Part shown: one piece after another, positions 1-64,000 of the stretch | Numbering within the stretch: the first letter of the stretch is position 1 | Layout: each line of letters begins with the position of its first letter | DNA from: Martinezella lusitana | GTDB taxonomy: Bacteria; Pseudomonadota; Alphaproteobacteria; Rhizobiales; Rhizobiaceae | Assembly: GCF_900094565.1 (NCBI RefSeq) | Contig: NZ_FMAF01000007.1 | Coordinates: forward strand, 1-64,000 | Direction of reading: 5' to 3' | DNA length: 64,000 nucleotides | Translations under genes and position numbers: made by a program | Notes under the pieces: model-generated | The model's input: the letters and a program-made list of their open reading frames with translations, nothing else | Told to the model about the DNA's origin: nothing | Database searches by the model: none

Positions 1-123
1 GAGGCAACAAACGGCCTCAATGAATCCGGTGTTCGAACTGAAATGATGCGAGCTGCTGTTTCTGAAGCGAATTTCTCATTCGTTAATGACTGTCCGTTCA
101 TGGTCGATACCCCCAACCTTTAG
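1..123 (+). CDS. 3' end of an unidentified protein (partial)
   Basis: The frame starting at base 1 is open for 40 codons and stops at TAG 121-123. The residues read like a normal soluble C-terminus (ends PFMVDTPNL). The rest of the gene lies left of the window, so I cannot assign a family. The sequence turns AT-rich directly after the stop, which fits a real gene end. It could also be a chance open frame. Confidence 0.4.
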   Translation, partial: EATNGLNESGVRTEMMRAAVSEANFSFVNDCPFMVDTPNL

Positions 124-278
124 TGTGACCCTTATTCTTCTTGTGACCGCCCGAATATTTCTATTCTTTGGATAGCAAAGCCCTTGTCTAAATTTCAGCA
201 TTGCTTCTTGCTTCATATTGCTCCCCTCAATCTAGGTTTATCTTATTACAAACTAATACTATATATATTTTTGCGCGC

Positions 279-294
279 ATTAACATATGTTAAT
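279..294. promoter_or_regulatory. 16-bp perfect palindrome in an AT-rich intergenic stretch
   Basis: ATTAACATATGTTAAT equals its own reverse complement. It sits in about 240 bp of AT-rich DNA (124-362) that holds no gene and lies between the partial gene on the left and the 3' end of the Crp/Fnr gene. The symmetry suggests a binding site for a dimeric regulator, but AT-rich DNA makes short palindromes by chance more often. The target gene is unclear because both flanking genes end here. Confidence 0.4.
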
Positions 295-362
295 AAAAAC
301 TAGGAATATTGAGGTCACGAATTCTTACAACTCGAATACAACAATAATCTTGGCCGACTTGT

Positions 363-1034
363 TCACATCACATGCTTATCAAAATAGGACTCATCGAAAT
401 CGACGAGCTCCATGAGGCGTTGACGATCGAGAAACGCAACGACACCGTTGCGGAACGAAAGAAGGCCTGCCTCGCGCAGATCCCTGAGCACACGGTTTAT
501 ATGTACGGTCGATAGACCGACGGCGTCGCCGATGTCGGCTTGCGTCAATGGGCAGTCGAAGCCGTCGGAATTCCGATGCTGCCGCGAGGCTCCAATCCGG
601 GTCGCCAACTCGAGTAAAAGATAACCGGTTCTCTCCATTGCATCGCGCCGGCCGATATTGGCAAGCCCCTCGGACATACGGGCCTGGCGTCGCATTAATT
701 CCGTGAGGACAACGCGATAGAAAGAGGCGGGCGCTTCGATCTTCGGAAGCGATGTGAAGTCCGGAAAGACTATGACGCTGACATTGGTGATCGCCTGTAC
801 CGTCTCGCGTGAGAGCACGGTCAGCGGGGTCGAAACCATGTCGCCGCGCAATACGAATTCGGTGACGATGCGCGTGCCATTCGGCATCATCTTGCTGGAG
901 GCCGCCCATCCCTCCTGGATAAAGAGGAGGCGCGGCGCATCGCTCTCATAATCGCAGATGATGTTACCGGCAGCAAAGGTACGCGGAACGCCACCTAAAC
1001 TCTGTATATGATCGATCGAGATCTGCGCTGCCAT
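363..1034 (-). CDS. Crp/Fnr-family transcriptional regulator
   Basis: A 223-residue protein with an N-terminal cyclic-nucleotide-binding-type beta barrel (about residues 10-120) and a C-terminal winged helix-turn-helix. The recognition region reads LTQADIGDAVGLSTVHINRV, typical of the Crp/Fnr family. I see no N-terminal cysteine cluster, so it is not an Fnr-type iron-sulfur sensor. Its ATG follows a GAGGGG ribosome-binding site. About 260 bp of AT-rich DNA (1035-1292) separates it from the 3' end of the pyruvyl transferase gene and should hold its promoter. Crp/Fnr proteins of this size are common in Rhizobium, and the ligand cannot be read from sequence. Its position at the edge of the exopolysaccharide region makes it a candidate regulator of that region, which is inference only. 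Confidence 0.88.
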   Translation of the reverse strand: MAAQISIDHIQSLGGVPRTFAAGNIICDYESDAPRLLFIQEGWAASSKMMPNGTRIVTEFVLRGDMVSTPLTVLSRETVQAITNVSVIVFPDFTSLPKIEAPASFYRVVLTELMRRQARMSEGLANIGRRDAMERTGYLLLELATRIGASRQHRNSDGFDCPLTQADIGDAVGLSTVHINRVLRDLREAGLLSFRNGVVAFLDRQRLMELVDFDESYFDKHVM

Positions 1035-1292
1035 GATATCGGCCCCTCAAACCGAAAGCATATCCTGAACGTTCAAAAAGACCATTCGCAAATATAAATC
1101 TCGCTATCCGCGGCAATTTTATATCATATAAAATCAGATGTGTCTTTGATCGAAATCGATCTACAATCATGACCGCGCTGCACTATTATAAGTATATGAA
1201 ATACACTTTCTGTAAAGAATAAAATAGGATGGTGAAATAGGAAAATCTGAGCGAAGAAACTCACATTAAAGTATTACATGTGGCTGCCTTGA

Positions 1293-2513
1293 TTATACTT
1301 TGTGCATGGCCTGCAAGTCATCCCCGATCAGATGTCGGCGCATATTCATGATTCCGGCTTCGGCTTCGGCCACGGTGGTACGATGACGATTCGATTCGAT
1401 TCCCTCGGACTCCGCGGCTTTCAACAACCAAGCGATATGAGGGGGGAACAATGCTGCGTTGCCGACGAAATATGCCTCTCGCCCGACCGAATTGAAGAAG
1501 CCTTCGACCTTCCCGTCCCAGCCCAATCCTACATGCGGAATCCTCAGAGCATAGGCGGCGATACAAGCATGCAGCCTGTGCGCCAGAATAACGTCGGTCG
1601 AATGAAGTATCCGGACCAAATCATCTGGAACCCGCGGGCGTTCAGCGAGATCCAACATTCCGGCTGCAATGACACGATGCATCGAGACTGAATTCCGAAT
1701 CTGCTCGGCAAAGACTTGATCTTCTTTGGCGCCGTTACAGAACAGGATCACCCGATAACCATCATCAAGAAGTAGTCCGATCAGATCCCGATAATCTCCA
1801 ATATTGCAGAATGGGATTTTCGACATGTTCCGGCTGGCGTGTCGCTGCAGGATCATAGGATCCGTCACGCAGAGGCCGACCGTCGGTTGGAGCCCTTGCG
1901 ATGGCATGCGACGTTCATGGCCGGAAAATGCCTGGACCAACAATCCCGGATCGCGAACAATCTTGGCGGCTGGCCCTTCAGGAAAATGCTCGCGCCAATT
2001 ATCTTGGGCGAAGCCGTCACGCACGGAAAGATGGACGAGCTGAGCCTGCTTCAGTCGAGCGAAGAGATCATACGCTTTCTTCGACCAGCGCTCGCTGACG
2101 CCCACTGCGTAGATCGCCAGTGGCCGATTGTGGCGACAGACGCAGTCAAGGACCTGGCCGACTTTCAATGGAAAATTGAGATCGTCATCCTGGAACAGAT
2201 TACCGCCGCCGATCACCACCGCATCCGCCGCCGCAATCTTGGCGTCCCACTGGTCATGGAGTTTGCGCAACTTCCGCTCCAGCATGAAGCGAACCAACCG
2301 TTGCCGCGCGAAGACAGGTAGCCGCTGTAGCAGCTTGAGCGCATATCGGCGTTGCCCGCCGCGGCCTGTCCCGAAATCCTGTCGCCCCGCAAGATCGACG
2401 GTCTCGACTTCTATATGGTCCGCCCTGTTCCTCAATGCGGTCTCGACGCATTGCGCCAGAAGCCCGTCGCCCAGATTTTCGCTGTATTTGACGTTGAAGA
2501 CGACAATCTTCAT
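1293..2513 (-). CDS. Polysaccharide pyruvyl transferase family protein
   Basis: A 406-residue protein of the polysaccharide pyruvyl transferase family (CsaB/ExoV/WcaK type). The N-terminus has NVKYSENLGDGLLAQ, then VVIGGGNLFQDDD; the C-terminal half has VILAHRLHACIAAYALRIPHVGLGWDGKV, where the conserved arginine-leucine-histidine segment is intact. Family members move pyruvate from phosphoenolpyruvate onto a sugar, usually as a ketal, in the cytoplasm. The ATG overlaps the stop of the upstream Wzy-like gene by four bases (ATGA), so the two are translationally coupled. The likely role is pyruvylation of the repeat unit of this exopolysaccharide; the sugar acceptor is unknown. Confidence 0.88.
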   Translation of the reverse strand: MKIVVFNVKYSENLGDGLLAQCVETALRNRADHIEVETVDLAGRQDFGTGRGGQRRYALKLLQRLPVFARQRLVRFMLERKLRKLHDQWDAKIAAADAVVIGGGNLFQDDDLNFPLKVGQVLDCVCRHNRPLAIYAVGVSERWSKKAYDLFARLKQAQLVHLSVRDGFAQDNWREHFPEGPAAKIVRDPGLLVQAFSGHERRMPSQGLQPTVGLCVTDPMILQRHASRNMSKIPFCNIGDYRDLIGLLLDDGYRVILFCNGAKEDQVFAEQIRNSVSMHRVIAAGMLDLAERPRVPDDLVRILHSTDVILAHRLHACIAAYALRIPHVGLGWDGKVEGFFNSVGREAYFVGNAALFPPHIAWLLKAAESEGIESNRHRTTVAEAEAGIMNMRRHLIGDDLQAMHKV

Positions 2514-3934
2514 TGCAGTTCTCCGACAACACCGAACTGCGGCTTGCGCGCGATACTCATCTGGCTTGCTGTGGCTGTCAGGGCGGAAATACCGCCTGCA
2601 AGGATGTAGAACATCAATCCCAGATCATAGACGGTGCCGGAGGTTGCAGCCGAAATCAGGACGGTGATGAGCCCGGCTTTGGCTGCGCGCACAACCGCGG
2701 AAACCTTACGGGACGGCAAATGTCTGGATCGCGTGTCGGCTGCCATCAGCATGGCGACGAAGCTTGCAAAGATCAGTGTGCCGATGACCCCGATATTGGA
2801 TAGGAGCACGAGGCCGAAACTCGACGCCCGGGCGCTGCCGAGGCCGGCGCCGAAGCCACTCGTGTCGAGGAATGCCTGGTAGGCCATGGCGTTCCACATA
2901 AAGCGTTCGCGCCCGGACTGGCTGTCGGCCTTCGAGAAGAGCATCTCGTCGAGAAAATCATGCAGGTTATGAGCAAGATCAGGCATGACGATCAAGACGA
3001 AAAATACGACGAGCGGCATCGCCGCCAGAATCGACACAATCATGACAGGTCGCCCCGCGCCCGGTTCGCGACGAGAAGCCAGAAAGGATTGCAGACAAAG
3101 GATCGGCAGCAAGACAGCGAGCCCAACCAGTGCTGTCGCCGACGTCGAAAGGATCAGCGCTGCAAGCAATAGCCCGGCGACAATGCCTGTCGTGGTGGAG
3201 CGGATACCGCTCAGCCACAGGCTGGTTGTCATAGCAAAGAGAACAAGCGTGAAGTCCGCAAAGGCGGAAGCTTCGGGAAACGTCCCTGAAATCCGCTTGA
3301 GGCCACCCTTCTCGGCGCCGGTCAACAGAGCGTAATTGGCCGTTCGGACGAAGCCGAGAAGAAAATCGGTGTGGGTGAAATGGGTGACGATATCGGCAAG
3401 CGCGAAGCCGAGGTTGACACTCGCCACAACCAAAATGCCGTTGATCAGGATTCCAGGGGTGCCGTTGCTTCGGAAGAAGGCAAAGGTCGCGGCGAAGCAG
3501 ATGAGGCCCCCCACCGCATAGACGGATTGGGTAATATTGTTCGACGAGAATTTCAGCGGCACCAGCGCAATGAGATTACGTGCGCCGATTGACCGCTCGA
3601 CCGACATAGTCTGCGTCACGCCCTGAAACAGGCGCGGAAAGAAAATGGCCGTTGCCAAGCCAAAGGCGGTCAGAAGCAGTAGGAGGAAGCCCGGACGCGG
3701 GGGTGCCAGGGCGGCAAGGAACGGCCCTTCTCCATGCGCCATGAACAACCGTGCCGTGAAAAATAACAGAAAGAGGCTCGGCACCAGAACCGATGCGCCG
3801 CCGAGGCCGGGCACGCTGAAGGCCGCGGCTGCGCCGAAGATCGTCGACAGTATCATGACAACGAACGACCACCGCACAGGTGCGGCCAGCATCGCAATGC
3901 CAACGATCAATGTCACCAGTCCCATTAAATTCAT
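2510..3934 (-). CDS. Wzy-like polysaccharide polymerase / O-antigen ligase-like membrane protein
   Basis: A 474-residue, very hydrophobic protein with about 10-12 predicted membrane segments, beginning MNLMGLVTLIVGIAMLAAPV and ending in a short soluble tail. There is a large loop between about residues 170 and 220, as expected for Wzy polymerases and WaaL ligases. These proteins are poorly conserved, so the call rests on size, topology and context: it is coupled to a pyruvyl transferase and lies in a locus with Wzx, Wzc, Wza and ExoY-like genes. It would polymerise lipid-linked repeat units at the periplasmic face of the inner membrane. No other polymerase candidate is visible in the locus. 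Confidence 0.72.
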   Translation of the reverse strand: MNLMGLVTLIVGIAMLAAPVRWSFVVMILSTIFGAAAAFSVPGLGGASVLVPSLFLLFFTARLFMAHGEGPFLAALAPPRPGFLLLLLTAFGLATAIFFPRLFQGVTQTMSVERSIGARNLIALVPLKFSSNNITQSVYAVGGLICFAATFAFFRSNGTPGILINGILVVASVNLGFALADIVTHFTHTDFLLGFVRTANYALLTGAEKGGLKRISGTFPEASAFADFTLVLFAMTTSLWLSGIRSTTTGIVAGLLLAALILSTSATALVGLAVLLPILCLQSFLASRREPGAGRPVMIVSILAAMPLVVFFVLIVMPDLAHNLHDFLDEMLFSKADSQSGRERFMWNAMAYQAFLDTSGFGAGLGSARASSFGLVLLSNIGVIGTLIFASFVAMLMAADTRSRHLPSRKVSAVVRAAKAGLITVLISAATSGTVYDLGLMFYILAGGISALTATASQMSIARKPQFGVVGELQ

Positions 3935-4083
3935 AGGTTGTAGCCCCGAGTTCCTGCCTCATTGTTGCCACAAGCTATCATGCCGGTATGCTGCTGTATT
4001 TCCGCCATGCCTAAGCCTTTTGGTGGACGCGCTAGCCGAAAAACGTTCTATGCCGGACGAGCTGCGCCGTTCATGCTGGCAAC

Positions 4084-4926
4084 ATGGATCACACCTCGCG
4101 CAGACATATCTGGCCATGCTCGAACGACCGCCGCACATTTCTCCGCGCCGGGCTCGTAGCGGCATTTGCCGCAATCGCAGGTATTCCGGCCGCACATGCC
4201 AGTGATACCGGAGATGGGCTCGACCTTGGCGCTATGGCGCTGACATTCGAGGACAATTTCGACAACCTGAGCGTTTCCGCTTGGGGGCCGGGCACTCGCT
4301 GGATTGCTCATACGCCCTGGAACGGCGACTTTGGCGGCGCGCGCTTCTCCGATCCGAACGGCGACTTTCCCTTCACGGTCGAAGACGGCATGTTGCGCAT
4401 TACCGCGGCGCGTGATGGCAAGGGCGTCTGGCGCTCGGGCCTGCTTGCCTCTGTCGATAGCAAGGGCAATGGCTTTTCTCAGCAGTATGGCTATTTCGAA
4501 ATGCGTGCCCGCTTGCCCGACGGCCCGGGTGTGTGGCCAGCCTTCTGGTTGATCGGCAAGGACCGATCGAAATCCACCGCCGAAATCGATGTCGTCGAAT
4601 ATTATGGCGACAAGCCGGGCGCTTACTCATCGACCGTTCACGTCTGGCACAAGGACGGCCGACACGATTCCGATTATGCCCGCATCAAGGTCTTTGGGGC
4701 GGCAAGCCCCTCGGAAATGCACAGCTATGGCGTGAAGATCGATTCCGACTTCATTCGCATGTATTTCGACGGCGCGCTGGTCTGGAAAACCAAGGTTCTG
4801 CCGGAACATCGCCAGCCCATGTATATTCTCGTCGATCTCGGCATTGTCGAGGGAGTGACGCGGATGGTCGCCTCCGATCCTTCCTTCATGTTCGTCGACT
4901 ATGTCAGGGCCTACCAGTTCAAGTAG
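4084..4926 (+). CDS. Secreted glycoside hydrolase family 16 glycanase
   Basis: A 280-residue protein with a Tat-type signal: a twin arginine in NDRRTFLRAG followed by a hydrophobic stretch and an AHA-S cleavage region near residue 38. The GH16 catalytic signature is EIDVVE with E167, D169 and E172, the nucleophile, helper aspartate and acid/base. GH16 includes ExoK/ExsH, which cut succinoglycan in Sinorhizobium, and other beta-glucanases. The natural role here is probably trimming or release of the exopolysaccharide made by the neighbouring genes. It faces away from the Wzy-like gene across 150 bp. No strong ribosome-binding site precedes this ATG, so the start could be slightly different, but the Tat motif needs a start close to it. 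Confidence 0.88.
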   Translation: MDHTSRRHIWPCSNDRRTFLRAGLVAAFAAIAGIPAAHASDTGDGLDLGAMALTFEDNFDNLSVSAWGPGTRWIAHTPWNGDFGGARFSDPNGDFPFTVEDGMLRITAARDGKGVWRSGLLASVDSKGNGFSQQYGYFEMRARLPDGPGVWPAFWLIGKDRSKSTAEIDVVEYYGDKPGAYSSTVHVWHKDGRHDSDYARIKVFGAASPSEMHSYGVKIDSDFIRMYFDGALVWKTKVLPEHRQPMYILVDLGIVEGVTRMVASDPSFMFVDYVRAYQFK

Positions 4927-5246
4927 CTGTCGCCGCAACAATATCCCTCCCCAAACCGTCTCCTGGCCCGCGTGCGCTCCACATCGCGGCAACATCCACA
5001 TCCCTGCCAGAAATTGGTGTGTTCCTCTTGCCGGCGCCGTCCATAATGCTTTCGGTCAGGTTGCAACTGCTCCTTCGATCTCTTTCGACGAAATGGCTAC
5101 ATCACCTAAGGCTTAAGACTTTTGTGGGTGGCAATGGTCATCCCAATGATCAACTGGTGATTTTCCGGCAGCGTGAAATTCTGCGGATGGCGATGAGGCA
5201 CGCATGTCGTGCCAGCGCCGGCCGCAAGACAACCCGGAGGGTAGCA
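4927..5246. other. 320-bp stretch without a convincing gene, upstream of the NRPS genes
   Basis: Open frames run through this stretch but none looks coding; one of them merely extends the following NRPS gene upstream. It ends in the GGAGG ribosome-binding site (5236-5240) of that gene and probably holds its promoter. I see no clear inverted repeat or terminator after the GH16 gene. Confidence 0.5.
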
Positions 5247-7166
5247 ATGATCGATCGCGAGTCTCTTAAAAATGCAGTTGGTGCTGCAAGTATGCATTAC
5301 GATCGCAACCGCTGCCTTCACGACATGGTGCACGCCCAGGCAGAGGCCGCGCCACAGGCAACGGCCCTGGTTTTCGGCGACACCACGGTGAGCTACCGCG
5401 ACCTCGATCGGCTTTCCGACGCGCTTGCGACGTATCTTATAAAGCTCGGCGTCCGGAAGGCAGATATCGTTGGCCTGTTCCTTCCACGCAGCCTCAACGC
5501 CATCATCTGCAAGCTGGCCATTCTCAAGGCCGGCGGCGCGTACCTACCTCTCGATCCCGCCTTTCCAATCGAGCATCTCGACCATGTCATCGGCGAATGT
5601 CAGCCGAAGGTCATTTTTGCCGATGCAGCCCATGGCGAAACGCTCGGCTCGGTTCCCAGCATGGCCGCAAGGGTTATCGAGGCCGGCGCCATCATCGCGG
5701 AGATGGCAAATCGAGCCCATGCTCCCGCCCCAGCCGTCAAGGTCGGCGGCGACGATCTCGCCTATGTCATGTACACGTCCGGTTCGACCGGCAGGCCGAA
5801 AGGCACCATGATCTCCCACCGCAGCATTGCGCGGGTCGTGCTCGATCAGACCTATGTCGACTTTCGGCCTGAAGACGTCGTTCTTCACACCGCCACCATC
5901 GCCTTCGACGCCTCGACCTTCGAAATCTGGGGAGCCCTGCTCAACGGCTCCGCCTTGGCAATCATGCCGGACACCAGCTTCTCCGTCGCCCGCCTGTGCG
6001 ATTTCATGCGGACGACCGGTGTCAGCATCACCTTCCTGACGACCGGGCTGTTCAACGTGTTCGCCGATCACGCCCGCGGACCTCTGCCGAAGCTTCGCCA
6101 TGTTCTGTTCGGCGGCGACGTTGGGTCGGCGGTTCATGCCCGGCGCTTTCTTGAGCGTCATCCCGGCTGCAAGCTCACCAATGCCTATGGCCCGACGGAG
6201 ACGACCGTCTTTGCGACCGCGTTCCAGGTGCTTCCGAACTTCTCCGACAAGGAACTGCCGATCGGCAAGGCGATCGCGCATACCGGTATTGCCGTCCTCA
6301 ACGAGGAATTGCGCGAGGTTGGCCGGGGAATCGAAGGTCAATTGGCGATATCGGGCGACGGCCTGGCGATCGGCTATTTCAAGCGGCCCGAATTGACGGC
6401 CGAGAAGTTCGTGACGATCGACACGAAAAACGGCAGGACCCGCTACTATCTGACCGGTGACATCGCCTTCCTGCAGGCCGACGGCACGGTTGCCTTCAAG
6501 GGTCGCCGGGACCGTCAAGTCAAGATCAATGGCAAGCGCATCGAACTGGATGAGATCGAGGCGGCGCTGAGACGCGATCCGCGTCTTGCCGACGGCATTG
6601 TTCTTTGTCATGAGCAGGGTCCAAATCTGAAACGGATCGTCGCCTATCTGTGCCCGAAAGAGGATCGCGCGGGCGCGGGTCCCGATCTGGGGCCGAGCGT
6701 CATGGCGGCGCTGCGCGCGGTACTTCCGGCCTATATGATCCCGAGCGCCGCCGTTATCGTCGATGCTTTGCCATTGACGCCCGCCGGCAAGGTCGATCGC
6801 TCCAAGCTTACTCCGCCGGCAATTGAACCCATCGCGACGCCCATGGGCGCAATTGCCAAAAGCCGGACGGAAGAGCTGCTGACGACGCTGTGGCAGGACG
6901 CATTGGGCCTCGGCGCAGTTGAAATCGACAGGAACTTCTTCGATCTCGGCGGAACCTCCCTTCAGCTGATGGAGATCCACGCCGGCCTGGAAACGGAGCT
7001 CGACCATCCCATCGACGTGGTCGCGCTGTTCCGCCATCCGACAATCCGGGAATTGGCGCGTCACCTCGACGGTAAGGCTCCGGACCCGATACGAGCAGCG
7101 GCGGCCGCTCAGCGCGCTGCACTTCAGCAAAAGGCAATATCCCAATTCCGCAGGAGCTCCTCATGA
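5247..7166 (+). CDS. NRPS loading module: adenylation and thiolation domains (A-T)
   Basis: A 639-residue two-domain non-ribosomal peptide synthetase. The adenylation domain (about residues 20-535) shows YTSGSTGRPKG, NAYGPTETT, YLTGD, GRRDRQVKINGKRIE and LTPAGKVDR; the thiolation domain has LGGTSLQ with the phosphopantetheine serine at S571. Reading the ten pocket positions by eye gives D-A-F-F-L-G-A-V-F-K, closest to known isoleucine/valine-type codes, so a branched aliphatic amino acid is my guess. There is no condensation domain, so it should act as the chain starter for the next protein, whose ATG overlaps this stop (ATGA). I chose the ATG at 5247 because a GGAGG lies six bases upstream; longer upstream open frames lack homology. 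The carrier serine needs the Sfp-type transferase encoded at 19510-20217. Confidence 0.93.
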   Translation: MIDRESLKNAVGAASMHYDRNRCLHDMVHAQAEAAPQATALVFGDTTVSYRDLDRLSDALATYLIKLGVRKADIVGLFLPRSLNAIICKLAILKAGGAYLPLDPAFPIEHLDHVIGECQPKVIFADAAHGETLGSVPSMAARVIEAGAIIAEMANRAHAPAPAVKVGGDDLAYVMYTSGSTGRPKGTMISHRSIARVVLDQTYVDFRPEDVVLHTATIAFDASTFEIWGALLNGSALAIMPDTSFSVARLCDFMRTTGVSITFLTTGLFNVFADHARGPLPKLRHVLFGGDVGSAVHARRFLERHPGCKLTNAYGPTETTVFATAFQVLPNFSDKELPIGKAIAHTGIAVLNEELREVGRGIEGQLAISGDGLAIGYFKRPELTAEKFVTIDTKNGRTRYYLTGDIAFLQADGTVAFKGRRDRQVKINGKRIELDEIEAALRRDPRLADGIVLCHEQGPNLKRIVAYLCPKEDRAGAGPDLGPSVMAALRAVLPAYMIPSAAVIVDALPLTPAGKVDRSKLTPPAIEPIATPMGAIAKSRTEELLTTLWQDALGLGAVEIDRNFFDLGGTSLQLMEIHAGLETELDHPIDVVALFRHPTIRELARHLDGKAPDPIRAAAAAQRAALQQKAISQFRRSSS

Positions 7167-10100
7167 AGGCAAGTCACCATGGCCAGGGCGAAGAGCCTGA
7201 TTTCTTGGATAGTGAGGATCTGGTCGGGCAGGGTTCCGGGCACATAGCCATTATCGGCATGTCCGGTCGCTTCCCAGGCGCGCCTTCGGTGGACGAGCTA
7301 TGGCAATTGGTTTGCGAAGGGCGGGACGTCTTTTCGCGTTTTTCGCCGGACGAGATCGAAGACGCCTTCACGGACGAAGAGCGGTCGCAGCCGAACTATG
7401 TTGCGGCAAGACCTCATCTTCCTGACGTCGGGATGTTCGATGCGGAGTTCTTCGGCATGTTTCCGCGGGAGGCGGCGGTGACCGATCCGCAACATCGGGT
7501 CTTCCTGGAAATCTGCTGGGAGGCGCTTGAAAGCGGCGGATACGATGCGCAGCGCTACAACGGCATGATCGGCGTCTTTGCCGGATGCTCCATGCCGACT
7601 TATCTCATCAACAATGTTCTGCGTGACCGCGCCAAGGCGGAGGAATTCACCTCCAATTACCAGATCGGCTGCTTCCATGAGCTTGTCGGCGCTCTCAATG
7701 ATACGCTGGCAACGCGCGTCGCCTATAAGCTCGATCTTCGCGGCCCTGCTTTCACGGTACAATCGGCTTGCTCGACCTCGCTTCTGGCCGTGTCGCAGGC
7801 CTGCCAGAATCTGCTCACCTATAGCTGTGACATGGCGCTGGCCGGTGGGGTGTCGATCACCATTCCGCAAAGGCGGGGCTATATGTACCAGGATGGCGGC
7901 ATGGCCTCTCCGGATGGAACATGCCGACCTTTCGACGCGAACGCTGCCGGAACGGTGTTTGCAAGCGGCGCCGGCGTCGTTCTTTTGAAGCGTCAGGAAG
8001 ATGCACTGCGCGACGGCGACCATATCTATGCGGTCATTCGCGGCTATGGCATCAACAATGACGGCAGCGACAAGGTCGGCTTCGTCGCGCCGAGCGCCGA
8101 GGGGCAGGCCGAGGCAATCGCCGCAGCACTCGCCAATGCTGCCGTGGAGCCGTCGACAATCGGCTATGTCGAATGTCACGGCACTGCGACACCGCTTGGC
8201 GACCCCATCGAGTTCAACGGGCTGAAGAGGGCTTTTGCACAGAATCCGCCGACGGCCGCAAGTTGTGCACTTGGCTCGATCAAGGGCAATATCGGACACA
8301 TGGACGCCGCCGCTGGCGTCACCGGCCTGATCAAGGCGGCGCTGGTGCTGGGCTCCGCCAAGATCCCGCCGATGGCCAACTACAAGCAACCCAATCCGCA
8401 CATCGATCTCGACCACAGCCCCTTCTACATCCCGACAGCAATGATCGACTGGCCACAGGGGCAAGGTCCCCGGCGGGCCGGCGTCAGCTCTTTCGGCGTG
8501 GGCGGCACGAATGTCCATGTTGTCCTAGAAGAGCCGCCGCGCAGGCGCCTTCAAGCCGAAGAGCTTGGAAGACGATATATTCTGCCGCTCTCGGCGCGCA
8601 GCAAGCCCGCCCTCGCGACGATGCGGGCCGCTCTTGGCGATCATCTCGCCAAGAACCCGAAAATTTCCGTGATGCAGCTTGCCCATACGCTTCAGGAAGG
8701 GCGCCGCGAGTTCAGCCATCGCCTCGCTATCTCTGCCAGCAGTGTCGAAGACGCCATCGGTCGGCTGACAACGGAGAACTATCAGTCTTTCATTGCAGCG
8801 GACGAACCGCCCGTCGCCTTTATGTTTCCAGGGCAAGGCGCACAATATGTCGGCATGGGCGCTGGCCTTTATAGGTCGGAACCCGAATTCACCCGCTGGA
8901 TCGATCGTGGCGCCGAGCTTCTGAAGATGACGCTCGGGCTCGATCTGCGCGACTACATCTGCCATACCGGGCCGGTAACCCAGGCGATCACCGATGAGCA
9001 GCGCGAGACGCGCATCGCCCAACCCTGCCTCTATCTTGTCGAATATGCGCTGGCACGGCTGTGGCTCAGTCGTGGCGTGAAGCCCTATGCCATGATCGGC
9101 CATAGCGTCGGCGAATTTGTTGCCGCCACGCTTGCCAACGTCATCTCGTTCGAAGACGGCTTGCGGCTGGTCGCCAATCGTGGGCGCCTGATGCAGCATC
9201 AGCCGCAGGGAGCCATGGTTTCGGTTCGCGCGGATGTCGAAACGACCAGCTCATACTTGCGGGGCGAAGTCGAAATCGCCGCAATCAACGCGCCGAAACT
9301 CTGCGTCATCTCGGGGCCGTTTGCCGATATCGATAGGGTTTGCGGCGAACTCGAATCCGCCAATATCGCCTTCAGCCGCCTGCACACATCGCATGCCTTC
9401 CATTCCGCGATGATGAACGACGCCGCCGAGGCACTGCGTCAGGAAACGGAGAAGGTTACCTATGGCACTGCCACCATGCCCTTCATCTCCTGCGTCACCG
9501 GCGACTGGCAGACAGGGGAACTAGGAACCTCGCCCGACTACTGGGCCATGCATTGCCGCGACACTGTCCGCTTCGCCGATGGTCTGGCGACGCTATGCCG
9601 TGACCGCAAGCCAATCCTTCTTGAAGTTGGCCCGGGGCGCACGCTTTCCGTCTTTGCCGCGCAGACAATCGCGCGTGACGATCTGGCGGCGGTGGTGCAA
9701 TCACTGCCTGAACACGACCGCGCTTCCGCTGCGGCCGAAACGCTCGCCGAAGCACATGGCAAGCTCTGGATGGCGGGTTGTTCGCTCGTCTGGCCAGCTC
9801 TCCCGATCGCCGCCAAACAGCGACTGGTCTTGCCAACCTATCCTTTCCAACGCCAGCGCCATTGGATCGACGCCCCCGCATCGGCACGACGGGCGTCGGC
9901 ACAGCAGATCAGCGCCATGCCAGGCAATCCCACCATCACCATCCCCGTCGCCTCAGACGTCAACCTCGCCGAGGAGAACAAATCAATGAATGTCGCAGCA
10001 CCAATCTCCGCTTCCCACCGCGTTCTCACATTGGAAACCAGCCTCTTGACCCTGCTCAGCGACATGTCGGGAGAGACGCTCGGTCCGGATGAGCGGGCGG

Positions 10101-13100
10101 TGACATTCCTGGAGCTCGGCTTCGATTCACTCTTCGTCGGACAATTCGCGCAACGAATCGAGAAAGACTACAAGATCAAAGTTTCTTTCCGGGAGTTGCT
10201 CAGCGCGATACCCTCGGTCGCGGATCTGGCGCTCTATCTTGACGAGCAGATGCCACCGGACGCGGTAAAGGTGCCCGAGCCGCCGATGGTCGCGACACCT
10301 GTCGCAGTTGCACCGGCATCGGCTGCACCAATGCCCGTACAACTGCCGATACCAACGACGATTGCCGCCGCTCCAATACAGGCGATGCCGGGTGCTGGGT
10401 CGGATCTTGCCACGGTAATGCAATCGCAGCTCCAGATGGCGCAGTCCCTGTTCGCGCAACAATTGCTGATGCTGCAATCCATGCAGGGCGGCTCTCAACC
10501 CGTTGCCGCCCCCGTGCCCGAGCCGGTAGCCGTAAGCCCACAGGCGGCACCGCCCGCACCCATGCCGGCACCCGCAGCTGCTGAGCGCGTCCCTGCCGTT
10601 ACCGTCGAAAGCGATTTCGGCACCGAACGCATCAAGCTGTATCGCCCGAACGCAAAGAGCCTGGCACCGGAGATCTCCGCGACCAAACAGGCCTTCATTG
10701 CCGACCTGACGGCGGCCTATGAAACCAAGAACGCCAAGTCGAAGACCTTCACGCAGGAACATCGCAGCCACCTGGCCGATCCACGCTCGGCTTCGGGCTT
10801 CCGGGCGGACTGGAAGGAAATGGTGTTCCCGATCGTCTGCGAGCATTCGAAAGGCGCTTACATCTGGGACGTCGACGGCAATAAATATGTCGATCTGGTC
10901 AACGGCTTCGGGCAGACGGCCTTCGGTCACGCGCCCGATTTCGTGATCGATGCCATCAAGGATCAGGCTGACCGCGGCTTTGCCATCGGCCCACAGACGC
11001 CGCTGGCCGGCGAGGTGGCGAAGATGATCGCCGAGGTCACGGGCCATGAGCGCGTCACCTTCTGCAATACCGGTTCGGAGGCTGTCATGGCTGCCATGCG
11101 GCTTGCCCGCGCCGTCACCGGCCGCGACCGTGTCGTGGTCTTTGCCAACGATTATCACGGCCAGTTCGACGAAGTGCTGGTCAAGGGCCGCAACCGCTCC
11201 GACAAGCCGATTGCCTTGCCGGTCGCCTCCGGCATCCCGATGGCGTCCGTCTCCAATATGACAGTGCTGCGCTATGGCGCGCCGGAAAGCCTCGATTTCA
11301 TCCGCGCCAATGCCGACGAGATTGCCGCCGTCATCATCGAGCCGATCCAGAGCCGCCATCCGGAATTGCAGCCACGGGAATTCGTCCTCGAGCTGCGCGA
11401 TATCGCCACCAAATCCGAATTCGCCCTGGTCTTCGATGAAGTCGTCACCGGCTTCCGCGTCGATCCCGGCGGCATGCAGAAGATCTGGGGGATCAAGGGC
11501 GACATGGCGACCTATGGCAAGGTTGTCGGCGGCGGAATGCCGATCGGCGTGCTGGTCGGAAGCCCACGCTTCATGGATGCGCTCGATGGAGGCTACTGGG
11601 CTTATGGCGACGAGTCCGTCCCCATGACCGCTCCGACCTTCTTCGCCGGTACCTTCGTGCGTCATCCATTGACGCTCGCAGCCGCCCACGCCGTCCTGCA
11701 TCACATCAAGGGCGAAGGATCAGCCCTTTACGGTCGGGTCGTCGAGCGGACGGAAGCCTTGGTGGCAGAGATCAGGGCCGATCTTGCCCGGCGCGGCATG
11801 GCCGATGTCGTTCATGGTTACAAGAGCTGGTTCGCGACCGACTTCTCCAGCCAGGATGCGCTCGGGGCGCTCTTTTATGCCCAGATGCGCCTCAATGGCG
11901 TCCACATTCAGGACGGCTATCCCTGCTTCCTGACAACGGCGCATAGCGAGGAAGATTTCCGCGCGATTGCCAAGGCTTTCCGCGACAGTCTCGATGCCAT
12001 GCAAGCAGTCGGGATCTTCACGCCCATCCAAGACCACATCGCCCCTCCGGAGCAGATCCGGGCTGCGGTCCCGGCACCCATCTCGCCACCTCAATCCGCG
12101 CCGCTGACGGAGGCGCAAACGGAGATCTGGCTGGCGGCCCAGGCAGGCGATGAGGCATCCTGTTCGTTCAATGAGTCCTTCTCATTGACGCTGGAAGGGG
12201 CTTTCGATGAGAACGCATTCCGCAAGGCCTTCGACACGGTCGTTGCCCGCCATGATGCGCTTCACATCCGCTTCGATCGGAGCGGCGAGCACTTTCAGTT
12301 CATCCCTGGTTTCAAGCTCGATCTGCCGTCTTTAGATGGTGTCGACCAGGCAGGCCTCGCTCAGATCCTCGATGATGAGGCTCATACACCCTTCGATCTG
12401 ATCAACGGACCGCTGGCGCGCGCCTGCGTCGTCAAGCTTGCGGCCGATAAGCATGTGCTGGTCTTCACCGCCCATCACATCATCTGCGACGGCTGGTCGA
12501 TCAACACTTTCGTCGATGAACTCTCAACCGCCTATGGCGCCTACCAGGCGGGCACCGCGCCGCAGTTCCAACCGGCTTTGTCCTTCGCCACCTACTCGAC
12601 GGACCTCGCACCCAGACCGGAGAAATCACAGGTCACCGAACAATTCTGGCTCGATCAGTTCAAGACGGTTCCGGACTTGCCTGACCTGCCGCTCGACCGG
12701 CCTCGGCCGGAATATCGGAGTTTCGCTGGTGGAACCTGCACGGGCTACATCGACGCCGATGTCTACAAGGCTCTGAAGAAGAGAGGCGCGAAATCCGGGG
12801 CGACGCTGTTTTCCACGCTGCTCGCCACGCTGCAGGTGATGATCACGCGTCTGTCCGGTCAGGACGATATCGTGATCGCGATCCCCTCGGCCGGTCAGAG
12901 CCTGCTCGACGGGCAGATCCTTGTCGGCCATTGCGTCAATCTTCTGCCGCTGCGTCAGGCAGTGGCACAGGCAGAGCCCTTCCTGGCCCATCTGAAGGCA
13001 ACGCAGCAGCTGGTTTTTCAGGCCTTCGAGCATCAGGACTACACCTACGGCACGCTGGTGCGCCGGCTGAACGTAAAACGCGACTCGCGGCGCCTGCCCC

Positions 13101-15274
13101 TCACCGAAATCCAGTTCAATCTGGAGCGCATCGCCGGTGGATCGGCCTTCGGCAACCTCAAGCCAACGATGGAGCCGAATGCCAAGGCGTTCTCCAACTT
13201 CGACCTGTTCTTCAACATGATCGAAGCTGCCGATCACATTCGTATCGATGTCGATTACAACGCCGACGTTTTCGACCGCACCACGGTTGAACGATGGATC
13301 GGCCATTTTTCGACGCTGGCTGCGGCTCTGGCAAAGGACATGGATCGGAAGATCTGCGAGCTGCCGTTGCTGTCGGCACAGGAGCAATCCTGGTTGATCG
13401 ATGACCTCAACCATACGGCGGTGCCCTACGATCACGATCAGTTCATGTTCTCGCTCTTCGCCAGAAGGGCCGCCGAGAGCCCGAATGCCGTCGCCGTTCA
13501 ACATGCTGGCCAGGCAATGACTTACGGAGAACTCGAGGCCCGCTCGAACCAGCTCGCCCTTTACCTGCAGATGGCAATTCCCGAGCCCGGCCGACGTGTT
13601 GCGCTTCTGGTCGAACGGTCGCTAAATATGATCGTCGCCCTTCTCGCCGTCATGAAGGCAGGGCATGTTTATGTGCCGATGGACCCGGGCCATCCCGAGG
13701 CGCGCCTGCGTCAGACGCTGGATGTCGCCCGCATCGGGGGCCTGATTTGCGACAGCGACGACATGGCTCGACTGGTCGCCGCCAACACCCCCGTCATCCG
13801 CCTTGACAAGGATGCCAAGGCGATCGGCTCGATGACCGGCGCGCCCTTGAAGACCTTATCCTTCGACACGTCGGGTCCGGCCTACGTCATCTTCACCTCC
13901 GGCTCCACCGGCATGCCGAAGGGGGTCGAGGTCTCTCACCGGGCGCTCACCAACTTCCTTCTCTCCATGGCAAAGGAACCCGGCTTCAGCGCCGAAGACA
14001 CGCTCGTTGCGGTGACGACGATCTCCTTCGACATTGCTGGGTTGGAGCTCTACCTGCCGCTGATATCGGGCGGAAAGGTCGTCATCGCCGACCGCAACCA
14101 GGTTCAGGACGGCTTCGCACTTGTGAAGCTCATCGAGGAGCACGACGCCACGGTCTTGCAGGCGACGCCAACGCTTTGGCAGATGCTGGTGGAGGCCGGT
14201 CTCAAGGAGCGGAAGACGCTGAAAATGCTCTGCGGCGGGGAACCCTTGCCGCGGGAGTTGGCGAGATCGCTGTTGGCGATCGGAGGCCAGCTGTGGAACA
14301 TGTATGGCCCGACGGAAACGACGATCTGGTCATCGTTGCAGCGCATCACGGATGCCGATCAGCCGATCACCATTGGCCACCCGATTGCCAACACGCAACT
14401 CTACATTCTCGATCGGAGCAATAGTGTTGCGCCGATTGGCGTCATCGGCGAGCTGCATATCGGCGGCGATGGATTGGCGGAAGGATATTTCGATCGCCTT
14501 GATCTCACCGAAAAGGCCTTCGTCCCGCATTGCTTTACCGTCGGCAAGCCGAAGCGGCTCTATAAGACCGGTGATGTCGGCCGGCGTCTTGCCGATGGAT
14601 CCTTACAGTTGCTTGGCCGGCGCGACCAGCAGATCAAGCTGCGTGGCTTCCGCATCGAACTCGGCGATATAGAAGCCGTCGTCGCGAAAGCGGAAGGCGT
14701 GCGTCAATGCGCCGTCGTCCTGGCCGAAAACCAGAAAGGTGACCGCTCGCTCGTCTGCTACATTGTGCCGGCCGCCAACGGCAAGGATATCTCCTCTGCC
14801 GATATCGCCGCCCATGCGCAGTCCAGCCTCCCGGCTCATATGGTTCCGGCCTTCTGGGTGATGGAAAGCGAGCTGCCTCATACCGCCAACGGCAAGCTCG
14901 ACCGCAAGACGCTGCAACAACGTGGGGTGCCGCAGCGTGAAGTGGCCCAGACCAAGGCCCCGCCAAAAACCGAGATGGAAGAGCGGCTGCTGACGATCTG
15001 GCAAGATGTGCTCGATCTCGGCGACATCGGTGTCGACGACAATCTCTACGCACTGGGCGCCGATTCACTTACCATCTTCCGCATCGCTGCCCGGATGCGC
15101 GACGATGGCCTGCCGCTGGAGGCAAAGCACTTGCTTCGCCATCCATCGATTGCGGCGCTGGCGGCCTTTGCCGGCAGCTTGGAAGAGGCTTCACCCGATC
15201 CTATTCAGCTCCACGTTCCATCCTTGCGAGATTTTCGTAACGGCGCACGCCGCGGCCTGGGGACAGCACTATGA
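7163..15274 (+). CDS. Hybrid PKS-NRPS: KS-AT-ACP-aminotransferase-C-A-T
   Basis: A 2703-residue megasynthase. Ketosynthase (about 25-460) has the full triad C203 (SACSTS), H339 (ECHGTAT) and H379 (KGNIGH). Acyltransferase (about 550-870) has GHSVGE with S648 and HAFH at 744-747, the malonyl-type signature. An acyl carrier follows (GFDSL, S989), then a Pro/Ala/Gln-rich linker (about 1030-1145), then a class III aminotransferase (about 1150-1600; PLP lysine K1453 in YGKVVGGGMP). The condensation domain (from about 1645) has intact HHIICDG (H1771, H1772). The second adenylation domain (about 2095-2580) reads D-I-L-Q-L-G-M-I-W-K, one change from the known glycine code. The last thiolation domain has S2635. 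No ketoreductase is present, so the beta-keto group should be transaminated to a beta-amine, as in iturin/mycosubtilin-type synthases. Both ends overlap neighbours by four bases, giving a three-gene coupled assembly line. Confidence 0.95.
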   Translation: MKASHHGQGEEPDFLDSEDLVGQGSGHIAIIGMSGRFPGAPSVDELWQLVCEGRDVFSRFSPDEIEDAFTDEERSQPNYVAARPHLPDVGMFDAEFFGMFPREAAVTDPQHRVFLEICWEALESGGYDAQRYNGMIGVFAGCSMPTYLINNVLRDRAKAEEFTSNYQIGCFHELVGALNDTLATRVAYKLDLRGPAFTVQSACSTSLLAVSQACQNLLTYSCDMALAGGVSITIPQRRGYMYQDGGMASPDGTCRPFDANAAGTVFASGAGVVLLKRQEDALRDGDHIYAVIRGYGINNDGSDKVGFVAPSAEGQAEAIAAALANAAVEPSTIGYVECHGTATPLGDPIEFNGLKRAFAQNPPTAASCALGSIKGNIGHMDAAAGVTGLIKAALVLGSAKIPPMANYKQPNPHIDLDHSPFYIPTAMIDWPQGQGPRRAGVSSFGVGGTNVHVVLEEPPRRRLQAEELGRRYILPLSARSKPALATMRAALGDHLAKNPKISVMQLAHTLQEGRREFSHRLAISASSVEDAIGRLTTENYQSFIAADEPPVAFMFPGQGAQYVGMGAGLYRSEPEFTRWIDRGAELLKMTLGLDLRDYICHTGPVTQAITDEQRETRIAQPCLYLVEYALARLWLSRGVKPYAMIGHSVGEFVAATLANVISFEDGLRLVANRGRLMQHQPQGAMVSVRADVETTSSYLRGEVEIAAINAPKLCVISGPFADIDRVCGELESANIAFSRLHTSHAFHSAMMNDAAEALRQETEKVTYGTATMPFISCVTGDWQTGELGTSPDYWAMHCRDTVRFADGLATLCRDRKPILLEVGPGRTLSVFAAQTIARDDLAAVVQSLPEHDRASAAAETLAEAHGKLWMAGCSLVWPALPIAAKQRLVLPTYPFQRQRHWIDAPASARRASAQQISAMPGNPTITIPVASDVNLAEENKSMNVAAPISASHRVLTLETSLLTLLSDMSGETLGPDERAVTFLELGFDSLFVGQFAQRIEKDYKIKVSFRELLSAIPSVADLALYLDEQMPPDAVKVPEPPMVATPVAVAPASAAPMPVQLPIPTTIAAAPIQAMPGAGSDLATVMQSQLQMAQSLFAQQLLMLQSMQGGSQPVAAPVPEPVAVSPQAAPPAPMPAPAAAERVPAVTVESDFGTERIKLYRPNAKSLAPEISATKQAFIADLTAAYETKNAKSKTFTQEHRSHLADPRSASGFRADWKEMVFPIVCEHSKGAYIWDVDGNKYVDLVNGFGQTAFGHAPDFVIDAIKDQADRGFAIGPQTPLAGEVAKMIAEVTGHERVTFCNTGSEAVMAAMRLARAVTGRDRVVVFANDYHGQFDEVLVKGRNRSDKPIALPVASGIPMASVSNMTVLRYGAPESLDFIRANADEIAAVIIEPIQSRHPELQPREFVLELRDIATKSEFALVFDEVVTGFRVDPGGMQKIWGIKGDMATYGKVVGGGMPIGVLVGSPRFMDALDGGYWAYGDESVPMTAPTFFAGTFVRHPLTLAAAHAVLHHIKGEGSALYGRVVERTEALVAEIRADLARRGMADVVHGYKSWFATDFSSQDALGALFYAQMRLNGVHIQDGYPCFLTTAHSEEDFRAIAKAFRDSLDAMQAVGIFTPIQDHIAPPEQIRAAVPAPISPPQSAPLTEAQTEIWLAAQAGDEASCSFNESFSLTLEGAFDENAFRKAFDTVVARHDALHIRFDRSGEHFQFIPGFKLDLPSLDGVDQAGLAQILDDEAHTPFDLINGPLARACVVKLAADKHVLVFTAHHIICDGWSINTFVDELSTAYGAYQAGTAPQFQPALSFATYSTDLAPRPEKSQVTEQFWLDQFKTVPDLPDLPLDRPRPEYRSFAGGTCTGYIDADVYKALKKRGAKSGATLFSTLLATLQVMITRLSGQDDIVIAIPSAGQSLLDGQILVGHCVNLLPLRQAVAQAEPFLAHLKATQQLVFQAFEHQDYTYGTLVRRLNVKRDSRRLPLTEIQFNLERIAGGSAFGNLKPTMEPNAKAFSNFDLFFNMIEAADHIRIDVDYNADVFDRTTVERWIGHFSTLAAALAKDMDRKICELPLLSAQEQSWLIDDLNHTAVPYDHDQFMFSLFARRAAESPNAVAVQHAGQAMTYGELEARSNQLALYLQMAIPEPGRRVALLVERSLNMIVALLAVMKAGHVYVPMDPGHPEARLRQTLDVARIGGLICDSDDMARLVAANTPVIRLDKDAKAIGSMTGAPLKTLSFDTSGPAYVIFTSGSTGMPKGVEVSHRALTNFLLSMAKEPGFSAEDTLVAVTTISFDIAGLELYLPLISGGKVVIADRNQVQDGFALVKLIEEHDATVLQATPTLWQMLVEAGLKERKTLKMLCGGEPLPRELARSLLAIGGQLWNMYGPTETTIWSSLQRITDADQPITIGHPIANTQLYILDRSNSVAPIGVIGELHIGGDGLAEGYFDRLDLTEKAFVPHCFTVGKPKRLYKTGDVGRRLADGSLQLLGRRDQQIKLRGFRIELGDIEAVVAKAEGVRQCAVVLAENQKGDRSLVCYIVPAANGKDISSADIAAHAQSSLPAHMVPAFWVMESELPHTANGKLDRKTLQQRGVPQREVAQTKAPPKTEMEERLLTIWQDVLDLGDIGVDDNLYALGADSLTIFRIAARMRDDGLPLEAKHLLRHPSIAALAAFAGSLEEASPDPIQLHVPSLRDFRNGARRGLGTAL

Positions 15275-17754
15275 GCATCTTTGACAACAGCCCCGACGGT
15301 TCGCGTACCGAACCGCAAATCATCGGCGAGTTTCCGTGCACGCAGACGCAATTGCGTTGCTGGATTATCGACCAGCTCAGCCCGGGCAATCCCGCACTCA
15401 ATGTCGCGGTTCGCTGGGAAATCCGCGGCGCCTTCAAGGCGTCAACCCTTGAGGCGGCTTTCCGCAAGGTGGTTCAGCGCCATGAGATTCTCAGAACTCG
15501 CTTCGTCGAACGGAATGGCCATCCCTTCCAGCAGGCAGTCAGCGAGATCAATTTCAAGATGTCGGTGATCGATCTTCGAGGCATGGCGCCCGAGCAGCGC
15601 CAGGCAAGAATCCTGTCGATCGGCGAGGAGACGGCGCAAGCCCCGTTCGACCTGAGCACGCCCGGCCTGTTTCGCGTCACCTTGCTGATGGCCGAAAACG
15701 AGCGCGGTGTCTTGCTCATAACAGCTCATCAGAGCTGCTTCGACGGCTGGTCGATCCGCGTCCTCGGGCGGGAGGTTGGTGAAATCGCCGCGGCGATTGA
15801 TGCCGGCAGGCAGCCGGTATTGCCCGAGCTGCCGTTGCAGTATGGCGACTACGCGCTCTGGCAGCAGGAGTACCTGCAAGGCTACGGCTTCGAGACGGAA
15901 AAAACGTTCTGGCGAGAGACGCTGAAGGATGCGCCCTATTTCGAGGTCGCTCCCGATCGCCCGCGCGGCGCCGTCAAGACCAGTCACGGCAATATCCTGT
16001 CGATCGCCCAGCCTCTCGCCTTCAGCGAGCGCATGGATGCCGCCGCCCGCGCACACCGTGTTTCGCAGTACAGTTACGGCGCGGCCATCGTCAGCGCTGT
16101 CCTCCATCGGCTGACGCAGGCCCCGACCGTCCTGTTCGGCTCGCAGGTCGCCGGCCGCGAGCACAGTGATCTGGAAGATCTGATCGGCGTCTTCATCAAC
16201 AATCTGGTGCTGCGTTTCGATTTTGCTTCCGATGTTTCCTTCGCCGAGCATATCCACGCGGTCAGCGAAACGGTCGAAGGGGTTTTGAACCATCAGCGTA
16301 TGCCGTTCAACAAGCTGGTCGAGCTGATCAACCCCGTTCGTGATCCCGCCCGCAATCCGCTGATCTCTGTGAATTTCAATCTGCAGAAAGCGTTTCTGGA
16401 GGATCGTCGCTATGGCGGCTTCGAGCTGATCAGCTCGGCCTCGCAATCGCCCGGCGTCATCTACGATCTCAGTTTCATCATGATCGGCCGACCGACCGGC
16501 TGGCGCATGTCGATCGAATACAATGCCGATCTCTTCGAGGTCGAGACGATAGAAAGCCTCTTACAGTTGTGGCGGCAAGCTTATGAAATTGCTCTCGAAC
16601 ACCCAGAGGCGCCGCTTTCTTCGCTCATTGCGCCTGAGCGGCAAACGGCGACCCACGTCAAGGATGCGTCGGTCGGCGGCTCCACCGCAAGCAGCCCGTC
16701 AACCGATACACAAATGGAAACGCTTGCTGCTCTCTGGAGAGACATCCTACAAGTTCAGCAGATACGACCGGAAGATGATTTCTTCGCGCTCGGCGGTCAT
16801 TCGCTTCTGGCGCTACGGCTTCTTTCGGCAGTCCGAACTACGTTCAATGCTCCGGCGACACTGGAACTTCTATTCAAAAAGCCGACGTTTGCTGGCTTTG
16901 CTGCAGCGATCTTCGACCGCGGGGAAGCGCAGGCGTCCCGCGAAGAAGCCGCGAACCCGTGGGAGTTAGTCACCTGCAAGCAGGGTACCGGAACGGCGGC
17001 GGTTTATACGCTCAACCATCCGTTTCTCTATTACCGTTTGGCCAACGAATTGCCGGCTACGGTATCGGTCCACAACGTCAACATGTTTCATGCGGATCTC
17101 GAAAGCGGCCTGGCCGATCTCCCGATCGAAGATATCGCACGCCATGCGATAGACACCATGCAAATCGATGCGAGCGCCGGGCCCGTCGCGATCGTCGGCC
17201 TCTGCGTCAACGGCATCGTCGCGATGGAGGTAAGCCGGCAGTTACGCGAAAAGGGCATCGAGGTCGGCTTTACCGCAATGATCGATGCATGGGCGCCGGG
17301 CTATTTCGCCTCGCTGCCGAAACGGGAGCAGAAACGTTGGGGTCGGGAGCGGCGGAGCAAGCGCCTTGCCTATTTCACCAAGAAACTGCTGCTGGGACGC
17401 ATTCGTCTGATCGACTATCTCAAGGAGTTCGAAATCTCTCTCGCTCTTCTGAGGCTGTTTGGCGTCAAGGCAGGTGAATATTCCCCTGAGGAGCAGGCCA
17501 ACGACGCTGTCACCAAATTACTGGTGATAGCCGCACGTCGCTACAAGCCGGCACAAGTCAGGGACCCCAGCGTGATCCTGTTGCGCAGCCGCGCCAACCA
17601 TCCCCGGGCTCGCAAGTTGTTGTTTGGCTGGGGCGAGGCCGTCGCGGCAGACACCATGGTCGTCGATATCGATGGCTGGCACGAGGATTCGCTTACCAGC
17701 AACGGTATTCGCGATCTGGCATCGATCTTCTCTCAAAAGCTCATCGGCAAGTAG
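15271..17754 (+). CDS. NRPS termination module: condensation, thiolation, thioesterase (C-T-TE), atypical active sites
   Basis: An 827-residue protein. The condensation domain (about 20-450) has HQSCFDG at 153-159, so the second, catalytic histidine of HHxxxDG is replaced by Q154. A thiolation domain follows with FFALGGHSLLAL and carrier serine S511. The C-terminal thioesterase (about 565-825) has GLCVNG where GxSxG is expected, putting C645 at the nucleophile position; D672 (27 residues later) and H804 (DGWHEDSL) complete a plausible triad at spacing close to the enterobactin-type TE. There is no adenylation domain, so the carrier would have to be loaded in trans or used only as a transfer site. 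The ATG overlaps the previous stop (ATGA). The TE could hydrolyse, cyclise or transfer the chain to an amine; the sequence does not decide. Confidence 0.92.
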   Translation: MSIFDNSPDGSRTEPQIIGEFPCTQTQLRCWIIDQLSPGNPALNVAVRWEIRGAFKASTLEAAFRKVVQRHEILRTRFVERNGHPFQQAVSEINFKMSVIDLRGMAPEQRQARILSIGEETAQAPFDLSTPGLFRVTLLMAENERGVLLITAHQSCFDGWSIRVLGREVGEIAAAIDAGRQPVLPELPLQYGDYALWQQEYLQGYGFETEKTFWRETLKDAPYFEVAPDRPRGAVKTSHGNILSIAQPLAFSERMDAAARAHRVSQYSYGAAIVSAVLHRLTQAPTVLFGSQVAGREHSDLEDLIGVFINNLVLRFDFASDVSFAEHIHAVSETVEGVLNHQRMPFNKLVELINPVRDPARNPLISVNFNLQKAFLEDRRYGGFELISSASQSPGVIYDLSFIMIGRPTGWRMSIEYNADLFEVETIESLLQLWRQAYEIALEHPEAPLSSLIAPERQTATHVKDASVGGSTASSPSTDTQMETLAALWRDILQVQQIRPEDDFFALGGHSLLALRLLSAVRTTFNAPATLELLFKKPTFAGFAAAIFDRGEAQASREEAANPWELVTCKQGTGTAAVYTLNHPFLYYRLANELPATVSVHNVNMFHADLESGLADLPIEDIARHAIDTMQIDASAGPVAIVGLCVNGIVAMEVSRQLREKGIEVGFTAMIDAWAPGYFASLPKREQKRWGRERRSKRLAYFTKKLLLGRIRLIDYLKEFEISLALLRLFGVKAGEYSPEEQANDAVTKLLVIAARRYKPAQVRDPSVILLRSRANHPRARKLLFGWGEAVAADTMVVDIDGWHEDSLTSNGIRDLASIFSQKLIGK

Positions 17755-17805
17755 ATGTCAGTAGTTTGGGCGGCAACGGGCGAGGCCACGCAAGGAAACA
17801 CAATT

Positions 17806-19407
17806 ATGGATGTGACCAAGCCGTTGAGGATTGGCGTTCTCATTGCGCACGGGCGCGCGTTCGAGAATTGGGAACTCATGGTTCTCGATCGGATCCTTGC
17901 CGATCCGCGTTTGGAACTCGCGGCAGTGCTCATCCATCATTGCGCGTTCAATGAGCACAAGACCTCACGACTATTGTCGTGGGGTGCGTGGCTGGAGGCG
18001 AAAGCCTTCGCCAGACAGCCGGCCTATGTCTCAAAGCACTTCGACACCAGCCGCCATTTCATAGATTGCTACGACGCCGTCGCCAATCAAGACGGCACCG
18101 GCGGCAACATGACGCCGGCATTCCTGCAGCGCCTGAACCTCGATCTCGTCATACGCACGACGCCGGAAGGCATGCCCGATGACGCGATCCGCCTGCTGCC
18201 GTTCGGCGAATGGGCCTTCAATTTTTCCGACCAGCGGTCCGTAGATACAGACTGGTTCGGCTATGCCGACATTCTCGCCAAAGCTCCGACAACCAACCTG
18301 CTGCTCTATGCGAAATACGGCGGCGAGGCCACCAGGGTCGAGATCGCCAGAGCGGCATTCAACATCAAGCTCAGCGCCGCCAGGGGCAGTGCCGTCGTGC
18401 GCGAGCGAGGTGTAACGCTCCTGCTGCGTGAGCTCACGCGTCTGGCCGATACCCGTCAGTTCGACCTGCCTCGCGTCTACGGGCAGCCGGATGTTCCCGC
18501 CCCATCATTCAGCGATCTCCTTCGCTACGCCCGTATTTTGACAGGTTCGGTCTCAGCCAGAGCATTCAGAGCCATCAAGGCTCGACTTCGTTCCGATTCC
18601 GCCATCTGGACACTTTATACGGGTCGCGGGCACATCGGCGATTTCGATCCAAGCCAGGCGATCGAAATCCCTCCGTCCGAAAGCAGCATCAAGGCCGATC
18701 CGTTCCTGTTCCAGCATGAAGGCGAGTGCTATCTGTTCTACGAGGCCTACGCGCGCGGCGACCGCAAGGCGCATATCGCCGTCGGCCGCTTCAACGGTGA
18801 TACAGTCGAACAGGTCGGCGTGGCGCTGGAGCGCCCGTATCATCTTTCCTATCCCTGCGTGTTCCGCGACGGTGATCAGATCTTCATGATACCGGAAACC
18901 CATCAGGCGCGGCGTCTCGAGGTTTGGCGCTGTAGCCAATTTCCCCTGAAATGGGAACTTCATGCTACCGCTCTCGAAGGACAATCGCCTGCCGACAGCG
19001 TCCTGACGCGGCACGACGGCAAATGGTGGCTGTTCACCAACCTCTCGGATTATCATGCCTATGAGGACCACTGCAGCGAGCTCTATGTGTTCGAGGTCGA
19101 CGGTCCCGAACTGACGCGCATCGAACCGCATAAACACAATCCCGTCGTGATCGGCAGCACCGTGGCCCGGGGTGCGGGGCGCATCTTCGAACACGACGGC
19201 AGGCTCTTGCGGCCGTCGCAGCGCAATACAAACGGCGTTTACGGCTACGGGCTTAACATCATGGAAATTGAAGAGCTTACGCTCGACGATTATCGAGAGC
19301 GTTGCATTCGCACGATCACACCCGGATTCAAACCCGGATTGCGCGGCTGCCATCATTTCGATGCGACAAACGGCCGTTACATTCTGGACGCCAGATTAGG
19401 CACATAG
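17806..19407 (+). CDS. GINT1-like glycan protein with formyltransferase-like N-terminus
   Basis: A 533-residue protein. Residues about 1-240 look like a formyltransferase-type Rossmann fold (IGVLIAHGRAFENWELMVLD start, then a FGEWAFNFSD-like segment). Residues about 255-530 resemble the N-terminal five-bladed beta-propeller domain of plant glucosamine inositolphosphorylceramide transferase 1, with KADPFLFQHEGECYLFYEAY, YPCVFRDGDQIFMIPE and HNPVVIGSTVARGAGRIF. Bacterial proteins of this type occur in surface-polysaccharide loci, but to my knowledge their reaction is not established. It begins 52 bases after the thioesterase stop, so it belongs with the NRPS genes. I chose ATG 17806 over 17755 because AAGGAAA precedes it at good spacing. 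It is a prime candidate to join peptide and sugar chemistry. The fold assignment is from memory of motifs, not from a search. Confidence 0.7.
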   Translation: MDVTKPLRIGVLIAHGRAFENWELMVLDRILADPRLELAAVLIHHCAFNEHKTSRLLSWGAWLEAKAFARQPAYVSKHFDTSRHFIDCYDAVANQDGTGGNMTPAFLQRLNLDLVIRTTPEGMPDDAIRLLPFGEWAFNFSDQRSVDTDWFGYADILAKAPTTNLLLYAKYGGEATRVEIARAAFNIKLSAARGSAVVRERGVTLLLRELTRLADTRQFDLPRVYGQPDVPAPSFSDLLRYARILTGSVSARAFRAIKARLRSDSAIWTLYTGRGHIGDFDPSQAIEIPPSESSIKADPFLFQHEGECYLFYEAYARGDRKAHIAVGRFNGDTVEQVGVALERPYHLSYPCVFRDGDQIFMIPETHQARRLEVWRCSQFPLKWELHATALEGQSPADSVLTRHDGKWWLFTNLSDYHAYEDHCSELYVFEVDGPELTRIEPHKHNPVVIGSTVARGAGRIFEHDGRLLRPSQRNTNGVYGYGLNIMEIEELTLDDYRERCIRTITPGFKPGLRGCHHFDATNGRYILDARLGT

Positions 19408-19484
19408 AGCATTTCCAGAAAAAGTGTGAAGCGGTTTTCCGTGCGGAAATGCGCAAGAACAAAAGGATAGAGCGCTGCCGTGAC
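19406..19484. repeat. RIME-like intergenic palindromic repeat
   Basis: The stretch between AGAGC at 19406 and AGAGCG at 19484 matches, from memory, a very common Rhizobiales intergenic repeat with the phrase GAAGCGGTTTTCC. GCATTTCC (19409-19416) pairs with GGAAATGC (19445-19452), so the transcript can fold. It lies between the convergent GINT1-like and PPTase genes, the usual location for such elements, and may double as a transcript end. Confidence 0.65.
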
Positions 19485-19509
19485 CTTGTTTGGAACGGAA
19501 GCGCTGTAG

Positions 19510-20217
19510 CTACATGTCCGCGTCTCGATAACGCAGATGGACGGGATGCCCTTTTGTCGAGGCGACGACGGCACCGGCAAAATTGACCGGCGTCTCAAGC
19601 TCCAGGATGCTCCAGTTCGATGGCGCATCCGGATCGCCTTCCAGCCGCTCAAGTCTTGGCTCGCCGAACCCGTCGAACGTGACGTCGAAGCTGTCGAGCG
19701 GTAGCGACAATCCGCGTCCATGTGCCTTGACGAATGCCTCCTTGCGCGTCCAGCAGCGATAAAAGCCATCAAGGTAAGTTGCCGCCGGCAGGGCTCGCAG
19801 GGTCTGATATTCCTTACGCGAAAAGAAACGCCTTGCGATGTCCTCCTTCAGGAAGCGGATCTCCTCTATATCGACGCCAAGGTCATAGCAATCGGATATG
19901 GCAAGGACCGCAAGGTCGGCGCTGTGACTGAGATTGAAGTAGAAGGGCGGGGTACCGTCGATGGTAAGGTACGGCTTCCCATAATCGCCATAGGTGAAGC
20001 ATATCGACTGTGGCGAGAGTCCGAGATATCGTCCCAGCACGGAACGCAGTTGCGCCCTTGCGGCGACGAAACGCCGCTTGTCGCGTTCACGGGCGAAGTG
20101 CATGGCTCTCGCGCATTCATCAACTGATAGCAGCACGGTGCAGGCGCCAAGTGCAGGCGGCGGCACGTCCAAGCTCCAGGTCCAGACGTCGATCGTATCG
20201 GGGCCAATGACTTCCAT
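19510..20217 (-). CDS. Sfp-type 4'-phosphopantetheinyl transferase
   Basis: A 235-residue Sfp-type enzyme, the usual length. Diagnostic motifs are FNLSHSAD, LGVDIEE (metal-binding aspartate and glutamate) and WTRKEAFVKAHGRGL near residue 165. It transfers phosphopantetheine from coenzyme A to the serine of carrier domains, turning apo into holo synthases. It is the obvious activator of the carrier serines at S571, S989, S2635 and S511 in the three NRPS-PKS proteins next door. It is convergent with the GINT1-like gene and follows the DegT aminotransferase in the same direction with almost no gap, so the two are probably cotranscribed. Confidence 0.95.
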   Translation of the reverse strand: MEVIGPDTIDVWTWSLDVPPPALGACTVLLSVDECARAMHFARERDKRRFVAARAQLRSVLGRYLGLSPQSICFTYGDYGKPYLTIDGTPPFYFNLSHSADLAVLAISDCYDLGVDIEEIRFLKEDIARRFFSRKEYQTLRALPAATYLDGFYRCWTRKEAFVKAHGRGLSLPLDSFDVTFDGFGEPRLERLEGDPDAPSNWSILELETPVNFAGAVVASTKGHPVHLRYRDADM

Positions 20218-20218
20218 G

Positions 20219-21403
20219 CTAGGTCGTTGCGTAAAAGAGGCTGCCAGCGGTCGGTGGCGTCGATCTCGCCATGCGTCGCGCCATGTAGGCGACCAGGGTC
20301 ACCGGGTAGTTCTCGCCAAGGCTGATGCGACAGGTGCGCTTCAAGATATCAAGCGTTTGCGCGCAGGACTCGGGCGTATATTCGATCCGGCGATCCGTCC
20401 AGAGAAAGGGATTCATCGCTGGGTGGCCGGTGCGCTGCTGCAAGACCGGCTGCCAGTTGGTGTAGACGTGACGGCTGGAATCATAGAGGCGATAGACGCC
20501 ACGCTTGTTTTCCTCGGCAAATTGCTTGGCATCGTCAGACGTTTCGAAAATGACGTGCAGCCCGGCAGCGTTGCCGATGTCATTGTGCGGGCCAATGCGC
20601 AGCCGCTTGTTCTTCGAAAGAATTTCACTCATGACGTCGTAACGCTCGCGCATGCGCGCGATCATCGGGTCGAGCCGTTTCAATTGTACGTTCAACATGG
20701 CGCCCTGGATCTGGCTCGCCTTGAAATTCACGCCGAGCATGGGTGGCTCATTGGCATTGTCGAGATGGCCGCGAAACATCGAGCCGATGTCGTGATACAT
20801 CCGCGCACGCGCAAACAAGCGCGTATCGTTCGTAACGACGGCGCCGCCCTCGCCACAATTTATATTCTTGAACTGATTGAAGCTGAACGCACCGAAATCG
20901 CCGATCGTGCCGACCCGCTTGGTCTTGTAGCGCAATCCCACAGCCTGACAGGCATCCTCGATAACAGCCAGATTGTGTTCTCGGGCAATGCGCATGATGG
21001 CGTCCATGTTGCAAACCATGTTCGACATATGGACCGGAATGATCGCGCGAGTCTGGGGTGTAATTTTTCGAAGGATGTCGGCGGGGTCCATGGTCAGCGT
21101 CTGGTCAACATCGACCAGGATCGGGACCGCGCCGGCAGCCAATGGGGCGGCGGCTGTTGCAATCCAGGTATAGGCCGGCACCAGCACTTCGTCGCCAGGG
21201 CCGACGCCGGCGGCGATCAGCGCCGAAATCAAGGCTCCCGTGCCGCTGCTCATCGTCAGCGCATGGCGCACGCCAAACTTGGCGCAGAAATCAGCTTCAA
21301 AGCGTCCGAGCGGGCCACCGGTCTCGTCGCTGTAACGCGCGAGCTTCCCGGAAGCAAATACCGGCGCAAGCGCCAACCATTCACGTAACCCCACTTTGGC
21401 CAT
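20219..21403 (-). CDS. DegT/DnrJ/EryC1/StrS-family sugar aminotransferase
   Basis: A 394-residue PLP enzyme of the DegT family. It shows SSGTGALISAL, DEVLVPAYTW, IEDACQAVG and FNQFKNINCGEGGA, where K179 should hold PLP. Members convert nucleotide-linked keto sugars to amino sugars in surface glycans and antibiotics. An amino sugar would give the exopolysaccharide an amine to which an acyl or peptidyl group could be attached. A GTG nine bases upstream is possible, but ATG 21403 has GGGGAG eight bases before it, so I use that. It reads straight into the PPTase gene, with only one base between them. Substrate cannot be predicted from the motifs alone. Confidence 0.92.
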   Translation of the reverse strand: MAKVGLREWLALAPVFASGKLARYSDETGGPLGRFEADFCAKFGVRHALTMSSGTGALISALIAAGVGPGDEVLVPAYTWIATAAAPLAAGAVPILVDVDQTLTMDPADILRKITPQTRAIIPVHMSNMVCNMDAIMRIAREHNLAVIEDACQAVGLRYKTKRVGTIGDFGAFSFNQFKNINCGEGGAVVTNDTRLFARARMYHDIGSMFRGHLDNANEPPMLGVNFKASQIQGAMLNVQLKRLDPMIARMRERYDVMSEILSKNKRLRIGPHNDIGNAAGLHVIFETSDDAKQFAEENKRGVYRLYDSSRHVYTNWQPVLQQRTGHPAMNPFLWTDRRIEYTPESCAQTLDILKRTCRISLGENYPVTLVAYMARRMARSTPPTAGSLFYATT

Positions 21404-21624
21404 AACTCTCACTCCCCAGGGAAATCGACATTTTCCTGAAGAGCCTAGCGCTTGTTCCCGCCGTTTTCAGCATGGCTTTCCGACTAAGAAGGGCGCGATG
21501 TTCGATGAATATACCTATCCGAAATCGGTAGTCGTCGTCGCCGCCTATGCCAATTGAACGATTATCCGGATCGCTGCGATGCTGGTAGAAAGTAAAATAA
21601 CACGCGGGAATACACGGGAATACT

Positions 21625-23343
21625 ATGATGGCGATCGTCGATCTCAGATCAATATTAGATAATATTCAGATGGCTGCGGATGTGGCTATCATCGGCGGTG
21701 GGCCGGCAGGTATCGCCATCGCTCGAGAGCTTGCCGACACACGGATTCGCGTCCTTGTCATCGAGAGCGGCGGTACCGACTACCAGGCAGAGACCCAGAC
21801 ATTGAGTGCGGTTGAGAATATCGGGGAACCTCGAGCCTCAAAAAGCGTCGAGCCGACGGGACGCGGCTATGCCGGCAACCTGGCATGGCTGAACGACGTA
21901 GCGGCCTTCGAGCTGCGCGACCGTATCCTGGGTGGCAGCAGCCATACCTGGATCGGCAAGTGCGCCGCCTTCGACGAGATCGACTTCGCCCACCGGCCCT
22001 GGCTCCCGCTTTCCGGTTGGCCGATTGCACGCTATCAACTGCTGACAGCCCTTGATCGGGCAGGGGAACTGCTCAACCTTGGCCCCAATTTCTATGATAA
22101 ACGGCTCTTTGGCCTGCTCCATTCGCGCCCAAGCGAACTTGGCTTGGACGAACAGTTTCTGCGTCCCTTCTTCTGGCAATTCAGCCACACGTTGGATCGA
22201 CACGGTGAGCCGACACGCTTCAACCGCCTCGCCTGCGATATCGCTGCGGCAAATGTAGATTTCTTGACGCACGCGACGGTGACTCAGATCAATCTCGACG
22301 ATCAGGGCCTGAGGCCGACATCGCTGAGCGTGGAAAGCCTCGCCGGCAAAAAGGCGACCGTCCATGCGAACACGATCGTCCTTTGTGGCGGAGGTATCGA
22401 GAACGCGCGTCTGCTGCTGGCCTCAAATTCGGTGATGGGTGCAGGCATCGGCAATCAGCACGACGTTGTCGGCCGCTATCTTTGCGACCACCCGCGCACC
22501 TCGCTTTGCAGCTTCACCGGGCATGACATCGACGCCATCGCCGAGCATTTCAATTTCTACGGTCTGACGCATGAAGGCCGGACGCATTTCTATCTGAGGG
22601 GATTGTCCTTGAGCCCCGAAATGCAGGAGCGGGAGGGTCTTACCAATTGCGCTGCCTATCCCGTGCAGATCCACGCCGATCACGACCCCTGGGGGGCGCT
22701 CAAACGCTTGGCCCATGGTTCCAGCAGGGCATTCATGCAGGATCTTTTCGCGATCGGAACGTCTCCGGCCCTGATCACGTCCGGCCTCTACAACCGGCTG
22801 ATCCGCAAGCGGGGTCTGCCGCATCGCTCCACAGAACTGCGTTTCGACGCGATGGCGGAACAACGGCTCGATCCTGAAAGCCGCGTTACGCTCTCGAAGC
22901 AACGGGATCGGCTTGGCCAGCCTTTGGCACGCGTCGATTGGAAGATCGGCTCCTGCGAAATCGAGAGCATCAAGCGGTTCGCGCAAATCATGGTGGACGA
23001 ATTTGATCGCGTTGGTTTGCCGCGGCCGCAATTGGCGGACTGGATCGAAGCCGACGACGGTGGCGCTGCCGCCTTCATGGACATGGCCCATCCCTCATGC
23101 ACGACCCGCATGGGTACCGATCCATTGACCAGCGTCGTCGATCCCAACGCCATGGTCCACGGTATCGACGGATTGTTTGTCGCCGGCAGTTCGGTGTTTC
23201 CCACACCCGGCCATGCCAATCCGACATTGATGCTGCTGACGCTGGCGATCCGGCTTGCCGATCATATCAAGCGCCGCCACGAGATCGAGCAGTCGCCTAA
23301 GGCGTCTATCCGCGACCGGCAGCTATCGACGCATCACACCTAG
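21625..23343 (+). CDS. GMC-family FAD-dependent oxidoreductase
   Basis: A 572-residue glucose-methanol-choline type oxidoreductase. The N-terminus has the FAD dinucleotide fold ADVAIIGGGPAGIAIAREL with VIESGG at the next strand. The C-terminal GMC domain has HPSCTTRMG, DPNAMVHGIDGLFVAGSSVF and PGHANPTLMLLTLA; the histidine in PGHANPT sits where the catalytic His/Asn pair is expected. Such enzymes oxidise alcohols, often of sugars. Divergent from the DegT gene across about 220 bp, it lies inside the polysaccharide/NRPS region and may oxidise a sugar or the peptide. No signal peptide is visible, so it is cytoplasmic. Confidence 0.88.
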   Translation: MMAIVDLRSILDNIQMAADVAIIGGGPAGIAIARELADTRIRVLVIESGGTDYQAETQTLSAVENIGEPRASKSVEPTGRGYAGNLAWLNDVAAFELRDRILGGSSHTWIGKCAAFDEIDFAHRPWLPLSGWPIARYQLLTALDRAGELLNLGPNFYDKRLFGLLHSRPSELGLDEQFLRPFFWQFSHTLDRHGEPTRFNRLACDIAAANVDFLTHATVTQINLDDQGLRPTSLSVESLAGKKATVHANTIVLCGGGIENARLLLASNSVMGAGIGNQHDVVGRYLCDHPRTSLCSFTGHDIDAIAEHFNFYGLTHEGRTHFYLRGLSLSPEMQEREGLTNCAAYPVQIHADHDPWGALKRLAHGSSRAFMQDLFAIGTSPALITSGLYNRLIRKRGLPHRSTELRFDAMAEQRLDPESRVTLSKQRDRLGQPLARVDWKIGSCEIESIKRFAQIMVDEFDRVGLPRPQLADWIEADDGGAAAFMDMAHPSCTTRMGTDPLTSVVDPNAMVHGIDGLFVAGSSVFPTPGHANPTLMLLTLAIRLADHIKRRHEIEQSPKASIRDRQLSTHHT

Positions 23344-23357
23344 GGCTAGGGCTAGGG
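23340..23357. repeat. Three tandem CTAGGG hexamers at the end of the GMC gene
   Basis: CTAGGG occurs three times in a row and contains the stop codon of the GMC oxidoreductase gene. The 100 bases that follow (to 23461) have no gene and look like the end of some repeated element, but I cannot identify it. Too short to mean much on its own. Confidence 0.4.
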
Positions 23358-23461
23358 CGTGTACCCACAAACTCGGTTCATGTGCGCTTCATTCCGAAAG
23401 CGACGCAATTGCTGCTTGGCAGCGGAATGTCGCGAACTGCCGGAATGGCATATTGCAACAC

Positions 23462-24274
23462 CTAGACCACGGCCACGATGACGTGGGCCTGGATCTTGGC
23501 AGCAACCTCGCCGGGACCGTGTCTAGCTGCGATCGCGGATGCAGCGCAGTCGGTCGCAGCCTCCAGGCTTCCCGCTTCCCTGGCCTCGATTTCGTTGCGA
23601 AGAACAGTTCCCTGACAATAAGCAACGGCCGGAACGCGGGGCGAGGATGCACGGCTTTGTTCGGCTCTCGTTTCGATCACCACACGGGAGAAACCCGCGT
23701 CCGCCAACTCGGTGCGGATCAGCTCCGTATCGTGGTAGCCGTGCGGCGTGCGTGCCAGAAAGCGCGGCGGATCGTTCGGAAAAATCTCTGCGAGAGCATT
23801 CGTCACCTCATCCGCAAATACATTCTCCTCGATGCGATCCCACACGTTGAACAAAAAACGTCCTCCGGGCTTTAGAACCCGCCTTGCCTCCCGGTAGGCA
23901 GCCGAGCGGTCGGGGAAGAACATCGCGCCGAATTGACAACAAACGAGGTCGAAGACCGCATTTTCAAACGGCAGCGCCAGAGCGTCCGCTTGGCGCCATT
24001 TGATGCGGGTGTCGGGAGCTTGCCGCGAAGCGGCGTAGTCGAGCATCGGTTGATTGAGGTCGGTGACGATATAGCTTGCGCCGGCGGACAGTTTTGGCGC
24101 CAACGCGCGCGTGACAACCCCGGTGCCCGCGGCGATTTCCAAAACAGCGTTTGGCGAAAAGGACGCTGCTCGTTGTGCAAGATCCGCGGCGAACGGCTCG
24201 AAAATCAACGGCACCATATAACGGTCGTAATTTTCCGGAATCGAGCCAGCGAATACCTTGTCCGTTTCCAACAT
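23462..24274 (-). CDS. Class I SAM-dependent methyltransferase
   Basis: A 270-residue methyltransferase of the UbiE/Methyltransf_11 type. Motif I is VLEIAAGTGVVTRAL near residue 45; further motifs are DLNQPMLDYA, QADALALPFENAVFDLV and LKPGGRFLFNVWD. ATG 24274 is preferred over an upstream GTG because GGAGG lies nine bases before it. It is a single transcription unit between the GMC gene (convergent) and the TIGR04325-like methyltransferase. Its place inside the cluster suggests a tailoring role, but proteins of this kind are also common housekeeping or detoxification enzymes, so linkage to the cluster is uncertain. Confidence 0.85.
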   Translation of the reverse strand: MLETDKVFAGSIPENYDRYMVPLIFEPFAADLAQRAASFSPNAVLEIAAGTGVVTRALAPKLSAGASYIVTDLNQPMLDYAASRQAPDTRIKWRQADALALPFENAVFDLVCCQFGAMFFPDRSAAYREARRVLKPGGRFLFNVWDRIEENVFADEVTNALAEIFPNDPPRFLARTPHGYHDTELIRTELADAGFSRVVIETRAEQSRASSPRVPAVAYCQGTVLRNEIEAREAGSLEAATDCAASAIAARHGPGEVAAKIQAHVIVAVV

Positions 24275-24507
24275 TGGCACCACCCTCCGTCCGTTTGGTA
24301 GCTCGTGAGATTAGCACATAATCGTCCGCTTTTGTCGGTTTCGACCGAGAGGCGTCAAACGGCATATGCGGCTATAGCTCCGCGAACACGGAAGCAAAAT
24401 CAGGCTATCGGTGCTGTCATCATGGATGCGGTGGGTTGATGATAGCGCCGGCGCGTTCGTCAGGCTCGTTTGCATCCGCCTATGGCTGCGCGTTGTGAGT
24501 CCGCGGC

Positions 24508-25329
24508 CTAGTCCAACCGAAAGTAGAAGCCGGCGCTTTCGCTGCGTCCCAGCTCCGGATGCGTGTCGATCACGTGCGACAGCGAGGGGATCGACCAGCG
24601 ATCGACCAGCCGGTAGCCGAGCCGGGTTACATCATCGATAAAGGTAGCCTCGTCGCGCATATGATAAGGCACATGAGTCTTACCGATCCGCTCGAGCGTA
24701 ACAACGGCTCCGCCCTTGCGAAGGGCAACCTTGTTGAGGATCAGGTGGGGCGGCAGACTTGGTAGGCGCTTCAGCAGATCGGATAGTGGCATATCAAGAT
24801 ATTGCATCAGCCCGGACCCTAGGAACAACGGCGTTGCGCCGGCGTCCTCGATCCGGTCGACAAAGGAAAGGCCGGTCAATCCGTCACGCTCGGCCAGGCT
24901 TCGGCCGGCTCGAACGATGGCTGCCAGATCGTAGACGATCCAGCGAAAGGAGCCATCCAGCGACAGCAACGGCCGAAAGGCGCGATATTTCGTTCCCATG
25001 TGCCCGCCGGCATCGATGAGACCATCCACTGTCGGCATCAGGCTCCGCATCCAGAACAGCACCGGATAGTCCCATGGCGCCACCTGGCACATTTTGGCAA
25101 AGGAGACGCTTGCGATTTCCTCGTGATCATAGCCGGCCATCGGCTGCCGGCGGGCGGCTGTCATGGCCGCCTCAAAGGTGCCGTAGGCGCCTGTAAATCG
25201 TCGTGGGAGAGGCGAAAGATAGTGCAGGCGCCCGACTGCCGCCCGCAGGGGTGAAAACGCGTGTGCAGCCCTCTGTGCCGCGCCCTTGAGAATAGAACGT
25301 GTGTTGCCGGACACGGATAGGGTTGTCAT
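24508..25329 (-). CDS. Putative methyltransferase, TIGR04325 (LIC12133) family
   Basis: A 273-residue protein resembling the TIGR04325 putative methyltransferases. It shows GAYGTFEAAMTAA, a PVLFWMRSL segment, LIDAGGHMGTKY (degenerate SAM motif I) and FLGSGLMQYLDMPLSDLL. Members are found in polysaccharide loci with unknown acceptor. It follows the flippase gene in the same direction with 13 bases between them, and AGGAG precedes its ATG, so it is the last gene of the flippase operon. Function as a sugar methyltransferase is inference. Confidence 0.8.
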   Translation of the reverse strand: MTTLSVSGNTRSILKGAAQRAAHAFSPLRAAVGRLHYLSPLPRRFTGAYGTFEAAMTAARRQPMAGYDHEEIASVSFAKMCQVAPWDYPVLFWMRSLMPTVDGLIDAGGHMGTKYRAFRPLLSLDGSFRWIVYDLAAIVRAGRSLAERDGLTGLSFVDRIEDAGATPLFLGSGLMQYLDMPLSDLLKRLPSLPPHLILNKVALRKGGAVVTLERIGKTHVPYHMRDEATFIDDVTRLGYRLVDRWSIPSLSHVIDTHPELGRSESAGFYFRLD

Positions 25330-25342
25330 CGTGATCTCCTCG

Positions 25343-26863
25343 TTACGGTTGGCTGGGCGACAGGATCGAAGCCGTGTCCCCGATCAGCTTCTTTAGAGCC
25401 GCAAGCACCAGGACGTAGATCGCTCCTCCGATCAGCACTTGCAGCATGAGCGTCAGGATCCGCCGCATGTTCCAGACTTCGGCGCAGCAGCCGAGCCCAT
25501 AGACTGTTGCCGCCATCAGTAGGATCGCCACGGCGATGTAGCCGCTTTTGCGCATGACGCGCCCCCAGCCAAGGCCGCCGTAGTTTCGCTGCAGATGCAT
25601 CGACGTCAGAAAGGAAATCAGGGCGGCGGCACATTGGCCCCAGGCGGCCGCTTCGACACCGAAGGGCGCCAGAAGCAAGATGAGGCCAACCGAGGCCGCG
25701 GCATTGAGCAGCATGGTCGGAGGCATGCGGCGGATATTGCCCGATAGCGACAGGAGCGCCTCGGTGACGTAACCCGGCGTCAGCAGGACCTGCTTCATCG
25801 ACAGGATCGTCACGAGAATTGCCGCCGGCGCCCATTTATCGCCAAGCACGATGTCGATCAGATTGGACGAGATGAGCGAGAGGCCGAGATAGATCGGCGC
25901 AGAAATCGCCATGAGGACTGTCATGAAAGCCGTTGCGGATGCGCCGATATCGCGCTTAGGCGTTCCGTTGGAATCCGGTATCATCGCGGAACGGCGAAAC
26001 AGCGTCCAGGCAAGCATGCGCGCCGGCTCGCCTATGAGCTCGGAAAAGGCCGCAATGATGCGCTCGGCGACGCGGTAGTAGCCTGCCTCGGCAAGGCCTA
26101 GAAAACTGCCGATCGCCAGCGTGCCGGAATAGGAGCGCAGGAAGAGGATCAGCCGGTTCGACAGGATATGACCGGAGAATTCGAGAATCTCCCGCGCGAA
26201 AGGCCATGTCAGGTGGAGCTTTGGATACCATTTGAGCACAATGGCGGACGCGCCGAGGCAAACCAATTGCGCTGCAAGCCGGCCGGCTGCGAGCGAAAAT
26301 ACACTCCATCCCGCCCATAGGCCGAGCATGGTCACGCAAAGTCCGACCACTTCGCTCGCTATGCGGATGGCGGCCTGTTTGCGCAAAAGCCCTCGCGCAA
26401 CCAATAGCCCGTCATAGACGACATAGAGTGATGACGGCAGGAACCAGCAGCTGAAGAGAACAAGGAGAAGCGCCTCGTCGGATCGTGGCAAAAGGAACCA
26501 GGCGAGAGCAGCAGCCGACAGGCCGGCAATCGTGACCAGCACGCCGGCGATGATCGATATCGTCCCGATCTGATCGAGTTCACGATCGGTGCAATCCCTC
26601 TTCATCACGAACTCGCCCCATCCGCCTTCCGCGATGACGACGAGCATGACCACGATGGCGGAACTGTAAGCGTAAAGACCGAATTCGGCCGATTCCAGCA
26701 TGCGTGCGGCAACGAGGAAAACGAGCAGCTGCACGATCTGCGAGACGACCTTCGAGCCGAGCGTCGAAGCACCGTCCCCGACTATTGATGGCAGGCGGGA
26801 AAGAAGCCACCGCTGCACTCTGGTTCGGCTGGAAATTTTGGGATGCAACGGCAGGCCGTCCAT
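25343..26863 (-). CDS. Wzx-like polysaccharide flippase (oligosaccharide exporter)
   Basis: A 506-residue membrane protein with about 12-14 hydrophobic segments and the start typical of the Wzx/RfbX family: a short basic N-terminus, then STLGSKVVSQIVQLLVFLVA and LESAEFGLYAYSSAIV. These proteins flip undecaprenyl-linked repeat units across the inner membrane. In context it pairs with the Wzy-like polymerase at 2510-3934 and the Wzc-like co-polymerase at 29438-32698. It is followed closely by the TIGR04325-like gene. It is the only flippase candidate in the window. Confidence 0.88.
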   Translation of the reverse strand: MDGLPLHPKISSRTRVQRWLLSRLPSIVGDGASTLGSKVVSQIVQLLVFLVAARMLESAEFGLYAYSSAIVVMLVVIAEGGWGEFVMKRDCTDRELDQIGTISIIAGVLVTIAGLSAAALAWFLLPRSDEALLLVLFSCWFLPSSLYVVYDGLLVARGLLRKQAAIRIASEVVGLCVTMLGLWAGWSVFSLAAGRLAAQLVCLGASAIVLKWYPKLHLTWPFAREILEFSGHILSNRLILFLRSYSGTLAIGSFLGLAEAGYYRVAERIIAAFSELIGEPARMLAWTLFRRSAMIPDSNGTPKRDIGASATAFMTVLMAISAPIYLGLSLISSNLIDIVLGDKWAPAAILVTILSMKQVLLTPGYVTEALLSLSGNIRRMPPTMLLNAAASVGLILLLAPFGVEAAAWGQCAAALISFLTSMHLQRNYGGLGWGRVMRKSGYIAVAILLMAATVYGLGCCAEVWNMRRILTLMLQVLIGGAIYVLVLAALKKLIGDTASILSPSQP

Positions 26864-27148
26864 CAGCGCACCGCCTGTCCCAGGTCGCGAAAGAACAATA
26901 TGTCCCTCTCGACCCTTGGCCTCCCAATATTGGTACTATATTGAGTGAATATCGGTGGAATAATCCAGTTTTGCGTCAGAAAAAATTTGTAGGGTTCCCA
27001 TTCAGGACATGATTCCATGCCATGGGGTGCTGCGTCTAAGAGGGAAAAGCCGAGACTATACGACTTTGTTTTATAGAAAATACCGCCTTGGGAGCCGCGA
27101 CCGGATCGGGTTTGTCGGCCAGAGAGAATGGGCTTGTCGGTAACTATC

Positions 27149-27313
27149 ATGAAACACCATGCAGAGCAGCGTATGAAAGACGACAACCAGGATCGCGATC
27201 GCATCATCGAAGGGCGGGCACGCCCATCACATCGGAAATACGCGGTTCGTTGGATGATCGTGATATTCTGCCTGATTGTATGGATCGCCGTTGCCATGTT
27301 CTTCATTTGGTAA
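27149..27313 (+). CDS. Small hypothetical single-span membrane protein
   Basis: A possible 54-residue protein: a charged N-terminal half (KDDNQDRDR) and one C-terminal hydrophobic helix from about residue 33 to the end (MIVIFCLIVWIAVAMFFIW). The charge and helix pattern is typical of small inner-membrane proteins. It lies in the 440-bp gap upstream of the flippase gene (26864-27302), on the other strand, and its last bases overlap the 3' end of the ExoY-like gene. No good ribosome-binding site is visible. Otherwise the gap holds the flippase promoter region, and I see nothing else in it. Confidence 0.33.
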   Translation: MKHHAEQRMKDDNQDRDRIIEGRARPSHRKYAVRWMIVIFCLIVWIAVAMFFIW

Positions 27314-27995
27314 GACGTTCTTTTTCATTGCGGGCAAGCAGCACGACGCCGACGGTTCTGATGAGAATAGCCAGGTCGATGCGCAGCGAGCGGCTGTGGT
27401 AATAATCCACATCGAATTGCACGCGCTCTTCATAGGTTGTCTCCGCGCGGCGATTGACCTGCCAGAGGCCGGTTATGCCCGGTTGCAGTGCCAGATAGCA
27501 GTAGAGGTGCGCGCCATAGCGTTCGAGTTCCGAGGCCACGACTGGACGGGGTCCGACCAGGCTCATCTCGCCGCGCTGAACGTTCAATAGCTGCGGCAGC
27601 TCGTCCGCGCTGCTCATGCGCAAATATTTCCCAAGCCAGTGCACGCGCGGATCGTTCATCAGTTTCTGTGTCGAAAGCCATTCCTGTTTTCGCTGCGCAT
27701 CTCGTTCGAGCAGTTCCGCCAGCCGCCGGTCGGCGTCCTTGCGCATGGTGCGGAATTTCAGACATTCAAATGGTCGGCCGTCACGGCCGATGCGGGTGTG
27801 GCGATAGATGATGGGACGGCCGTCAACCAGGAGCAATGCGACTGCAATGACGAGAAACGCCGGTGCAAGAAACAGCAATCCCGCGCCCGAAAGAATAAGG
27901 TCGACAAGGCGTTTCGAACGGCTGCGCCGTACTGTCCGTTTCAAATCGCGAAGCGATTGCTCGCCATGGGCAAAGCCATCAAAAGCCGATAGCAT
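27303..27995 (-). CDS. ExoY-like undecaprenyl-phosphate sugar transferase
   Basis: A 230-residue bacterial sugar transferase (ExoY/WbaP C-terminal type). One membrane hairpin follows KRLVDLILSGAGLLFLAP, then RHTRIGRDGRPFECLKFRTM, SADELPQLLNVQRGEMSLVGPRP and QPGITGLWQVNRR. It starts repeat-unit synthesis by moving a hexose-1-phosphate onto undecaprenyl phosphate at the cytoplasmic face of the inner membrane. The length matches S. meliloti ExoY rather than the longer WbaP. It is separated from the GT4 gene upstream by 133 bases that may hold its own promoter. Confidence 0.93.
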   Translation of the reverse strand: MLSAFDGFAHGEQSLRDLKRTVRRSRSKRLVDLILSGAGLLFLAPAFLVIAVALLLVDGRPIIYRHTRIGRDGRPFECLKFRTMRKDADRRLAELLERDAQRKQEWLSTQKLMNDPRVHWLGKYLRMSSADELPQLLNVQRGEMSLVGPRPVVASELERYGAHLYCYLALQPGITGLWQVNRRAETTYEERVQFDVDYYHSRSLRIDLAILIRTVGVVLLARNEKERLTK

Positions 27996-28128
27996 GTTTC
28001 AGACCCCTTACCACCTGCTGAATCCTTTTCTCAAAGCTGGCAGTTGCCATCGCCCTTTACAATTGACCCTACGGGCATTGACCTAGTCCCATTGGCGTAG
28101 AGCCGCGAACACAAGGCTGACCGCCAGC

Positions 28129-29433
28129 TTAGCTTGTCTCGTCGACAACCTGACGGGCGACCGGAAAATCACTGAGCGCGGGCACATTTTCGCCCGTCCT
28201 GGTGGTGTTTGCCCGCTTCAGGATGTGCTCGTAGAGGACGAGCAGCGCATCGCGCCATGATGCCGGCGTGTGCGCCAGCTCGCCGGACTGGCGGATGCAA
28301 TTGACGCTCATCCAACGAAGCAGCATGTCGTCATTGGCCAGCCGACGCATCCCGCTCGCGAGCGTTTCCACCTTGCCGCTCTGAAAGGTCAGCCCGCATC
28401 CAAGCGCCTCGAGCTCGTCGCCCAGGAGCGCTGCATCCGGAAGGATGACCGGGATGCCGCTGGTCACGGCCTCCAGCGCGGCAAGCCCGAAAGGTTCCGG
28501 AACGCGCGAGGACACGACGAGCGCGCGCGCTTGAGCAATGATGTCCCGAATCTCATCCTTGGTTTTCCAGCCGTGAATGACGACTTCGGGATAGTCTTTT
28601 TCCAGACGCGCGCGGCCGGCACCGTCCCCGATGACGTGGAGTTTCACGCCGGCAAGCCGGGCTGCGATCGCAGCGTCTTCAAATCCCTTTTCGGGCTCCA
28701 GCCGGCCGACAAAGAAGAAATCGCGTTTCTTCCAGGGATCCATGGGGTGTTTCAGAAACGGTTCGACGGGATTGCGGATTATTTCAATATTGGCTGTCCG
28801 CATCTGGCCGCGCTCGAAATAATCGAGCATGCGCTGGTGCACGACAACGATATTGGCGGGTATCTGCCGTGTGGGATAAAAATACTCCCGCAGCAGATGA
28901 CGCGCCGACCGCCAGACTTTCTCATCGTATCCGCGCTTGTCGCAGTTCGTCGTCAGACATTGGACCGACATGGGCGTCAGCGGACAGACCTGATTCTTGC
29001 GATAGTTGGCAAATCCGCCATTCGGACAGGACAGGAAATAGTCATGGGCGTGCAGGATGACACGCTCGCGCACAGGCCACAGCGCTCGAAAGATCGAAGG
29101 CGACAGAATCTTCGTCCAGCCGTGCACATGGTAGATGGTGCCAGGTGTATCGACGCGGGCGATAAGGCCCTGGAGGGCGGCATAGGCATGCCGGCTGTAT
29201 AGGCCGCTGACGAGGGCGTGCATACGTGCCTGTTGCATCAGCGGCTGGGCGTCGAGATTGATGGTATCGGCCGCCGGCGGATCGGAGCCGGCGGCATCTC
29301 CGGCAAAATAGGTTACCGGTATCCCTGCGTCCTGCAGCAAACCAGCCGAAAGGATTGCAAGGTTCGATGCCCCCCCTATCCTGGCGGAGCGATCGTTAAT
29401 GATGACGACGCGATCGAGATTGGCGGGGCGCAC
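28129..29433 (-). CDS. Glycosyltransferase family 4
   Basis: A 434-residue GT4 enzyme with GT-B fold. The C-terminal half has FFVGRLEPEKGFEDAAIAA, LHVIGDGAGRARLEKDYP, and SSRVPEPFGLAALEAVTSGIPV, the EPFGLAALE part being the family's nucleotide-sugar EX7E motif. It adds a sugar to the growing lipid-linked repeat unit in the cytoplasm. It starts four bases after the stop of the Wzc-GT2 gene, so the two are coupled. Confidence 0.92.
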   Translation of the reverse strand: MRPANLDRVVIINDRSARIGGASNLAILSAGLLQDAGIPVTYFAGDAAGSDPPAADTINLDAQPLMQQARMHALVSGLYSRHAYAALQGLIARVDTPGTIYHVHGWTKILSPSIFRALWPVRERVILHAHDYFLSCPNGGFANYRKNQVCPLTPMSVQCLTTNCDKRGYDEKVWRSARHLLREYFYPTRQIPANIVVVHQRMLDYFERGQMRTANIEIIRNPVEPFLKHPMDPWKKRDFFFVGRLEPEKGFEDAAIAARLAGVKLHVIGDGAGRARLEKDYPEVVIHGWKTKDEIRDIIAQARALVVSSRVPEPFGLAALEAVTSGIPVILPDAALLGDELEALGCGLTFQSGKVETLASGMRRLANDDMLLRWMSVNCIRQSGELAHTPASWRDALLVLYEHILKRANTTRTGENVPALSDFPVARQVVDETS

Positions 29434-29437
29434 GGGG

Positions 29438-32400
29438 CTATTCCAGCATTTCGATGTTTTGTGGCGCCAGCCTGCCCTTCAGCAGGTCGTGGAAAGCCAT
29501 GATGTTACCCTTGAGCCGTCCCTTACGGTCGACCCAGGGCTCCGGCCGCCAGGTTTTGAAGAGATTGGCGACCAGGTTGCGGCCGATCTGCGCCGTTGCG
29601 TGCGGCACGCTCATGGTACGCTTGCGCATCAGGTAGAGGGGGTTGGCAATCTGAGAATAGCCAAGACGGACACCGGCCGACCGGCCGCTCTTGGTGCCGA
29701 GATGAACACCTTCGAGCTGCTTGGCACTGACCACCTGACCATAATGAGCGGCAAGCCGGCTGAAGTCGACGTCCTCGAGCCAGCCATAGGATGGCAGGTT
29801 CTCGTCAAAGCGCAGGCCGGTAGCGTTGATGATGGCCATCCGGATTGCCATGTTGCAACCATAGGCGTTGTAGACCGGCTGAACCTGCATCGTAGGCTCC
29901 GAGCGCCGTCGGCGCTTGGCTTCGACCAGCCGCAAGCCGTCCCGAACGGAAATGCCGGGGCCGGTGATACCGTCGGCCAATACTGTGCCCGTGCACATGA
30001 CGACATCGGGCTGGAACTGAAACAGCCGTTCGGCTTCTTCGATATAGGTCGGCGTCATCAGGAAGTCGTCGTCGAGGAAGAGGACGATATCCGCATCCCG
30101 AATATTGTCGAGGATGCGATTGCGTTGACGGCAAAGGCCACGTTCGGAGATGAGCACCCGCACGGGGAAGTCGAGATTGCGAAGGCAGCTCGGATCGATA
30201 TCCTCCGGCGACGAAAGGCAGACGACGACCTCGTCCGGCTTGCGGCTCTGGTTGGCGATATGGGGAAGGATGGACGACAGGATGTCCCGCCGGCCGGTGC
30301 TGGCGATGCCGACGACGACCTTGAGAGGGCGACCCGCCGTATAACCCACGAGGCGTCTGGTAGAAAAGCGCGTCTCGCGGCCCCGTGACTTGCGCCACCA
30401 ACGGCGACGTTCGCCATGTTGCCGCTTCTCGTAGCTGCGGTTCGCGATGATGCCGAGGATGTTGATCGACGTGGTGCCGAAGCTTGCGAGCGCATCAGAC
30501 AGCCGCTCGACCGTCATCTTGTTGGTCTGCCCGACGACAACGACGATACCTTCGAGATAGGCGCAGATGACCCGCGTATCGGCGGAGTCCTCGAAGGCGG
30601 ACATGTCGACGATGACGACCTTGTATCGCCGCCGCAACAGGTCGATCTCAGCCTTCAAGGCAGGCAGGTGCCCGTACCGCTGGAAGGAGGCGACCGACTT
30701 CTCCGTCTCGTCGACGGTGACGACAGGAACACCGCCGTGGGCCTGCGCGGAGGACCTCTCGGCCTCGGGCTCATGATCGGTCTTCGCGACCAGCATGCCG
30801 CTTTCATGCGCTACGGCATAGCGGCGCGGCACATCATTTACGCTCAGCACCTCCATCCCGAAATCCATGCCGGATTCCATCGCCACGCAACTCAGCCGCG
30901 CGTTGAGAAAATCGGCATCGATCAGCACCACGGAGGCGCCTTCGTGCTGATAGAGTTGCGCAAGATTGGTCGCGACCGTCGTCTTGCCTTCGCCGGTGCC
31001 GACCGAGGTGATGCCGATCACCATGGGTGCATTGGGCGGGAAGGAGGAATCGATCGAGTGCTTGACGCCACGCAACGCTTCGGAGAATTGCGAATAGGGC
31101 GTGTCGAGCACGGACCTCAGCGGCAACATGGTTCGCCGCCATGAAGAGCCTCCTGCCACTATATTGCCGGGCACGAAAGATGGGCTGGTATAGACGGGGA
31201 CATGACCAAGCAAACTGAGCCCCAGCTCCCGCCGGAGCTTCTCGCTTGAACTGACGCGTCGATCCAGGCCATCCCGCAGGAGTGCCGCCATCAGGCCGGC
31301 CGTAAGGCCCAGCATGGCGGAGAAGGGGATTACAAAGGACGATTTCGGCCAGGCCTTGGTCAGCGGTGCGGCGGCGGCCGTCACAACTCGGACGTTGCCG
31401 AGCGGGAAGGATTCCTTCTGCATGGCGCCGATCAATTGCTGGAGAATGCTTTCATACATGCGGCGATATGTCGTTGCCCGGCTTTCCATTTCGGACAGTT
31501 CCACGCGTGCGAGGTTCTTGTCCGTCCCGGTTTCCTTCAGCGAGGTCAATTCATCACCCAGAAGCCCTTCCCGGGTCTTGGCGACCTCAAGATTCGCGCT
31601 ATAGACGGCTTGGATACGGGCAAATTCCTTGCGCATTTCGTTCTTCTGCCGGTCAATTTCCTGCTGCGCGGCGATAACGGCGGGATTGTCGGCGTCATAT
31701 CGGCTGATAAGGTTGTTGAGCTTGGTGGTCGCCACACCGAGATCTTCCTGCAGCTTCTGGATGCGGGGATTGTTGATTGTCTCGTCGACGTCGCCCTCGA
31801 CCTTGCCGCCCGCCAGCAGCTGGTTGAGCGTGGCAAGCTTGGCGGACTCAGCCGCTGTCTGCGCCTTCGCCGCGACTGCCTGGCTGCTGATCTCGGACAA
31901 TTGTTGCTGATCGAGTGATGAAGAGTTGCTGATCTCCATAATGCCGTTCTTGGCGCGAAACTCTTCCACACTCATGGCCGCTTCGCGTGCCTGCCGACCG
32001 ACCTCGATGAGCCGTGTTTCAAGCCATTTGGCACCACTTTGCGCCGCGGAGGCGCGTTCCGACAACCCCGTCTTGATATAGGCCTCGGCGATCGCGTTCG
32101 CCGCCAGCGCAGCCTTTTCCGGATCGATGGAACTATAGCCAATCTCAAGAATGTAGGATTGGCCGACCCGGGTGACGGAGACCCTTGAGAGAAAGGAGGC
32201 CATGGTGCGGCGCATCAAGTCATCGTCGCTCGGCACGGCCTTGGCGCTGGCATCGCCGTGCTTGAAAAAGCTGATGAAGGCGCGCAGCTTGTCGTGGAAG
32301 GCCGCTTGCCACGACACGCCTCCGACGATCTCCGGATCCTCGCTGAGATTGAGTTTCTCGACCACGGCGCGCGCGGTCGCTTCGGACTTGACGATCTCGA

Positions 32401-32698
32401 CTTGGCTGGCAATTTCGGCTGCCTCGATGATGACAGTGCCCGTGAACGCATCCTGGGACACGATACGCCCCTGGTCCGGGTCCATGACGACGCGCGTTGT
32501 TGCCAGATAGACCGGCTGTGTCGTGGCCATATAGAAGCCACCGATGCCGAGTCCCGCCGAGGTGAAAATGGCGAAGATCAACCAATGACGCTGCAGAAAG
32601 CGCCAGATATCGCGAAACGAGATGTATTCGCTGCCCCCCGAGCGCTTGGTATCCGATGGCGTACCGCGCAAGCCCTTACCGATCTCGTGAACTGCCAT
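29438..32698 (-). CDS. Wzc/ExoP-like co-polymerase and tyrosine kinase fused to a GT2 glycosyltransferase
   Basis: A 1086-residue protein in one uninterrupted frame. Residues about 20-480 are a Wzz-type chain-length domain: first membrane helix near 37-57, a long coiled-coil periplasmic part, second helix near 455-480. Residues about 540-740 are a BY-kinase domain with Walker A GTGEGKTT (K572), Walker A' VVLIDADF and Walker B KVVIVDMSAF. From about 785 to the end follows a complete GT2 domain: VVVGIASTGRRDILSSILPH, FLDDDFLM as the DXD-type motif near 875, and YGWLEDVDFSRL near 990. The tyrosine-rich tail of usual kinases is missing and replaced by the transferase. Normal ExoP/Wzc proteins are about 720-790 residues. 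The first gene after the export protein, it should control chain length and may add a sugar itself. Confidence 0.93.
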   Translation of the reverse strand: MAVHEIGKGLRGTPSDTKRSGGSEYISFRDIWRFLQRHWLIFAIFTSAGLGIGGFYMATTQPVYLATTRVVMDPDQGRIVSQDAFTGTVIIEAAEIASQVEIVKSEATARAVVEKLNLSEDPEIVGGVSWQAAFHDKLRAFISFFKHGDASAKAVPSDDDLMRRTMASFLSRVSVTRVGQSYILEIGYSSIDPEKAALAANAIAEAYIKTGLSERASAAQSGAKWLETRLIEVGRQAREAAMSVEEFRAKNGIMEISNSSSLDQQQLSEISSQAVAAKAQTAAESAKLATLNQLLAGGKVEGDVDETINNPRIQKLQEDLGVATTKLNNLISRYDADNPAVIAAQQEIDRQKNEMRKEFARIQAVYSANLEVAKTREGLLGDELTSLKETGTDKNLARVELSEMESRATTYRRMYESILQQLIGAMQKESFPLGNVRVVTAAAAPLTKAWPKSSFVIPFSAMLGLTAGLMAALLRDGLDRRVSSSEKLRRELGLSLLGHVPVYTSPSFVPGNIVAGGSSWRRTMLPLRSVLDTPYSQFSEALRGVKHSIDSSFPPNAPMVIGITSVGTGEGKTTVATNLAQLYQHEGASVVLIDADFLNARLSCVAMESGMDFGMEVLSVNDVPRRYAVAHESGMLVAKTDHEPEAERSSAQAHGGVPVVTVDETEKSVASFQRYGHLPALKAEIDLLRRRYKVVIVDMSAFEDSADTRVICAYLEGIVVVVGQTNKMTVERLSDALASFGTTSINILGIIANRSYEKRQHGERRRWWRKSRGRETRFSTRRLVGYTAGRPLKVVVGIASTGRRDILSSILPHIANQSRKPDEVVVCLSSPEDIDPSCLRNLDFPVRVLISERGLCRQRNRILDNIRDADIVLFLDDDFLMTPTYIEEAERLFQFQPDVVMCTGTVLADGITGPGISVRDGLRLVEAKRRRRSEPTMQVQPVYNAYGCNMAIRMAIINATGLRFDENLPSYGWLEDVDFSRLAAHYGQVVSAKQLEGVHLGTKSGRSAGVRLGYSQIANPLYLMRKRTMSVPHATAQIGRNLVANLFKTWRPEPWVDRKGRLKGNIMAFHDLLKGRLAPQNIEMLE

Positions 32699-32734
32699 AA
32701 TTGTTCCCCAACCTTGGTTTGATTGTCTTGATTG

Positions 32735-34072
32735 TCATTGGGATTGCGTGGGATCGACCGAGGACAGCACCGTACCGTCCAGGTTTCCGGAAATGTTGTA
32801 GCGAACGTCCAGAACGTCTCCGGGCTGCAATTCCGTCGTTTCCGACACTTGGGTAGCGGCGGCGTCGCCGCCGCCTCGCGTAATCCAATATTCGCGCGGC
32901 TGAAGATCGAGCGACTGGATGCTCTGGCTGCGGGAGAGCGATGCGCCGGCGATCTGGAGCAGCTGCAGCGTCGTATTGCGCTTGAGTTTCGTGTCCTCGA
33001 TATCTGTCTCGGTCGTCTGCAGTTGCTGCCCGGCTTCGGTCTTGCGCTGACCTTTGAGGTTCAGGGCGTCGCGTTCGGTTTCGCTCAGCTTCTGCTTGGC
33101 CTGCATCGACGCGACGACGAGGTCCAGCTTGCCGGCCTGCATCTCGGCAACGATCCGCTCCAGCGAGGTCTTGCGTGACGTCGTCAGGATCTTGGTATCG
33201 ACCAGCTTCGTAATATCGCTCAACTCGTCCTGGGCGATCTTCACCTGCTCGTCCTGCGAGCTCATCTTCTCATCGAGAATGTTGATTTCGTTGTGCAGCA
33301 GCGTCTCGAGGTCCCCCGCGGATACGAGCTGCTGACGCAGGGCGTCGGCACGGGCATTGAACAGATCGATCTCGCTTATCATGATCTGCTTGATGACCGA
33401 CCCATCCGGTGCGGCCTTGATCTCCGGCGGGAATGTGATGGTCGGCTGATCGTTGAGTTCGGCCATCAGACGAGCGCGCCGGGCACTGAGCTGCTTCAAT
33501 TGCAGCTCCATGCGATTGATCTCGCCGGCATAGCTGATCTGCTGCGCCTCGGAATAGTCGCCCGTCTGACTGGAATGGCGCTGGCTACCACCGGCCATGG
33601 CGATGGCCTGTTTGACTGTCAGGCCCGGACGGAATTCCAGTTCGCTTGGCTTTTCGACAGCACCGGAGACGTAGATCATCGGATATTTGACCACCTCGAC
33701 CGAGGCGGTGGGCGCGACGGCAAGACCGGTGATCTGCTTCAGCTTGTCGCCGATGTCGGCGCTGACGATGCTGGTCGTCTTGTCGTTGACCTGCATTTCC
33801 CCGATCATCGGAATAGAGATCATACCGGATTGCGAAACGACATATTCGCCGTTCAGCGCCGTCCATTCCTTGTATTCGCCTGTCGCGGCGATCCATTCGA
33901 CGATCGCCACCTTGATCCGCGTCTGCGGTCTGATGTGGTAGGCCGTGTCGGCCGCAGCGCTGGCTGTGTCGAGCAAACCTGCCCCGGAAAGCGCCAATGC
34001 CAACACCCATGGCACCAGGGCTCCAGAGGGCTTGCGGCCGAATCGGGGAGAGAAAACGGAAGTTGAAAGCAT
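32735..34072 (-). CDS. ExoF/Wza-like polysaccharide export protein
   Basis: A 445-residue protein with a signal peptide (LVPWVLALALSGAGLLDTASAA). Residues about 45-150 form the poly-export domain (YHIRPQTRIKVAIVEW), followed by a SLBB-type segment (YPMIYVSGAVEKPSELEF), then a long helical coiled-coil region (about 195-370). This is the layout of ExoF of S. meliloti rather than lipoprotein Wza, since no lipobox cysteine is seen. It links the inner-membrane Wzc-like protein to the outer membrane. An ATG 69 bases upstream is in frame, but the start at 34072 puts the signal peptide at the right place. It is the first gene of the leftward operon. Confidence 0.88.
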   Translation of the reverse strand: MLSTSVFSPRFGRKPSGALVPWVLALALSGAGLLDTASAAADTAYHIRPQTRIKVAIVEWIAATGEYKEWTALNGEYVVSQSGMISIPMIGEMQVNDKTTSIVSADIGDKLKQITGLAVAPTASVEVVKYPMIYVSGAVEKPSELEFRPGLTVKQAIAMAGGSQRHSSQTGDYSEAQQISYAGEINRMELQLKQLSARRARLMAELNDQPTITFPPEIKAAPDGSVIKQIMISEIDLFNARADALRQQLVSAGDLETLLHNEINILDEKMSSQDEQVKIAQDELSDITKLVDTKILTTSRKTSLERIVAEMQAGKLDLVVASMQAKQKLSETERDALNLKGQRKTEAGQQLQTTETDIEDTKLKRNTTLQLLQIAGASLSRSQSIQSLDLQPREYWITRGGGDAAATQVSETTELQPGDVLDVRYNISGNLDGTVLSSVDPTQSQ

Positions 34073-34387
34073 GGGCGAGATCTCGTTGTTATGTCGCTTG
34101 CGTCGCCACAAACCGGGACAAGCGCTATGCAACGAGATCATCAGCTGAACGCATAACGTGTAAATACCCCGCGGCAGCGCTTGGGCTAATCACTTCTGGC
34201 AGGACATACAGGCGCCTCGAACATCCCTAGGCCGGCTTGCACATCCTTGCGTGCAGGCTTTCCTCGTCAGTTAACTCTTTCGGCTGCCCACTTCGGCCAT
34301 TTGGATGCGATGGCGGACCGATATGGGTTCTGTCGCAAAGGTTGCCGCCCGCACAATGTTGTTGCGACCCAAGGAGGGAAAAGAACA
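34073..34387. promoter_or_regulatory. Divergent promoter region between the export operon and a GT4 gene
   Basis: About 315 bases separate the starts of the leftward ExoF-like operon and the rightward GT4 gene, so promoters for both should lie here. GCACATCC and CTTGCGTGC near 34234-34254 make a weak inverted repeat. No coding frame here looks real. Confidence 0.5.
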
Positions 34388-35584
34388 ATGCGGGTAGCAA
34401 TCGTTCATTATTGGCTTGTGTCGATGCGCGGCGGCGAAAAGGTGGTCGAAGCCCTCTGCGACATGTACCCGGATGCCGACATCTTCACCCTTGTCTATGA
34501 TGAAAGTCGCGTCTCGGAGAAAATCCGCAAGCATAAGGTCACCACATCCTTCCTGCAGCGTATCCCGGGCGCCATCAAAGCATACCAATCGCTCCTACCG
34601 CTGATGCCTTTTGCGCTGGAGAGCTTCGATCTCACCGACTACGATCTGATCATTTCGAGCGAATCGGGTCCGGCCAAGGGCATTATCCCCCCGCCACACG
34701 CAACACATGTCTGCTATTGCCATTCACCGATGCGCTACCTTTGGGATCACTATCACTTCTATCGGTCCCATGCCGGTCTGGCGTCGCGGCTGATGTTGCC
34801 CGTGCTGGCGCCGTTACTGCGGTCCTGGGATGTCAGCACAAGTTTGCGCGTGGATCGCTTCGTCGCCAATTCGCACCATGTCAGCGACCGCATCAGCAAG
34901 TATTATCGCCGCCCGGCAACCGTCCTTCATCCGCCCGTCAGCGTAGACGATTTTACGCCGTCAGCTGTCATCGACGACTTCTATCTCTGCGCTGGCCAAT
35001 TGATCCCCTATAAACGTATCGACCTGGCGGTAGAGGCCTTCACCCGAATGAACCGCAAGCTGGTGGTGATCGGCGAAGGCAAGGAGATGGAGCGCCTGAA
35101 GCGAGCCGCAGGCCCCACCATCACCTTCCTCGGGCGCGCGCCGTTTGCGGTGTTGAAGGAAAAGCTTTCCCGCTGCCGTGCGTTGATCTTTCCGGGCGAG
35201 GAGGATTTCGGCATTGTTCCAGTCGAAGCCATGGCGAGCGGCAGGCCCGTCATCGCCTATGGCAGCGGCGGCGCACTGGAAACGGTCGTTCCGGGCCTCA
35301 GCGGCATGCTGTTTGGCGAGCAATCCGTCGAAGGCCTGATCAAGGCCGTGCGTGATTTCGAGGAGAATGAGCATCTTTTCCATCCCGAGGCGCTACGGGC
35401 GCATGCAGGTCAATTCAGTCTTCGCAATTTCATGGTGGGTATGCAGGCCATCATCGATGAGGAACTGATGATGCGAAAGACGGTCCAGCACCGCAGAGAT
35501 TACAACATCGCCGCCATGCAACGCGCGTTCGAAGCGCAGTTGCCGGCGCTCGTCACCGAGCCACGTAGTGCAACGCTTCAATAG
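34388..35584 (+). CDS. Glycosyltransferase family 4
   Basis: A 398-residue GT4 enzyme of GT-B fold: VAIVHYWLVSMRGGEKVVEALC at the N-terminus (a pattern of WcaI/WbaZ-like mannosyl or related transferases), THVCYCHSPMRYLWD, YKRIDLAVEAF, VIGEGKEMERLK and FPGEEDFGIVPVEAMASGRP. It is probably another sugar-adding step for the exopolysaccharide. I chose ATG 34388 because AAGGAGG lies nine bases upstream; the longer open frame has no homology. It reads away from the main export operon. Confidence 0.92.
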   Translation: MRVAIVHYWLVSMRGGEKVVEALCDMYPDADIFTLVYDESRVSEKIRKHKVTTSFLQRIPGAIKAYQSLLPLMPFALESFDLTDYDLIISSESGPAKGIIPPPHATHVCYCHSPMRYLWDHYHFYRSHAGLASRLMLPVLAPLLRSWDVSTSLRVDRFVANSHHVSDRISKYYRRPATVLHPPVSVDDFTPSAVIDDFYLCAGQLIPYKRIDLAVEAFTRMNRKLVVIGEGKEMERLKRAAGPTITFLGRAPFAVLKEKLSRCRALIFPGEEDFGIVPVEAMASGRPVIAYGSGGALETVVPGLSGMLFGEQSVEGLIKAVRDFEENEHLFHPEALRAHAGQFSLRNFMVGMQAIIDEELMMRKTVQHRRDYNIAAMQRAFEAQLPALVTEPRSATLQ

Positions 35585-35782
35585 ATCCGGTAGCCTCTCG
35601 ATTGCGAGCGGTCATGCTGCTCTCATGTGTAAGCCGCAAGCTTGAAACCGCCGTCGGCAAGAAGAACAAGCGGGGAGCGAGTTCAGCGGATGGATCCGCA
35701 TGGTCATTATACCTTTGGCGTAGGCGGTTGTTGTTCCCTATCCAAAAGGCGTACAAAGAAATAGCATGTTCACCGATATTTT

Positions 35783-37057
35783 ATGATAGCTTGCGATAAG
35801 AGAATCTCGTTTTTCATACTGTGGGGGGATCAAACGCGTATTCTCACTTTGGGATCGAAGGCTTGTCTGGGCTCTTTGCTGGCCATTTTTGCTGTTTGCG
35901 CAAAACAGGCTTCGGCCCAGGACCAAGCCGTTTTCGCCGGCCAGGTCGACTTTTCCTGGCAACAATTCTCAATTCCGTCCGTAGGTTCCGGCACGCTTCC
36001 AATGGGAGAGAAGAGCGTGACGGCTTCCGGGCCGACAACGGGATTTTCGGCAGGCGTTCGTCTATCGCCTGACCCCGATGCCTTTTCCCTGATGTGGACC
36101 GGAAGCTATTTTGATCTTTCGGGGCATTCCAGTTCGACGAACGCTATTTCGAGCAACCCGTTCATTATCACGGTTGGCTCGCCGGGTTCCGGCGAAATCG
36201 ATCTCTCTACGATTACGGACAGCTCCGGCGCATCAGCGCTTGCGAATGTCAATTTCACCGATAGCACCGGTGCGACGACCGCAATTTCCAGTTCCGCCTC
36301 CTCTCCGGCGGGTCCGAATTCCGTAACGCAATATGCGGTGAGCCCGACTGCCGCCGGCGCTGCGTTTGCGGCGCTGGTCACTGACGGCAGGGGACCGAGC
36401 GCTGCGTCCTACGGCGCCTTTGCGGATGGCCAGGGTTTGATTTTCGCGGGCGTCGGAGATTTCGGCGCGAGCACCGTCCGCACATGGTCTTTCGTCCATG
36501 CGACAGGCTATACCCAGACCGTCTGGCTTGCAAAGCCACTCGCGCCGGACAGGGATTTCACGCTCAAGGCTGGATTGACTTATCGCCGTAGCCGCGAAAG
36601 CTATGGAAACGGCATGGCCTTCGACCTGGCCAGCAGCGTTTCGGGTACGAGCATACCGACCGTAAGCCTGTCGGAGGCCGGCAAGTTTAACGTCGAAGCA
36701 GGCGGCCCCGTCGTTGGTTTCGACGCGCGTTTCCATCCGCCCGCTCCTTTCATGATCGGCGTCAGCGGTACGGCGGGAATGGCGTTCTTCGGAGCGCGAT
36801 CGAGACTGACCCACACGGTCGTCCTGCCTCAGGTGGCTGCAATCGAAGATACGGCAAGCGTGCGGCGCGACAGCGGTGTGATGGGGCTCACCGGCATGGA
36901 AGTCAGCCTCATCTTCCCCTTGGAGGAGCGCGTTGAACTCCGCGTGTCCGGCAGCGTTCAGTCAACATTCGGCGCACCACGGCCGACAGCGGGCGATATC
37001 AAACGGTACAATACCAGCCAATATGGAGTAGGAGTGTCCTTGGCGGCGCGGTTCTGA
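35783..37057 (+). CDS. Probable outer-membrane beta-barrel protein, no family recognised
   Basis: A 424-residue protein with an N-terminal signal peptide ending near AKQASAQ (residue 45). The mature part is rich in Gly, Ser, Thr and Ala with alternating hydrophobic strands, and it ends GVGVSLAARF; the terminal phenylalanine is the usual sign for outer-membrane barrel insertion. A low-complexity Ser/Ala/Thr stretch runs from about 110 to 200. No motif identifies it. It lies between the polysaccharide locus and the LuxR-type regulator, with its own 198-bp upstream region, and could serve export or adhesion, which is a guess. Confidence 0.75.
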   Translation: MIACDKRISFFILWGDQTRILTLGSKACLGSLLAIFAVCAKQASAQDQAVFAGQVDFSWQQFSIPSVGSGTLPMGEKSVTASGPTTGFSAGVRLSPDPDAFSLMWTGSYFDLSGHSSSTNAISSNPFIITVGSPGSGEIDLSTITDSSGASALANVNFTDSTGATTAISSSASSPAGPNSVTQYAVSPTAAGAAFAALVTDGRGPSAASYGAFADGQGLIFAGVGDFGASTVRTWSFVHATGYTQTVWLAKPLAPDRDFTLKAGLTYRRSRESYGNGMAFDLASSVSGTSIPTVSLSEAGKFNVEAGGPVVGFDARFHPPAPFMIGVSGTAGMAFFGARSRLTHTVVLPQVAAIEDTASVRRDSGVMGLTGMEVSLIFPLEERVELRVSGSVQSTFGAPRPTAGDIKRYNTSQYGVGVSLAARF

Positions 37058-37247
37058 AATAGAAGCGAGCGCTTTCGGACGCGCCGGCAATTTTGTCAGC
37101 AAAGACACACAGGAGACGAAGCAGATAGAGATAGCTGGTCTCGAATATCGCCCGATTTGCCGCCGGACGCATGCAGCAGCCCATATGATGACCGCGCTGC
37201 TGCCGTGTCCTTTTGGCAAATCGCCAGAATAATTCGGGGAGAGAAAC

Positions 37248-38378
37248 ATGGCCGAAGAATTCAAACGAAGGATGCATCTCTACATCATTCAAACGATCTA
37301 TGAGGCCGTTTGCAACCCCGAGGGATGGAGCGATGTCGTTGGCGAAATCAGGAAGATCACAGGCGCAACCAGCGCCTTTTTCATGGGAATAGGCCCCGGC
37401 GCGGAACAGAATGCCAGTGTCGTCAGCAAGCACGTGGACAGGAATCTGCTCATCAGAGCCGATTTCGTCGACATCGTCCATACCGTAACAGCAAGTCTCG
37501 GCCAGGGTGGAACCGTCGCCCTTGATATCAAGCGGAATGGCTCCACCTGGCAGGCATATCTTGCCGACATGTTTGATTGCGAGGGGCAGCTGGTCATTGC
37601 CATTATTACCAAAGAAGGGCAGCGGCGTTTCATTCTCGGCCTGAACTTCAGCTACGAAGATCAAGCCGATGTCAGGCTTGCCAATGAATTACTCATGGCA
37701 CTGACCCCACATCTTCAAATCGCAATGGGCATTCATCGACAAATGCTGAAGGATCGGGAGAAGGCTGAACGGCTCGACCACTTCTTTTCCCAGTCCGCGA
37801 CGCCCCGCGTTATTGTCAGCGATGATTTCAGGATTATCGAAAGCAATAGGGCCTTCGAGCGTCTGATCGAGAAGAACGGTTCGTTCCTGAAAAGATCGGA
37901 AGGCTTTCTCACGGTGGCTTCATCGGCTCTGCGTCAGGAGATCGACAGGCTTCTGGCGCGATCGCAGCAGCATGCTGAAACGGGCCATGCCAATATCGCC
38001 TGGGTAAAGGAGGCGGAAGGTGGTTTTGGTTGGTTGTTGAAAGTTGAGCCTCTTGGATCCAAGTCGCTCAATGTGACGCCATTTGCGAATCTCGGTTTCG
38101 GCAACGACGCGAAGTCCATGCTGAGTTTCTGCAAGATGGGAGACCGCAACGGATTGACACCCGCCGTAGTCGGCAGCGTGCTTGGTTTGACCACGGCCGA
38201 GGCCAGCCTTGCCTGCGAACTTGCGCAGGGAAATGCCCCAGCAGAGATCGCTCATGCTCGCGGCGTCGCCAAGAACACGGTCCATAATCAGCTGACTTCG
38301 ATCATGGCGCGGCATGGATTTCATCGACAGGGGCAACTGCTCTCTTTTCTGTCAACGCTGTCTCTCTTTATCGGATAG
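37248..38378 (+). CDS. LuxR-family helix-turn-helix regulator with PAS-like sensor part
   Basis: A 376-residue protein. The C-terminal 65 residues form a LuxR/GerE helix-turn-helix (LTTAEASLACELAQGNAPAE, then VAKNTVHNQLTSIMARHG). The first about 300 residues are an unrecognised sensor region with a PAS-like middle part (RVIVSDDFRIIESNRAFERL). No acyl-homoserine-lactone domain signature is seen, so it should not be called a quorum regulator. It has a GGGGAGAG site before its ATG and stands alone, 190 bases upstream of the curlin pair, which makes the curlin genes a reasonable target. Confidence 0.85.
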   Translation: MAEEFKRRMHLYIIQTIYEAVCNPEGWSDVVGEIRKITGATSAFFMGIGPGAEQNASVVSKHVDRNLLIRADFVDIVHTVTASLGQGGTVALDIKRNGSTWQAYLADMFDCEGQLVIAIITKEGQRRFILGLNFSYEDQADVRLANELLMALTPHLQIAMGIHRQMLKDREKAERLDHFFSQSATPRVIVSDDFRIIESNRAFERLIEKNGSFLKRSEGFLTVASSALRQEIDRLLARSQQHAETGHANIAWVKEAEGGFGWLLKVEPLGSKSLNVTPFANLGFGNDAKSMLSFCKMGDRNGLTPAVVGSVLGLTTAEASLACELAQGNAPAEIAHARGVAKNTVHNQLTSIMARHGFHRQGQLLSFLSTLSLFIG

Positions 38379-38569
38379 TCCATCTCCACCAGGCGGCAGG
38401 CTGTTTTACCTACGCTGCGAAGTGTTGAGGCAGCCCCTCATGAACGTCAGCCCAAGTCATCTCTTAAAACCGCTATTAGCTTAGCCTGATTGAGGCACTG
38501 CAGAACGCCGGGGACGTCGATAGCCTGCAATAACCGTCAATGGGGACGGATATTGAAAGGGGAACATCC

Positions 38570-38929
38570 ATGTCCATGAAAACTCTGATTCTTTCCGCCG
38601 CTATCGTATTTGCCTCGACTGCGGCCTTTGCCGGCGGCAACGTGTCTGTAACGTCGCAGAGCGGCACAGGCAATATGGCTGCGACCGGACAAGTCGGCCA
38701 CGGCAATTTTTCTGGCATCGGTCAGGTCGGCAAAGGAAATTACGCCCAATCGCTGCAGAGTGGCAAAAACAATATCTCGGCAACGGCTCAGTTCGGCAAG
38801 GCCAATCAGTCCTATACGAACCAGGCTGGCAAGGCCAACCTCTCGGCGACTGTCCAGTTCGGTCATTCCAACTATTCTGAAACGGATCAGTCTGGCAAGG
38901 GCAACATGTCCGTGACGGTCCAGCACTAA
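38570..38929 (+). CDS. Curlin-repeat amyloid subunit (CsgA/CsgB-like)
   Basis: A 119-residue secreted protein: signal peptide ending AFA-GG near residue 22, then about eight repeats of 11 residues with the spacing Q-x-G-x-x-N, for example QSGTGN, QVGHGN, QVGKGN, QSGKNN, QFGKAN. That Gln/Gly/Asn ladder is the curlin signature of functional amyloid fibres. It is shorter than E. coli CsgA (about 151 residues). The start at 38570 is chosen for AAGGGGA eight bases upstream. It is followed by a CsgH-like gene. No csgE, csgF or csgG gene is present in the window. Confidence 0.88.
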   Translation: MSMKTLILSAAIVFASTAAFAGGNVSVTSQSGTGNMAATGQVGHGNFSGIGQVGKGNYAQSLQSGKNNISATAQFGKANQSYTNQAGKANLSATVQFGHSNYSETDQSGKGNMSVTVQH

Positions 38930-38990
38930 TGCGCTTGGGAGAGCCGGCGCTTCGCCCGGCTCTCCCAAACTGTAAGGAGCTCGAAGTTCG

Positions 38991-39305
38991 ATGGTAAACG
39001 CCCTACCGCCCGCAGACACTTGCAAGATCGAGTACCAGGATATCGGTGGCATGACGCATCTTGCCGCCGTGCTGATCCCCGCCAAGGCACGCGAGGGAAG
39101 CTACCAGTTTCAGGTCCAGTCGACTTCGGAGGGAGGCGTGTCCTCCAACATGCAAGGGGGAGAGTTTTCTGCCAAGGGAGGACATCGCGAGGATCTGTCC
39201 AAGACTATCGTCGGCAGCACACCCAGTAGCTGGGCCGCGGAGCTGCAGGTCTTCGATGCATCCGGAAATCTGATTTGCCGTTTTGCCTTGCCGGAAAAAA
39301 AATAA
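38991..39305 (+). CDS. CsgH-like curli assembly/chaperone protein
   Basis: A 104-residue protein that resembles the small beta-sandwich CsgH family of alphaproteobacteria (CKIEYQDIGG start, long hydrophilic beta-rich middle, LQVFDASGNLICRFALP end). Family members keep CsgA-type subunits from forming fibres too early. It lies 61 bases after the curlin gene, with AAGGAG before its ATG. No signal peptide is seen, whereas CsgH should act in the periplasm, so the true start may differ or it may be exported otherwise. The two conserved cysteines (near 11 and 96) could form a disulfide. Confidence 0.7.
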   Translation: MVNALPPADTCKIEYQDIGGMTHLAAVLIPAKAREGSYQFQVQSTSEGGVSSNMQGGEFSAKGGHREDLSKTIVGSTPSSWAAELQVFDASGNLICRFALPEKK

Positions 39306-39381
39306 GCGAGACGCGATGAGGCACCGAGCCATGGTCCGAAGAAAATCGCGCAGATATTGTAACTTTCAAGACGCTCGCCAA

Positions 39382-39410
39382 AGCCCCCGGCTCGTTCGGG
39401 GGCTTTTTTT
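39382..39410 (+). terminator. Rho-independent terminator after the curlin/CsgH pair
   Basis: AGCCCCCG (39382-39389) pairs with CGGGGGCT (39397-39404) around a seven-base loop, followed by an unbroken run of seven T. It lies 77 bases after the CsgH-like stop and ends that transcript. Confidence 0.93.
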
Positions 39411-40019
39411 GTTGGGTGCATGATAATGGATCACACGCAAGCATAAGCTTGACCTGTACTGGCATTCCGCGCGCCGTCACCATCGATCTCCTCGGCAATG
39501 ATGGGGTATCCGCGCCGTCTGACTTTCCACCTTTCATTCAGGCTATGCGGGGCGGAGGATATGCGGGCGGGTGGCAAGGTCGATGCGACCAGGCTCGACG
39601 AGCATTCCCGACGTGGAGCATCACATCAACAAGGACTAGAGCAGGCGGTTGGACGTACCTCCAAATCGATTAGATGCAACGTGCAATTCCGACCAAATAT
39701 CCTGTCTTTGGAGGGGGCGTCGAATATGAACCTGCTGGATATAGTCTAAGTGATTAAGTTGCTTGCGCAATTGGTGTCATGCTCACGGCGCGTCCATCGC
39801 TCTCCCCCTTCCTTTTGCTGATTTGACAGGTCCGGCAGTGTCGTCGCTAAATTCGGATCAAGAGGCCCGATTTATTGAGGCAAGCGGGCTCACTCGCCGG
39901 CTTGCTTCGTATCTGAATAATGACTTGCAGATCGGCACTTTGTCATCCTGACAATCCGGCATGCGGTACTCAACCAAACAGCGGTCTCAATAATAACATT
40001 AAAAAAGGGAGCAATTGCA
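39411..40019. other. About 600 bases without a supportable gene
   Basis: Several short open frames cross this stretch (up to 85 codons on the + strand) but none has a good start, family signature or consistent codon use. The last 60 bases are AT-rich and end in a GGGAG site before the ORF at 40020. I see no repeat or insertion-sequence end. Confidence 0.5.
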
Positions 40020-40370
40020 ATGCAGGCACGAGACATCGGAACGCCCCGGATCCTCCCAGCCCGACGTGCCGGCATCGTTGAGCATCCAACTGCCATCGTC
40101 ATGGCCGGCGACAAGACCGGCAGCCCCGGCATCAATCCCAGCCGAAGAGAAGTCCTTTGGGGTGTATTGGAGATAGGCGATATCGATCTCGGTTTCGATG
40201 ACGGTTTGAGTTTCGAGATCTCCCAGCGATCACTGAGGGATGCAAATCGGAACCGGCCGGCCTCCACCGTCGGCACAAATGACACGAATAACTATGCTGA
40301 CAGATCCTACCGGGCGGTCGATCAATCCGGCCGGCAACTTCTTCCCAACCGGCGTAATTCGAACAGTTAA
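40020..40370 (+). CDS. Hypothetical protein, no family recognised
   Basis: A possible 116-residue hydrophilic protein. In favour: GGGAG nine bases before the ATG, an AT-rich upstream region, and mostly C or G at third codon positions. Against: overlapping open frames on the minus strand and no recognised motif. It is rich in Arg, Asn and Gly with no signal peptide or membrane helix. Confidence 0.42.
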   Translation: MQARDIGTPRILPARRAGIVEHPTAIVMAGDKTGSPGINPSRREVLWGVLEIGDIDLGFDDGLSFEISQRSLRDANRNRPASTVGTNDTNNYADRSYRAVDQSGRQLLPNRRNSNS

Positions 40371-40888
40371 TTCCGATGCCCGTTAATGGCGACCTTGGTC
40401 GGTGGAGCAGCCATTGCGCGTTCAGCAGGGACAGGGCTGAGATAGGCAGGCGCAAGCAGCCAGATCATGCTATAGGAAGTGCCTGGAAGCACAGGCAACG
40501 CCTTTCGATTCTTTCGTGTTAAAATATACTAACGCTTTAAACTTGCACAAAAGCGCGCTGCACATGCTTGCAGAGTGACGCTTGCTTTCGGCGAGGTCGA
40601 GAAGGTTGCTTTTGACTATCGGTAAGGGTTCCGGCGAGCGTGGCTCCGTTAGCGATTTGTCAACAGCTTTTTCGCCCGTATATGTTGTAGCGCCAATTAG
40701 CTATTTTCTAATTAAACATCTGGTAATATGTTAATTTAAAATAGTCGCCAAGCGCCGATAAAGTTATGCCTGCGCCCGTACGATTGATGTGACTGCGATA
40801 ATGGATGCATAAGCGCCGATGCGAACGGGCTAGTTCAAGTTGGATAACGGCCACACGCCGGGTGGCTGTTTTGGGAGGACTAGGCCCT
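40371..40888. promoter_or_regulatory. 518-bp upstream region of the signalling operon
   Basis: No credible gene. The part 40690-40745 is strongly AT-rich, with an inverted repeat AATTAG (40695-40700) / CTAATT (40708-40713), and is the likely promoter area for the operon starting at 40889. A GGAGG site (40874-40878) sits ten bases before the first ATG. Confidence 0.5.
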
Positions 40889-42592
40889 ATGCCCGAAAGC
40901 CGTGTGGATCGGTCGCAGCTCATTCCACAAGAGTCCGAATCTGAGAGCGGTTTCGACGCGTTGATCTCACTCTGGGACCTCGATCTCAAACTGGTCGATT
41001 CCTCCAAGAAGTTTAAGGAGCATGTTGGTCTTGGATCTCGGACAGGCATAACGTTGCGGCAGGCCTATCCTGCCTTGGCGAAGCCCGCCCTTGCGGCCAT
41101 CGTCCAGCTGGTGATTGATACCGGCCAACCGCGAACCATCCGGCTCGACGCTTCAATGCCCAAGAAATGCGACCTGTTGTTGTTTTATATCCGGACCGGT
41201 CTTTTGGTCATCGAGATCGACGGTGCGGATGCCAAGAAGAAAACGTCGTCTGAAGACGGTGAACGGGCACGGCTCATTCATCAGGCAACACATGATGTTT
41301 TAACCGGATTGCCGAATCGCCGCCAATTCAGCGCGGAGTTGGAAAAGCTGCTGCCGGCCAGCGGAGAAGCAGGACCTGCCCTGATGCAGCTCGATCTGGA
41401 CGACTTCAAGCCCGTCAACGATACGTTGGGGCACGGCGCCGGAGATGTCATCCTTCAACTTGCCGCCGAAAGAATAAAAAAAACCCTCGGTCGAAATGGG
41501 ACGGTCTACCGCCTCGCCGGCGATGAGTTCGCCATCATACAGGTTGGTTCGCAACAACTCTTCGAGGCTGAAAGATTGGCGGACGCTCTGGTCGCCGAAT
41601 TCAAGAAGCCGTTTGTCGTCAACGGTATCTCGTTGTTCGTCGGCGTCAGTATCGGGGTTGCCGTCGCGCCACGAGACGGCAATGAGGGAGAGCAGCTGAT
41701 GAAAGCTGCCGACGTTGCCCTCTATGCGGCCAAGAAGGAAGGCCGGCGTAGGGCGCGAACATTCGATCCGAGCATGCTGGTCGTGGTGGAGCAAAGGGAG
41801 TTGCTGCGTCGCAGTCTGCGCGTGGCGCTCCAACACGATGAGTTCTTCATCGAGTACCAGCCGCTGGTCGAGCCTCCATTCACCGTCGTCGGCTTCGAGG
41901 CGCTGATGCGCTGGCGGCATCCCACCCTGGGGATCATTCCTCCGGCAGCCTTCATTCCCATGGCAGAGGCCGACGGCCTGATGAGTGAAATCGGCCAGTG
42001 GATGTTCGAGGAAGCATGTAGGGAGGCCCTTACGTGGCCCGTGAACTACAGCCTGGCCGTCAATCTTTCCCCTGCGGAATTCCTGACGCCGGGTTTCACC
42101 GATCGGGTCTCGCAAACACTCGACGTGGTCGGATTTCCCGCCGAGCGCGTCGAACTCGAAATCACTGAAGGAGTTTTATTGGAGCGCACCATCAACAATC
42201 TCGATACTCTGAACACGCTCAACGTGCTCGGAATCCAGATTTCACTAGACGACTTTGGGACCGAGTATTCTTCCCTGAGTTACCTCAAGAATTTCCCGTT
42301 CGATAACATCAAAGTCGACCGGTATTTTATCAGGGACCTTTTGCAGGACAAAAAGAGCCAGACCATTGTTCGCTCTGTGATCACTCTGGCACATGGCTTG
42401 AACATGCGCGTAACCGCGGAGGGGGTCGAGACGGCGCAACAGGCCGCCTGGCTCCAGGGCGAAGGCTGTGACCGATTGCAGGGATATTTTCTCAGTCCGC
42501 CGCTCGATGTCGACCGGCTTCATGACTTTATAAAGCAAAGGGCGCGCGTGCACCCGGCCGTGACCTTTGATGAGGTCGAGGCCAGACCCTGA
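40889..42592 (+). CDS. GGDEF-EAL cyclic-di-GMP enzyme with PAS-like N-terminus
   Basis: A 567-residue protein. A PAS-like segment (about 25-125) precedes a GGDEF domain (about 140-300) whose signature is AGDEF rather than GGDEF (YRLAGDEFAII), and an EAL domain (about 310-560) with FEALMRW, VNLSPAEF, EITEG, LDDFGTEYSS and IKVDRYFI. The EAL residues needed for metal binding look intact, so phosphodiesterase activity is likely; the cyclase domain has a non-consensus first residue, which some active cyclases tolerate. It is the first gene of a six-gene signalling operon. The start at 40889 is set by its ribosome-binding site. Confidence 0.92.
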   Translation: MPESRVDRSQLIPQESESESGFDALISLWDLDLKLVDSSKKFKEHVGLGSRTGITLRQAYPALAKPALAAIVQLVIDTGQPRTIRLDASMPKKCDLLLFYIRTGLLVIEIDGADAKKKTSSEDGERARLIHQATHDVLTGLPNRRQFSAELEKLLPASGEAGPALMQLDLDDFKPVNDTLGHGAGDVILQLAAERIKKTLGRNGTVYRLAGDEFAIIQVGSQQLFEAERLADALVAEFKKPFVVNGISLFVGVSIGVAVAPRDGNEGEQLMKAADVALYAAKKEGRRRARTFDPSMLVVVEQRELLRRSLRVALQHDEFFIEYQPLVEPPFTVVGFEALMRWRHPTLGIIPPAAFIPMAEADGLMSEIGQWMFEEACREALTWPVNYSLAVNLSPAEFLTPGFTDRVSQTLDVVGFPAERVELEITEGVLLERTINNLDTLNTLNVLGIQISLDDFGTEYSSLSYLKNFPFDNIKVDRYFIRDLLQDKKSQTIVRSVITLAHGLNMRVTAEGVETAQQAAWLQGEGCDRLQGYFLSPPLDVDRLHDFIKQRARVHPAVTFDEVEARP

Positions 42593-42627
42593 TTTTTCTG
42601 AGGCACATTTCATCTAGGAGGTTTCGC

Positions 42628-43143
42628 TTGAACACCACGGAAACGCCGGCAGATGCTGCCTTCGAGCCGATGCTCGAGCTGGAAATGAAGATGGCCGCCT
42701 TTACGGCGGATTGGCTGAACTGCGATCAATGCTCGACCTATGTCGCCGGTATGGTCAGTCTTGATCGTCACGATCCCATCCGCCACGCCAATGTGCTTTC
42801 GTCGGCCCTGAATGAGCTCTTCGAGATGTCGTTCCACGCTCGGGAGCGCGATGGTGCTTTTGTCTGTCGCTTCTACCGACGCGACGAAACGGAGCGGATA
42901 GAACTGACCTTTCCCTGTTCGCCTGAGAAACGTCGCTTCTACGATGCGGTCGTGACGGGCTTGAAGAGCGACGAGGCGCTTGCGAATTATCTCGATGTGA
43001 TCACGAGTGGTGCCGCGCCAGCCGAGCATGCGATCCTTCTCGGTCTGGCCATCAACTACGACGCCGACATCACGCTCTTCTATAGGGATACCGGAATGTT
43101 GACCTTTGTCGTGGATCTGCCGCTCGAAAGGCTACTCAATTGA
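42628..43143 (+). CDS. ATPase-like regulator of a partner-switching operon (slr1658-like), degenerate
   Basis: A 171-residue soluble protein with a TTG start set by AGGAGG six bases upstream. The segment SSALNELFEMSFHA resembles the N-box helix of GHKL anti-sigma-type ATPases but lacks the asparagine-containing pattern seen in the sister protein at 46677-47231 ([11 protein letters not shown]), and I see no clear glycine-rich ATP-lid. So it may be a non-catalytic paralog. Similar small proteins accompany STAS and PP2C genes in cyanobacteria and proteobacteria. It overlaps the next gene by four bases. Confidence 0.62.
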   Translation: MNTTETPADAAFEPMLELEMKMAAFTADWLNCDQCSTYVAGMVSLDRHDPIRHANVLSSALNELFEMSFHARERDGAFVCRFYRRDETERIELTFPCSPEKRRFYDAVVTGLKSDEALANYLDVITSGAAPAEHAILLGLAINYDADITLFYRDTGMLTFVVDLPLERLLN

Positions 43144-44315
43144 GCACCTATTCGTCCCACCGCTTCACGGCGCAATTCGACGTCAACAATCAGGAGTTCT
43201 CTCTCTGCGGAGTGCTCAGACCCCATTCGGTCTCGGAACTCGCCGATGATCTGGCCCTACTGCGAAACGGCGTCGAAACGGTGAAGGGCGTCTGCTATAT
43301 CAATTTGAAGCGTGTCACCCATATGAACAACACGGCGTTCCGCGCCTTGGCGCATGTCCTCATCGACGCGACCCGCTCAAGGCCGGATATCAAGCTTACC
43401 GTGGTTGCGTCGAGCGTCGTCGCATGGGCGTCCCGGTTGTTCCGCCATCTAAACGATCTCTCGCCCAATATCACCGTCGAGATCTACGACTCTGCCTTCT
43501 ATCCGGGTCAGACATTCGTCGAGAACCAGAGTTTCATCCCGATCCTCAGGACTCAAACCAAGATGACCTGGCGGCATGAGCGCGAGATATTGCCGCGCCA
43601 CGGGCTTCGCGAGGGTATGCATATTGCCGATATTTGCTGCGGGATCGGCGATTTTGCGATGCTCTTGAGAAAGGACTTCAAACCGGCCCGGATCGTTGCA
43701 CTCGACCACTCGATTCCAAGCCTCGCCTACGCCCGGACAGTGGCGGAAAATTTCGACGTCCAAGACATCGAATATACCTATGGTGACGCATCGCAGATGC
43801 TGTTCGAGAGCAACCAGTTCGACTTTGTGACCTGCCGGCACTCTTTGCAAATCTTCGACCGCCCGGATGTGCTGCTGCGGGAGCTCTATCGTATCTGCAA
43901 ACCGGGTGGCAGGGTTTACATCACCAACGAGAAGAACTCCCATTGCCTTGGAGAGCCGAAAGCCGAGAGCATCCAGTGGACATATAACGAGGTTGCCAAG
44001 CTATTCGCTCATTTCGACATGGATGTCGAAATGGGACCGAAAGGTCGTCGCATGTTGTTGGATGCCGGTTTCAGGAACGTGCAGATGGAAAGTTTCATGG
44101 TGACCAATCTCGACGACGATCCCCAGGACTTCGCTGACATCATCACGGCATGGCGGAATGTCTATGCCGATGAGATGGCGGTCAGGAGAGGCGATTCACC
44201 TGAATTCATCGATCGGTTTAAACAGGGATTCGAGGACCACATCTTTGCCGCGCTTCACCCAAGAGGCTATGCCGGCTGGCCTATCTGGGCCTCATCGGGA
44301 CAAAAGCCGCTATGA
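43140..44315 (+). CDS. STAS-like domain fused to a SAM-dependent methyltransferase
   Basis: A 391-residue protein, TTG start overlapping the previous stop (TTGA). Residues about 1-120 are a STAS-like domain (VCYINLKRVTHMNNTAFRAL) that parallels the stand-alone STAS protein at 47252-47590; the phospho-acceptor serine position of NSSG is asparagine here (NNTA). Residues about 150-330 are a class I methyltransferase: IADICCGIGDFAMLL (motif I), VALDHSIPSLAYART, DFVTCRHSLQIFDRP and CKPGGRVYI. It sits inside the operon between the ATPase-like and the phosphatase genes, so methylation may be an output or input of the switch. Substrate unknown. Confidence 0.87.
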   Translation: MSTYSSHRFTAQFDVNNQEFSLCGVLRPHSVSELADDLALLRNGVETVKGVCYINLKRVTHMNNTAFRALAHVLIDATRSRPDIKLTVVASSVVAWASRLFRHLNDLSPNITVEIYDSAFYPGQTFVENQSFIPILRTQTKMTWRHEREILPRHGLREGMHIADICCGIGDFAMLLRKDFKPARIVALDHSIPSLAYARTVAENFDVQDIEYTYGDASQMLFESNQFDFVTCRHSLQIFDRPDVLLRELYRICKPGGRVYITNEKNSHCLGEPKAESIQWTYNEVAKLFAHFDMDVEMGPKGRRMLLDAGFRNVQMESFMVTNLDDDPQDFADIITAWRNVYADEMAVRRGDSPEFIDRFKQGFEDHIFAALHPRGYAGWPIWASSGQKPL

Positions 44316-46672
44316 CGATGCCACCAACCGCTAAACCGAGACTCGGTCTGCGTTCCTTTCGCGCCAAATTCCTCATCGTTGTCGGAGGTGCCGTCCTTTT
44401 CGACCTGCTGGTCAGCGGCGGTCTTGCACTTTGGAATGTGCAGCGTCTCTCCCGCAACGCGACCGCCCAAGTGGGCGAAGGCCTCGAAAAGGCGAGCCAG
44501 GATTATATCCGCTCCTATACCAATTCCACGGCCGCCCAGGTCGGTCTGCTTCTCGACCAGGTGCATTCCGATGTGAGCGCGCTGGCAGGGGTGCTCCAGG
44601 GTCAGATCGATCATCCCACAAGGAATGGAAATGTCGGCACAGCCTTGGCCAAAGCTGCCCCCGATGCCGTGACGGTGACCTACGATCCCGTTGGCCAGTG
44701 GGCGCAAAATCTTCCGGGAGGGCCCTCCGTCATCAGTGTTTGGGGTTACATGCTGGACAAGGACCACCATCCCTTTCCGCAGGTACAGGCCGACATTGAG
44801 ACGAGCGCCATACTTGATCTTGTCGCTCCATCGCTGCTGCATAACGGCGCGTCGAAGCTGCAAATGTACTATATCGGTCCCAGGGAGCGCCCGATCTTCC
44901 GGACTGCGCCTTACACGACGCAGGCGCAGACTTTCGACCGGCTCTACCCAGGCCACAACAGTGCTGATTTCTGGACTTTCTTTTTTCCTGGCCTTTATGA
45001 ATCCTGGCAGCAATGGGCTTTGTCTCCCTCGTCGCGGCCGGTTGCCAATTACATTACCCAGACCGCTCCCTACACGGACGCGATTACCGGAAAACTGATC
45101 GTCAGCTTCTTCCATCCGCTTTGGACAGCGGACAGGCATGGAGTGGCAGGTGCCGCCGGCGCCGATATCACCCTTACTCAGCTTGCCGAGATCGTCGAGA
45201 ATGTGAAGGTTGCCCAAAGCGGCTTCGGCTTCTTGACCATGTCGAATGGAAATGTCGTCGCAATCAATCCGGTCGGAGAGAAGGCCATCGGTTTGCGAGC
45301 GGCGAATGACGCCGCCAACAAGGGCGTCACCGGTCTCGACCGCTCGCTGCGGAACAGCACGCAAAAGGCCATTGCGACCATGCCGCTTGATGCCGATGGT
45401 GCCATCCAGCACATCTCGCTCACCGAACACGGCGAAGAGGTTCCTTATCTCGTAGTCGTCAAGCAATTGCGTCCCACCAATCTCTGGGTGAGTGGGCCCA
45501 TACAGCGCGAGGTCATGTCGCTTGGAATCGTCGTGCCAGAGCGCGAGATCTATGCTTCGCTGATTGCGGCCAAGGAGGAGATATCACGCGCGACCAACAG
45601 GATTTTGCTTTATCAGATCCTCGCGGTTCTCGTGTCGCTGATGATCGTCACCGCTGCGGTCTTTGCGGCGTCGAAGCGCATCACCGGCGGTATCAGCGCG
45701 CTGGCGGGTGCCGCCAAGCGCATCCAGGCAAAAGACTACTCCGTCAGGGTCGACATTCCAACCAGGGATGAGGTGGCTGAAGCCGGCGTCGCATTCAACC
45801 GGATGGCCGAGGAGATCAGCTTTCACACCGAAAATCTCGAGAAGCTGGTCGTGGAGCGGACGAAGGAGATAGAGGCGGCAAAGGAGGAGATCTCCACGCT
45901 CGCCAATCAGTTGAAGAGCGAGAACCTGCGCCTTGGTGCGGAACTCGATGTGGCGCGGCATATTCAGCGCATGGTTTTGCCGCGTGCCAAGGAGCTGACA
46001 GCCTTCAAGCATCTGGAAATCGCCGCCTACATGCGCCCGGCCGATGAGGTCGGCGGTGATTATTATGATGTCCTGCAGCATGGAAACAATCTGAAGATCG
46101 GTATTGGCGACGTGACCGGCCACGGGCTTGAGAGCGGCGTGCTGATGCTGATGGTTCAATCGATCGCTCGTGCGCTGCAGGAGGCCGGCGAAATGGATCC
46201 GGCAAAATTCCTGGCCGACCTCAACCGCACGATTTTCAAGAACATCGAACGAACGGAGACGGACAAGCACATCACCTTATCCTTCCTCGACTATGACGGT
46301 AAGAGATTGACGATATCGGGCCAACATGAGGATATGATCATTATCCGCCAGAACGGCGAGGTCGAGCGCATAGATACCGGCGACCTCGGTCTTCCGGTTG
46401 GCCTCGAAGCCGATATTACGCAGTTCATCGACACGCGGGAAGTATCGTTTGAGAAAGGTGATATGGTCGTCCTACATACGGATGGCGTCACCGAAGCTGA
46501 AAATCCCAGCGGCGAACTGTTCGGCTTCGAGCGGCTTTTGCAGGATGCGCGTCGCTTGCATGGCGGAACCGCGGAAGAGGTAGTCAAGGGGATACTCGAC
46601 GATCTGATGGCCTACATCGGCACGCAAAAGATTCATGATGACATTACCCTCGTCGTCATGCGGCATAGGTGA
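44312..46672 (+). CDS. Membrane-bound SpoIIE/PP2C-type phosphatase with Cache-like sensor and HAMP
   Basis: A 786-residue protein: membrane helix near 19-45, a large extracytoplasmic sensor of double-Cache type (about 50-425), second helix near 435-460, HAMP (about 460-510), a coiled coil, then a PP2C domain (about 550-785) with ADEVGGDYYDVL, IGIGDVTGHGLESGVLM, HTDGVTEAENPSGELFG and HDDITLVVM. The metal-binding aspartates are all present. It matches the architecture of SiaA of Pseudomonas and RsbU-like phosphatases, which dephosphorylate a STAS protein in response to an outside signal. ATGA overlap with the previous gene. Likely target: the STAS protein at 47252-47590. Confidence 0.92.
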   Translation: MTMPPTAKPRLGLRSFRAKFLIVVGGAVLFDLLVSGGLALWNVQRLSRNATAQVGEGLEKASQDYIRSYTNSTAAQVGLLLDQVHSDVSALAGVLQGQIDHPTRNGNVGTALAKAAPDAVTVTYDPVGQWAQNLPGGPSVISVWGYMLDKDHHPFPQVQADIETSAILDLVAPSLLHNGASKLQMYYIGPRERPIFRTAPYTTQAQTFDRLYPGHNSADFWTFFFPGLYESWQQWALSPSSRPVANYITQTAPYTDAITGKLIVSFFHPLWTADRHGVAGAAGADITLTQLAEIVENVKVAQSGFGFLTMSNGNVVAINPVGEKAIGLRAANDAANKGVTGLDRSLRNSTQKAIATMPLDADGAIQHISLTEHGEEVPYLVVVKQLRPTNLWVSGPIQREVMSLGIVVPEREIYASLIAAKEEISRATNRILLYQILAVLVSLMIVTAAVFAASKRITGGISALAGAAKRIQAKDYSVRVDIPTRDEVAEAGVAFNRMAEEISFHTENLEKLVVERTKEIEAAKEEISTLANQLKSENLRLGAELDVARHIQRMVLPRAKELTAFKHLEIAAYMRPADEVGGDYYDVLQHGNNLKIGIGDVTGHGLESGVLMLMVQSIARALQEAGEMDPAKFLADLNRTIFKNIERTETDKHITLSFLDYDGKRLTISGQHEDMIIIRQNGEVERIDTGDLGLPVGLEADITQFIDTREVSFEKGDMVVLHTDGVTEAENPSGELFGFERLLQDARRLHGGTAEEVVKGILDDLMAYIGTQKIHDDITLVVMRHR

Positions 46673-46676
46673 GAGC

Positions 46677-47231
46677 ATGACAGTCGTACTATATGGCCAA
46701 GAAAATCTCGTTTCTTTCGATACAAGCCAAGCTCTGCGGCTTCGCCTGCTTGACGGACCGCTACGGCTCGCGTGGCGGCATTCAGCTATAACCTCGGACT
46801 TTATCGCAGAAACGATAGCGCTCGGCTTTCGGTCTTCCGAACGCCACTACAAGACCATAAGGCATGACATAGGCTATCTTACGAATGAGCTGATCGAAAA
46901 CGCCATCAAGTTTCGCACTTCCGGTGAGATCGTTATCGAGGCTCTGACGGATGCCCATAACTTTAGAATGCGGATAGCGAACTTCGTCGACGACGATACT
47001 ACCGCTCGATTTCAACAATTGTTGTCGAGGGTGATAGCCGGCGATCCGAACGAGCTCCTCATAGAACAGATCGAGGCGGCTGCGCTTGAAGGTGGCAACA
47101 CATCCGGATTGGGACTGTTGACTTTGATGAGCGATTACCAGGTTCATCTAGCCTGGCGTTTCGAGGAAGATCGGCCGCACAGGCGAACTAAGCTGGAAAC
47201 CTATGCTGCGATGGCAATTGCGCTATCGTGA
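46677..47231 (+). CDS. GHKL-type ATP-binding regulator (anti-sigma/SiaB-like kinase)
   Basis: A 184-residue protein with a recognisable ATPase N-box ([14 protein letters not shown], about residues 60-75) and a G-box-like GLGLLTLM near 145. This is the kinase/anti-factor part expected in a partner-switching module, opposite the PP2C phosphatase encoded just upstream (four bases between stop and ATG). It would phosphorylate the STAS protein. The start at 46677 follows a GAGAG site; longer frames run into the phosphatase gene. Confidence 0.75.
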
Positions 47232-47251
47232 ACCCGCGAGAGGCATGTTGT

Positions 47252-47590
47252 ATGGAAATCAAAGAAGAAGCGTTCCGCGTCTGGTCCGAAGGCAGCACCT
47301 TGTATTTTGATGGAACCATGCGCCTGGCGGGTCCGGATGCCTATGCGCCGGTTTATGATCTGGCTAAAAAAGTGCTCGACGAGGGCGGTGGCAAGGCTAC
47401 TTTCGATCTGACCGGCCTGCACTTCTTGAATTCTTCTGGTATCAACTTGCTTGCCAAACTGACGATCGAGGCGCGCAAGCATCCAGACATTCACCTTACC
47501 GTTTGCGGCTCTTCACAGATTCCATGGCAGATGAAGTCACTGCCAAATCTGAAGAAGCTTCATCCAAGCCTGGATCTACGTCTGACATAG
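47252..47590 (+). CDS. STAS-domain protein (anti-anti-sigma-like)
   Basis: A 112-residue single-domain STAS protein with [21 protein letters not shown]61 or S62 in NSSG is the expected phosphorylation site, and NSSG is intact. A GTG start at 47228 overlapping the previous stop is possible, but ATG 47252 has GAGAGG at good spacing. It should be toggled by the ATPase (46677) and the phosphatase (44312). No sigma factor gene is near, so its partner may be the GGDEF-EAL protein or another enzyme, as in the Sia system. Confidence 0.82.
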
Positions 47591-47790
47591 TGGCCTCAAG
47601 CAATGAGCTAGGCCAAGTGATGTTGACGTCACATATTCTGACGTGCCCGGCACACATTTTATCCGCAAGGGCTGCATGACCACGCAGCATGGGTCCCGGA
47701 TCAATCATCCGTAGAGCACCGGGCTGGCGGTTGAGTTGACTCTGTCGTTCACTCGGCAGACAACAGGCAATGGCTAAGGAGGAAACACTG

Positions 47791-48267
47791 ATGGCTGACG
47801 AGACTAACACGGGACCGCTTGCTGCAGTTACGGGGATAGAGGCAGAGGTGAAAACGCCGAAGGTCAAGAAGCCGAGAGCGCCACGGCGCCAGAAGGCGGT
47901 TGCCACACCGGTTCAGGCTGAAGCAAAGGCGACTGATGCAACGTCGGCTGTGCCAGCTGCAAAGCCCAGGAGATATAGCGAGCAGGAAAGAGGCGAAAAG
48001 CTCAAGCTGATAGGAACGCAGGTCGCCGGGGGTACAAGTACGCTCAGGGACGCGATCAAGAACGCCGGCATATCGGAGCAAACCTACTATCAGTGGAAAC
48101 GGACAGTGAAGGCCGTTGACCAAGGAGGGGATAAGCCTGTTTCGGTCGGCAACGGGTTGGCCGATCTCGTTCAACTCGAAGAAGAGAACCAAAGGCTTCG
48201 CAAGATTCTGGCGGAAAAGCTGCGCGCAGAAAATGCGGAGCTGCGCAAGAGGCTCGGACTGGACTAA
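47791..48267 (+). CDS. SyrB-like transcriptional regulator
   Basis: A 158-residue protein very like SyrB of Sinorhizobium meliloti from memory: MADETNTGP start, a basic Lys/Pro/Ala-rich region (KVKKPRAPRRQK), RRYSEQERGEKLKLIGTQVA, a transposase-like helix-turn-helix (IKNAGISEQTYYQWKR) and a C-terminal coiled coil (LEEENQRLRKILAEKLRAEN). SyrB affects symbiotic regulation through SyrM in S. meliloti. ATG 47791 is set by AAGGAGG eight bases upstream. The helix-turn-helix is of IS3 OrfA type, so the gene may descend from a transposase subunit. Confidence 0.85.
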   Translation: MADETNTGPLAAVTGIEAEVKTPKVKKPRAPRRQKAVATPVQAEAKATDATSAVPAAKPRRYSEQERGEKLKLIGTQVAGGTSTLRDAIKNAGISEQTYYQWKRTVKAVDQGGDKPVSVGNGLADLVQLEEENQRLRKILAEKLRAENAELRKRLGLD

Positions 48268-48307
48268 TCCAAGATCGGAATGGAGTGGGCGGTCAGTCTC
48301 TCCATTG

Positions 48308-48340
48308 AATGCCGGACATTGTTTGACGCCGGCATTTTGT
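48308..48340 (+). terminator. Hairpin after the SyrB-like gene, possible terminator
   Basis: AATGCCGG (48308-48315) pairs with CCGGCATT (48329-48336), 13-base loop, followed by TTGT. The T-run is short, so it may be only a weak terminator. No other feature is clear between 48268 and 48563. Confidence 0.5.
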
Positions 48341-48563
48341 AGGCTCGCCTCCAGCGAGCTCCATCAAGGTGGACAATCGAAAAGACAAATGTTTCGCTTG
48401 TGGAATCACGTCAGCTACGAGACTGTTGATGCGCTGGGCAAAACGTCGCCCTTGCGCTCCAACCAGTTGAAGCGCGCGGTGAGGAGCTATATTTGTCCGC
48501 CAGCAAAATACAGCGGCGCCGATCGGCGTCGGTTTTTCACCAGTTGCTTAAGGTTGGGAATAT

Positions 48564-49175
48564 ATGAGAACGCCACAACGGAGTTTCGTTGTTGAAGTCA
48601 AGTCGGGGCGACGACAGTCAAAGACACGGGTGAGCTCGATTTGGGGAGACACTGACCTCAAGGCTCTGGCCCGCGAAGTCCATGATAAGCCATCGCATCC
48701 GTTCAGCTCGAATGACGTATCCGGCACGCCGGATGCGGGTGAAGACAAGCTACCTGATCCGAGCAATGCGGGTTCTGTCGGCGAAGATGCGGAAGATCTC
48801 GATGTTGCACAAACGTTGATACCGTCGACCGTGGCTACGGAGTTTGACGCGCCGAAGCAGCAGGCGGATCGCCCGAACGTCGAAGCTGTCGCACAGATGC
48901 AGGAGAGCGAGCCGGCACCGCAGCCTCAAGCGGCTTCGGCGCGCGCTGCGAGGAAACGCACCAGGCACGGCTCCACTCATGCGAATGCGCAGGCTTCCAC
49001 GGGTGCACACGAGAAGCAAAGCGCGCGATCCGCGACTTTCGAGGATCCGACTTCCTTGGACGAAGTGACCGCGCTTGAGGCAGAAAACAAGCGGCTCAAG
49101 AGGCTGCTGGCTGAACAGCTTCGAGCCGAGAATTTGCGGCTTAACAAGATGCTTGAGCGGTTTGATGTCACATGA
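48564..49175 (+). CDS. SyrB-like coiled-coil protein lacking the helix-turn-helix
   Basis: A 203-residue, acidic to low-complexity protein (Glu, Ala, Gln, Ser rich) whose last 40 residues, VTALEAENKRLKRLLAEQL and on, parallel the C-terminal coiled coil of the SyrB-like protein 300 bases upstream. A basic patch (ARAARKRTRHG) precedes it, but the transposase-like helix-turn-helix is absent. It could form mixed coiled coils with the SyrB-like protein. No other family is recognised. The start is not supported by a strong ribosome-binding site. Confidence 0.68.
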   Translation: MRTPQRSFVVEVKSGRRQSKTRVSSIWGDTDLKALAREVHDKPSHPFSSNDVSGTPDAGEDKLPDPSNAGSVGEDAEDLDVAQTLIPSTVATEFDAPKQQADRPNVEAVAQMQESEPAPQPQAASARAARKRTRHGSTHANAQASTGAHEKQSARSATFEDPTSLDEVTALEAENKRLKRLLAEQLRAENLRLNKMLERFDVT

Positions 49176-49279
49176 GGAAACCGCGTCCTTCAATGGCCGT
49201 GGCGTTTACCCTGCTGATGTATCCTGAGTGTTCCTCAGCTTGATCGTATAGCAGCTGAGGGGCTTGGTTATGATCGGTA

Positions 49280-49653
49280 TCAATAGCCGCTATCATGGAC
49301 GACGCCCATAATCTCTCCGCGGCGGGATACGCTCACCAGGAGATTGTCGTCGCCTCGCGTTGCCTCGACCAGGTAGCGAATTTCGACGTGATTTACGTTT
49401 TTTACGCGATAGCCACGGCCCCCAGGAGACGGATCACATCGTCCGGACCGAAGTTGCCGCGGCGCTCTCCCCACCTGTTACGCGCATCGTGATGGTTGTT
49501 TCAGGCATGAAGGAAATTCTGCTCCGTGTCATCCTGGGCGGAATAGTCGTCCGACGACTGATCCTGGTGAATGACGACTTGAGCAAGTGCCGGGGTGATA
49601 GGGCCAATTATCGTGGCGGCAGCCAGGCCCAGCGTGATGAAGGCAGCCTTCAT
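49280..49653 (-). pseudogene. Broken gene for a small periplasmic protein (stop plus frameshift)
   Basis: Read leftward from ATG 49653, a signal peptide (AAFITLGLAAATIIGPITPALA) leads into an acidic stretch that ends at TGA 49501-49503. The same frame stays open after that stop (RNRWGERRGNFGPDDVIRLL), then a one-base slip at a run of five C (49419-49423 on the + strand) joins to GYRVKNVNHVEIRYLVEATR and on to a stop at 49280. The three pieces join into one ancestral protein of about 120 residues of a familiar rhizobial exported type. Alternatively the first 50 codons are a real short secreted peptide. Confidence 0.6.
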
Positions 49654-49899
49654 GGGTATAATGAAGGCTCGTAAGTCATGTCCGCGGCCACGGCAGGCAC
49701 CGCGGAAGAGAGAGCCAAGGCGGCGATAGCGAATATCCTGAAATGCATTATTGAGATGCCTCATCTTTGTTCTGCAAAAGAGAGGGCACTTGCGAAACGC
49801 ATCAGCCCGCCTCGTGACGAGTCACTATGTGCCGGGCCCATGTTGCGGAGAGGAATCCGAGGCCACTTCGTGTCCGCCTCATCAATCGCGTAAGGAAGA

Positions 49900-49984
49900 C
49901 TCTGCGCTCGCAGTTTGATCCAGATTTTCGATCAGCCGCTTCCCAGATGGTTCCTGTGTAGCCTTCGTAAGCACGATGCAGCTA
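49900..49984 (-). pseudogene. DUF2934 gene remnant
   Basis: Leftward translation gives RAYEGYTGTIWEAADRKSG, matching RAYAIWEAAGRPSG of the intact DUF2934 gene 500 bases away, with a small insertion. A TAG stop lies three codons before it. So a decayed second copy is likely. The stretch 49654-49900 shows nothing else I can name. Confidence 0.5.
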
Positions 49985-50027
49985 CTCCGACCGTCGAGCC
50001 GACGGCGGAGGGATTGAAAATTGCGCC

Positions 50028-50207
50028 ATCGAACGGCTCGGCTCCGACACCTATGCCTATGTCGTTCATGGTGGCTATCAACTGACGACCGTCCGGCTGC
50101 CGGGCAATGTTCAACTAAGCGTTGGCCAGTCTGTCAGTCTCACCATCGCTCGGGAGCAATTCCATCTTTTCGATAGAGACGCCCATTGCATTTCGGTGAG
50201 CCATTAG
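50028..50207 (+). pseudogene. C-terminal TOBE-domain remnant of a sugar ABC transporter ATPase (UgpC/MsmK type)
   Basis: An open stretch of 59 codons reads IERLGSDTYAYVVHGG, then LTTVRLPGNVQLSVGQSVSL and ends FHLFDRDAHCISVSH before TAG at 50205-50207. This is the classic end of UgpC/MalK-like ATPases: LGS-(D/E)-TY, a beta-rich middle, and FHLFD near the end. No Walker A, signature or Walker B part lies upstream, and no start or ribosome-binding site is present, so it is the 3' scar of a deleted gene. The boundary upstream is not sharp; frame similarity may reach back to about 49995. Confidence 0.68.
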
Positions 50208-50212
50208 GCCGG

Positions 50213-50470
50213 CTATGAAATACGATCTGCCATGATGCGCTCGTCTCCGTCTTCTGGTTGCAAAGCTTGATCCGGATTGGGAGGAGTTGCCTTCTGTCGA
50301 AATCTAAGAAGCAACTCCTCTCCATCTACGGACGCTCGCGAACGCTCCATGATATCGCGCTCGGCAGCAGCTTGCTTCCAATGTTCCTGATCGCATCCAG
50401 ACGGACGCCCGGCCGCTTCCCAGATGGCGTAAGCACGCTTGCTAATCCATGCAAATCTGTCGTCAGCCAT
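50213..50470 (-). CDS. DUF2934-domain small protein
   Basis: An 85-residue protein with the DUF2934 signature near the N-terminus: RFAWISKRAYAIWEAAGRPS followed by GCDQEHWKQAAAER. Such small soluble proteins are common in rhizobia and have no known function. The start at 50470 follows AGAGGAAGAG. It points towards the ABC-ATPase remnant and lies in a region of decayed genes. Confidence 0.78.
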   Translation of the reverse strand: MADDRFAWISKRAYAIWEAAGRPSGCDQEHWKQAAAERDIMERSRASVDGEELLLRFRQKATPPNPDQALQPEDGDERIMADRIS

Positions 50471-50742
50471 GTTTGCTCTTCCTCTGGCAACGTGGAACCT
50501 TGATTGAAGGACAGCCGGTCCAATGGGCTGCGGCTTCATGATGCTATGCTTGATTTTTCCATCACATACGCATTGTGCGCGCCGACGACGAAGACATCGT
50601 GAACGTCCGTCTCTGTCATGATGTCTTTCGTCGGTCGGTTGCCCTCCGAACTCTGACCCGCACCAATTGTTCCCGAGTGTTCCGCCTGGAAGTGCACATG
50701 CCGGCTATGCCAGTGCCTGGACGGTCAACCAGGCTCTCTCCC

Positions 50743-51084
50743 TCACTCGCGCTCGTCGAGGTCGATCTGGCCTTTCTCAGCCAGGATCGGCAGGGCGATG
50801 TTGTGCTGCTGCTCGTTCACCTGCACGGTCACCAGCGTTCCGCCGCGTTCGAGAGCTGTGGCATAGGCGGCGCGCTGCTTCTCATGGAAGAAGATTCCCG
50901 TCAATGCGTCGAGAAAGCCGAGATGGTCGATAGGGTCCGTGTCAGGGCGGTTACCCGGCGTCATGGTGACGGCATCCTTGGGTATGCCGGCATCCATCAA
51001 TGCTTCGGCCGCAGCCTCCGCATCATATTCATCGTCGAAGAACGCGGTCAGCGTGTAGGAGCCGGTCTTGCCTTCGCTGCTCAT
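50743..51084 (-). CDS. YflT-like general stress protein
   Basis: A 113-residue protein of the heat-induced stress protein YflT/GspM type: YTLTAFFDDEYDAEAAAEAL at the N-terminus is the alternating-strand and helix pattern of that domain, followed by a DAVTMTPG turn and GGTLVTVQV. Function is unknown in general; it is often controlled by general stress response. GGAGGAG precedes the ATG. The 145 bases between it and the UdgX gene are a divergent promoter region. Confidence 0.72.
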   Translation of the reverse strand: MSSEGKTGSYTLTAFFDDEYDAEAAAEALMDAGIPKDAVTMTPGNRPDTDPIDHLGFLDALTGIFFHEKQRAAYATALERGGTLVTVQVNEQQHNIALPILAEKGQIDLDERE

Positions 51085-51229
51085 AGTATCTCCTCCATGT
51101 GCATGATTTCTTCGTCATAACGAAGATCGGAGGTGAGGGTTCCCGAGTAAAGAAATCGGCCGGCATGGAACAAAAAGAACCGCGATCAGTTCGTCTTGCG
51201 ATAGCTTTTAAAACCGTTGCGAGCCCCCA

Positions 51230-51880
51230 ATGCTCGAAAAACTTCCTTTGTCCATCACTGGCCCGTCGCTCGCGCGCGATCATGCCGAAGCGGCGACGCT
51301 CGATGATCTGCGCCGCGATGCAGATGCCTGTATGCGCTGCGATCTCTATCGCGATGCGACGCATCTTGTCTTCGGCGAGGGGCCGCAGAATGCGGAGATC
51401 GTACTTGTCGGCGAGCAGCCCGGCGACAAAGAGGATCTGGCAGGCAAACCGTTCGTCGGGCCGGCTGGCCGTCTTTTGGATCAATGTCTGGAAGAGGCTG
51501 ATGTCGATCGGGGCCGCTGCTACGTCACCAACGCCGTCAAGCATTTCAAATACCAGATGCGCGGCAAGAAGCGTCTTCATGCAAGGCCCAATGCCGGGGA
51601 GGTGCAGCGTTGCGCCTGGTGGCTGGGGGCTGAACTTGAGCTCCTGAAGCCGAGGCTGGTGGTGGCGCTCGGTGCAACAGCGGTATCCTCGCTGCTCGGC
51701 TCGAAGATCAAGGTCATGCGCGACCGCGGTCACATTATTCGCCCAGCAGGGGAGGTTGATATTCTGGTGACCATTCATCCCTCGGCGCTTTTGCGGATCA
51801 GGGAGCCGGACGAGAAGGAAAGAAGTCGGCTCGCCTTCATTCGAGATCTGAAGAAGATCCGAAGTTTTCTGCGGCATTGA
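51230..51880 (+). CDS. UdgX-family uracil-DNA glycosylase
   Basis: A 216-residue protein of the UdgX branch of uracil-DNA glycosylases. It has the CXXC-type cluster cysteines (CMRCDL and later VQRCAWW), motif A GEQPGDKED near residue 61, FVGPAGRLLD, VTNAVKHFKY and the family-specific loop as GKKRLH, where mycobacterial UdgX has KRRIH with a histidine that bonds covalently to DNA. Motif B is IHPSALLR. It removes or traps uracil in DNA. It is divergent from the stress protein gene, and no link to the efflux genes downstream is evident. Confidence 0.9.
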   Translation: MLEKLPLSITGPSLARDHAEAATLDDLRRDADACMRCDLYRDATHLVFGEGPQNAEIVLVGEQPGDKEDLAGKPFVGPAGRLLDQCLEEADVDRGRCYVTNAVKHFKYQMRGKKRLHARPNAGEVQRCAWWLGAELELLKPRLVVALGATAVSSLLGSKIKVMRDRGHIIRPAGEVDILVTIHPSALLRIREPDEKERSRLAFIRDLKKIRSFLRH

Positions 51881-51943
51881 CCACCGCCATCTGCCTATCA
51901 GCCGGGAACCGAACCGTGCAGGACAACAATCAAAGGTCATGTC

Positions 51944-53086
51944 ATGGCTGACAATCAACCCAATATCATGGAAACCAAGCCAAATCGGCCCAAGCAGAAG
52001 ATCCCCGCGAATGCGGATAGTCCAACCCCTGCGCCGGAAACGAAGCGGCCGTCTTTCATCCGTCGCCACCCCTTCTGGGTTTTGTGCGGCATTGTGGCGC
52101 TGGCGGCCTCGATCGTTGCGTCGTGGTTTGCCTGGCGGGTCTATTTCTATCCCTACGAATCGACGGATGACGCGTTCGTCGATGCACGCAGTTTTTCGGT
52201 TGCCGCCAAGGTCTCCGGCTATGTGGCGGTTGTTCCGGTGACCGATAACCAGCATATGCAAGCTGGCGACGTCATCCTGAAGATCGATCCGCGCGATTAC
52301 CAGATCGCACTCGATCAGGCGAATGGGCAGATTGAAGTCGCCAATGCCTCGGTCCAAAGCACCAGCGCACAAATCGACGCGGCCGACGCTGCTATCGACG
52401 TGGCAAGAGCGCAACAAAATTCGGCAACCGCGGCCCTTCAATATGCGCAGCAGGAAGCCAATCGTCAGCAGCAGCTGGTCAAGAGTGGATCAGGCAGCGT
52501 GCAGTCGGTGCAACAGGCAACCGCGACTTTGCAGCAGGATCAGGCGAGCCTTGCACAGATGCAGGCGAACGTCACGTCGGCGCTGAAGAACAAGGCGGTC
52601 TCGGAGGCCCAGAAATCCAGTGCGCTTGCCAGCCTCAAGCAAGCCCAGTCGCAGGCCGAGGAGGCGCAACAAAACCTGAGCTATACGACGATCACCGCAG
52701 CCCAGCCGGGTCGCGTCGTTCGCCTCACCGGCGCCAAGGGTCAATATGTCGAGGCGGGGCAGGCGATCTCGATGTTCGTTCCCGACGAAATCTGGATCAC
52801 CGCGAACTTCAAGGAGACACAGCTGACGGACATGCGGCCGGGCCAGCCGGTGGATGTGACGCTCGACGCCTATCCCGATCACACGCTGCACGGCAAGGTC
52901 GCCTCCGTCCAGCCCGGTTCCGGCACGGCGTTCTCGCTGCTACCCGCTGAAAACGCCACCGGCAACTATGTGAAGGTTACCCAGCGCGTGCCGGTCAAGA
53001 TCATCGTCGACACATGGCCTGCCGATGTCGCCATCGGTCCCGGCATGTCCGTGGTCCCGACGGTTACGGTTCGCCCGAGGAACTGA
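51944..53086 (+). CDS. EmrA-type membrane fusion protein (HlyD family)
   Basis: A 380-residue periplasmic adaptor: basic, proline-rich cytoplasmic start, one membrane helix near 45-65 (FWVLCGIVALAASIVASWFA), then STDDAFVDARSFSVAAKVSG, the biotinyl-lipoyl half, a long Gln/Ala-rich coiled coil (about 120-240), and YVEAGQAISMFVPDEIWITA. It bridges an inner-membrane pump and an outer-membrane channel. It is one base away from the DHA2 transporter gene, the usual EmrA-EmrB order. Confidence 0.94.
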   Translation: MADNQPNIMETKPNRPKQKIPANADSPTPAPETKRPSFIRRHPFWVLCGIVALAASIVASWFAWRVYFYPYESTDDAFVDARSFSVAAKVSGYVAVVPVTDNQHMQAGDVILKIDPRDYQIALDQANGQIEVANASVQSTSAQIDAADAAIDVARAQQNSATAALQYAQQEANRQQQLVKSGSGSVQSVQQATATLQQDQASLAQMQANVTSALKNKAVSEAQKSSALASLKQAQSQAEEAQQNLSYTTITAAQPGRVVRLTGAKGQYVEAGQAISMFVPDEIWITANFKETQLTDMRPGQPVDVTLDAYPDHTLHGKVASVQPGSGTAFSLLPAENATGNYVKVTQRVPVKIIVDTWPADVAIGPGMSVVPTVTVRPRN

Positions 53087-53087
53087 G

Positions 53088-54695
53088 ATGAGCGGGGCAA
53101 GCTCAGCCGCCGGCGGGACAGGAGTTGCCGCCCACGCCACCAATCCGTGGCTGATCGCGATCGTGGTGTCGCTTGCGACCTTCATGGAGGTGCTGGACAC
53201 CACGATTGCCAATGTCGCGCTGCGCTATATCTCCGGCGGTCTTGCGGTTAGCTCCGACGAGGCATCCTGGGTGGTGACGACCTATCTGGTGTCCAACGCC
53301 ATCGTGCTTGTTGCCAGCAGCTATCTTTCCGAGCGGTTCGGGCGGCGACGGTTCTACCTCCTGTGTCTCGCGACATTCACGATCGCCTCTATCCTGTGCG
53401 GTCTTTCCTGGAACCTGCAGACATTGCTGATTTTCCGGGTCATCCAGGGGTTTGCCGGTGGCGGTATGATCCCGACCTCGCAGGCCATCCTCGCCGATGC
53501 CTTTCCGCCGGCAAAGCGCGGCCAGGCCTTCGCGCTTTTCGGCGTGGCCGTCGTGGTCGCACCGGTCGTGGGTCCGACGCTTGGCGGCTATCTGTCGGAC
53601 AACTTCTCCTGGCACTGGTGCTTCCTTATCAACGGTCCTGTCGGCGTTTTCGCCTTCGCCCTTGTCTACATCTTGTTGAAGGAGAGCCCCGAGACGGCGC
53701 AGAAACGTCAGGAGTTCCGAAAGAAGGGAGTCCGTTTCGATCTCGTCGGCTTTTTGCTGGTCGCGACCTTTCTAGGCTCGCTCGAACTTACCCTCGATCG
53801 TGGGCAGACGGAGGATTGGTTCGGTTCCGGCTTCATCATTGCGACGACGGCGATATGTATTTTGGCGTTTGCTCTCGCAATTCCCTGGGTGCTGACGAAG
53901 GCCAACCCGATCGTCGATGGATGGCTGCTTGGCACCCGGCAATTCGGATCCTGTTTCATCGTGATGATGGCAACCGGCGCGATCCTGATCGCTACCACAC
54001 AGTTCATTCCGCAGGTCGTGCAGCAGAACTATGGATACACGGCAACCTGGGCCGGTTTGGCGCTGTCGCCCGGCGGCCTCGTCACCATGGTGATGATGTT
54101 CGTCACAGGTCGCCTGAATTCGTTGATCCAGCCGAAATATCTGATCGCCGTCGGCGCGGCGATTATCGCGATGTCGATGTGGCAGCTGACGCGGCTTTAT
54201 CCCGGCCTGAACTTCGGTTTCTTCGTCTGGTCTCGCCTCTATATCGGCCTCGGCCTGCCGCTGATCTTTATCCCGATCACCTCGGCCTCCTACTATGGCC
54301 TCAGACGGGATCAGACCAATCAGGCGTCTGCCATGATCAATGCTGCCCGCAACATCGGCGGCTCTATCGGCGTCTGTATCGCTTCCAACGTGCTGGCGCA
54401 TCGCCAGCAATGGCATCAAAGCCGGCTGGTGGAACATATCGTGCCGTCCTCGCCCGCCTACCACGAAACGCTGCAGACAATGTCGCGCTATTTCGCGGAA
54501 AGAGGAGCAACGACGGCGGATGCCACAGCCCAGGCGACTGCCTGGATCGGCCAGCAAGTGCAAACCCAGGCAAGCTTCCTGGCCTATATTGATGTGTTTC
54601 ACGTGCTGATGCTGGTAGTGCTCTGCGCCATCCCGCTCGCTCTGATCCTCAGCAACGTCAACCTGAAGGAAGGCGGCGGTGGAGGAATGCATTGA
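53088..54695 (+). CDS. EmrB/QacA-type DHA2 multidrug efflux transporter
   Basis: A 535-residue major facilitator with 14 predicted helices. Diagnostic parts are FMEVLDTTIANVALRYISGG (motif D1), FGRRRFYLLC, RVIQGFAGGGMIPTSQAI and APVVGPTLGGYLSD. It exports hydrophobic compounds by proton antiport together with the EmrA-type protein upstream. ATG 53088 gives a normal start after the EmrA stop. Its 3' end faces the NmrA-like gene with 10 bases between. Confidence 0.94.
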   Translation: MSGASSAAGGTGVAAHATNPWLIAIVVSLATFMEVLDTTIANVALRYISGGLAVSSDEASWVVTTYLVSNAIVLVASSYLSERFGRRRFYLLCLATFTIASILCGLSWNLQTLLIFRVIQGFAGGGMIPTSQAILADAFPPAKRGQAFALFGVAVVVAPVVGPTLGGYLSDNFSWHWCFLINGPVGVFAFALVYILLKESPETAQKRQEFRKKGVRFDLVGFLLVATFLGSLELTLDRGQTEDWFGSGFIIATTAICILAFALAIPWVLTKANPIVDGWLLGTRQFGSCFIVMMATGAILIATTQFIPQVVQQNYGYTATWAGLALSPGGLVTMVMMFVTGRLNSLIQPKYLIAVGAAIIAMSMWQLTRLYPGLNFGFFVWSRLYIGLGLPLIFIPITSASYYGLRRDQTNQASAMINAARNIGGSIGVCIASNVLAHRQQWHQSRLVEHIVPSSPAYHETLQTMSRYFAERGATTADATAQATAWIGQQVQTQASFLAYIDVFHVLMLVVLCAIPLALILSNVNLKEGGGGGMH

Positions 54696-54705
54696 GGCTG
54701 TAAGC

Positions 54706-55584
54706 TCACCTTTGTGCGCCGAGAAGCGGCCGCAGCGCGTCCACCAACTCAATCTTGCCGCGGCGGATCTCGCCTACATCGCTTTCCGCATCTATCCTGC
54801 CGGCATTGTGGGCGACATAAAGCTCGACCAGCAGCCGTGCATAGTCCTCGGAAAGACCCGCTCGTATCAGCACGGTCCGCCATTCCGTTTCGGGCAGCGG
54901 CTGGGCGACGACGTTGCGGCCGGCCAGAAGGCCAATGGCGGCGGCGACGTCATTTGGCGTGTAGCGTCTCGGACCCTCAGCGTGGACGATTCTGAGTTTT
55001 GCGTTACTGTTATCCAGCAGCAGTTCGGCTGATATCGCCCCCACATCGAAGGCAGAGACGGTGGGGAGCAGCTTGGTCAGCGGATGATAGAAGCTTGGCA
55101 ATCGGCCACTTTCGGCGGCGGCTTTTGCAAGACGTGACCAATTCTCCATATGTTCGGCCGATCGCAGGAGGATAAGCCTGGAAGGCAGCTTTCGCAGCCG
55201 CGTCTCCAACGCGTGAAAGATCAAGGTGACGCCTGTGCCGGAGCTTTGCTCCGCGCCGTAGTCGGAGATGGCGAGGACGAGCTGAGGGTTGGCTGCCGCC
55301 AAAGCCTCGCCCAGTGAATCGATCAGTTGCAACATTCGCGATTGCGCATGCTCCGCACGAATATCGACCGGGCAGATGACCTGGACGGCGCGGGCGCCAT
55401 TCATTGCCGTCGCCAGGGCCCGGCGATCATGCAGGTCGGCAATGGCGATCTCGCAGCCGAGGTCGGAAAACTCCCGCGCTTGCGAGGGATCGCGCAGCAC
55501 GGCGCGGACCGGCGCCCCGGCTTTGCGCAGGGCGGCAATAGTCGTGCGGCCGATTTTCCCAGTGGCGCCTAGAATGACGTGCAT
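54706..55584 (-). CDS. NmrA/SDR-like NAD(P)-binding protein
   Basis: A 292-residue atypical short-chain dehydrogenase: the N-terminus VILGATGKIGRTTIAALRKA is the NAD(P)-binding GxxGxxG, with AVLRDPSQAREF after it. No YxxxK catalytic pair is obvious, as is typical for NmrA-like redox sensors and quinone oxidoreductase 2-type enzymes. ATG 55584 is set by AGGAGA eight bases upstream. It lies 100 bases downstream of an AraC regulator in the same direction, so it may be its target. Confidence 0.87.
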   Translation of the reverse strand: MHVILGATGKIGRTTIAALRKAGAPVRAVLRDPSQAREFSDLGCEIAIADLHDRRALATAMNGARAVQVICPVDIRAEHAQSRMLQLIDSLGEALAAANPQLVLAISDYGAEQSSGTGVTLIFHALETRLRKLPSRLILLRSAEHMENWSRLAKAAAESGRLPSFYHPLTKLLPTVSAFDVGAISAELLLDNSNAKLRIVHAEGPRRYTPNDVAAAIGLLAGRNVVAQPLPETEWRTVLIRAGLSEDYARLLVELYVAHNAGRIDAESDVGEIRRGKIELVDALRPLLGAQR

Positions 55585-55684
55585 CGTGTCTTCTCCTGTT
55601 CGTCTGCCAGCAAACCTATCCATTGACGCACGCTGGTTCGCGCAGGTTCGGACAGCCTATTGCAGGTTCGGACGACAATCGATG

Positions 55685-56548
55685 TCAGGAATGCATTCGG
55701 GTTATCATGCCGGGCGTGAGCCCGAGAATGCGCCGCATCCAGTGCGCCATGTGGCTTTGGTGGGCAAAGCCGGTCTCCAATGCGGCCTGAGCGACGGGTA
55801 TGTTTGCAGCCATAAGAAGCAATCTGGCGCGCTCGACCCGGCGCGTCAGGACATATCTATGGACCGGCATGCCGAAGGTGGCGCGAAACAGTGGTTTCAA
55901 ATGCGATACACTGAGCCCTGCGACCGCGGCGAGATCGGCAAGAGACAATGATTGATCGATATGATCCTCGATGAATTCCGCGAGACGTCGTTGTTGTCGG
56001 CTGGTCAATGTCGCGCGTGCGTCGGCAGGCTCGAACCGCTTTTGCCCGTCGCTTTCCACCAGGCGGATTGCGAGAGCCATGCCCAGCATGTCCGCATAAG
56101 TCCTGTCGGATGGTATGATCGCCTCGATCTCCGCCTTGATGGCCCAGGCTATCGACTCGATCCGTGGATCACGAAGCTGGAATTTAGGTGCCAGCGAAAC
56201 GGTTTCCGGATCCCGGCCGAGCTCGCGGGCGGCGGCATTGAGGAGTTCCGGCCGGATGTTCAGCCGCAGAATGGTGCAATCGCGATCATCTTCCCACCAG
56301 CCATCCAGTCCCGCGGGAACGACGTCGATATCGCCGTGTTTCTGCTGCCGGCGATAATGCCGGCCGTCGCACTGGCAGTGGGCATTCACGGCGCGTCCAA
56401 AATGAATGCCCAGCCGGTGCGTTCGCGATCCGGGCACATGTGTGCGGCCGGCCTGAATATGCAGGAACTCTGCCTCCAGACCTGTCCAGCCGCGATCCCT
56501 GCTGGAAAGAAGGGTACTGGCGGCATTGGCGTTGCTGAACCGATCCAT
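55685..56548 (-). CDS. AraC-family transcriptional regulator
   Basis: A 287-residue regulator whose C-terminal 100 residues have both AraC helix-turn-helix units (LADLAAVAGLSVSHLKPLFR and IPVAQAALETGFAHQSHMAH, ending LGLTPGMI). The N-terminal part is a cupin-like sensor region (about 30-160). Effector unknown. It precedes the NmrA-like gene and probably regulates it. Confidence 0.9.
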   Translation of the reverse strand: MDRFSNANAASTLLSSRDRGWTGLEAEFLHIQAGRTHVPGSRTHRLGIHFGRAVNAHCQCDGRHYRRQQKHGDIDVVPAGLDGWWEDDRDCTILRLNIRPELLNAAARELGRDPETVSLAPKFQLRDPRIESIAWAIKAEIEAIIPSDRTYADMLGMALAIRLVESDGQKRFEPADARATLTSRQQRRLAEFIEDHIDQSLSLADLAAVAGLSVSHLKPLFRATFGMPVHRYVLTRRVERARLLLMAANIPVAQAALETGFAHQSHMAHWMRRILGLTPGMITRMHS

Positions 56549-56594
56549 GATGTCGTCTTCCGGCTAGATCCGACGCCCACAGTCTGGGGCGACC

Positions 56595-56930
56595 TTATTT
56601 CTCGAATATAGGGACGCCCGCGCATCCGGTCGAGCCGTGTTCTAGCTCCTTATAGATCTGGGAGAGGTTGCCGATCGGATGGGTGAGAAGCTCGCCTGCC
56701 ATTTCGTTGGCTATGGAGAGAAAGCGGAAAAATCTCCATATTCTTCGGTGCCATCGCGTCCGCTTGGCACGACCTGCAACCTCATGAGGCTAACGTCGGA
56801 CTGAGCGCGATGTTCCGATTTGAGCATGTAGGGATCGGTGAGCTCATCCTTGGTGACGATCCAGGGCCCGAGCACATTGACACCGCCGAAGCTCTTGCCC
56901 TTGGAGCCGCGCCTTTACGAGGTAACGCGG
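56595..56930 (-). pseudogene. Probable fumarylacetoacetate hydrolase-family gene remnant
   Basis: Leftward translation from about 56910 reads RGSKGKSFGG, then LGPWIVTKDELTDPY, which resembles the KSFD-x-GPWIVTADE block of FAH-family enzymes. It runs to a stop at 56711-56713. In another frame an open stretch (SIANEMAGELLTHPIGNL and on to TAA at 56595-56597) continues, as expected of a frameshifted decaying gene, but I do not recognise this second part. No start or upstream catalytic half is present. The rest of 56549-56973 shows nothing else. Confidence 0.45.
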
Positions 56931-56973
56931 GCACTCGGGTTTTCACGCGCAAAACCGCGGCCGCGAGCGAAGT

Positions 56974-58266
56974 TCAGCCCTCGAAGCCAAATCTTTCGCT
57001 GTCGAATTTATCCTCGGCAACCGCGGAAGCACTGTGCCCGGCGTCTGTTGCATCTGCTTCCATGGGGAGCGGCGCACCGACCAGATCGGGAAGCGTCATT
57101 TCCATCGCAGTGCCCGGAGGCTGCAAGGCCCATGCGACAAGGGCCCCTGTGGACATGGCACCGACCCCGGCCGATACCTCCTGTGCGGCGGTGGTCGGCA
57201 GATCCGCCATGGGCTGCATCCTCGCCATGGCATCGTTCAGCGAAGCTCCCGAGCGATCCGCAACGAGCAGGTTGCCCGCATCGTTGCGTCCCACCACCAG
57301 GCTCGCAAGGGCCGTGGGGACGGTTCTTTCAGGGGCGGATGTCGGGATCACCACGATGCTGTTCGGTCGCGAAGCCGGCAGTGGGACGGTATAGGATGCG
57401 AGGTCGGCGAAGGGTCGAATTTCATTCTCTTCCGCTATCCGTTTGCCGAGTTGAAGCTCCAGTCCATTGCCGGCCCGGCTTCGCGGCGTCGGCAGCATGG
57501 CGGTGACAAGGCTTCTGCCGGCCAGAGGGTCGGAGGAGGTCGCCGGGGTTTCGGCGTCATCGTCCTCATCCGCAATGGCCGCAATCCTGCTTCCCGCCAG
57601 GCGGACGCGTTTCTTTGATTCCGCGACCGCGACTTCGTAACCCGGCAGCGGCCTTCCATCTGCTGGCAGATGCATGGTCTGCCCCGTTGGAAAGAGCCGC
57701 GCGAGCTCCTGGCGCGACATTCTGGGCCAGGCACGGACATTGCCGACGTCCAGATGCACGAACGGCGATCCGGATGTCGGATAGAAGCCGACGCCGCCGA
57801 CCTGCATCTGCATGGCCACTGCGCGCAGGGTCGCAAGCTTCACGCCCGGTATGTAGAAGTCCATCGCCTTGCCAAGCGTGTGCTGGCTGTGTTTCGCGAC
57901 ACCGGAACTCCGCGATCGGTTTCGCAGCATGCTGTTTGTCGAAGGCGAGCGATAGGCCGAGACGACGTGAATGGGTTCCCTTGCGCCACTGCGGCGATAG
58001 ACTTCCCAGACCAGATCGAGCAAGTCCGGATCGATCCTGGTCGGCTCGTTCTTCCGCCAATCGCGCAGGAAGCGGTTGATCTGCGCCAGGCCCTTCGGAT
58101 CGAATTTGCCGCCCCGCTTGAAGACGATGGTTGCCCGTTCGCCGGTATGCGTGAAGAAGAGCTTGAGTGCTCGGTCGTCTGCCGCTGCCTGCGCAGTTCC
58201 GGCTAAAGCGCCCAGCACCAGCACTGCAATCAGCGCCACTCGGCAAGCGACGAAGGACAGGGCCAT
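56974..58266 (-). CDS. DUF882 (YcbK-like, peptidase M15-type fold) secreted protein with long C-terminal tail
   Basis: A 430-residue protein with a signal peptide (VALIAVLVLGALAGTAQA). The DUF882 domain (about 30-185) shows VSAYRSPSTNSMLRNRS, SQHTLGKAMDFYIPGV and GFYPTSGSPFVHLDVG, with the His/Asp/His metal-site residues of M15-type peptidases. Such proteins probably act on peptidoglycan. The remaining about 250 residues are Ala/Pro/Ser-rich and unrecognised, longer than the usual 180-200-residue family member. A GTG 42 bases upstream is in frame; I prefer ATG 58266 since it puts the signal peptide at the N-terminus. Confidence 0.85.
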   Translation of the reverse strand: MALSFVACRVALIAVLVLGALAGTAQAAADDRALKLFFTHTGERATIVFKRGGKFDPKGLAQINRFLRDWRKNEPTRIDPDLLDLVWEVYRRSGAREPIHVVSAYRSPSTNSMLRNRSRSSGVAKHSQHTLGKAMDFYIPGVKLATLRAVAMQMQVGGVGFYPTSGSPFVHLDVGNVRAWPRMSRQELARLFPTGQTMHLPADGRPLPGYEVAVAESKKRVRLAGSRIAAIADEDDDAETPATSSDPLAGRSLVTAMLPTPRSRAGNGLELQLGKRIAEENEIRPFADLASYTVPLPASRPNSIVVIPTSAPERTVPTALASLVVGRNDAGNLLVADRSGASLNDAMARMQPMADLPTTAAQEVSAGVGAMSTGALVAWALQPPGTAMEMTLPDLVGAPLPMEADATDAGHSASAVAEDKFDSERFGFEG

Positions 58267-58524
58267 TGCTAAAGTTGTCGTCGGAATGGAAAGGATCGCT
58301 AGGTGCACGGATACGACTTTCGCCCTTGGTAAAAGACACAGGAAATCAGAGGCGCCGCATCTGCGACATCGCTTTCGCTACAATTATGGTCAACAAATGC
58401 CTAACGGATGGTTTATGGCGCATAGACGCGACGTAAACCGTCGGCCTGGCGCTGCGGAAGCAGGCTGGTTCCGGTCCGAGCAGCATCGGCCTGCGCGGCT
58501 AATCGGGCCTAAAGGTGACTGCGC

Positions 58525-59520
58525 TTACTCGGCGAGCAGCCGCGCGTCAGGCCGGCGGGCGGCCGATATCAGGAGCCGCCTTGCGCGGATTGCGGTCCAT
58601 TGCTGGTCGATCAGCACCCCAATCAGGATAACGCCGCCCATGACCGCGAAGTTGAGCGAGGAGGGGATGCCGAGAAGATTGACGAGGTTCTGCAGCTCCT
58701 GCAGCAGGATCGTGCCCAAGACCACGCCGATCAGAGATCCTTCGCCGCCGCGCAGCGAAAAGCCGCCCAGCACCGCCGCTGCAATGGCGTAGAGCTCGTA
58801 GAACTGCCCATGGCTCGCCGGCGAGATCGAACGGGTGTACATCGCGAAATAGATCGCGGAGAGCGCCGTCAGCACGCCGCATATGACATAGGCGATCATC
58901 ACCATCTTGGCGGTGCGAATGCCGGAATATTTCGCGGCTTCCTCGTTCTTGCCGATGGCATAGAGATAGCGTCCATACACGGAGCGATGAAGGACGATCC
59001 ACATGACGGCCGCGATAATCACCAGCGCGATGAAGGTGTTTGGCACGCCGTAAAATCGGCCGGCGGTCAGGAATTCCAAGTCGGGAAAGTTTTGGCCGAA
59101 GGCGAAACCTGCCGTGCCATCAGCCGTATAGAAACGCGCCGCCCCGCGATAGATCAACAAGCCGCAAAGAGTGACGACGAAGGGCTGGAGGTTGAGCCGC
59201 GTAATGAGCCAGCCGTGGATTGCACCGAAAATGCCACCAAGGATCAGGATCACTGGCAGCGCGATGGGCCAGGGCATGTTCTGGACGGCGACGAAATCGA
59301 TGAAGAGTACGCCGAGGAAGGCAACGAGGGAGCCAACGGAGAGTTCGATCCCGCCGGTGATGATCACGAAGGCTTGCCCGATCGATAATATCCCGAAAAG
59401 GCCGATGAGATTTGACGTATTGGCCAGGTTGATCGGCAGAAGGAACCGCGGATTGATGATCGCGACGACAATGCCGACGGCGATGATCAACAGGAGCAAG
59501 CCCAGATCTTTCTTACTCAT
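58525..59520 (-). CDS. Sugar ABC transporter permease (RbsC/XylH type)
   Basis: A 331-residue permease with 8-10 helices and family motifs: VIITGGIELSVGSLVAFLGV near the N-terminal third and AAVLGGFSLRGGEGSLIGVV near the C-terminus. It forms the channel for a ribose/xylose-type sugar with the ATPase upstream. It is the last gene of the leftward transporter operon. About 215 bases (58309-58524) separate it from the DUF882 gene and show no feature. Confidence 0.94.
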   Translation of the reverse strand: MSKKDLGLLLLIIAVGIVVAIINPRFLLPINLANTSNLIGLFGILSIGQAFVIITGGIELSVGSLVAFLGVLFIDFVAVQNMPWPIALPVILILGGIFGAIHGWLITRLNLQPFVVTLCGLLIYRGAARFYTADGTAGFAFGQNFPDLEFLTAGRFYGVPNTFIALVIIAAVMWIVLHRSVYGRYLYAIGKNEEAAKYSGIRTAKMVMIAYVICGVLTALSAIYFAMYTRSISPASHGQFYELYAIAAAVLGGFSLRGGEGSLIGVVLGTILLQELQNLVNLLGIPSSLNFAVMGGVILIGVLIDQQWTAIRARRLLISAARRPDARLLAE

Positions 59521-59549
59521 CGTATATCCATTCGATTTGGCCGCAGCCG

Positions 59550-61091
<1,542 letters not shown>

Positions 61092-61161
61092 AACGGATAT
61101 AGAGCCTGCAGGATATGCGATGCGGCTTGAATGCCGATCTCAGCTTCGCGCGCGATCAAGG

Positions 61162-61197
61162 TGTAACAGCGCCGGATCAATGGCCGGCGCTGTTACA
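61162..61197 (-). other. Strong hairpin between the binding-protein and ATPase genes
   Basis: TGTAACAGCGCCGG (61162-61175) pairs perfectly with CCGGCGCTGTTACA (61184-61197), an uninterrupted 14-bp stem with an 8-base loop. No T-run follows in the direction of transcription, so it is not a classic terminator. Hairpins at this spot of sugar-ABC operons are known to protect the binding-protein mRNA and lower expression of the genes downstream; that role is likely here. Confidence 0.85.
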
Positions 61198-61208
61198 GGA
61201 GATGATCT

Positions 61209-62171
61209 TCAGTTGCCGGCCATCGCCTTCAAATTTGCGGCATAGGCGTCGACGTCATCCTTGCCGATAATCTTCGTCGGGATGATGATCAGCTTTCCAG
61301 CAGGAATACCCGATTTGTCGCCCTTCAGATAGGCGGCCATCAGTTTCATGCCCTGATAGGCCCACAGGTAGGGCTGCTGCACCACCGTGGCGGCAATCGT
61401 GCCTTCCTTGACACCGCCGAGCGTGATCGGATCGTCATCGAAGCCGACGACGGTGATCTGGCCGAGCTTGCCCGCTTCGCGCAGCGCCTCGTAGATGCGT
61501 GGCGTATTGTAGGAATAGAAGCCGACCATGCAGGTGACGTCAGGGCTGGCAACAAGTGCATCCTCGACGTTCTTCTTGGCTCTGGTCTGGTCGATATCGT
61601 CGCCGCGCACGTCTGTCAGCTCGATCTTCGTGCCGGCGATACCGTCCTTCATGCCCTTGATACGCTCCTTGGCATTGTCGGCACCGAGCAGGCCGACGAA
61701 GCCGATGCACTTGCCACCGTTCGGCATGGCCTTTTTGGCGATTTCGGCAGCTTGCTTGCCGGCATCGACATTCGACGAGCCGATATAAGCGACGCGGTTC
61801 GTATCCGGCGCATCGCTATCAGTCGTAAACAGGGCGGTCTGCGAGCCGATCTTGTTCAGGCCATCCGTCGAGGTCTTGGGATCGACAGCCGAAACCATGA
61901 TGCCCTTGACGCCAGCTGAAACCAGGTCTTCCATCAATCGCTGCTGAATCGCGACGGAAGACTGCTCGGGATATTTCAGTTCCAAGTTGAAATCCGGCAG
62001 CTCGGCCTGTGCCTTCTTGACGCCGGCTTCGGCGGCCTTCCAGAAGTCGGACGCGCCGTTGACGACGAATGCCAGCGTCGGCTTGTCGGCAGCATAGGCG
62101 ACCGTGGCCGTTGCATAGCTCAGCATCAGCCCTGCCGCAAAGGCGGCAGCACCACGTGTTACGTATTTCAT
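61209..62171 (-). CDS. Sugar ABC transporter periplasmic binding protein (RbsB type)
   Basis: A 320-residue periplasmic protein with a signal peptide ending VAYA-A near residue 27, then the type I fold of the ribose/galactose-binding family (LAFVVNGASDFWKAAEAGVK, IMVSAVDPKTSTDGLNKI, ITVVGFDDDPITLGGVKEG). It delivers the sugar to the membrane complex. As first gene of the operon it is expected to be the most abundant product. The ligand cannot be named with confidence. Confidence 0.94.
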   Translation of the reverse strand: MKYVTRGAAAFAAGLMLSYATATVAYAADKPTLAFVVNGASDFWKAAEAGVKKAQAELPDFNLELKYPEQSSVAIQQRLMEDLVSAGVKGIMVSAVDPKTSTDGLNKIGSQTALFTTDSDAPDTNRVAYIGSSNVDAGKQAAEIAKKAMPNGGKCIGFVGLLGADNAKERIKGMKDGIAGTKIELTDVRGDDIDQTRAKKNVEDALVASPDVTCMVGFYSYNTPRIYEALREAGKLGQITVVGFDDDPITLGGVKEGTIAATVVQQPYLWAYQGMKLMAAYLKGDKSGIPAGKLIIIPTKIIGKDDVDAYAANLKAMAGN

Positions 62172-62298
62172 GATAATCCTCCCATAGACCCGTTAGCAGG
62201 ATCCAGTTGCAACTCGCGGCAGACCGGTCCTGAACCCCCTCCTAGGGCCTCTCGCAAGCGAGACACGGCACGTCCAACCACGCGGTCAACGGTATACA

Positions 62299-62314
62299 AC
62301 TAATTTCAATTAGT
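62299..62314. promoter_or_regulatory. Candidate operator 1: ACTAAT-TTCA-ATTAGT
   Basis: A perfect inverted repeat, CTAAT (62300-62304) and ATTAG (62309-62313) around four bases, 128 bases upstream of the binding-protein gene. The same half-sites and spacing return at 62466-62481 near the LacI gene. LacI-family regulators bind such two-fold sites. No other gene lies in the 371-bp region 62172-62542. Confidence 0.6.
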
Positions 62315-62465
62315 AAATAGTATTACCTTAATGACCATGGGGCATTTCCTCCGACGTTGCGACACAAGTGTCGTTTTCCATCAAGCTTTTGGGCAAAGGA
62401 CGGCTTTGATACGTTGACAATTCGCTATTCTACCCTTCGACAGTTGCCGAAATCCTCTCAACAGT

Positions 62466-62481
62466 GCTAATAAAAATTAGC
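62466..62481. promoter_or_regulatory. Candidate operator 2: GCTAAT-AAAA-ATTAGC
   Basis: A perfect inverted repeat with half-sites CTAAT (62467-62471) and ATTAG (62476-62480), identical in form to the site at 62299-62314. It lies 62 bases before the LacI start, suiting autoregulation. The centres are 167 bp apart, close to 16 helical turns, so the two could be looped together. Confidence 0.6.
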
Positions 62482-62542
62482 GCGGGGCAAGGCGGTGGGG
62501 AAATGTCCGCCAGTTTCGCTTCAGGGGAGACGAGATATCGCT

Positions 62543-63706
62543 ATGAAAAGAACAATCGCCGCAGACGGTGGGCAAGCGGCCGACGGCAACACGGCGCCGA
62601 AGCGGAAGGGCCGCCGTCTGGGCAGCAGGGTTACGATGACAGACATAGCCAAGGCTGCCGGATGTTCGCAGGCTGCCGTCTCTTTCGTCCTCAACAATAC
62701 GCCCGGCATGCGCCTGTCACAACAGACCCGCGACAGGGTCATCGAAGCGGCCCGTCAGCTCGGTTATGTCGCCCCGGTGTTTACCACGCCGCCGGCGCTT
62801 GCATCCCAGTCGAAACTGGATGGCGTCATCGGCTTTGCGGTCGACCAGCTTGCAACCAGCCCGGAGGCGGTCGTTGCCATAGAAGGCGCGCGTCAGGCGT
62901 CGTGGAATGCCGGCAATGTCCTGCTCGTCGCCCAGACGATGAGCGATCCGGTCATGGAGCCGCGGGCAATAAAGGCGCTTACCAATAGCGGGATTTCGGC
63001 CCTTATCTACATGACGATATTCACCCGCGAGGTGGAACTCCCCGACTATTTGTACGACCTCAATATTCCGCTTGTTCTCCTTAATTGCTACACCTCGGAC
63101 TATGCGTTTCCGGCGGTCATCCCGAGCGAAATCGCGGGCGGCCAGACGGCCACCCGGCATTTGATCTCGCACGGCCATCATCGGATCGCGACGATCACCG
63201 GCGAGCCATGGATGCAGGCGGCTCAGGACCGGCTGACGGGCTATCGCAGGGCTCTGGCAACGGCCGACATTCCATTCGACCCCGAACTGGTGATCGAGGG
63301 CGACTGGTCGGCGAGTGCCGGCTATTCCGCGACGATGAAGTTGCTCTCGCTTGCCGAGCGCCCGACTGCAATCTTCTGCCAGAACGACCGCACCGCCATC
63401 GGATGTTATGAGGCTCTCAAAGAGGCGGGGCTGCATATCCCGAAGGATATGTCAGTGATAGGTTACGATGACGAAGACATTTCCCGTCATCTCGTGCCTC
63501 CTCTGACGACCTCCGTCCTTCCGCACATGGCAATGGGCCAATGGGCGATCGAACATCTTGAGACAGCGATATTGCCGCGGGAGCGCCGTTATCAGATTAC
63601 CAAGCTGGAATGTTCGCTTGTAAAACGGGCGTCCGTCGCTGCCCCCGCCGGTGTGCATGCGATTGCTGGCGCAAGGGCGGCCAATCGCAGAGCGCGAAAA
63701 GTCTGA
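62543..63706 (+). CDS. LacI-family transcriptional regulator of the sugar transporter
   Basis: A 387-residue regulator, a little longer than usual (about 340) because of a basic N-terminal extension (KRKGRRLGSR) before the helix-turn-helix MTDIAKAAGCSQAAVSFVLN. The hinge and periplasmic-binding-protein-like effector domain follow (ALIYMTIFTREVELPDYLYD, GHHRIATITGEPWMQAAQDR, VIGYDDEDISRHLVPPLTT). It diverges from the transporter operon and should repress it until the sugar binds. ATG 62543 follows GGGGAGA; an upstream GTG at 62495 is possible. Confidence 0.93.
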   Translation: MKRTIAADGGQAADGNTAPKRKGRRLGSRVTMTDIAKAAGCSQAAVSFVLNNTPGMRLSQQTRDRVIEAARQLGYVAPVFTTPPALASQSKLDGVIGFAVDQLATSPEAVVAIEGARQASWNAGNVLLVAQTMSDPVMEPRAIKALTNSGISALIYMTIFTREVELPDYLYDLNIPLVLLNCYTSDYAFPAVIPSEIAGGQTATRHLISHGHHRIATITGEPWMQAAQDRLTGYRRALATADIPFDPELVIEGDWSASAGYSATMKLLSLAERPTAIFCQNDRTAIGCYEALKEAGLHIPKDMSVIGYDDEDISRHLVPPLTTSVLPHMAMGQWAIEHLETAILPRERRYQITKLECSLVKRASVAAPAGVHAIAGARAANRRARKV

Positions 63707-63846
63707 TGCATTGGCAGCTCGGCTTTCGCGGAAAGACGAGATCGCTCTCCACATCGGTGGATTGTCTAGGGGCTAAGCCCATTGGCCGCCAAGCCACAGC
63801 ATCGCTTCATCGGCAATCCTGAACTGCACGGCGACTTCTTCAGCAT

Positions 63847-64000
63847 ATGCCATCGGCCGAAAACGGGCTCGAATTGGCAGGAACCGCCCCCTCGGATCGA
63901 TTGCCGAGGGCGGGTGCCGACTGCCATGTTGCGGCCAACGAGACGGTTCGCCCCGCAGCCTTTTCAGCACCCGGCAACCTCGATCTCGGTATCGTTCAAT
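63847..64000 (+). other. Open frame running off the window end, weak gene candidate
   Basis: From ATG 63847 a frame stays open for 51 codons to the edge (MPSAENGLELAGTAPSD at its start, SAPGNLDLGIVQ at the window end). Third positions are mostly G or C, but no ribosome-binding site or family motif is visible and other frames are open too. The stretch 63707-63846 shows nothing. Confidence 0.2.

Follow-up and report, generated by a model that had tools for sequence, protein, structure and literature searches.

Succinoglycan (the Exo system) and other Wzx/Wzy-dependent rhizobial exopolysaccharides (EPS) are made with an ExoY-type start, Wzx, Wzy, Wzc/ExoP, and Wza/ExoF, together with a pyruvyl transferase and a GH16 protein. 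Surface glycans are decorated with amino acids by teichoic acid d-alanylation (DltABCD) and lipid A glycylation (AlmEFG), where an adenylation (A) domain and a carrier protein load the decoration. In the aminotransferase PKS-NRPS systems of the mycosubtilin and microginin type, KS-AT-ACP is followed by a class III aminotransferase and then by C-A-PCP. Shewanella has an 8-amino-Kdo pathway (KdnA/KdnB), in which KdnA aminates C8 of Kdo.

We analyzed a window of 64,000 nucleotides from Martinezella lusitana, which from 1.3 to 35.6 kb is a complete-looking Wzx/Wzy EPS locus enclosing an NRPS-PKS of three genes. The locus shares the succinoglycan-type genes but adds the NRPS-PKS, a phosphopantetheinyl transferase (PPTase), a GINT1 protein, a DegT aminotransferase, and a GMC oxidoreductase. 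Unlike DltABCD and AlmEFG, it has a multimodule NRPS-PKS that includes a beta-amination step and a Cys thioesterase (TE), and no MBOAT- or AlmG-type membrane acyltransferase was found among the open reading frames (ORFs) scanned from 1293 to 35584. Its assembly line differs from the mycosubtilin and microginin type in starting with an amino acid on A-PCP rather than a fatty acid, in being very short, and in lying within an EPS locus. Among the open-licence PMC papers that our searches listed, none dealt, judged by titles and abstract openings, with an NRPS lying within a rhizobial EPS locus, and the terms nonribosomal, non-ribosomal, polyketide, and NRPS do not occur in the main text of the CIAT 899 genome paper. 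The antiSMASH table of the SL42 genome paper has an "NRPS, T1PKS" region, with no product given there. The SL42 plasmid carries the NRPS-EPS locus, which is presumably the region in that table.

Results

Gene content of the locus

The features of the locus, in window coordinates, are as follows.

363..1034, minus strand: CRP/FNR-type regulator at the locus edge (Pfam HTH_Crp_2, cNMP_binding)
1293..2513, minus strand: polysaccharide pyruvyl transferase (PF04230, 2.3e-23)
2510..3934, minus strand: Wzy-like polymerase with 12 hydrophobic segments (Wzy_C, 8.8e-07, subthreshold at 29.3 bits versus a cutoff of 31.7)
4084..4926, plus strand: GH16 glycoside hydrolase (PF00722, 8.4e-15)
5247..7166, plus strand: NRPS1, A-PCP loading module (Pfam)
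7163..15274, plus strand: NRPS2, KS-AT-ACP-class III aminotransferase-C-A-PCP (Pfam)
15271..17754, plus strand: NRPS3, C-PCP-TE (Pfam, motifs)
17755..19407, plus strand: GINT1_N protein, formyltransferase-fold domain plus GH43-like beta-propeller (Pfam, 6.2e-40; AlphaFold, Foldseek, alignments)
19510..20217, minus strand: 4'-phosphopantetheinyl transferase (PF01648, 4.9e-20)
20219..21412, minus strand: DegT-family aminotransferase (Pfam; nearest solved relative KdnA, a Kdo8N transaminase)
21625..23343, plus strand: GMC oxidoreductase, candidate sugar alcohol oxidase (Pfam, PDB matches)
23462..24283, minus strand: SAM methyltransferase (Pfam)
24508..25329, minus strand: TIGR04325-family methyltransferase (NCBIfam, 1.7e-50, above cutoff)
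25343..26863, minus strand: Wzx flippase (Polysacc_synt_3, 9.7e-35)
27303..27995, minus strand: ExoY-type initiating sugar transferase (PF02397, 1.3e-57)
28129..29433, minus strand: GT4 glycosyltransferase, GT4a (PF00534, 9.3e-19)
29438..32698, minus strand: fusion of a Wzc co-polymerase and a GT2 glycosyltransferase (Pfam, NCBIfam)
32735..34141, minus strand: Wza/ExoF outer-membrane export protein (PF02563, 1.6e-11)
34247..35584, plus strand: GT4 glycosyltransferase, GT4b (PF00534, 3.9e-23)

Pfam and NCBIfam scans confirmed every gene that the original prediction had named between 1.3 and 35.6 kb, and its claim of a single polymerase and a single flippase candidate held among the ORFs scanned. 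The CRP-like regulator, the two methyltransferases, and the formyltransferase-fold domain of the GINT1 protein are additions to it. The sugar transferase, flippase, polymerase (Wzy subthreshold), Wzc, and Wza of a Wzx/Wzy-dependent EPS system thus lie in one locus. Another contig of the host (C39) encodes a second co-polymerase above the TIGR01005 cutoff, at 782 bits versus 227 bits for that of the window, and therefore the product of this locus is probably an additional polymer of the host.

The start of NRPS1 at about 5247 was set by comparison with an annotated homologue, and the true start of the GINT1 protein may be an ATG near 17806. NRPS1 ends at 7166 and NRPS2 starts at 7163, and NRPS2 ends at 15274 and NRPS3 starts at 15271, so both pairs overlap. 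A repeat scan of 19300 to 19520 found no inverted repeats and only one short direct pair, and a promoter/terminator scan gave no more matches than shuffled sequences yield. The window begins at the contig end, and its left flank is visible only in relatives. In each of the 36 pulled Rhizobium loci, and in most of those pulled from other genera, the CRP-like regulator adjoins the pyruvyl transferase gene. The SAM methyltransferase was present only in the window and a close relative (G045), with no match in the other Rhizobium and other-genus loci compared; the TIGR04325-family methyltransferase is also present in the Loktanella and Jannaschia loci. GT4b homologues in Rhodobacterales loci are 49 to 58% identical.

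The assembly line and its predicted product

NRPS1 to NRPS3 form a hybrid NRPS-PKS of A-PCP, KS-AT-ACP, C-A-PCP, and a TE with catalytic residues. The specificity letters of the NRPS1 A domain, DAFFFGAVF, are variable across relatives, and by the usual specificity codes we take them to be Leu-like. Those of the NRPS2 A domain, DILQCGMIW, are identical in 47 of 53 rows and one letter off in 6, and are presumably Gly-like by the same codes. The KS Cys is present in 51 of 53 rows (the rows with letters at that position), the AT motif GHSVGEF in 53 of 53, and the aminotransferase Lys in 49 of 53, the other four lacking the domain. The predicted peptide would therefore consist of a Leu-like residue, a malonyl extension, beta-amination, and glycine.

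The TE triad of Cys, Asp, and His is complete in all 54 aligned rows. The Cys nucleophile lies in the motif GLCVNG in NRPS3 of the window, and it is also found in G342, four Rhodobacterales plasmids, and the distant genome G813. A Cys in every TE copy read fits acyl transfer.

HHxxxDG is not found in every C domain, nor an A domain in every extension module: NRPS3 has HQxxxDG and is A-less. Its C-domain motif in the window is HQSCFDG, in which the second His is lost; HQ was read in 48 of 49 readable rows of Rhizobium-type loci, and Gemmobacter has HN. The assembly line of G813 has all three A domains, including that of the NRPS3 module, together with HHxxxDG in NRPS3. The NRPS3 C domain is kept in all loci except those of a four-genome Rhizobium clade, and the scheme proposed below leaves its retention unexplained.

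Conservation of the NRPS and EPS genes as a unit

The original prediction proposed a search of related genomes for conservation of the whole gene order, and the order was found to recur in relatives. GINT1, the gene after the NRPS genes, co-occurs with full-length WzcGT2 (the Wzc-GT2 fusion) in 39 of 148 Rhizobium genomes, 40 of which have full-length WzcGT2 homologues. The 40th genome (G141) has EPS genes and no NRPS3 on a 24-kb contig; as a natural NRPS deletion it is unreliable, since the locus is cut by the end of the contig and contamination of the assembly is 9%. Of 394 family genomes, 15 have Wzy at ≥53% identity, and these are the same 15 that have GINT1 at ≥49%, with cutoffs that were chosen after viewing the lists, at clear gaps. 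Both halves lie in one stretch in 35 of the 36 pulled Rhizobium loci, a count that excludes the fragmented genomes G103 and G110, whose pieces fit the order. Six other genera yielded 12 further loci with the NRPS, and in all 12, including one with a rearranged order, the halves are likewise contiguous. Because tens of genomes show the gene order, at identities of about 40 to 98%, it is not due to chance. Carriers of the locus include Rhizobium leucaenae and Rhizobium sp. CCGE531, both nonpathogenic.

Separation of the NRPS and EPS genes in close relatives, which the original prediction named as refuting it, was found once. In Rhizobium tubonense (G144), ExoY-GT4-Wzc-Wza-GT4 is on another contig, and the NRPS adjoins only Wzy, the pyruvyl transferase, and an exchanged Wzx of another type; the NRPS there has a degenerate first A domain. 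At least two Wzx exchanges occurred, each bringing in the one alternative type (57 to 58% alike) and each coinciding with an altered NRPS, which counts in favor of the scheme proposed below. On the other side, the tree flags G144 and neighbors of the other clade as long branches, the first A-domain letters also vary in many loci without a Wzx exchange, and two exchanges are few. Related EPS loci without an NRPS exist (g63 and Actibacterium), and therefore the sugar machinery can work without the peptide.

The NRPS was found in 19 plasmid records (1e-100), and in every one of them it is surrounded by EPS genes; five of the 19 are the same stretches as loci in the genome sets. Among these records are Rhodobacter, Loktanella, and Jannaschia, in which the genes are ordered differently. 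Six other orders were found altogether (G421, Gemmobacter, G342, Rhodobacter, Loktanella, and Jannaschia), and in the rearranged loci of the latter five, the NRPS is still mixed with EPS genes. In G813, where the Pfam scan covered ten ORFs upstream, the assembly line is about 10 to 19 kb from GT4, Wzz, and sugar transferase genes and not among them. These comparisons support the conclusion that the NRPS and EPS genes are one conserved unit, whose linkage is old and survives rearrangement in other bacterial orders. Such joint travel through distant bacteria suggests, short of proof, that the polymer may bear the peptide.

DegT, GMC, and GINT1 proteins

The best PDB match of the DegT protein is 5k8b (KdnA; E value of 1.7e-65 over residues 39 to 364), and the next best has an E value of 2.4e-51. 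Because KdnA is its nearest solved relative, the product is possibly an unusual amino sugar. However, unlike the Shewanella pathway, the DegT gene has a GMC oxidoreductase neighbor, and the scanned ORFs of the cluster include no iron-dependent alcohol dehydrogenase of the KdnB type. PDB matches of the GMC protein include glucose and fructose dehydrogenases, pyranose oxidases, and 6'''-hydroxyparomomycin C oxidase.

The proposal that DegT makes the acceptor amine for the peptide did not hold in general. DegT had no match in the stretches read for a clade of four Rhizobium genomes with a modified assembly line or in those of G342, Gemmobacter, Rhodobacter, Loktanella, and Jannaschia, and we therefore rejected it as the general source of the amine. 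The four-genome clade also lacks GMC and the aminotransferase domain of the assembly line, and its polymer is predicted to bear a keto-peptide or to offer another acceptor. GMC is absent from the stretches read of the Rhodobacter, Loktanella, and Jannaschia plasmids. The obvious amine makers, DegT and GMC, are thus missing from several NRPS loci.

The N-terminal domain of the GINT1 protein has a formyltransferase fold in an AlphaFold model (pLDDT of 71), with Foldseek E values of about 1e-6 to an ArnA domain and 1e-5 to WbkC, at TM-scores of about 0.4 to 0.6. Sugar N-formyltransferases have the catalytic motif Asn-x-His. This motif was not seen by eye in the GINT1 rows covering the domain, where the window reads GEWAFNFSD, and we set aside an N-formyltransferase role despite the fold matches. 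We also rejected GINT1 as a universal peptide-glycan ligase: it occurs in the NRPS-less EPS loci of g63 and Actibacterium, and it had no match in G342 or in the stretches from the four Rhodobacterales plasmids. The protein also gave no matches in a sequence search of the PDB.

Discussion

We lean toward the reading that the locus makes a secreted, Wzx/Wzy-polymerized EPS with a short peptide from the NRPS-PKS on its repeat unit. More tentatively, and a little short of an even chance, we propose a widespread alphaproteobacterial peptidyl-EPS, in which a diamino peptide from the NRPS-PKS would be transferred by the Cys TE onto each lipid-linked repeat unit before Wzx acts, giving a cationic-peptide polymer. 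NRPS1 would load a Leu-like residue; NRPS2 would add malonate, its aminotransferase would convert the beta-ketone to an amine, and its A domain, the second of the line, would add glycine. If the first residue is Leu, the product would be a 3,4-diamino-6-methylheptanoyl-glycyl thioester, and its acyl group would add about 213.15 Da to each repeat unit that bears it. ExoY, GT2, GT4a, and GT4b would assemble the lipid-linked oligosaccharide, pyruvate would be added, and DegT, in many cases accompanied by GMC, may equip it with an amine in most Rhizobiaceae loci. No acyltransferase that could join peptide and sugar was recognizable, and therefore the TE would have to do so, its Cys passing the peptide to the sugar acceptor by aminolysis or esterification and not by hydrolysis. 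Wzx would then flip the peptidyl repeat unit, Wzy would polymerize it, Wzc/Wza would export the chain, and GH16 would trim it.

It is unlikely, although this is the strongest of the alternatives, that the NRPS-PKS makes a free secreted peptide (a signal, protease inhibitor, or antimicrobial) needed alongside the EPS, for example, in biofilms or on roots, with the linkage reflecting co-regulation. TEs can release free acids, the diamino statine-like unit resembles protease inhibitors, and in G813 the assembly line does stand apart from the sugar genes. However, the ORFs scanned in the block include no peptidase or resistance gene, no dedicated peptide exporter, and no transporter other than Wzx and Wza/Wzc. 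The NRPS genes sit within divergent EPS operons and remain there through rearrangements, and the plasmid records keep the link without exception.

Improbable, too, is addition of the peptide to finished or exported polymer, or cross-linking of chains through its two amines, in place of attachment to the lipid-linked unit. The domain order does predict two free amines, and the GH16 protein has an N-terminal signal-like stretch, which we read as twin-Arg-like, and probably acts outside the cell. Against this, in a simple hydropathy scan the NRPS proteins had zero to two isolated hydrophobic stretches each and the PPTase and GINT1 protein had none, so that the peptide would be made inside and would need the exporter that the scanned ORFs lack. 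Functionally meaningless inheritance of a single island is disfavored as very improbable. The location of the locus, often on plasmids, and its split in R. tubonense would fit such inheritance, but presence patterns match both in Rhizobium and in the family sample and six other gene orders are not expected from simple hitchhiking.

If the peptide is attached to the repeat unit, as we favor, assembly-line biochemistry would be a part of capsule and EPS synthesis, with a thioesterase acting as a peptide-to-glycan transferase. Genome-mining tools would then be recording clusters of this kind as NRPS-PKS orphans among the natural products. On a rhizobial polymer, a side chain with positive charge could influence how the cells attach to roots, resist plant peptides, and form biofilms.

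Gene content and spacing

Pfam and NCBIfam scans recovered all of the genes named in the original prediction, each where it had been placed. The overlaps and short gaps within the locus point to gene coupling: the pyruvyl transferase and Wzy genes overlap by 4 bases, as do NRPS1 with NRPS2 and NRPS2 with NRPS3, the PPTase and DegT genes are 1 base apart, and the glycosyltransferase gene GT4a lies 4 bases from WzcGT2. The reading frame of GINT1, a GINT1_N protein, follows NRPS3 with zero gap, or with a gap of about 50 to 100 bases if a later ATG is the true start, as it is in the annotated homologue. Because the operons run in differing directions, the NRPS and EPS genes are interleaved within one block. 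Among ORFs of 150 residues or more between 1293 and 35584, Pfam found no transporter other than Wzx and the Wzc/Wza pair. Across the host genome, seven matches to TIGR01005, an EPS co-polymerase family, were found, with one over the cut-off, on another contig; we read this one as the usual ExoP, and the window locus would then specify an additional polymer.

WzcGT2, a Wzc fused to a GT2 glycosyltransferase (29438-32698), is represented by two separate genes in SL42, and its match in Sinorhizobium and Ensifer extends over only some 770 of the 1086 residues. Between the GINT1 and PPTase genes, an intergenic element of 70 bases (19405-19474) has many further genome copies at 81 to 98% identity among the matches listed and looks like a dispersed short repeat. 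The contig start (1-247) is repeated on two other contigs at 91 to 97% identity and probably broke the assembly. A GGDEF-EAL protein gene, with a methyltransferase gene beyond (40805-44315), adjoins the locus in 9 of 36 pulled Rhizobium stretches, possibly a lower bound since the stretches end near there; control of the EPS by c-di-GMP is possible.

Linkage within Rhizobium

We used GINT1, encoded directly after NRPS3, as the linkage marker. It matched at 0.001 in 57 of 148 Rhizobium genomes, 39 with strong full-length matches (54 to 100% identity) and the other 18 with weak ones only. Of the 148 genomes, 40 had full-length WzcGT2 (58 to 100%): the 39 with strong GINT1 matches and G141, a genome whose contig ends just past the GMC oxidoreductase gene and whose assembly yielded no NRPS3 at 1e-20. 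The 39 comprise the window's genome, the fragmented G103 and G110, and 36 from which we pulled the locus with as much as 20 kb of flanking sequence at either end. NRPS1 to NRPS3 matched in all 36. In 35 of these, both EPS halves lie in the same stretch as the NRPS; an EPS half lies elsewhere once, in R. tubonense CCBAU 85046 (G144). There, contig C2 carries ExoY-GT4a-WzcGT2-Wza-GT4b and contig C32 the NRPS half, each several kilobases away from the ends of its contig. The NRPS half still has the pyruvyl transferase, Wzy and GH16 as neighbors, together with a Wzx of another type than the usual one, and the core motifs of the NRPS1 A domain are degenerate. The loci differ a little in gene content: the second GT4 gene, GT4b, is on the left side in G115 and G122, and no GMC match was found in the pulled loci of G040, G029, G111 and G046.

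The assembly line is shortened to KS-AT-ACP-C-A-PCP-PCP-TE in a clade of four genomes (domains mapped in G021 and G101; a fused ORF without the aminotransferase in G024 and G041). The pulled stretches of these four had no match to DegT, GMC or the TIGR04325 gene, the last of which was also without a match in the pulled loci of G023 and G144. Their Wzx has been exchanged; the new one resembles that of R. tubonense at 57 to 58% and the usual type at about 24%. The GINT1 tree, in which G144 and G115/G122 were flagged as long branches, requires at least two Wzx exchanges, and the NRPS is altered at both. This coincidence, in two events only, is what would be predicted for a flippase that recognises a peptidyl repeat unit. 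The binding-pocket letters of the first A domain also vary elsewhere without a Wzx exchange.

Linkage in other genera and orders

At 1e-40, GINT1 matched in 19 and Wzy in 49 of 394 genomes sampled from the family. The 15 with Wzy at 53% identity or more were the identical 15 with GINT1 at 49% or more, cut-offs that we chose at clear gaps after viewing the lists. Twelve of the 15 lie outside Rhizobium, in six genera, and all 12 have the NRPS with both EPS halves nearby; in G421, the halves are adjacent but rearranged. The remaining four GINT1 genomes (G356 and three read by tblastn only) have a related EPS locus without an NRPS-PKS. The G356 locus (L193, 368-5189) encodes an asparagine synthase, a stand-alone AMP-binding enzyme and an NAD-synthase-like protein, possibly another route by which an amino acid or amino group is added. 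In G342, whose Wzy is at 43%, NRPS2 (53%) and NRPS3 (51%) lie among EPS genes, and 40 kb of sequence gave no match to GINT1, DegT or GMC. Two Chelativorans loci showed the usual gene order over the part read.

NRPS3 matched at 1e-100 in 19 of 72,556 plasmid records, and EPS genes surround it in all 19 (14 read as records, 5 as matching genome loci); the records are not all independent, as strain AB2/73 accounts for two and CCGE531 is close to CCGE532. Rhodobacterales contribute four of the 19 (Rhodobacter sp. CZR27, two Loktanella salsilacus and Jannaschia sp. M317), with the same NRPS domain order in other gene orders and no match to DegT, GMC or GINT1 in 32 to 41 kb, the Rhodobacter and Jannaschia stretches being cut at the record start. 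In Gemmobacter aestuarii, the NRPS occurs together with Wzy, Wzx, ExoY, glycosyltransferases, PPTase and GINT1, and the 41 kb read gave no match to DegT or GMC.

The system is uncommon, since among 385 genomes sampled from the class 1e-80 was reached in G813 and the window's genome alone. G813 has a fuller assembly line, in which a third A domain is present and the last C domain has HHxxxDG, and carries a GT4, a Wzz protein and a sugar transferase about 10 to 19 kb away on the same contig. It gives weak support, because the sugar transferase alone had a match among the window genes (36%) and Pfam identified no flippase or polymerase among the upstream ORFs scanned.

A CocE/NonD-family hydrolase gene, a candidate acyl or peptidyl enzyme, lies beside the PPTase gene in the Loktanella and Rhodobacter loci (L232, 1512-3323). 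A GINT1-bearing EPS locus of Actibacterium encodes a protein of 671 residues that includes a glutamine-synthetase catalytic domain (L051, 307-2322), and in Rhizobium sp. CCGE532 the locus has a gene for a CsgH-like curli chaperone nearby (L244, 352-624).

Among the papers listed in the literature searches, none linked an NRPS-PKS to an EPS locus; the 11515TR genome announcement lists EPS genes and predicted NRPS/PKS separately (PMC6256449). Further papers cover the CIAT 899 genome (PMC3557214), SL42 (PMC12993520) and AG207R (PMC10281140).

DegT, GMC and GINT1

The best solved match of DegT was KdnA (1.7e-65; next, 2.4e-51), and a paper on FeADH names KdnB (PMC5125639). GMC resembles sugar oxidases and dehydrogenases of solved structure and is without a match in four genomes where DegT remains. 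Together, DegT and GMC could oxidize and aminate a sugar alcohol. The original prediction had the peptide attached probably through an amine made by DegT; this detail can hold for part of the group at most, as several NRPS loci have no DegT match in the stretches read. GINT1 combines a formyltransferase fold that lacks the NxH motif with a GH43-like propeller, and its occurrence in EPS loci that have no NRPS points to a possible role on the glycan side.

Assembly-line predictions

We extracted the A-domain binding-pocket positions by hand, using general specificity rules. The first A domain reads DAFFFGAVF in the window and varies among relatives, some having DAWLFGAVL or DAFLFGAVM, which we take to be close to a Leu code. 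The second reads DILQCGMIW in 47 of 53 rows, presumably close to a Gly code, and is one letter off in the other 6. The AT motif is HAFH in all 53 rows, which we assume to be malonyl specific. The NRPS2 aminotransferase has its Lys in 49 of 53 rows and is absent in 4. Pfam matched no ketoreductase in the window NRPS-PKS, and the predicted fate of the beta-ketone is therefore conversion to an amine.

All 54 aligned rows of the thioesterase carry Cys, Asp and His. The Cys recurs in G813, G342 and the four plasmids from Rhodobacterales, and also at that position of 4zxh, the best (weak) match among solved thioesterases. Of 49 readable rows, 48 have HQxxxDG in the NRPS3 C domain, and Gemmobacter has HN; Jannaschia has HQ, and G342, Rhodobacter, both Loktanella and G813 have HH. 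Because the NRPS3 module in the window has no A domain, we read its C-PCP as a probable relic or spacer before the thioesterase.

Proposed peptide attachment to the polymer

The gene arrangement first described is confirmed, and the view that the NRPS and EPS genes belong together is strongly supported. DltABCD, AlmEFG, mycosubtilin and microginin are systems for comparison. Judged from gene linkage, the Cys thioesterase, the lack of another exporter and the two flippase exchanges, the most economical reading is that the peptide would be carried covalently on the polymer.
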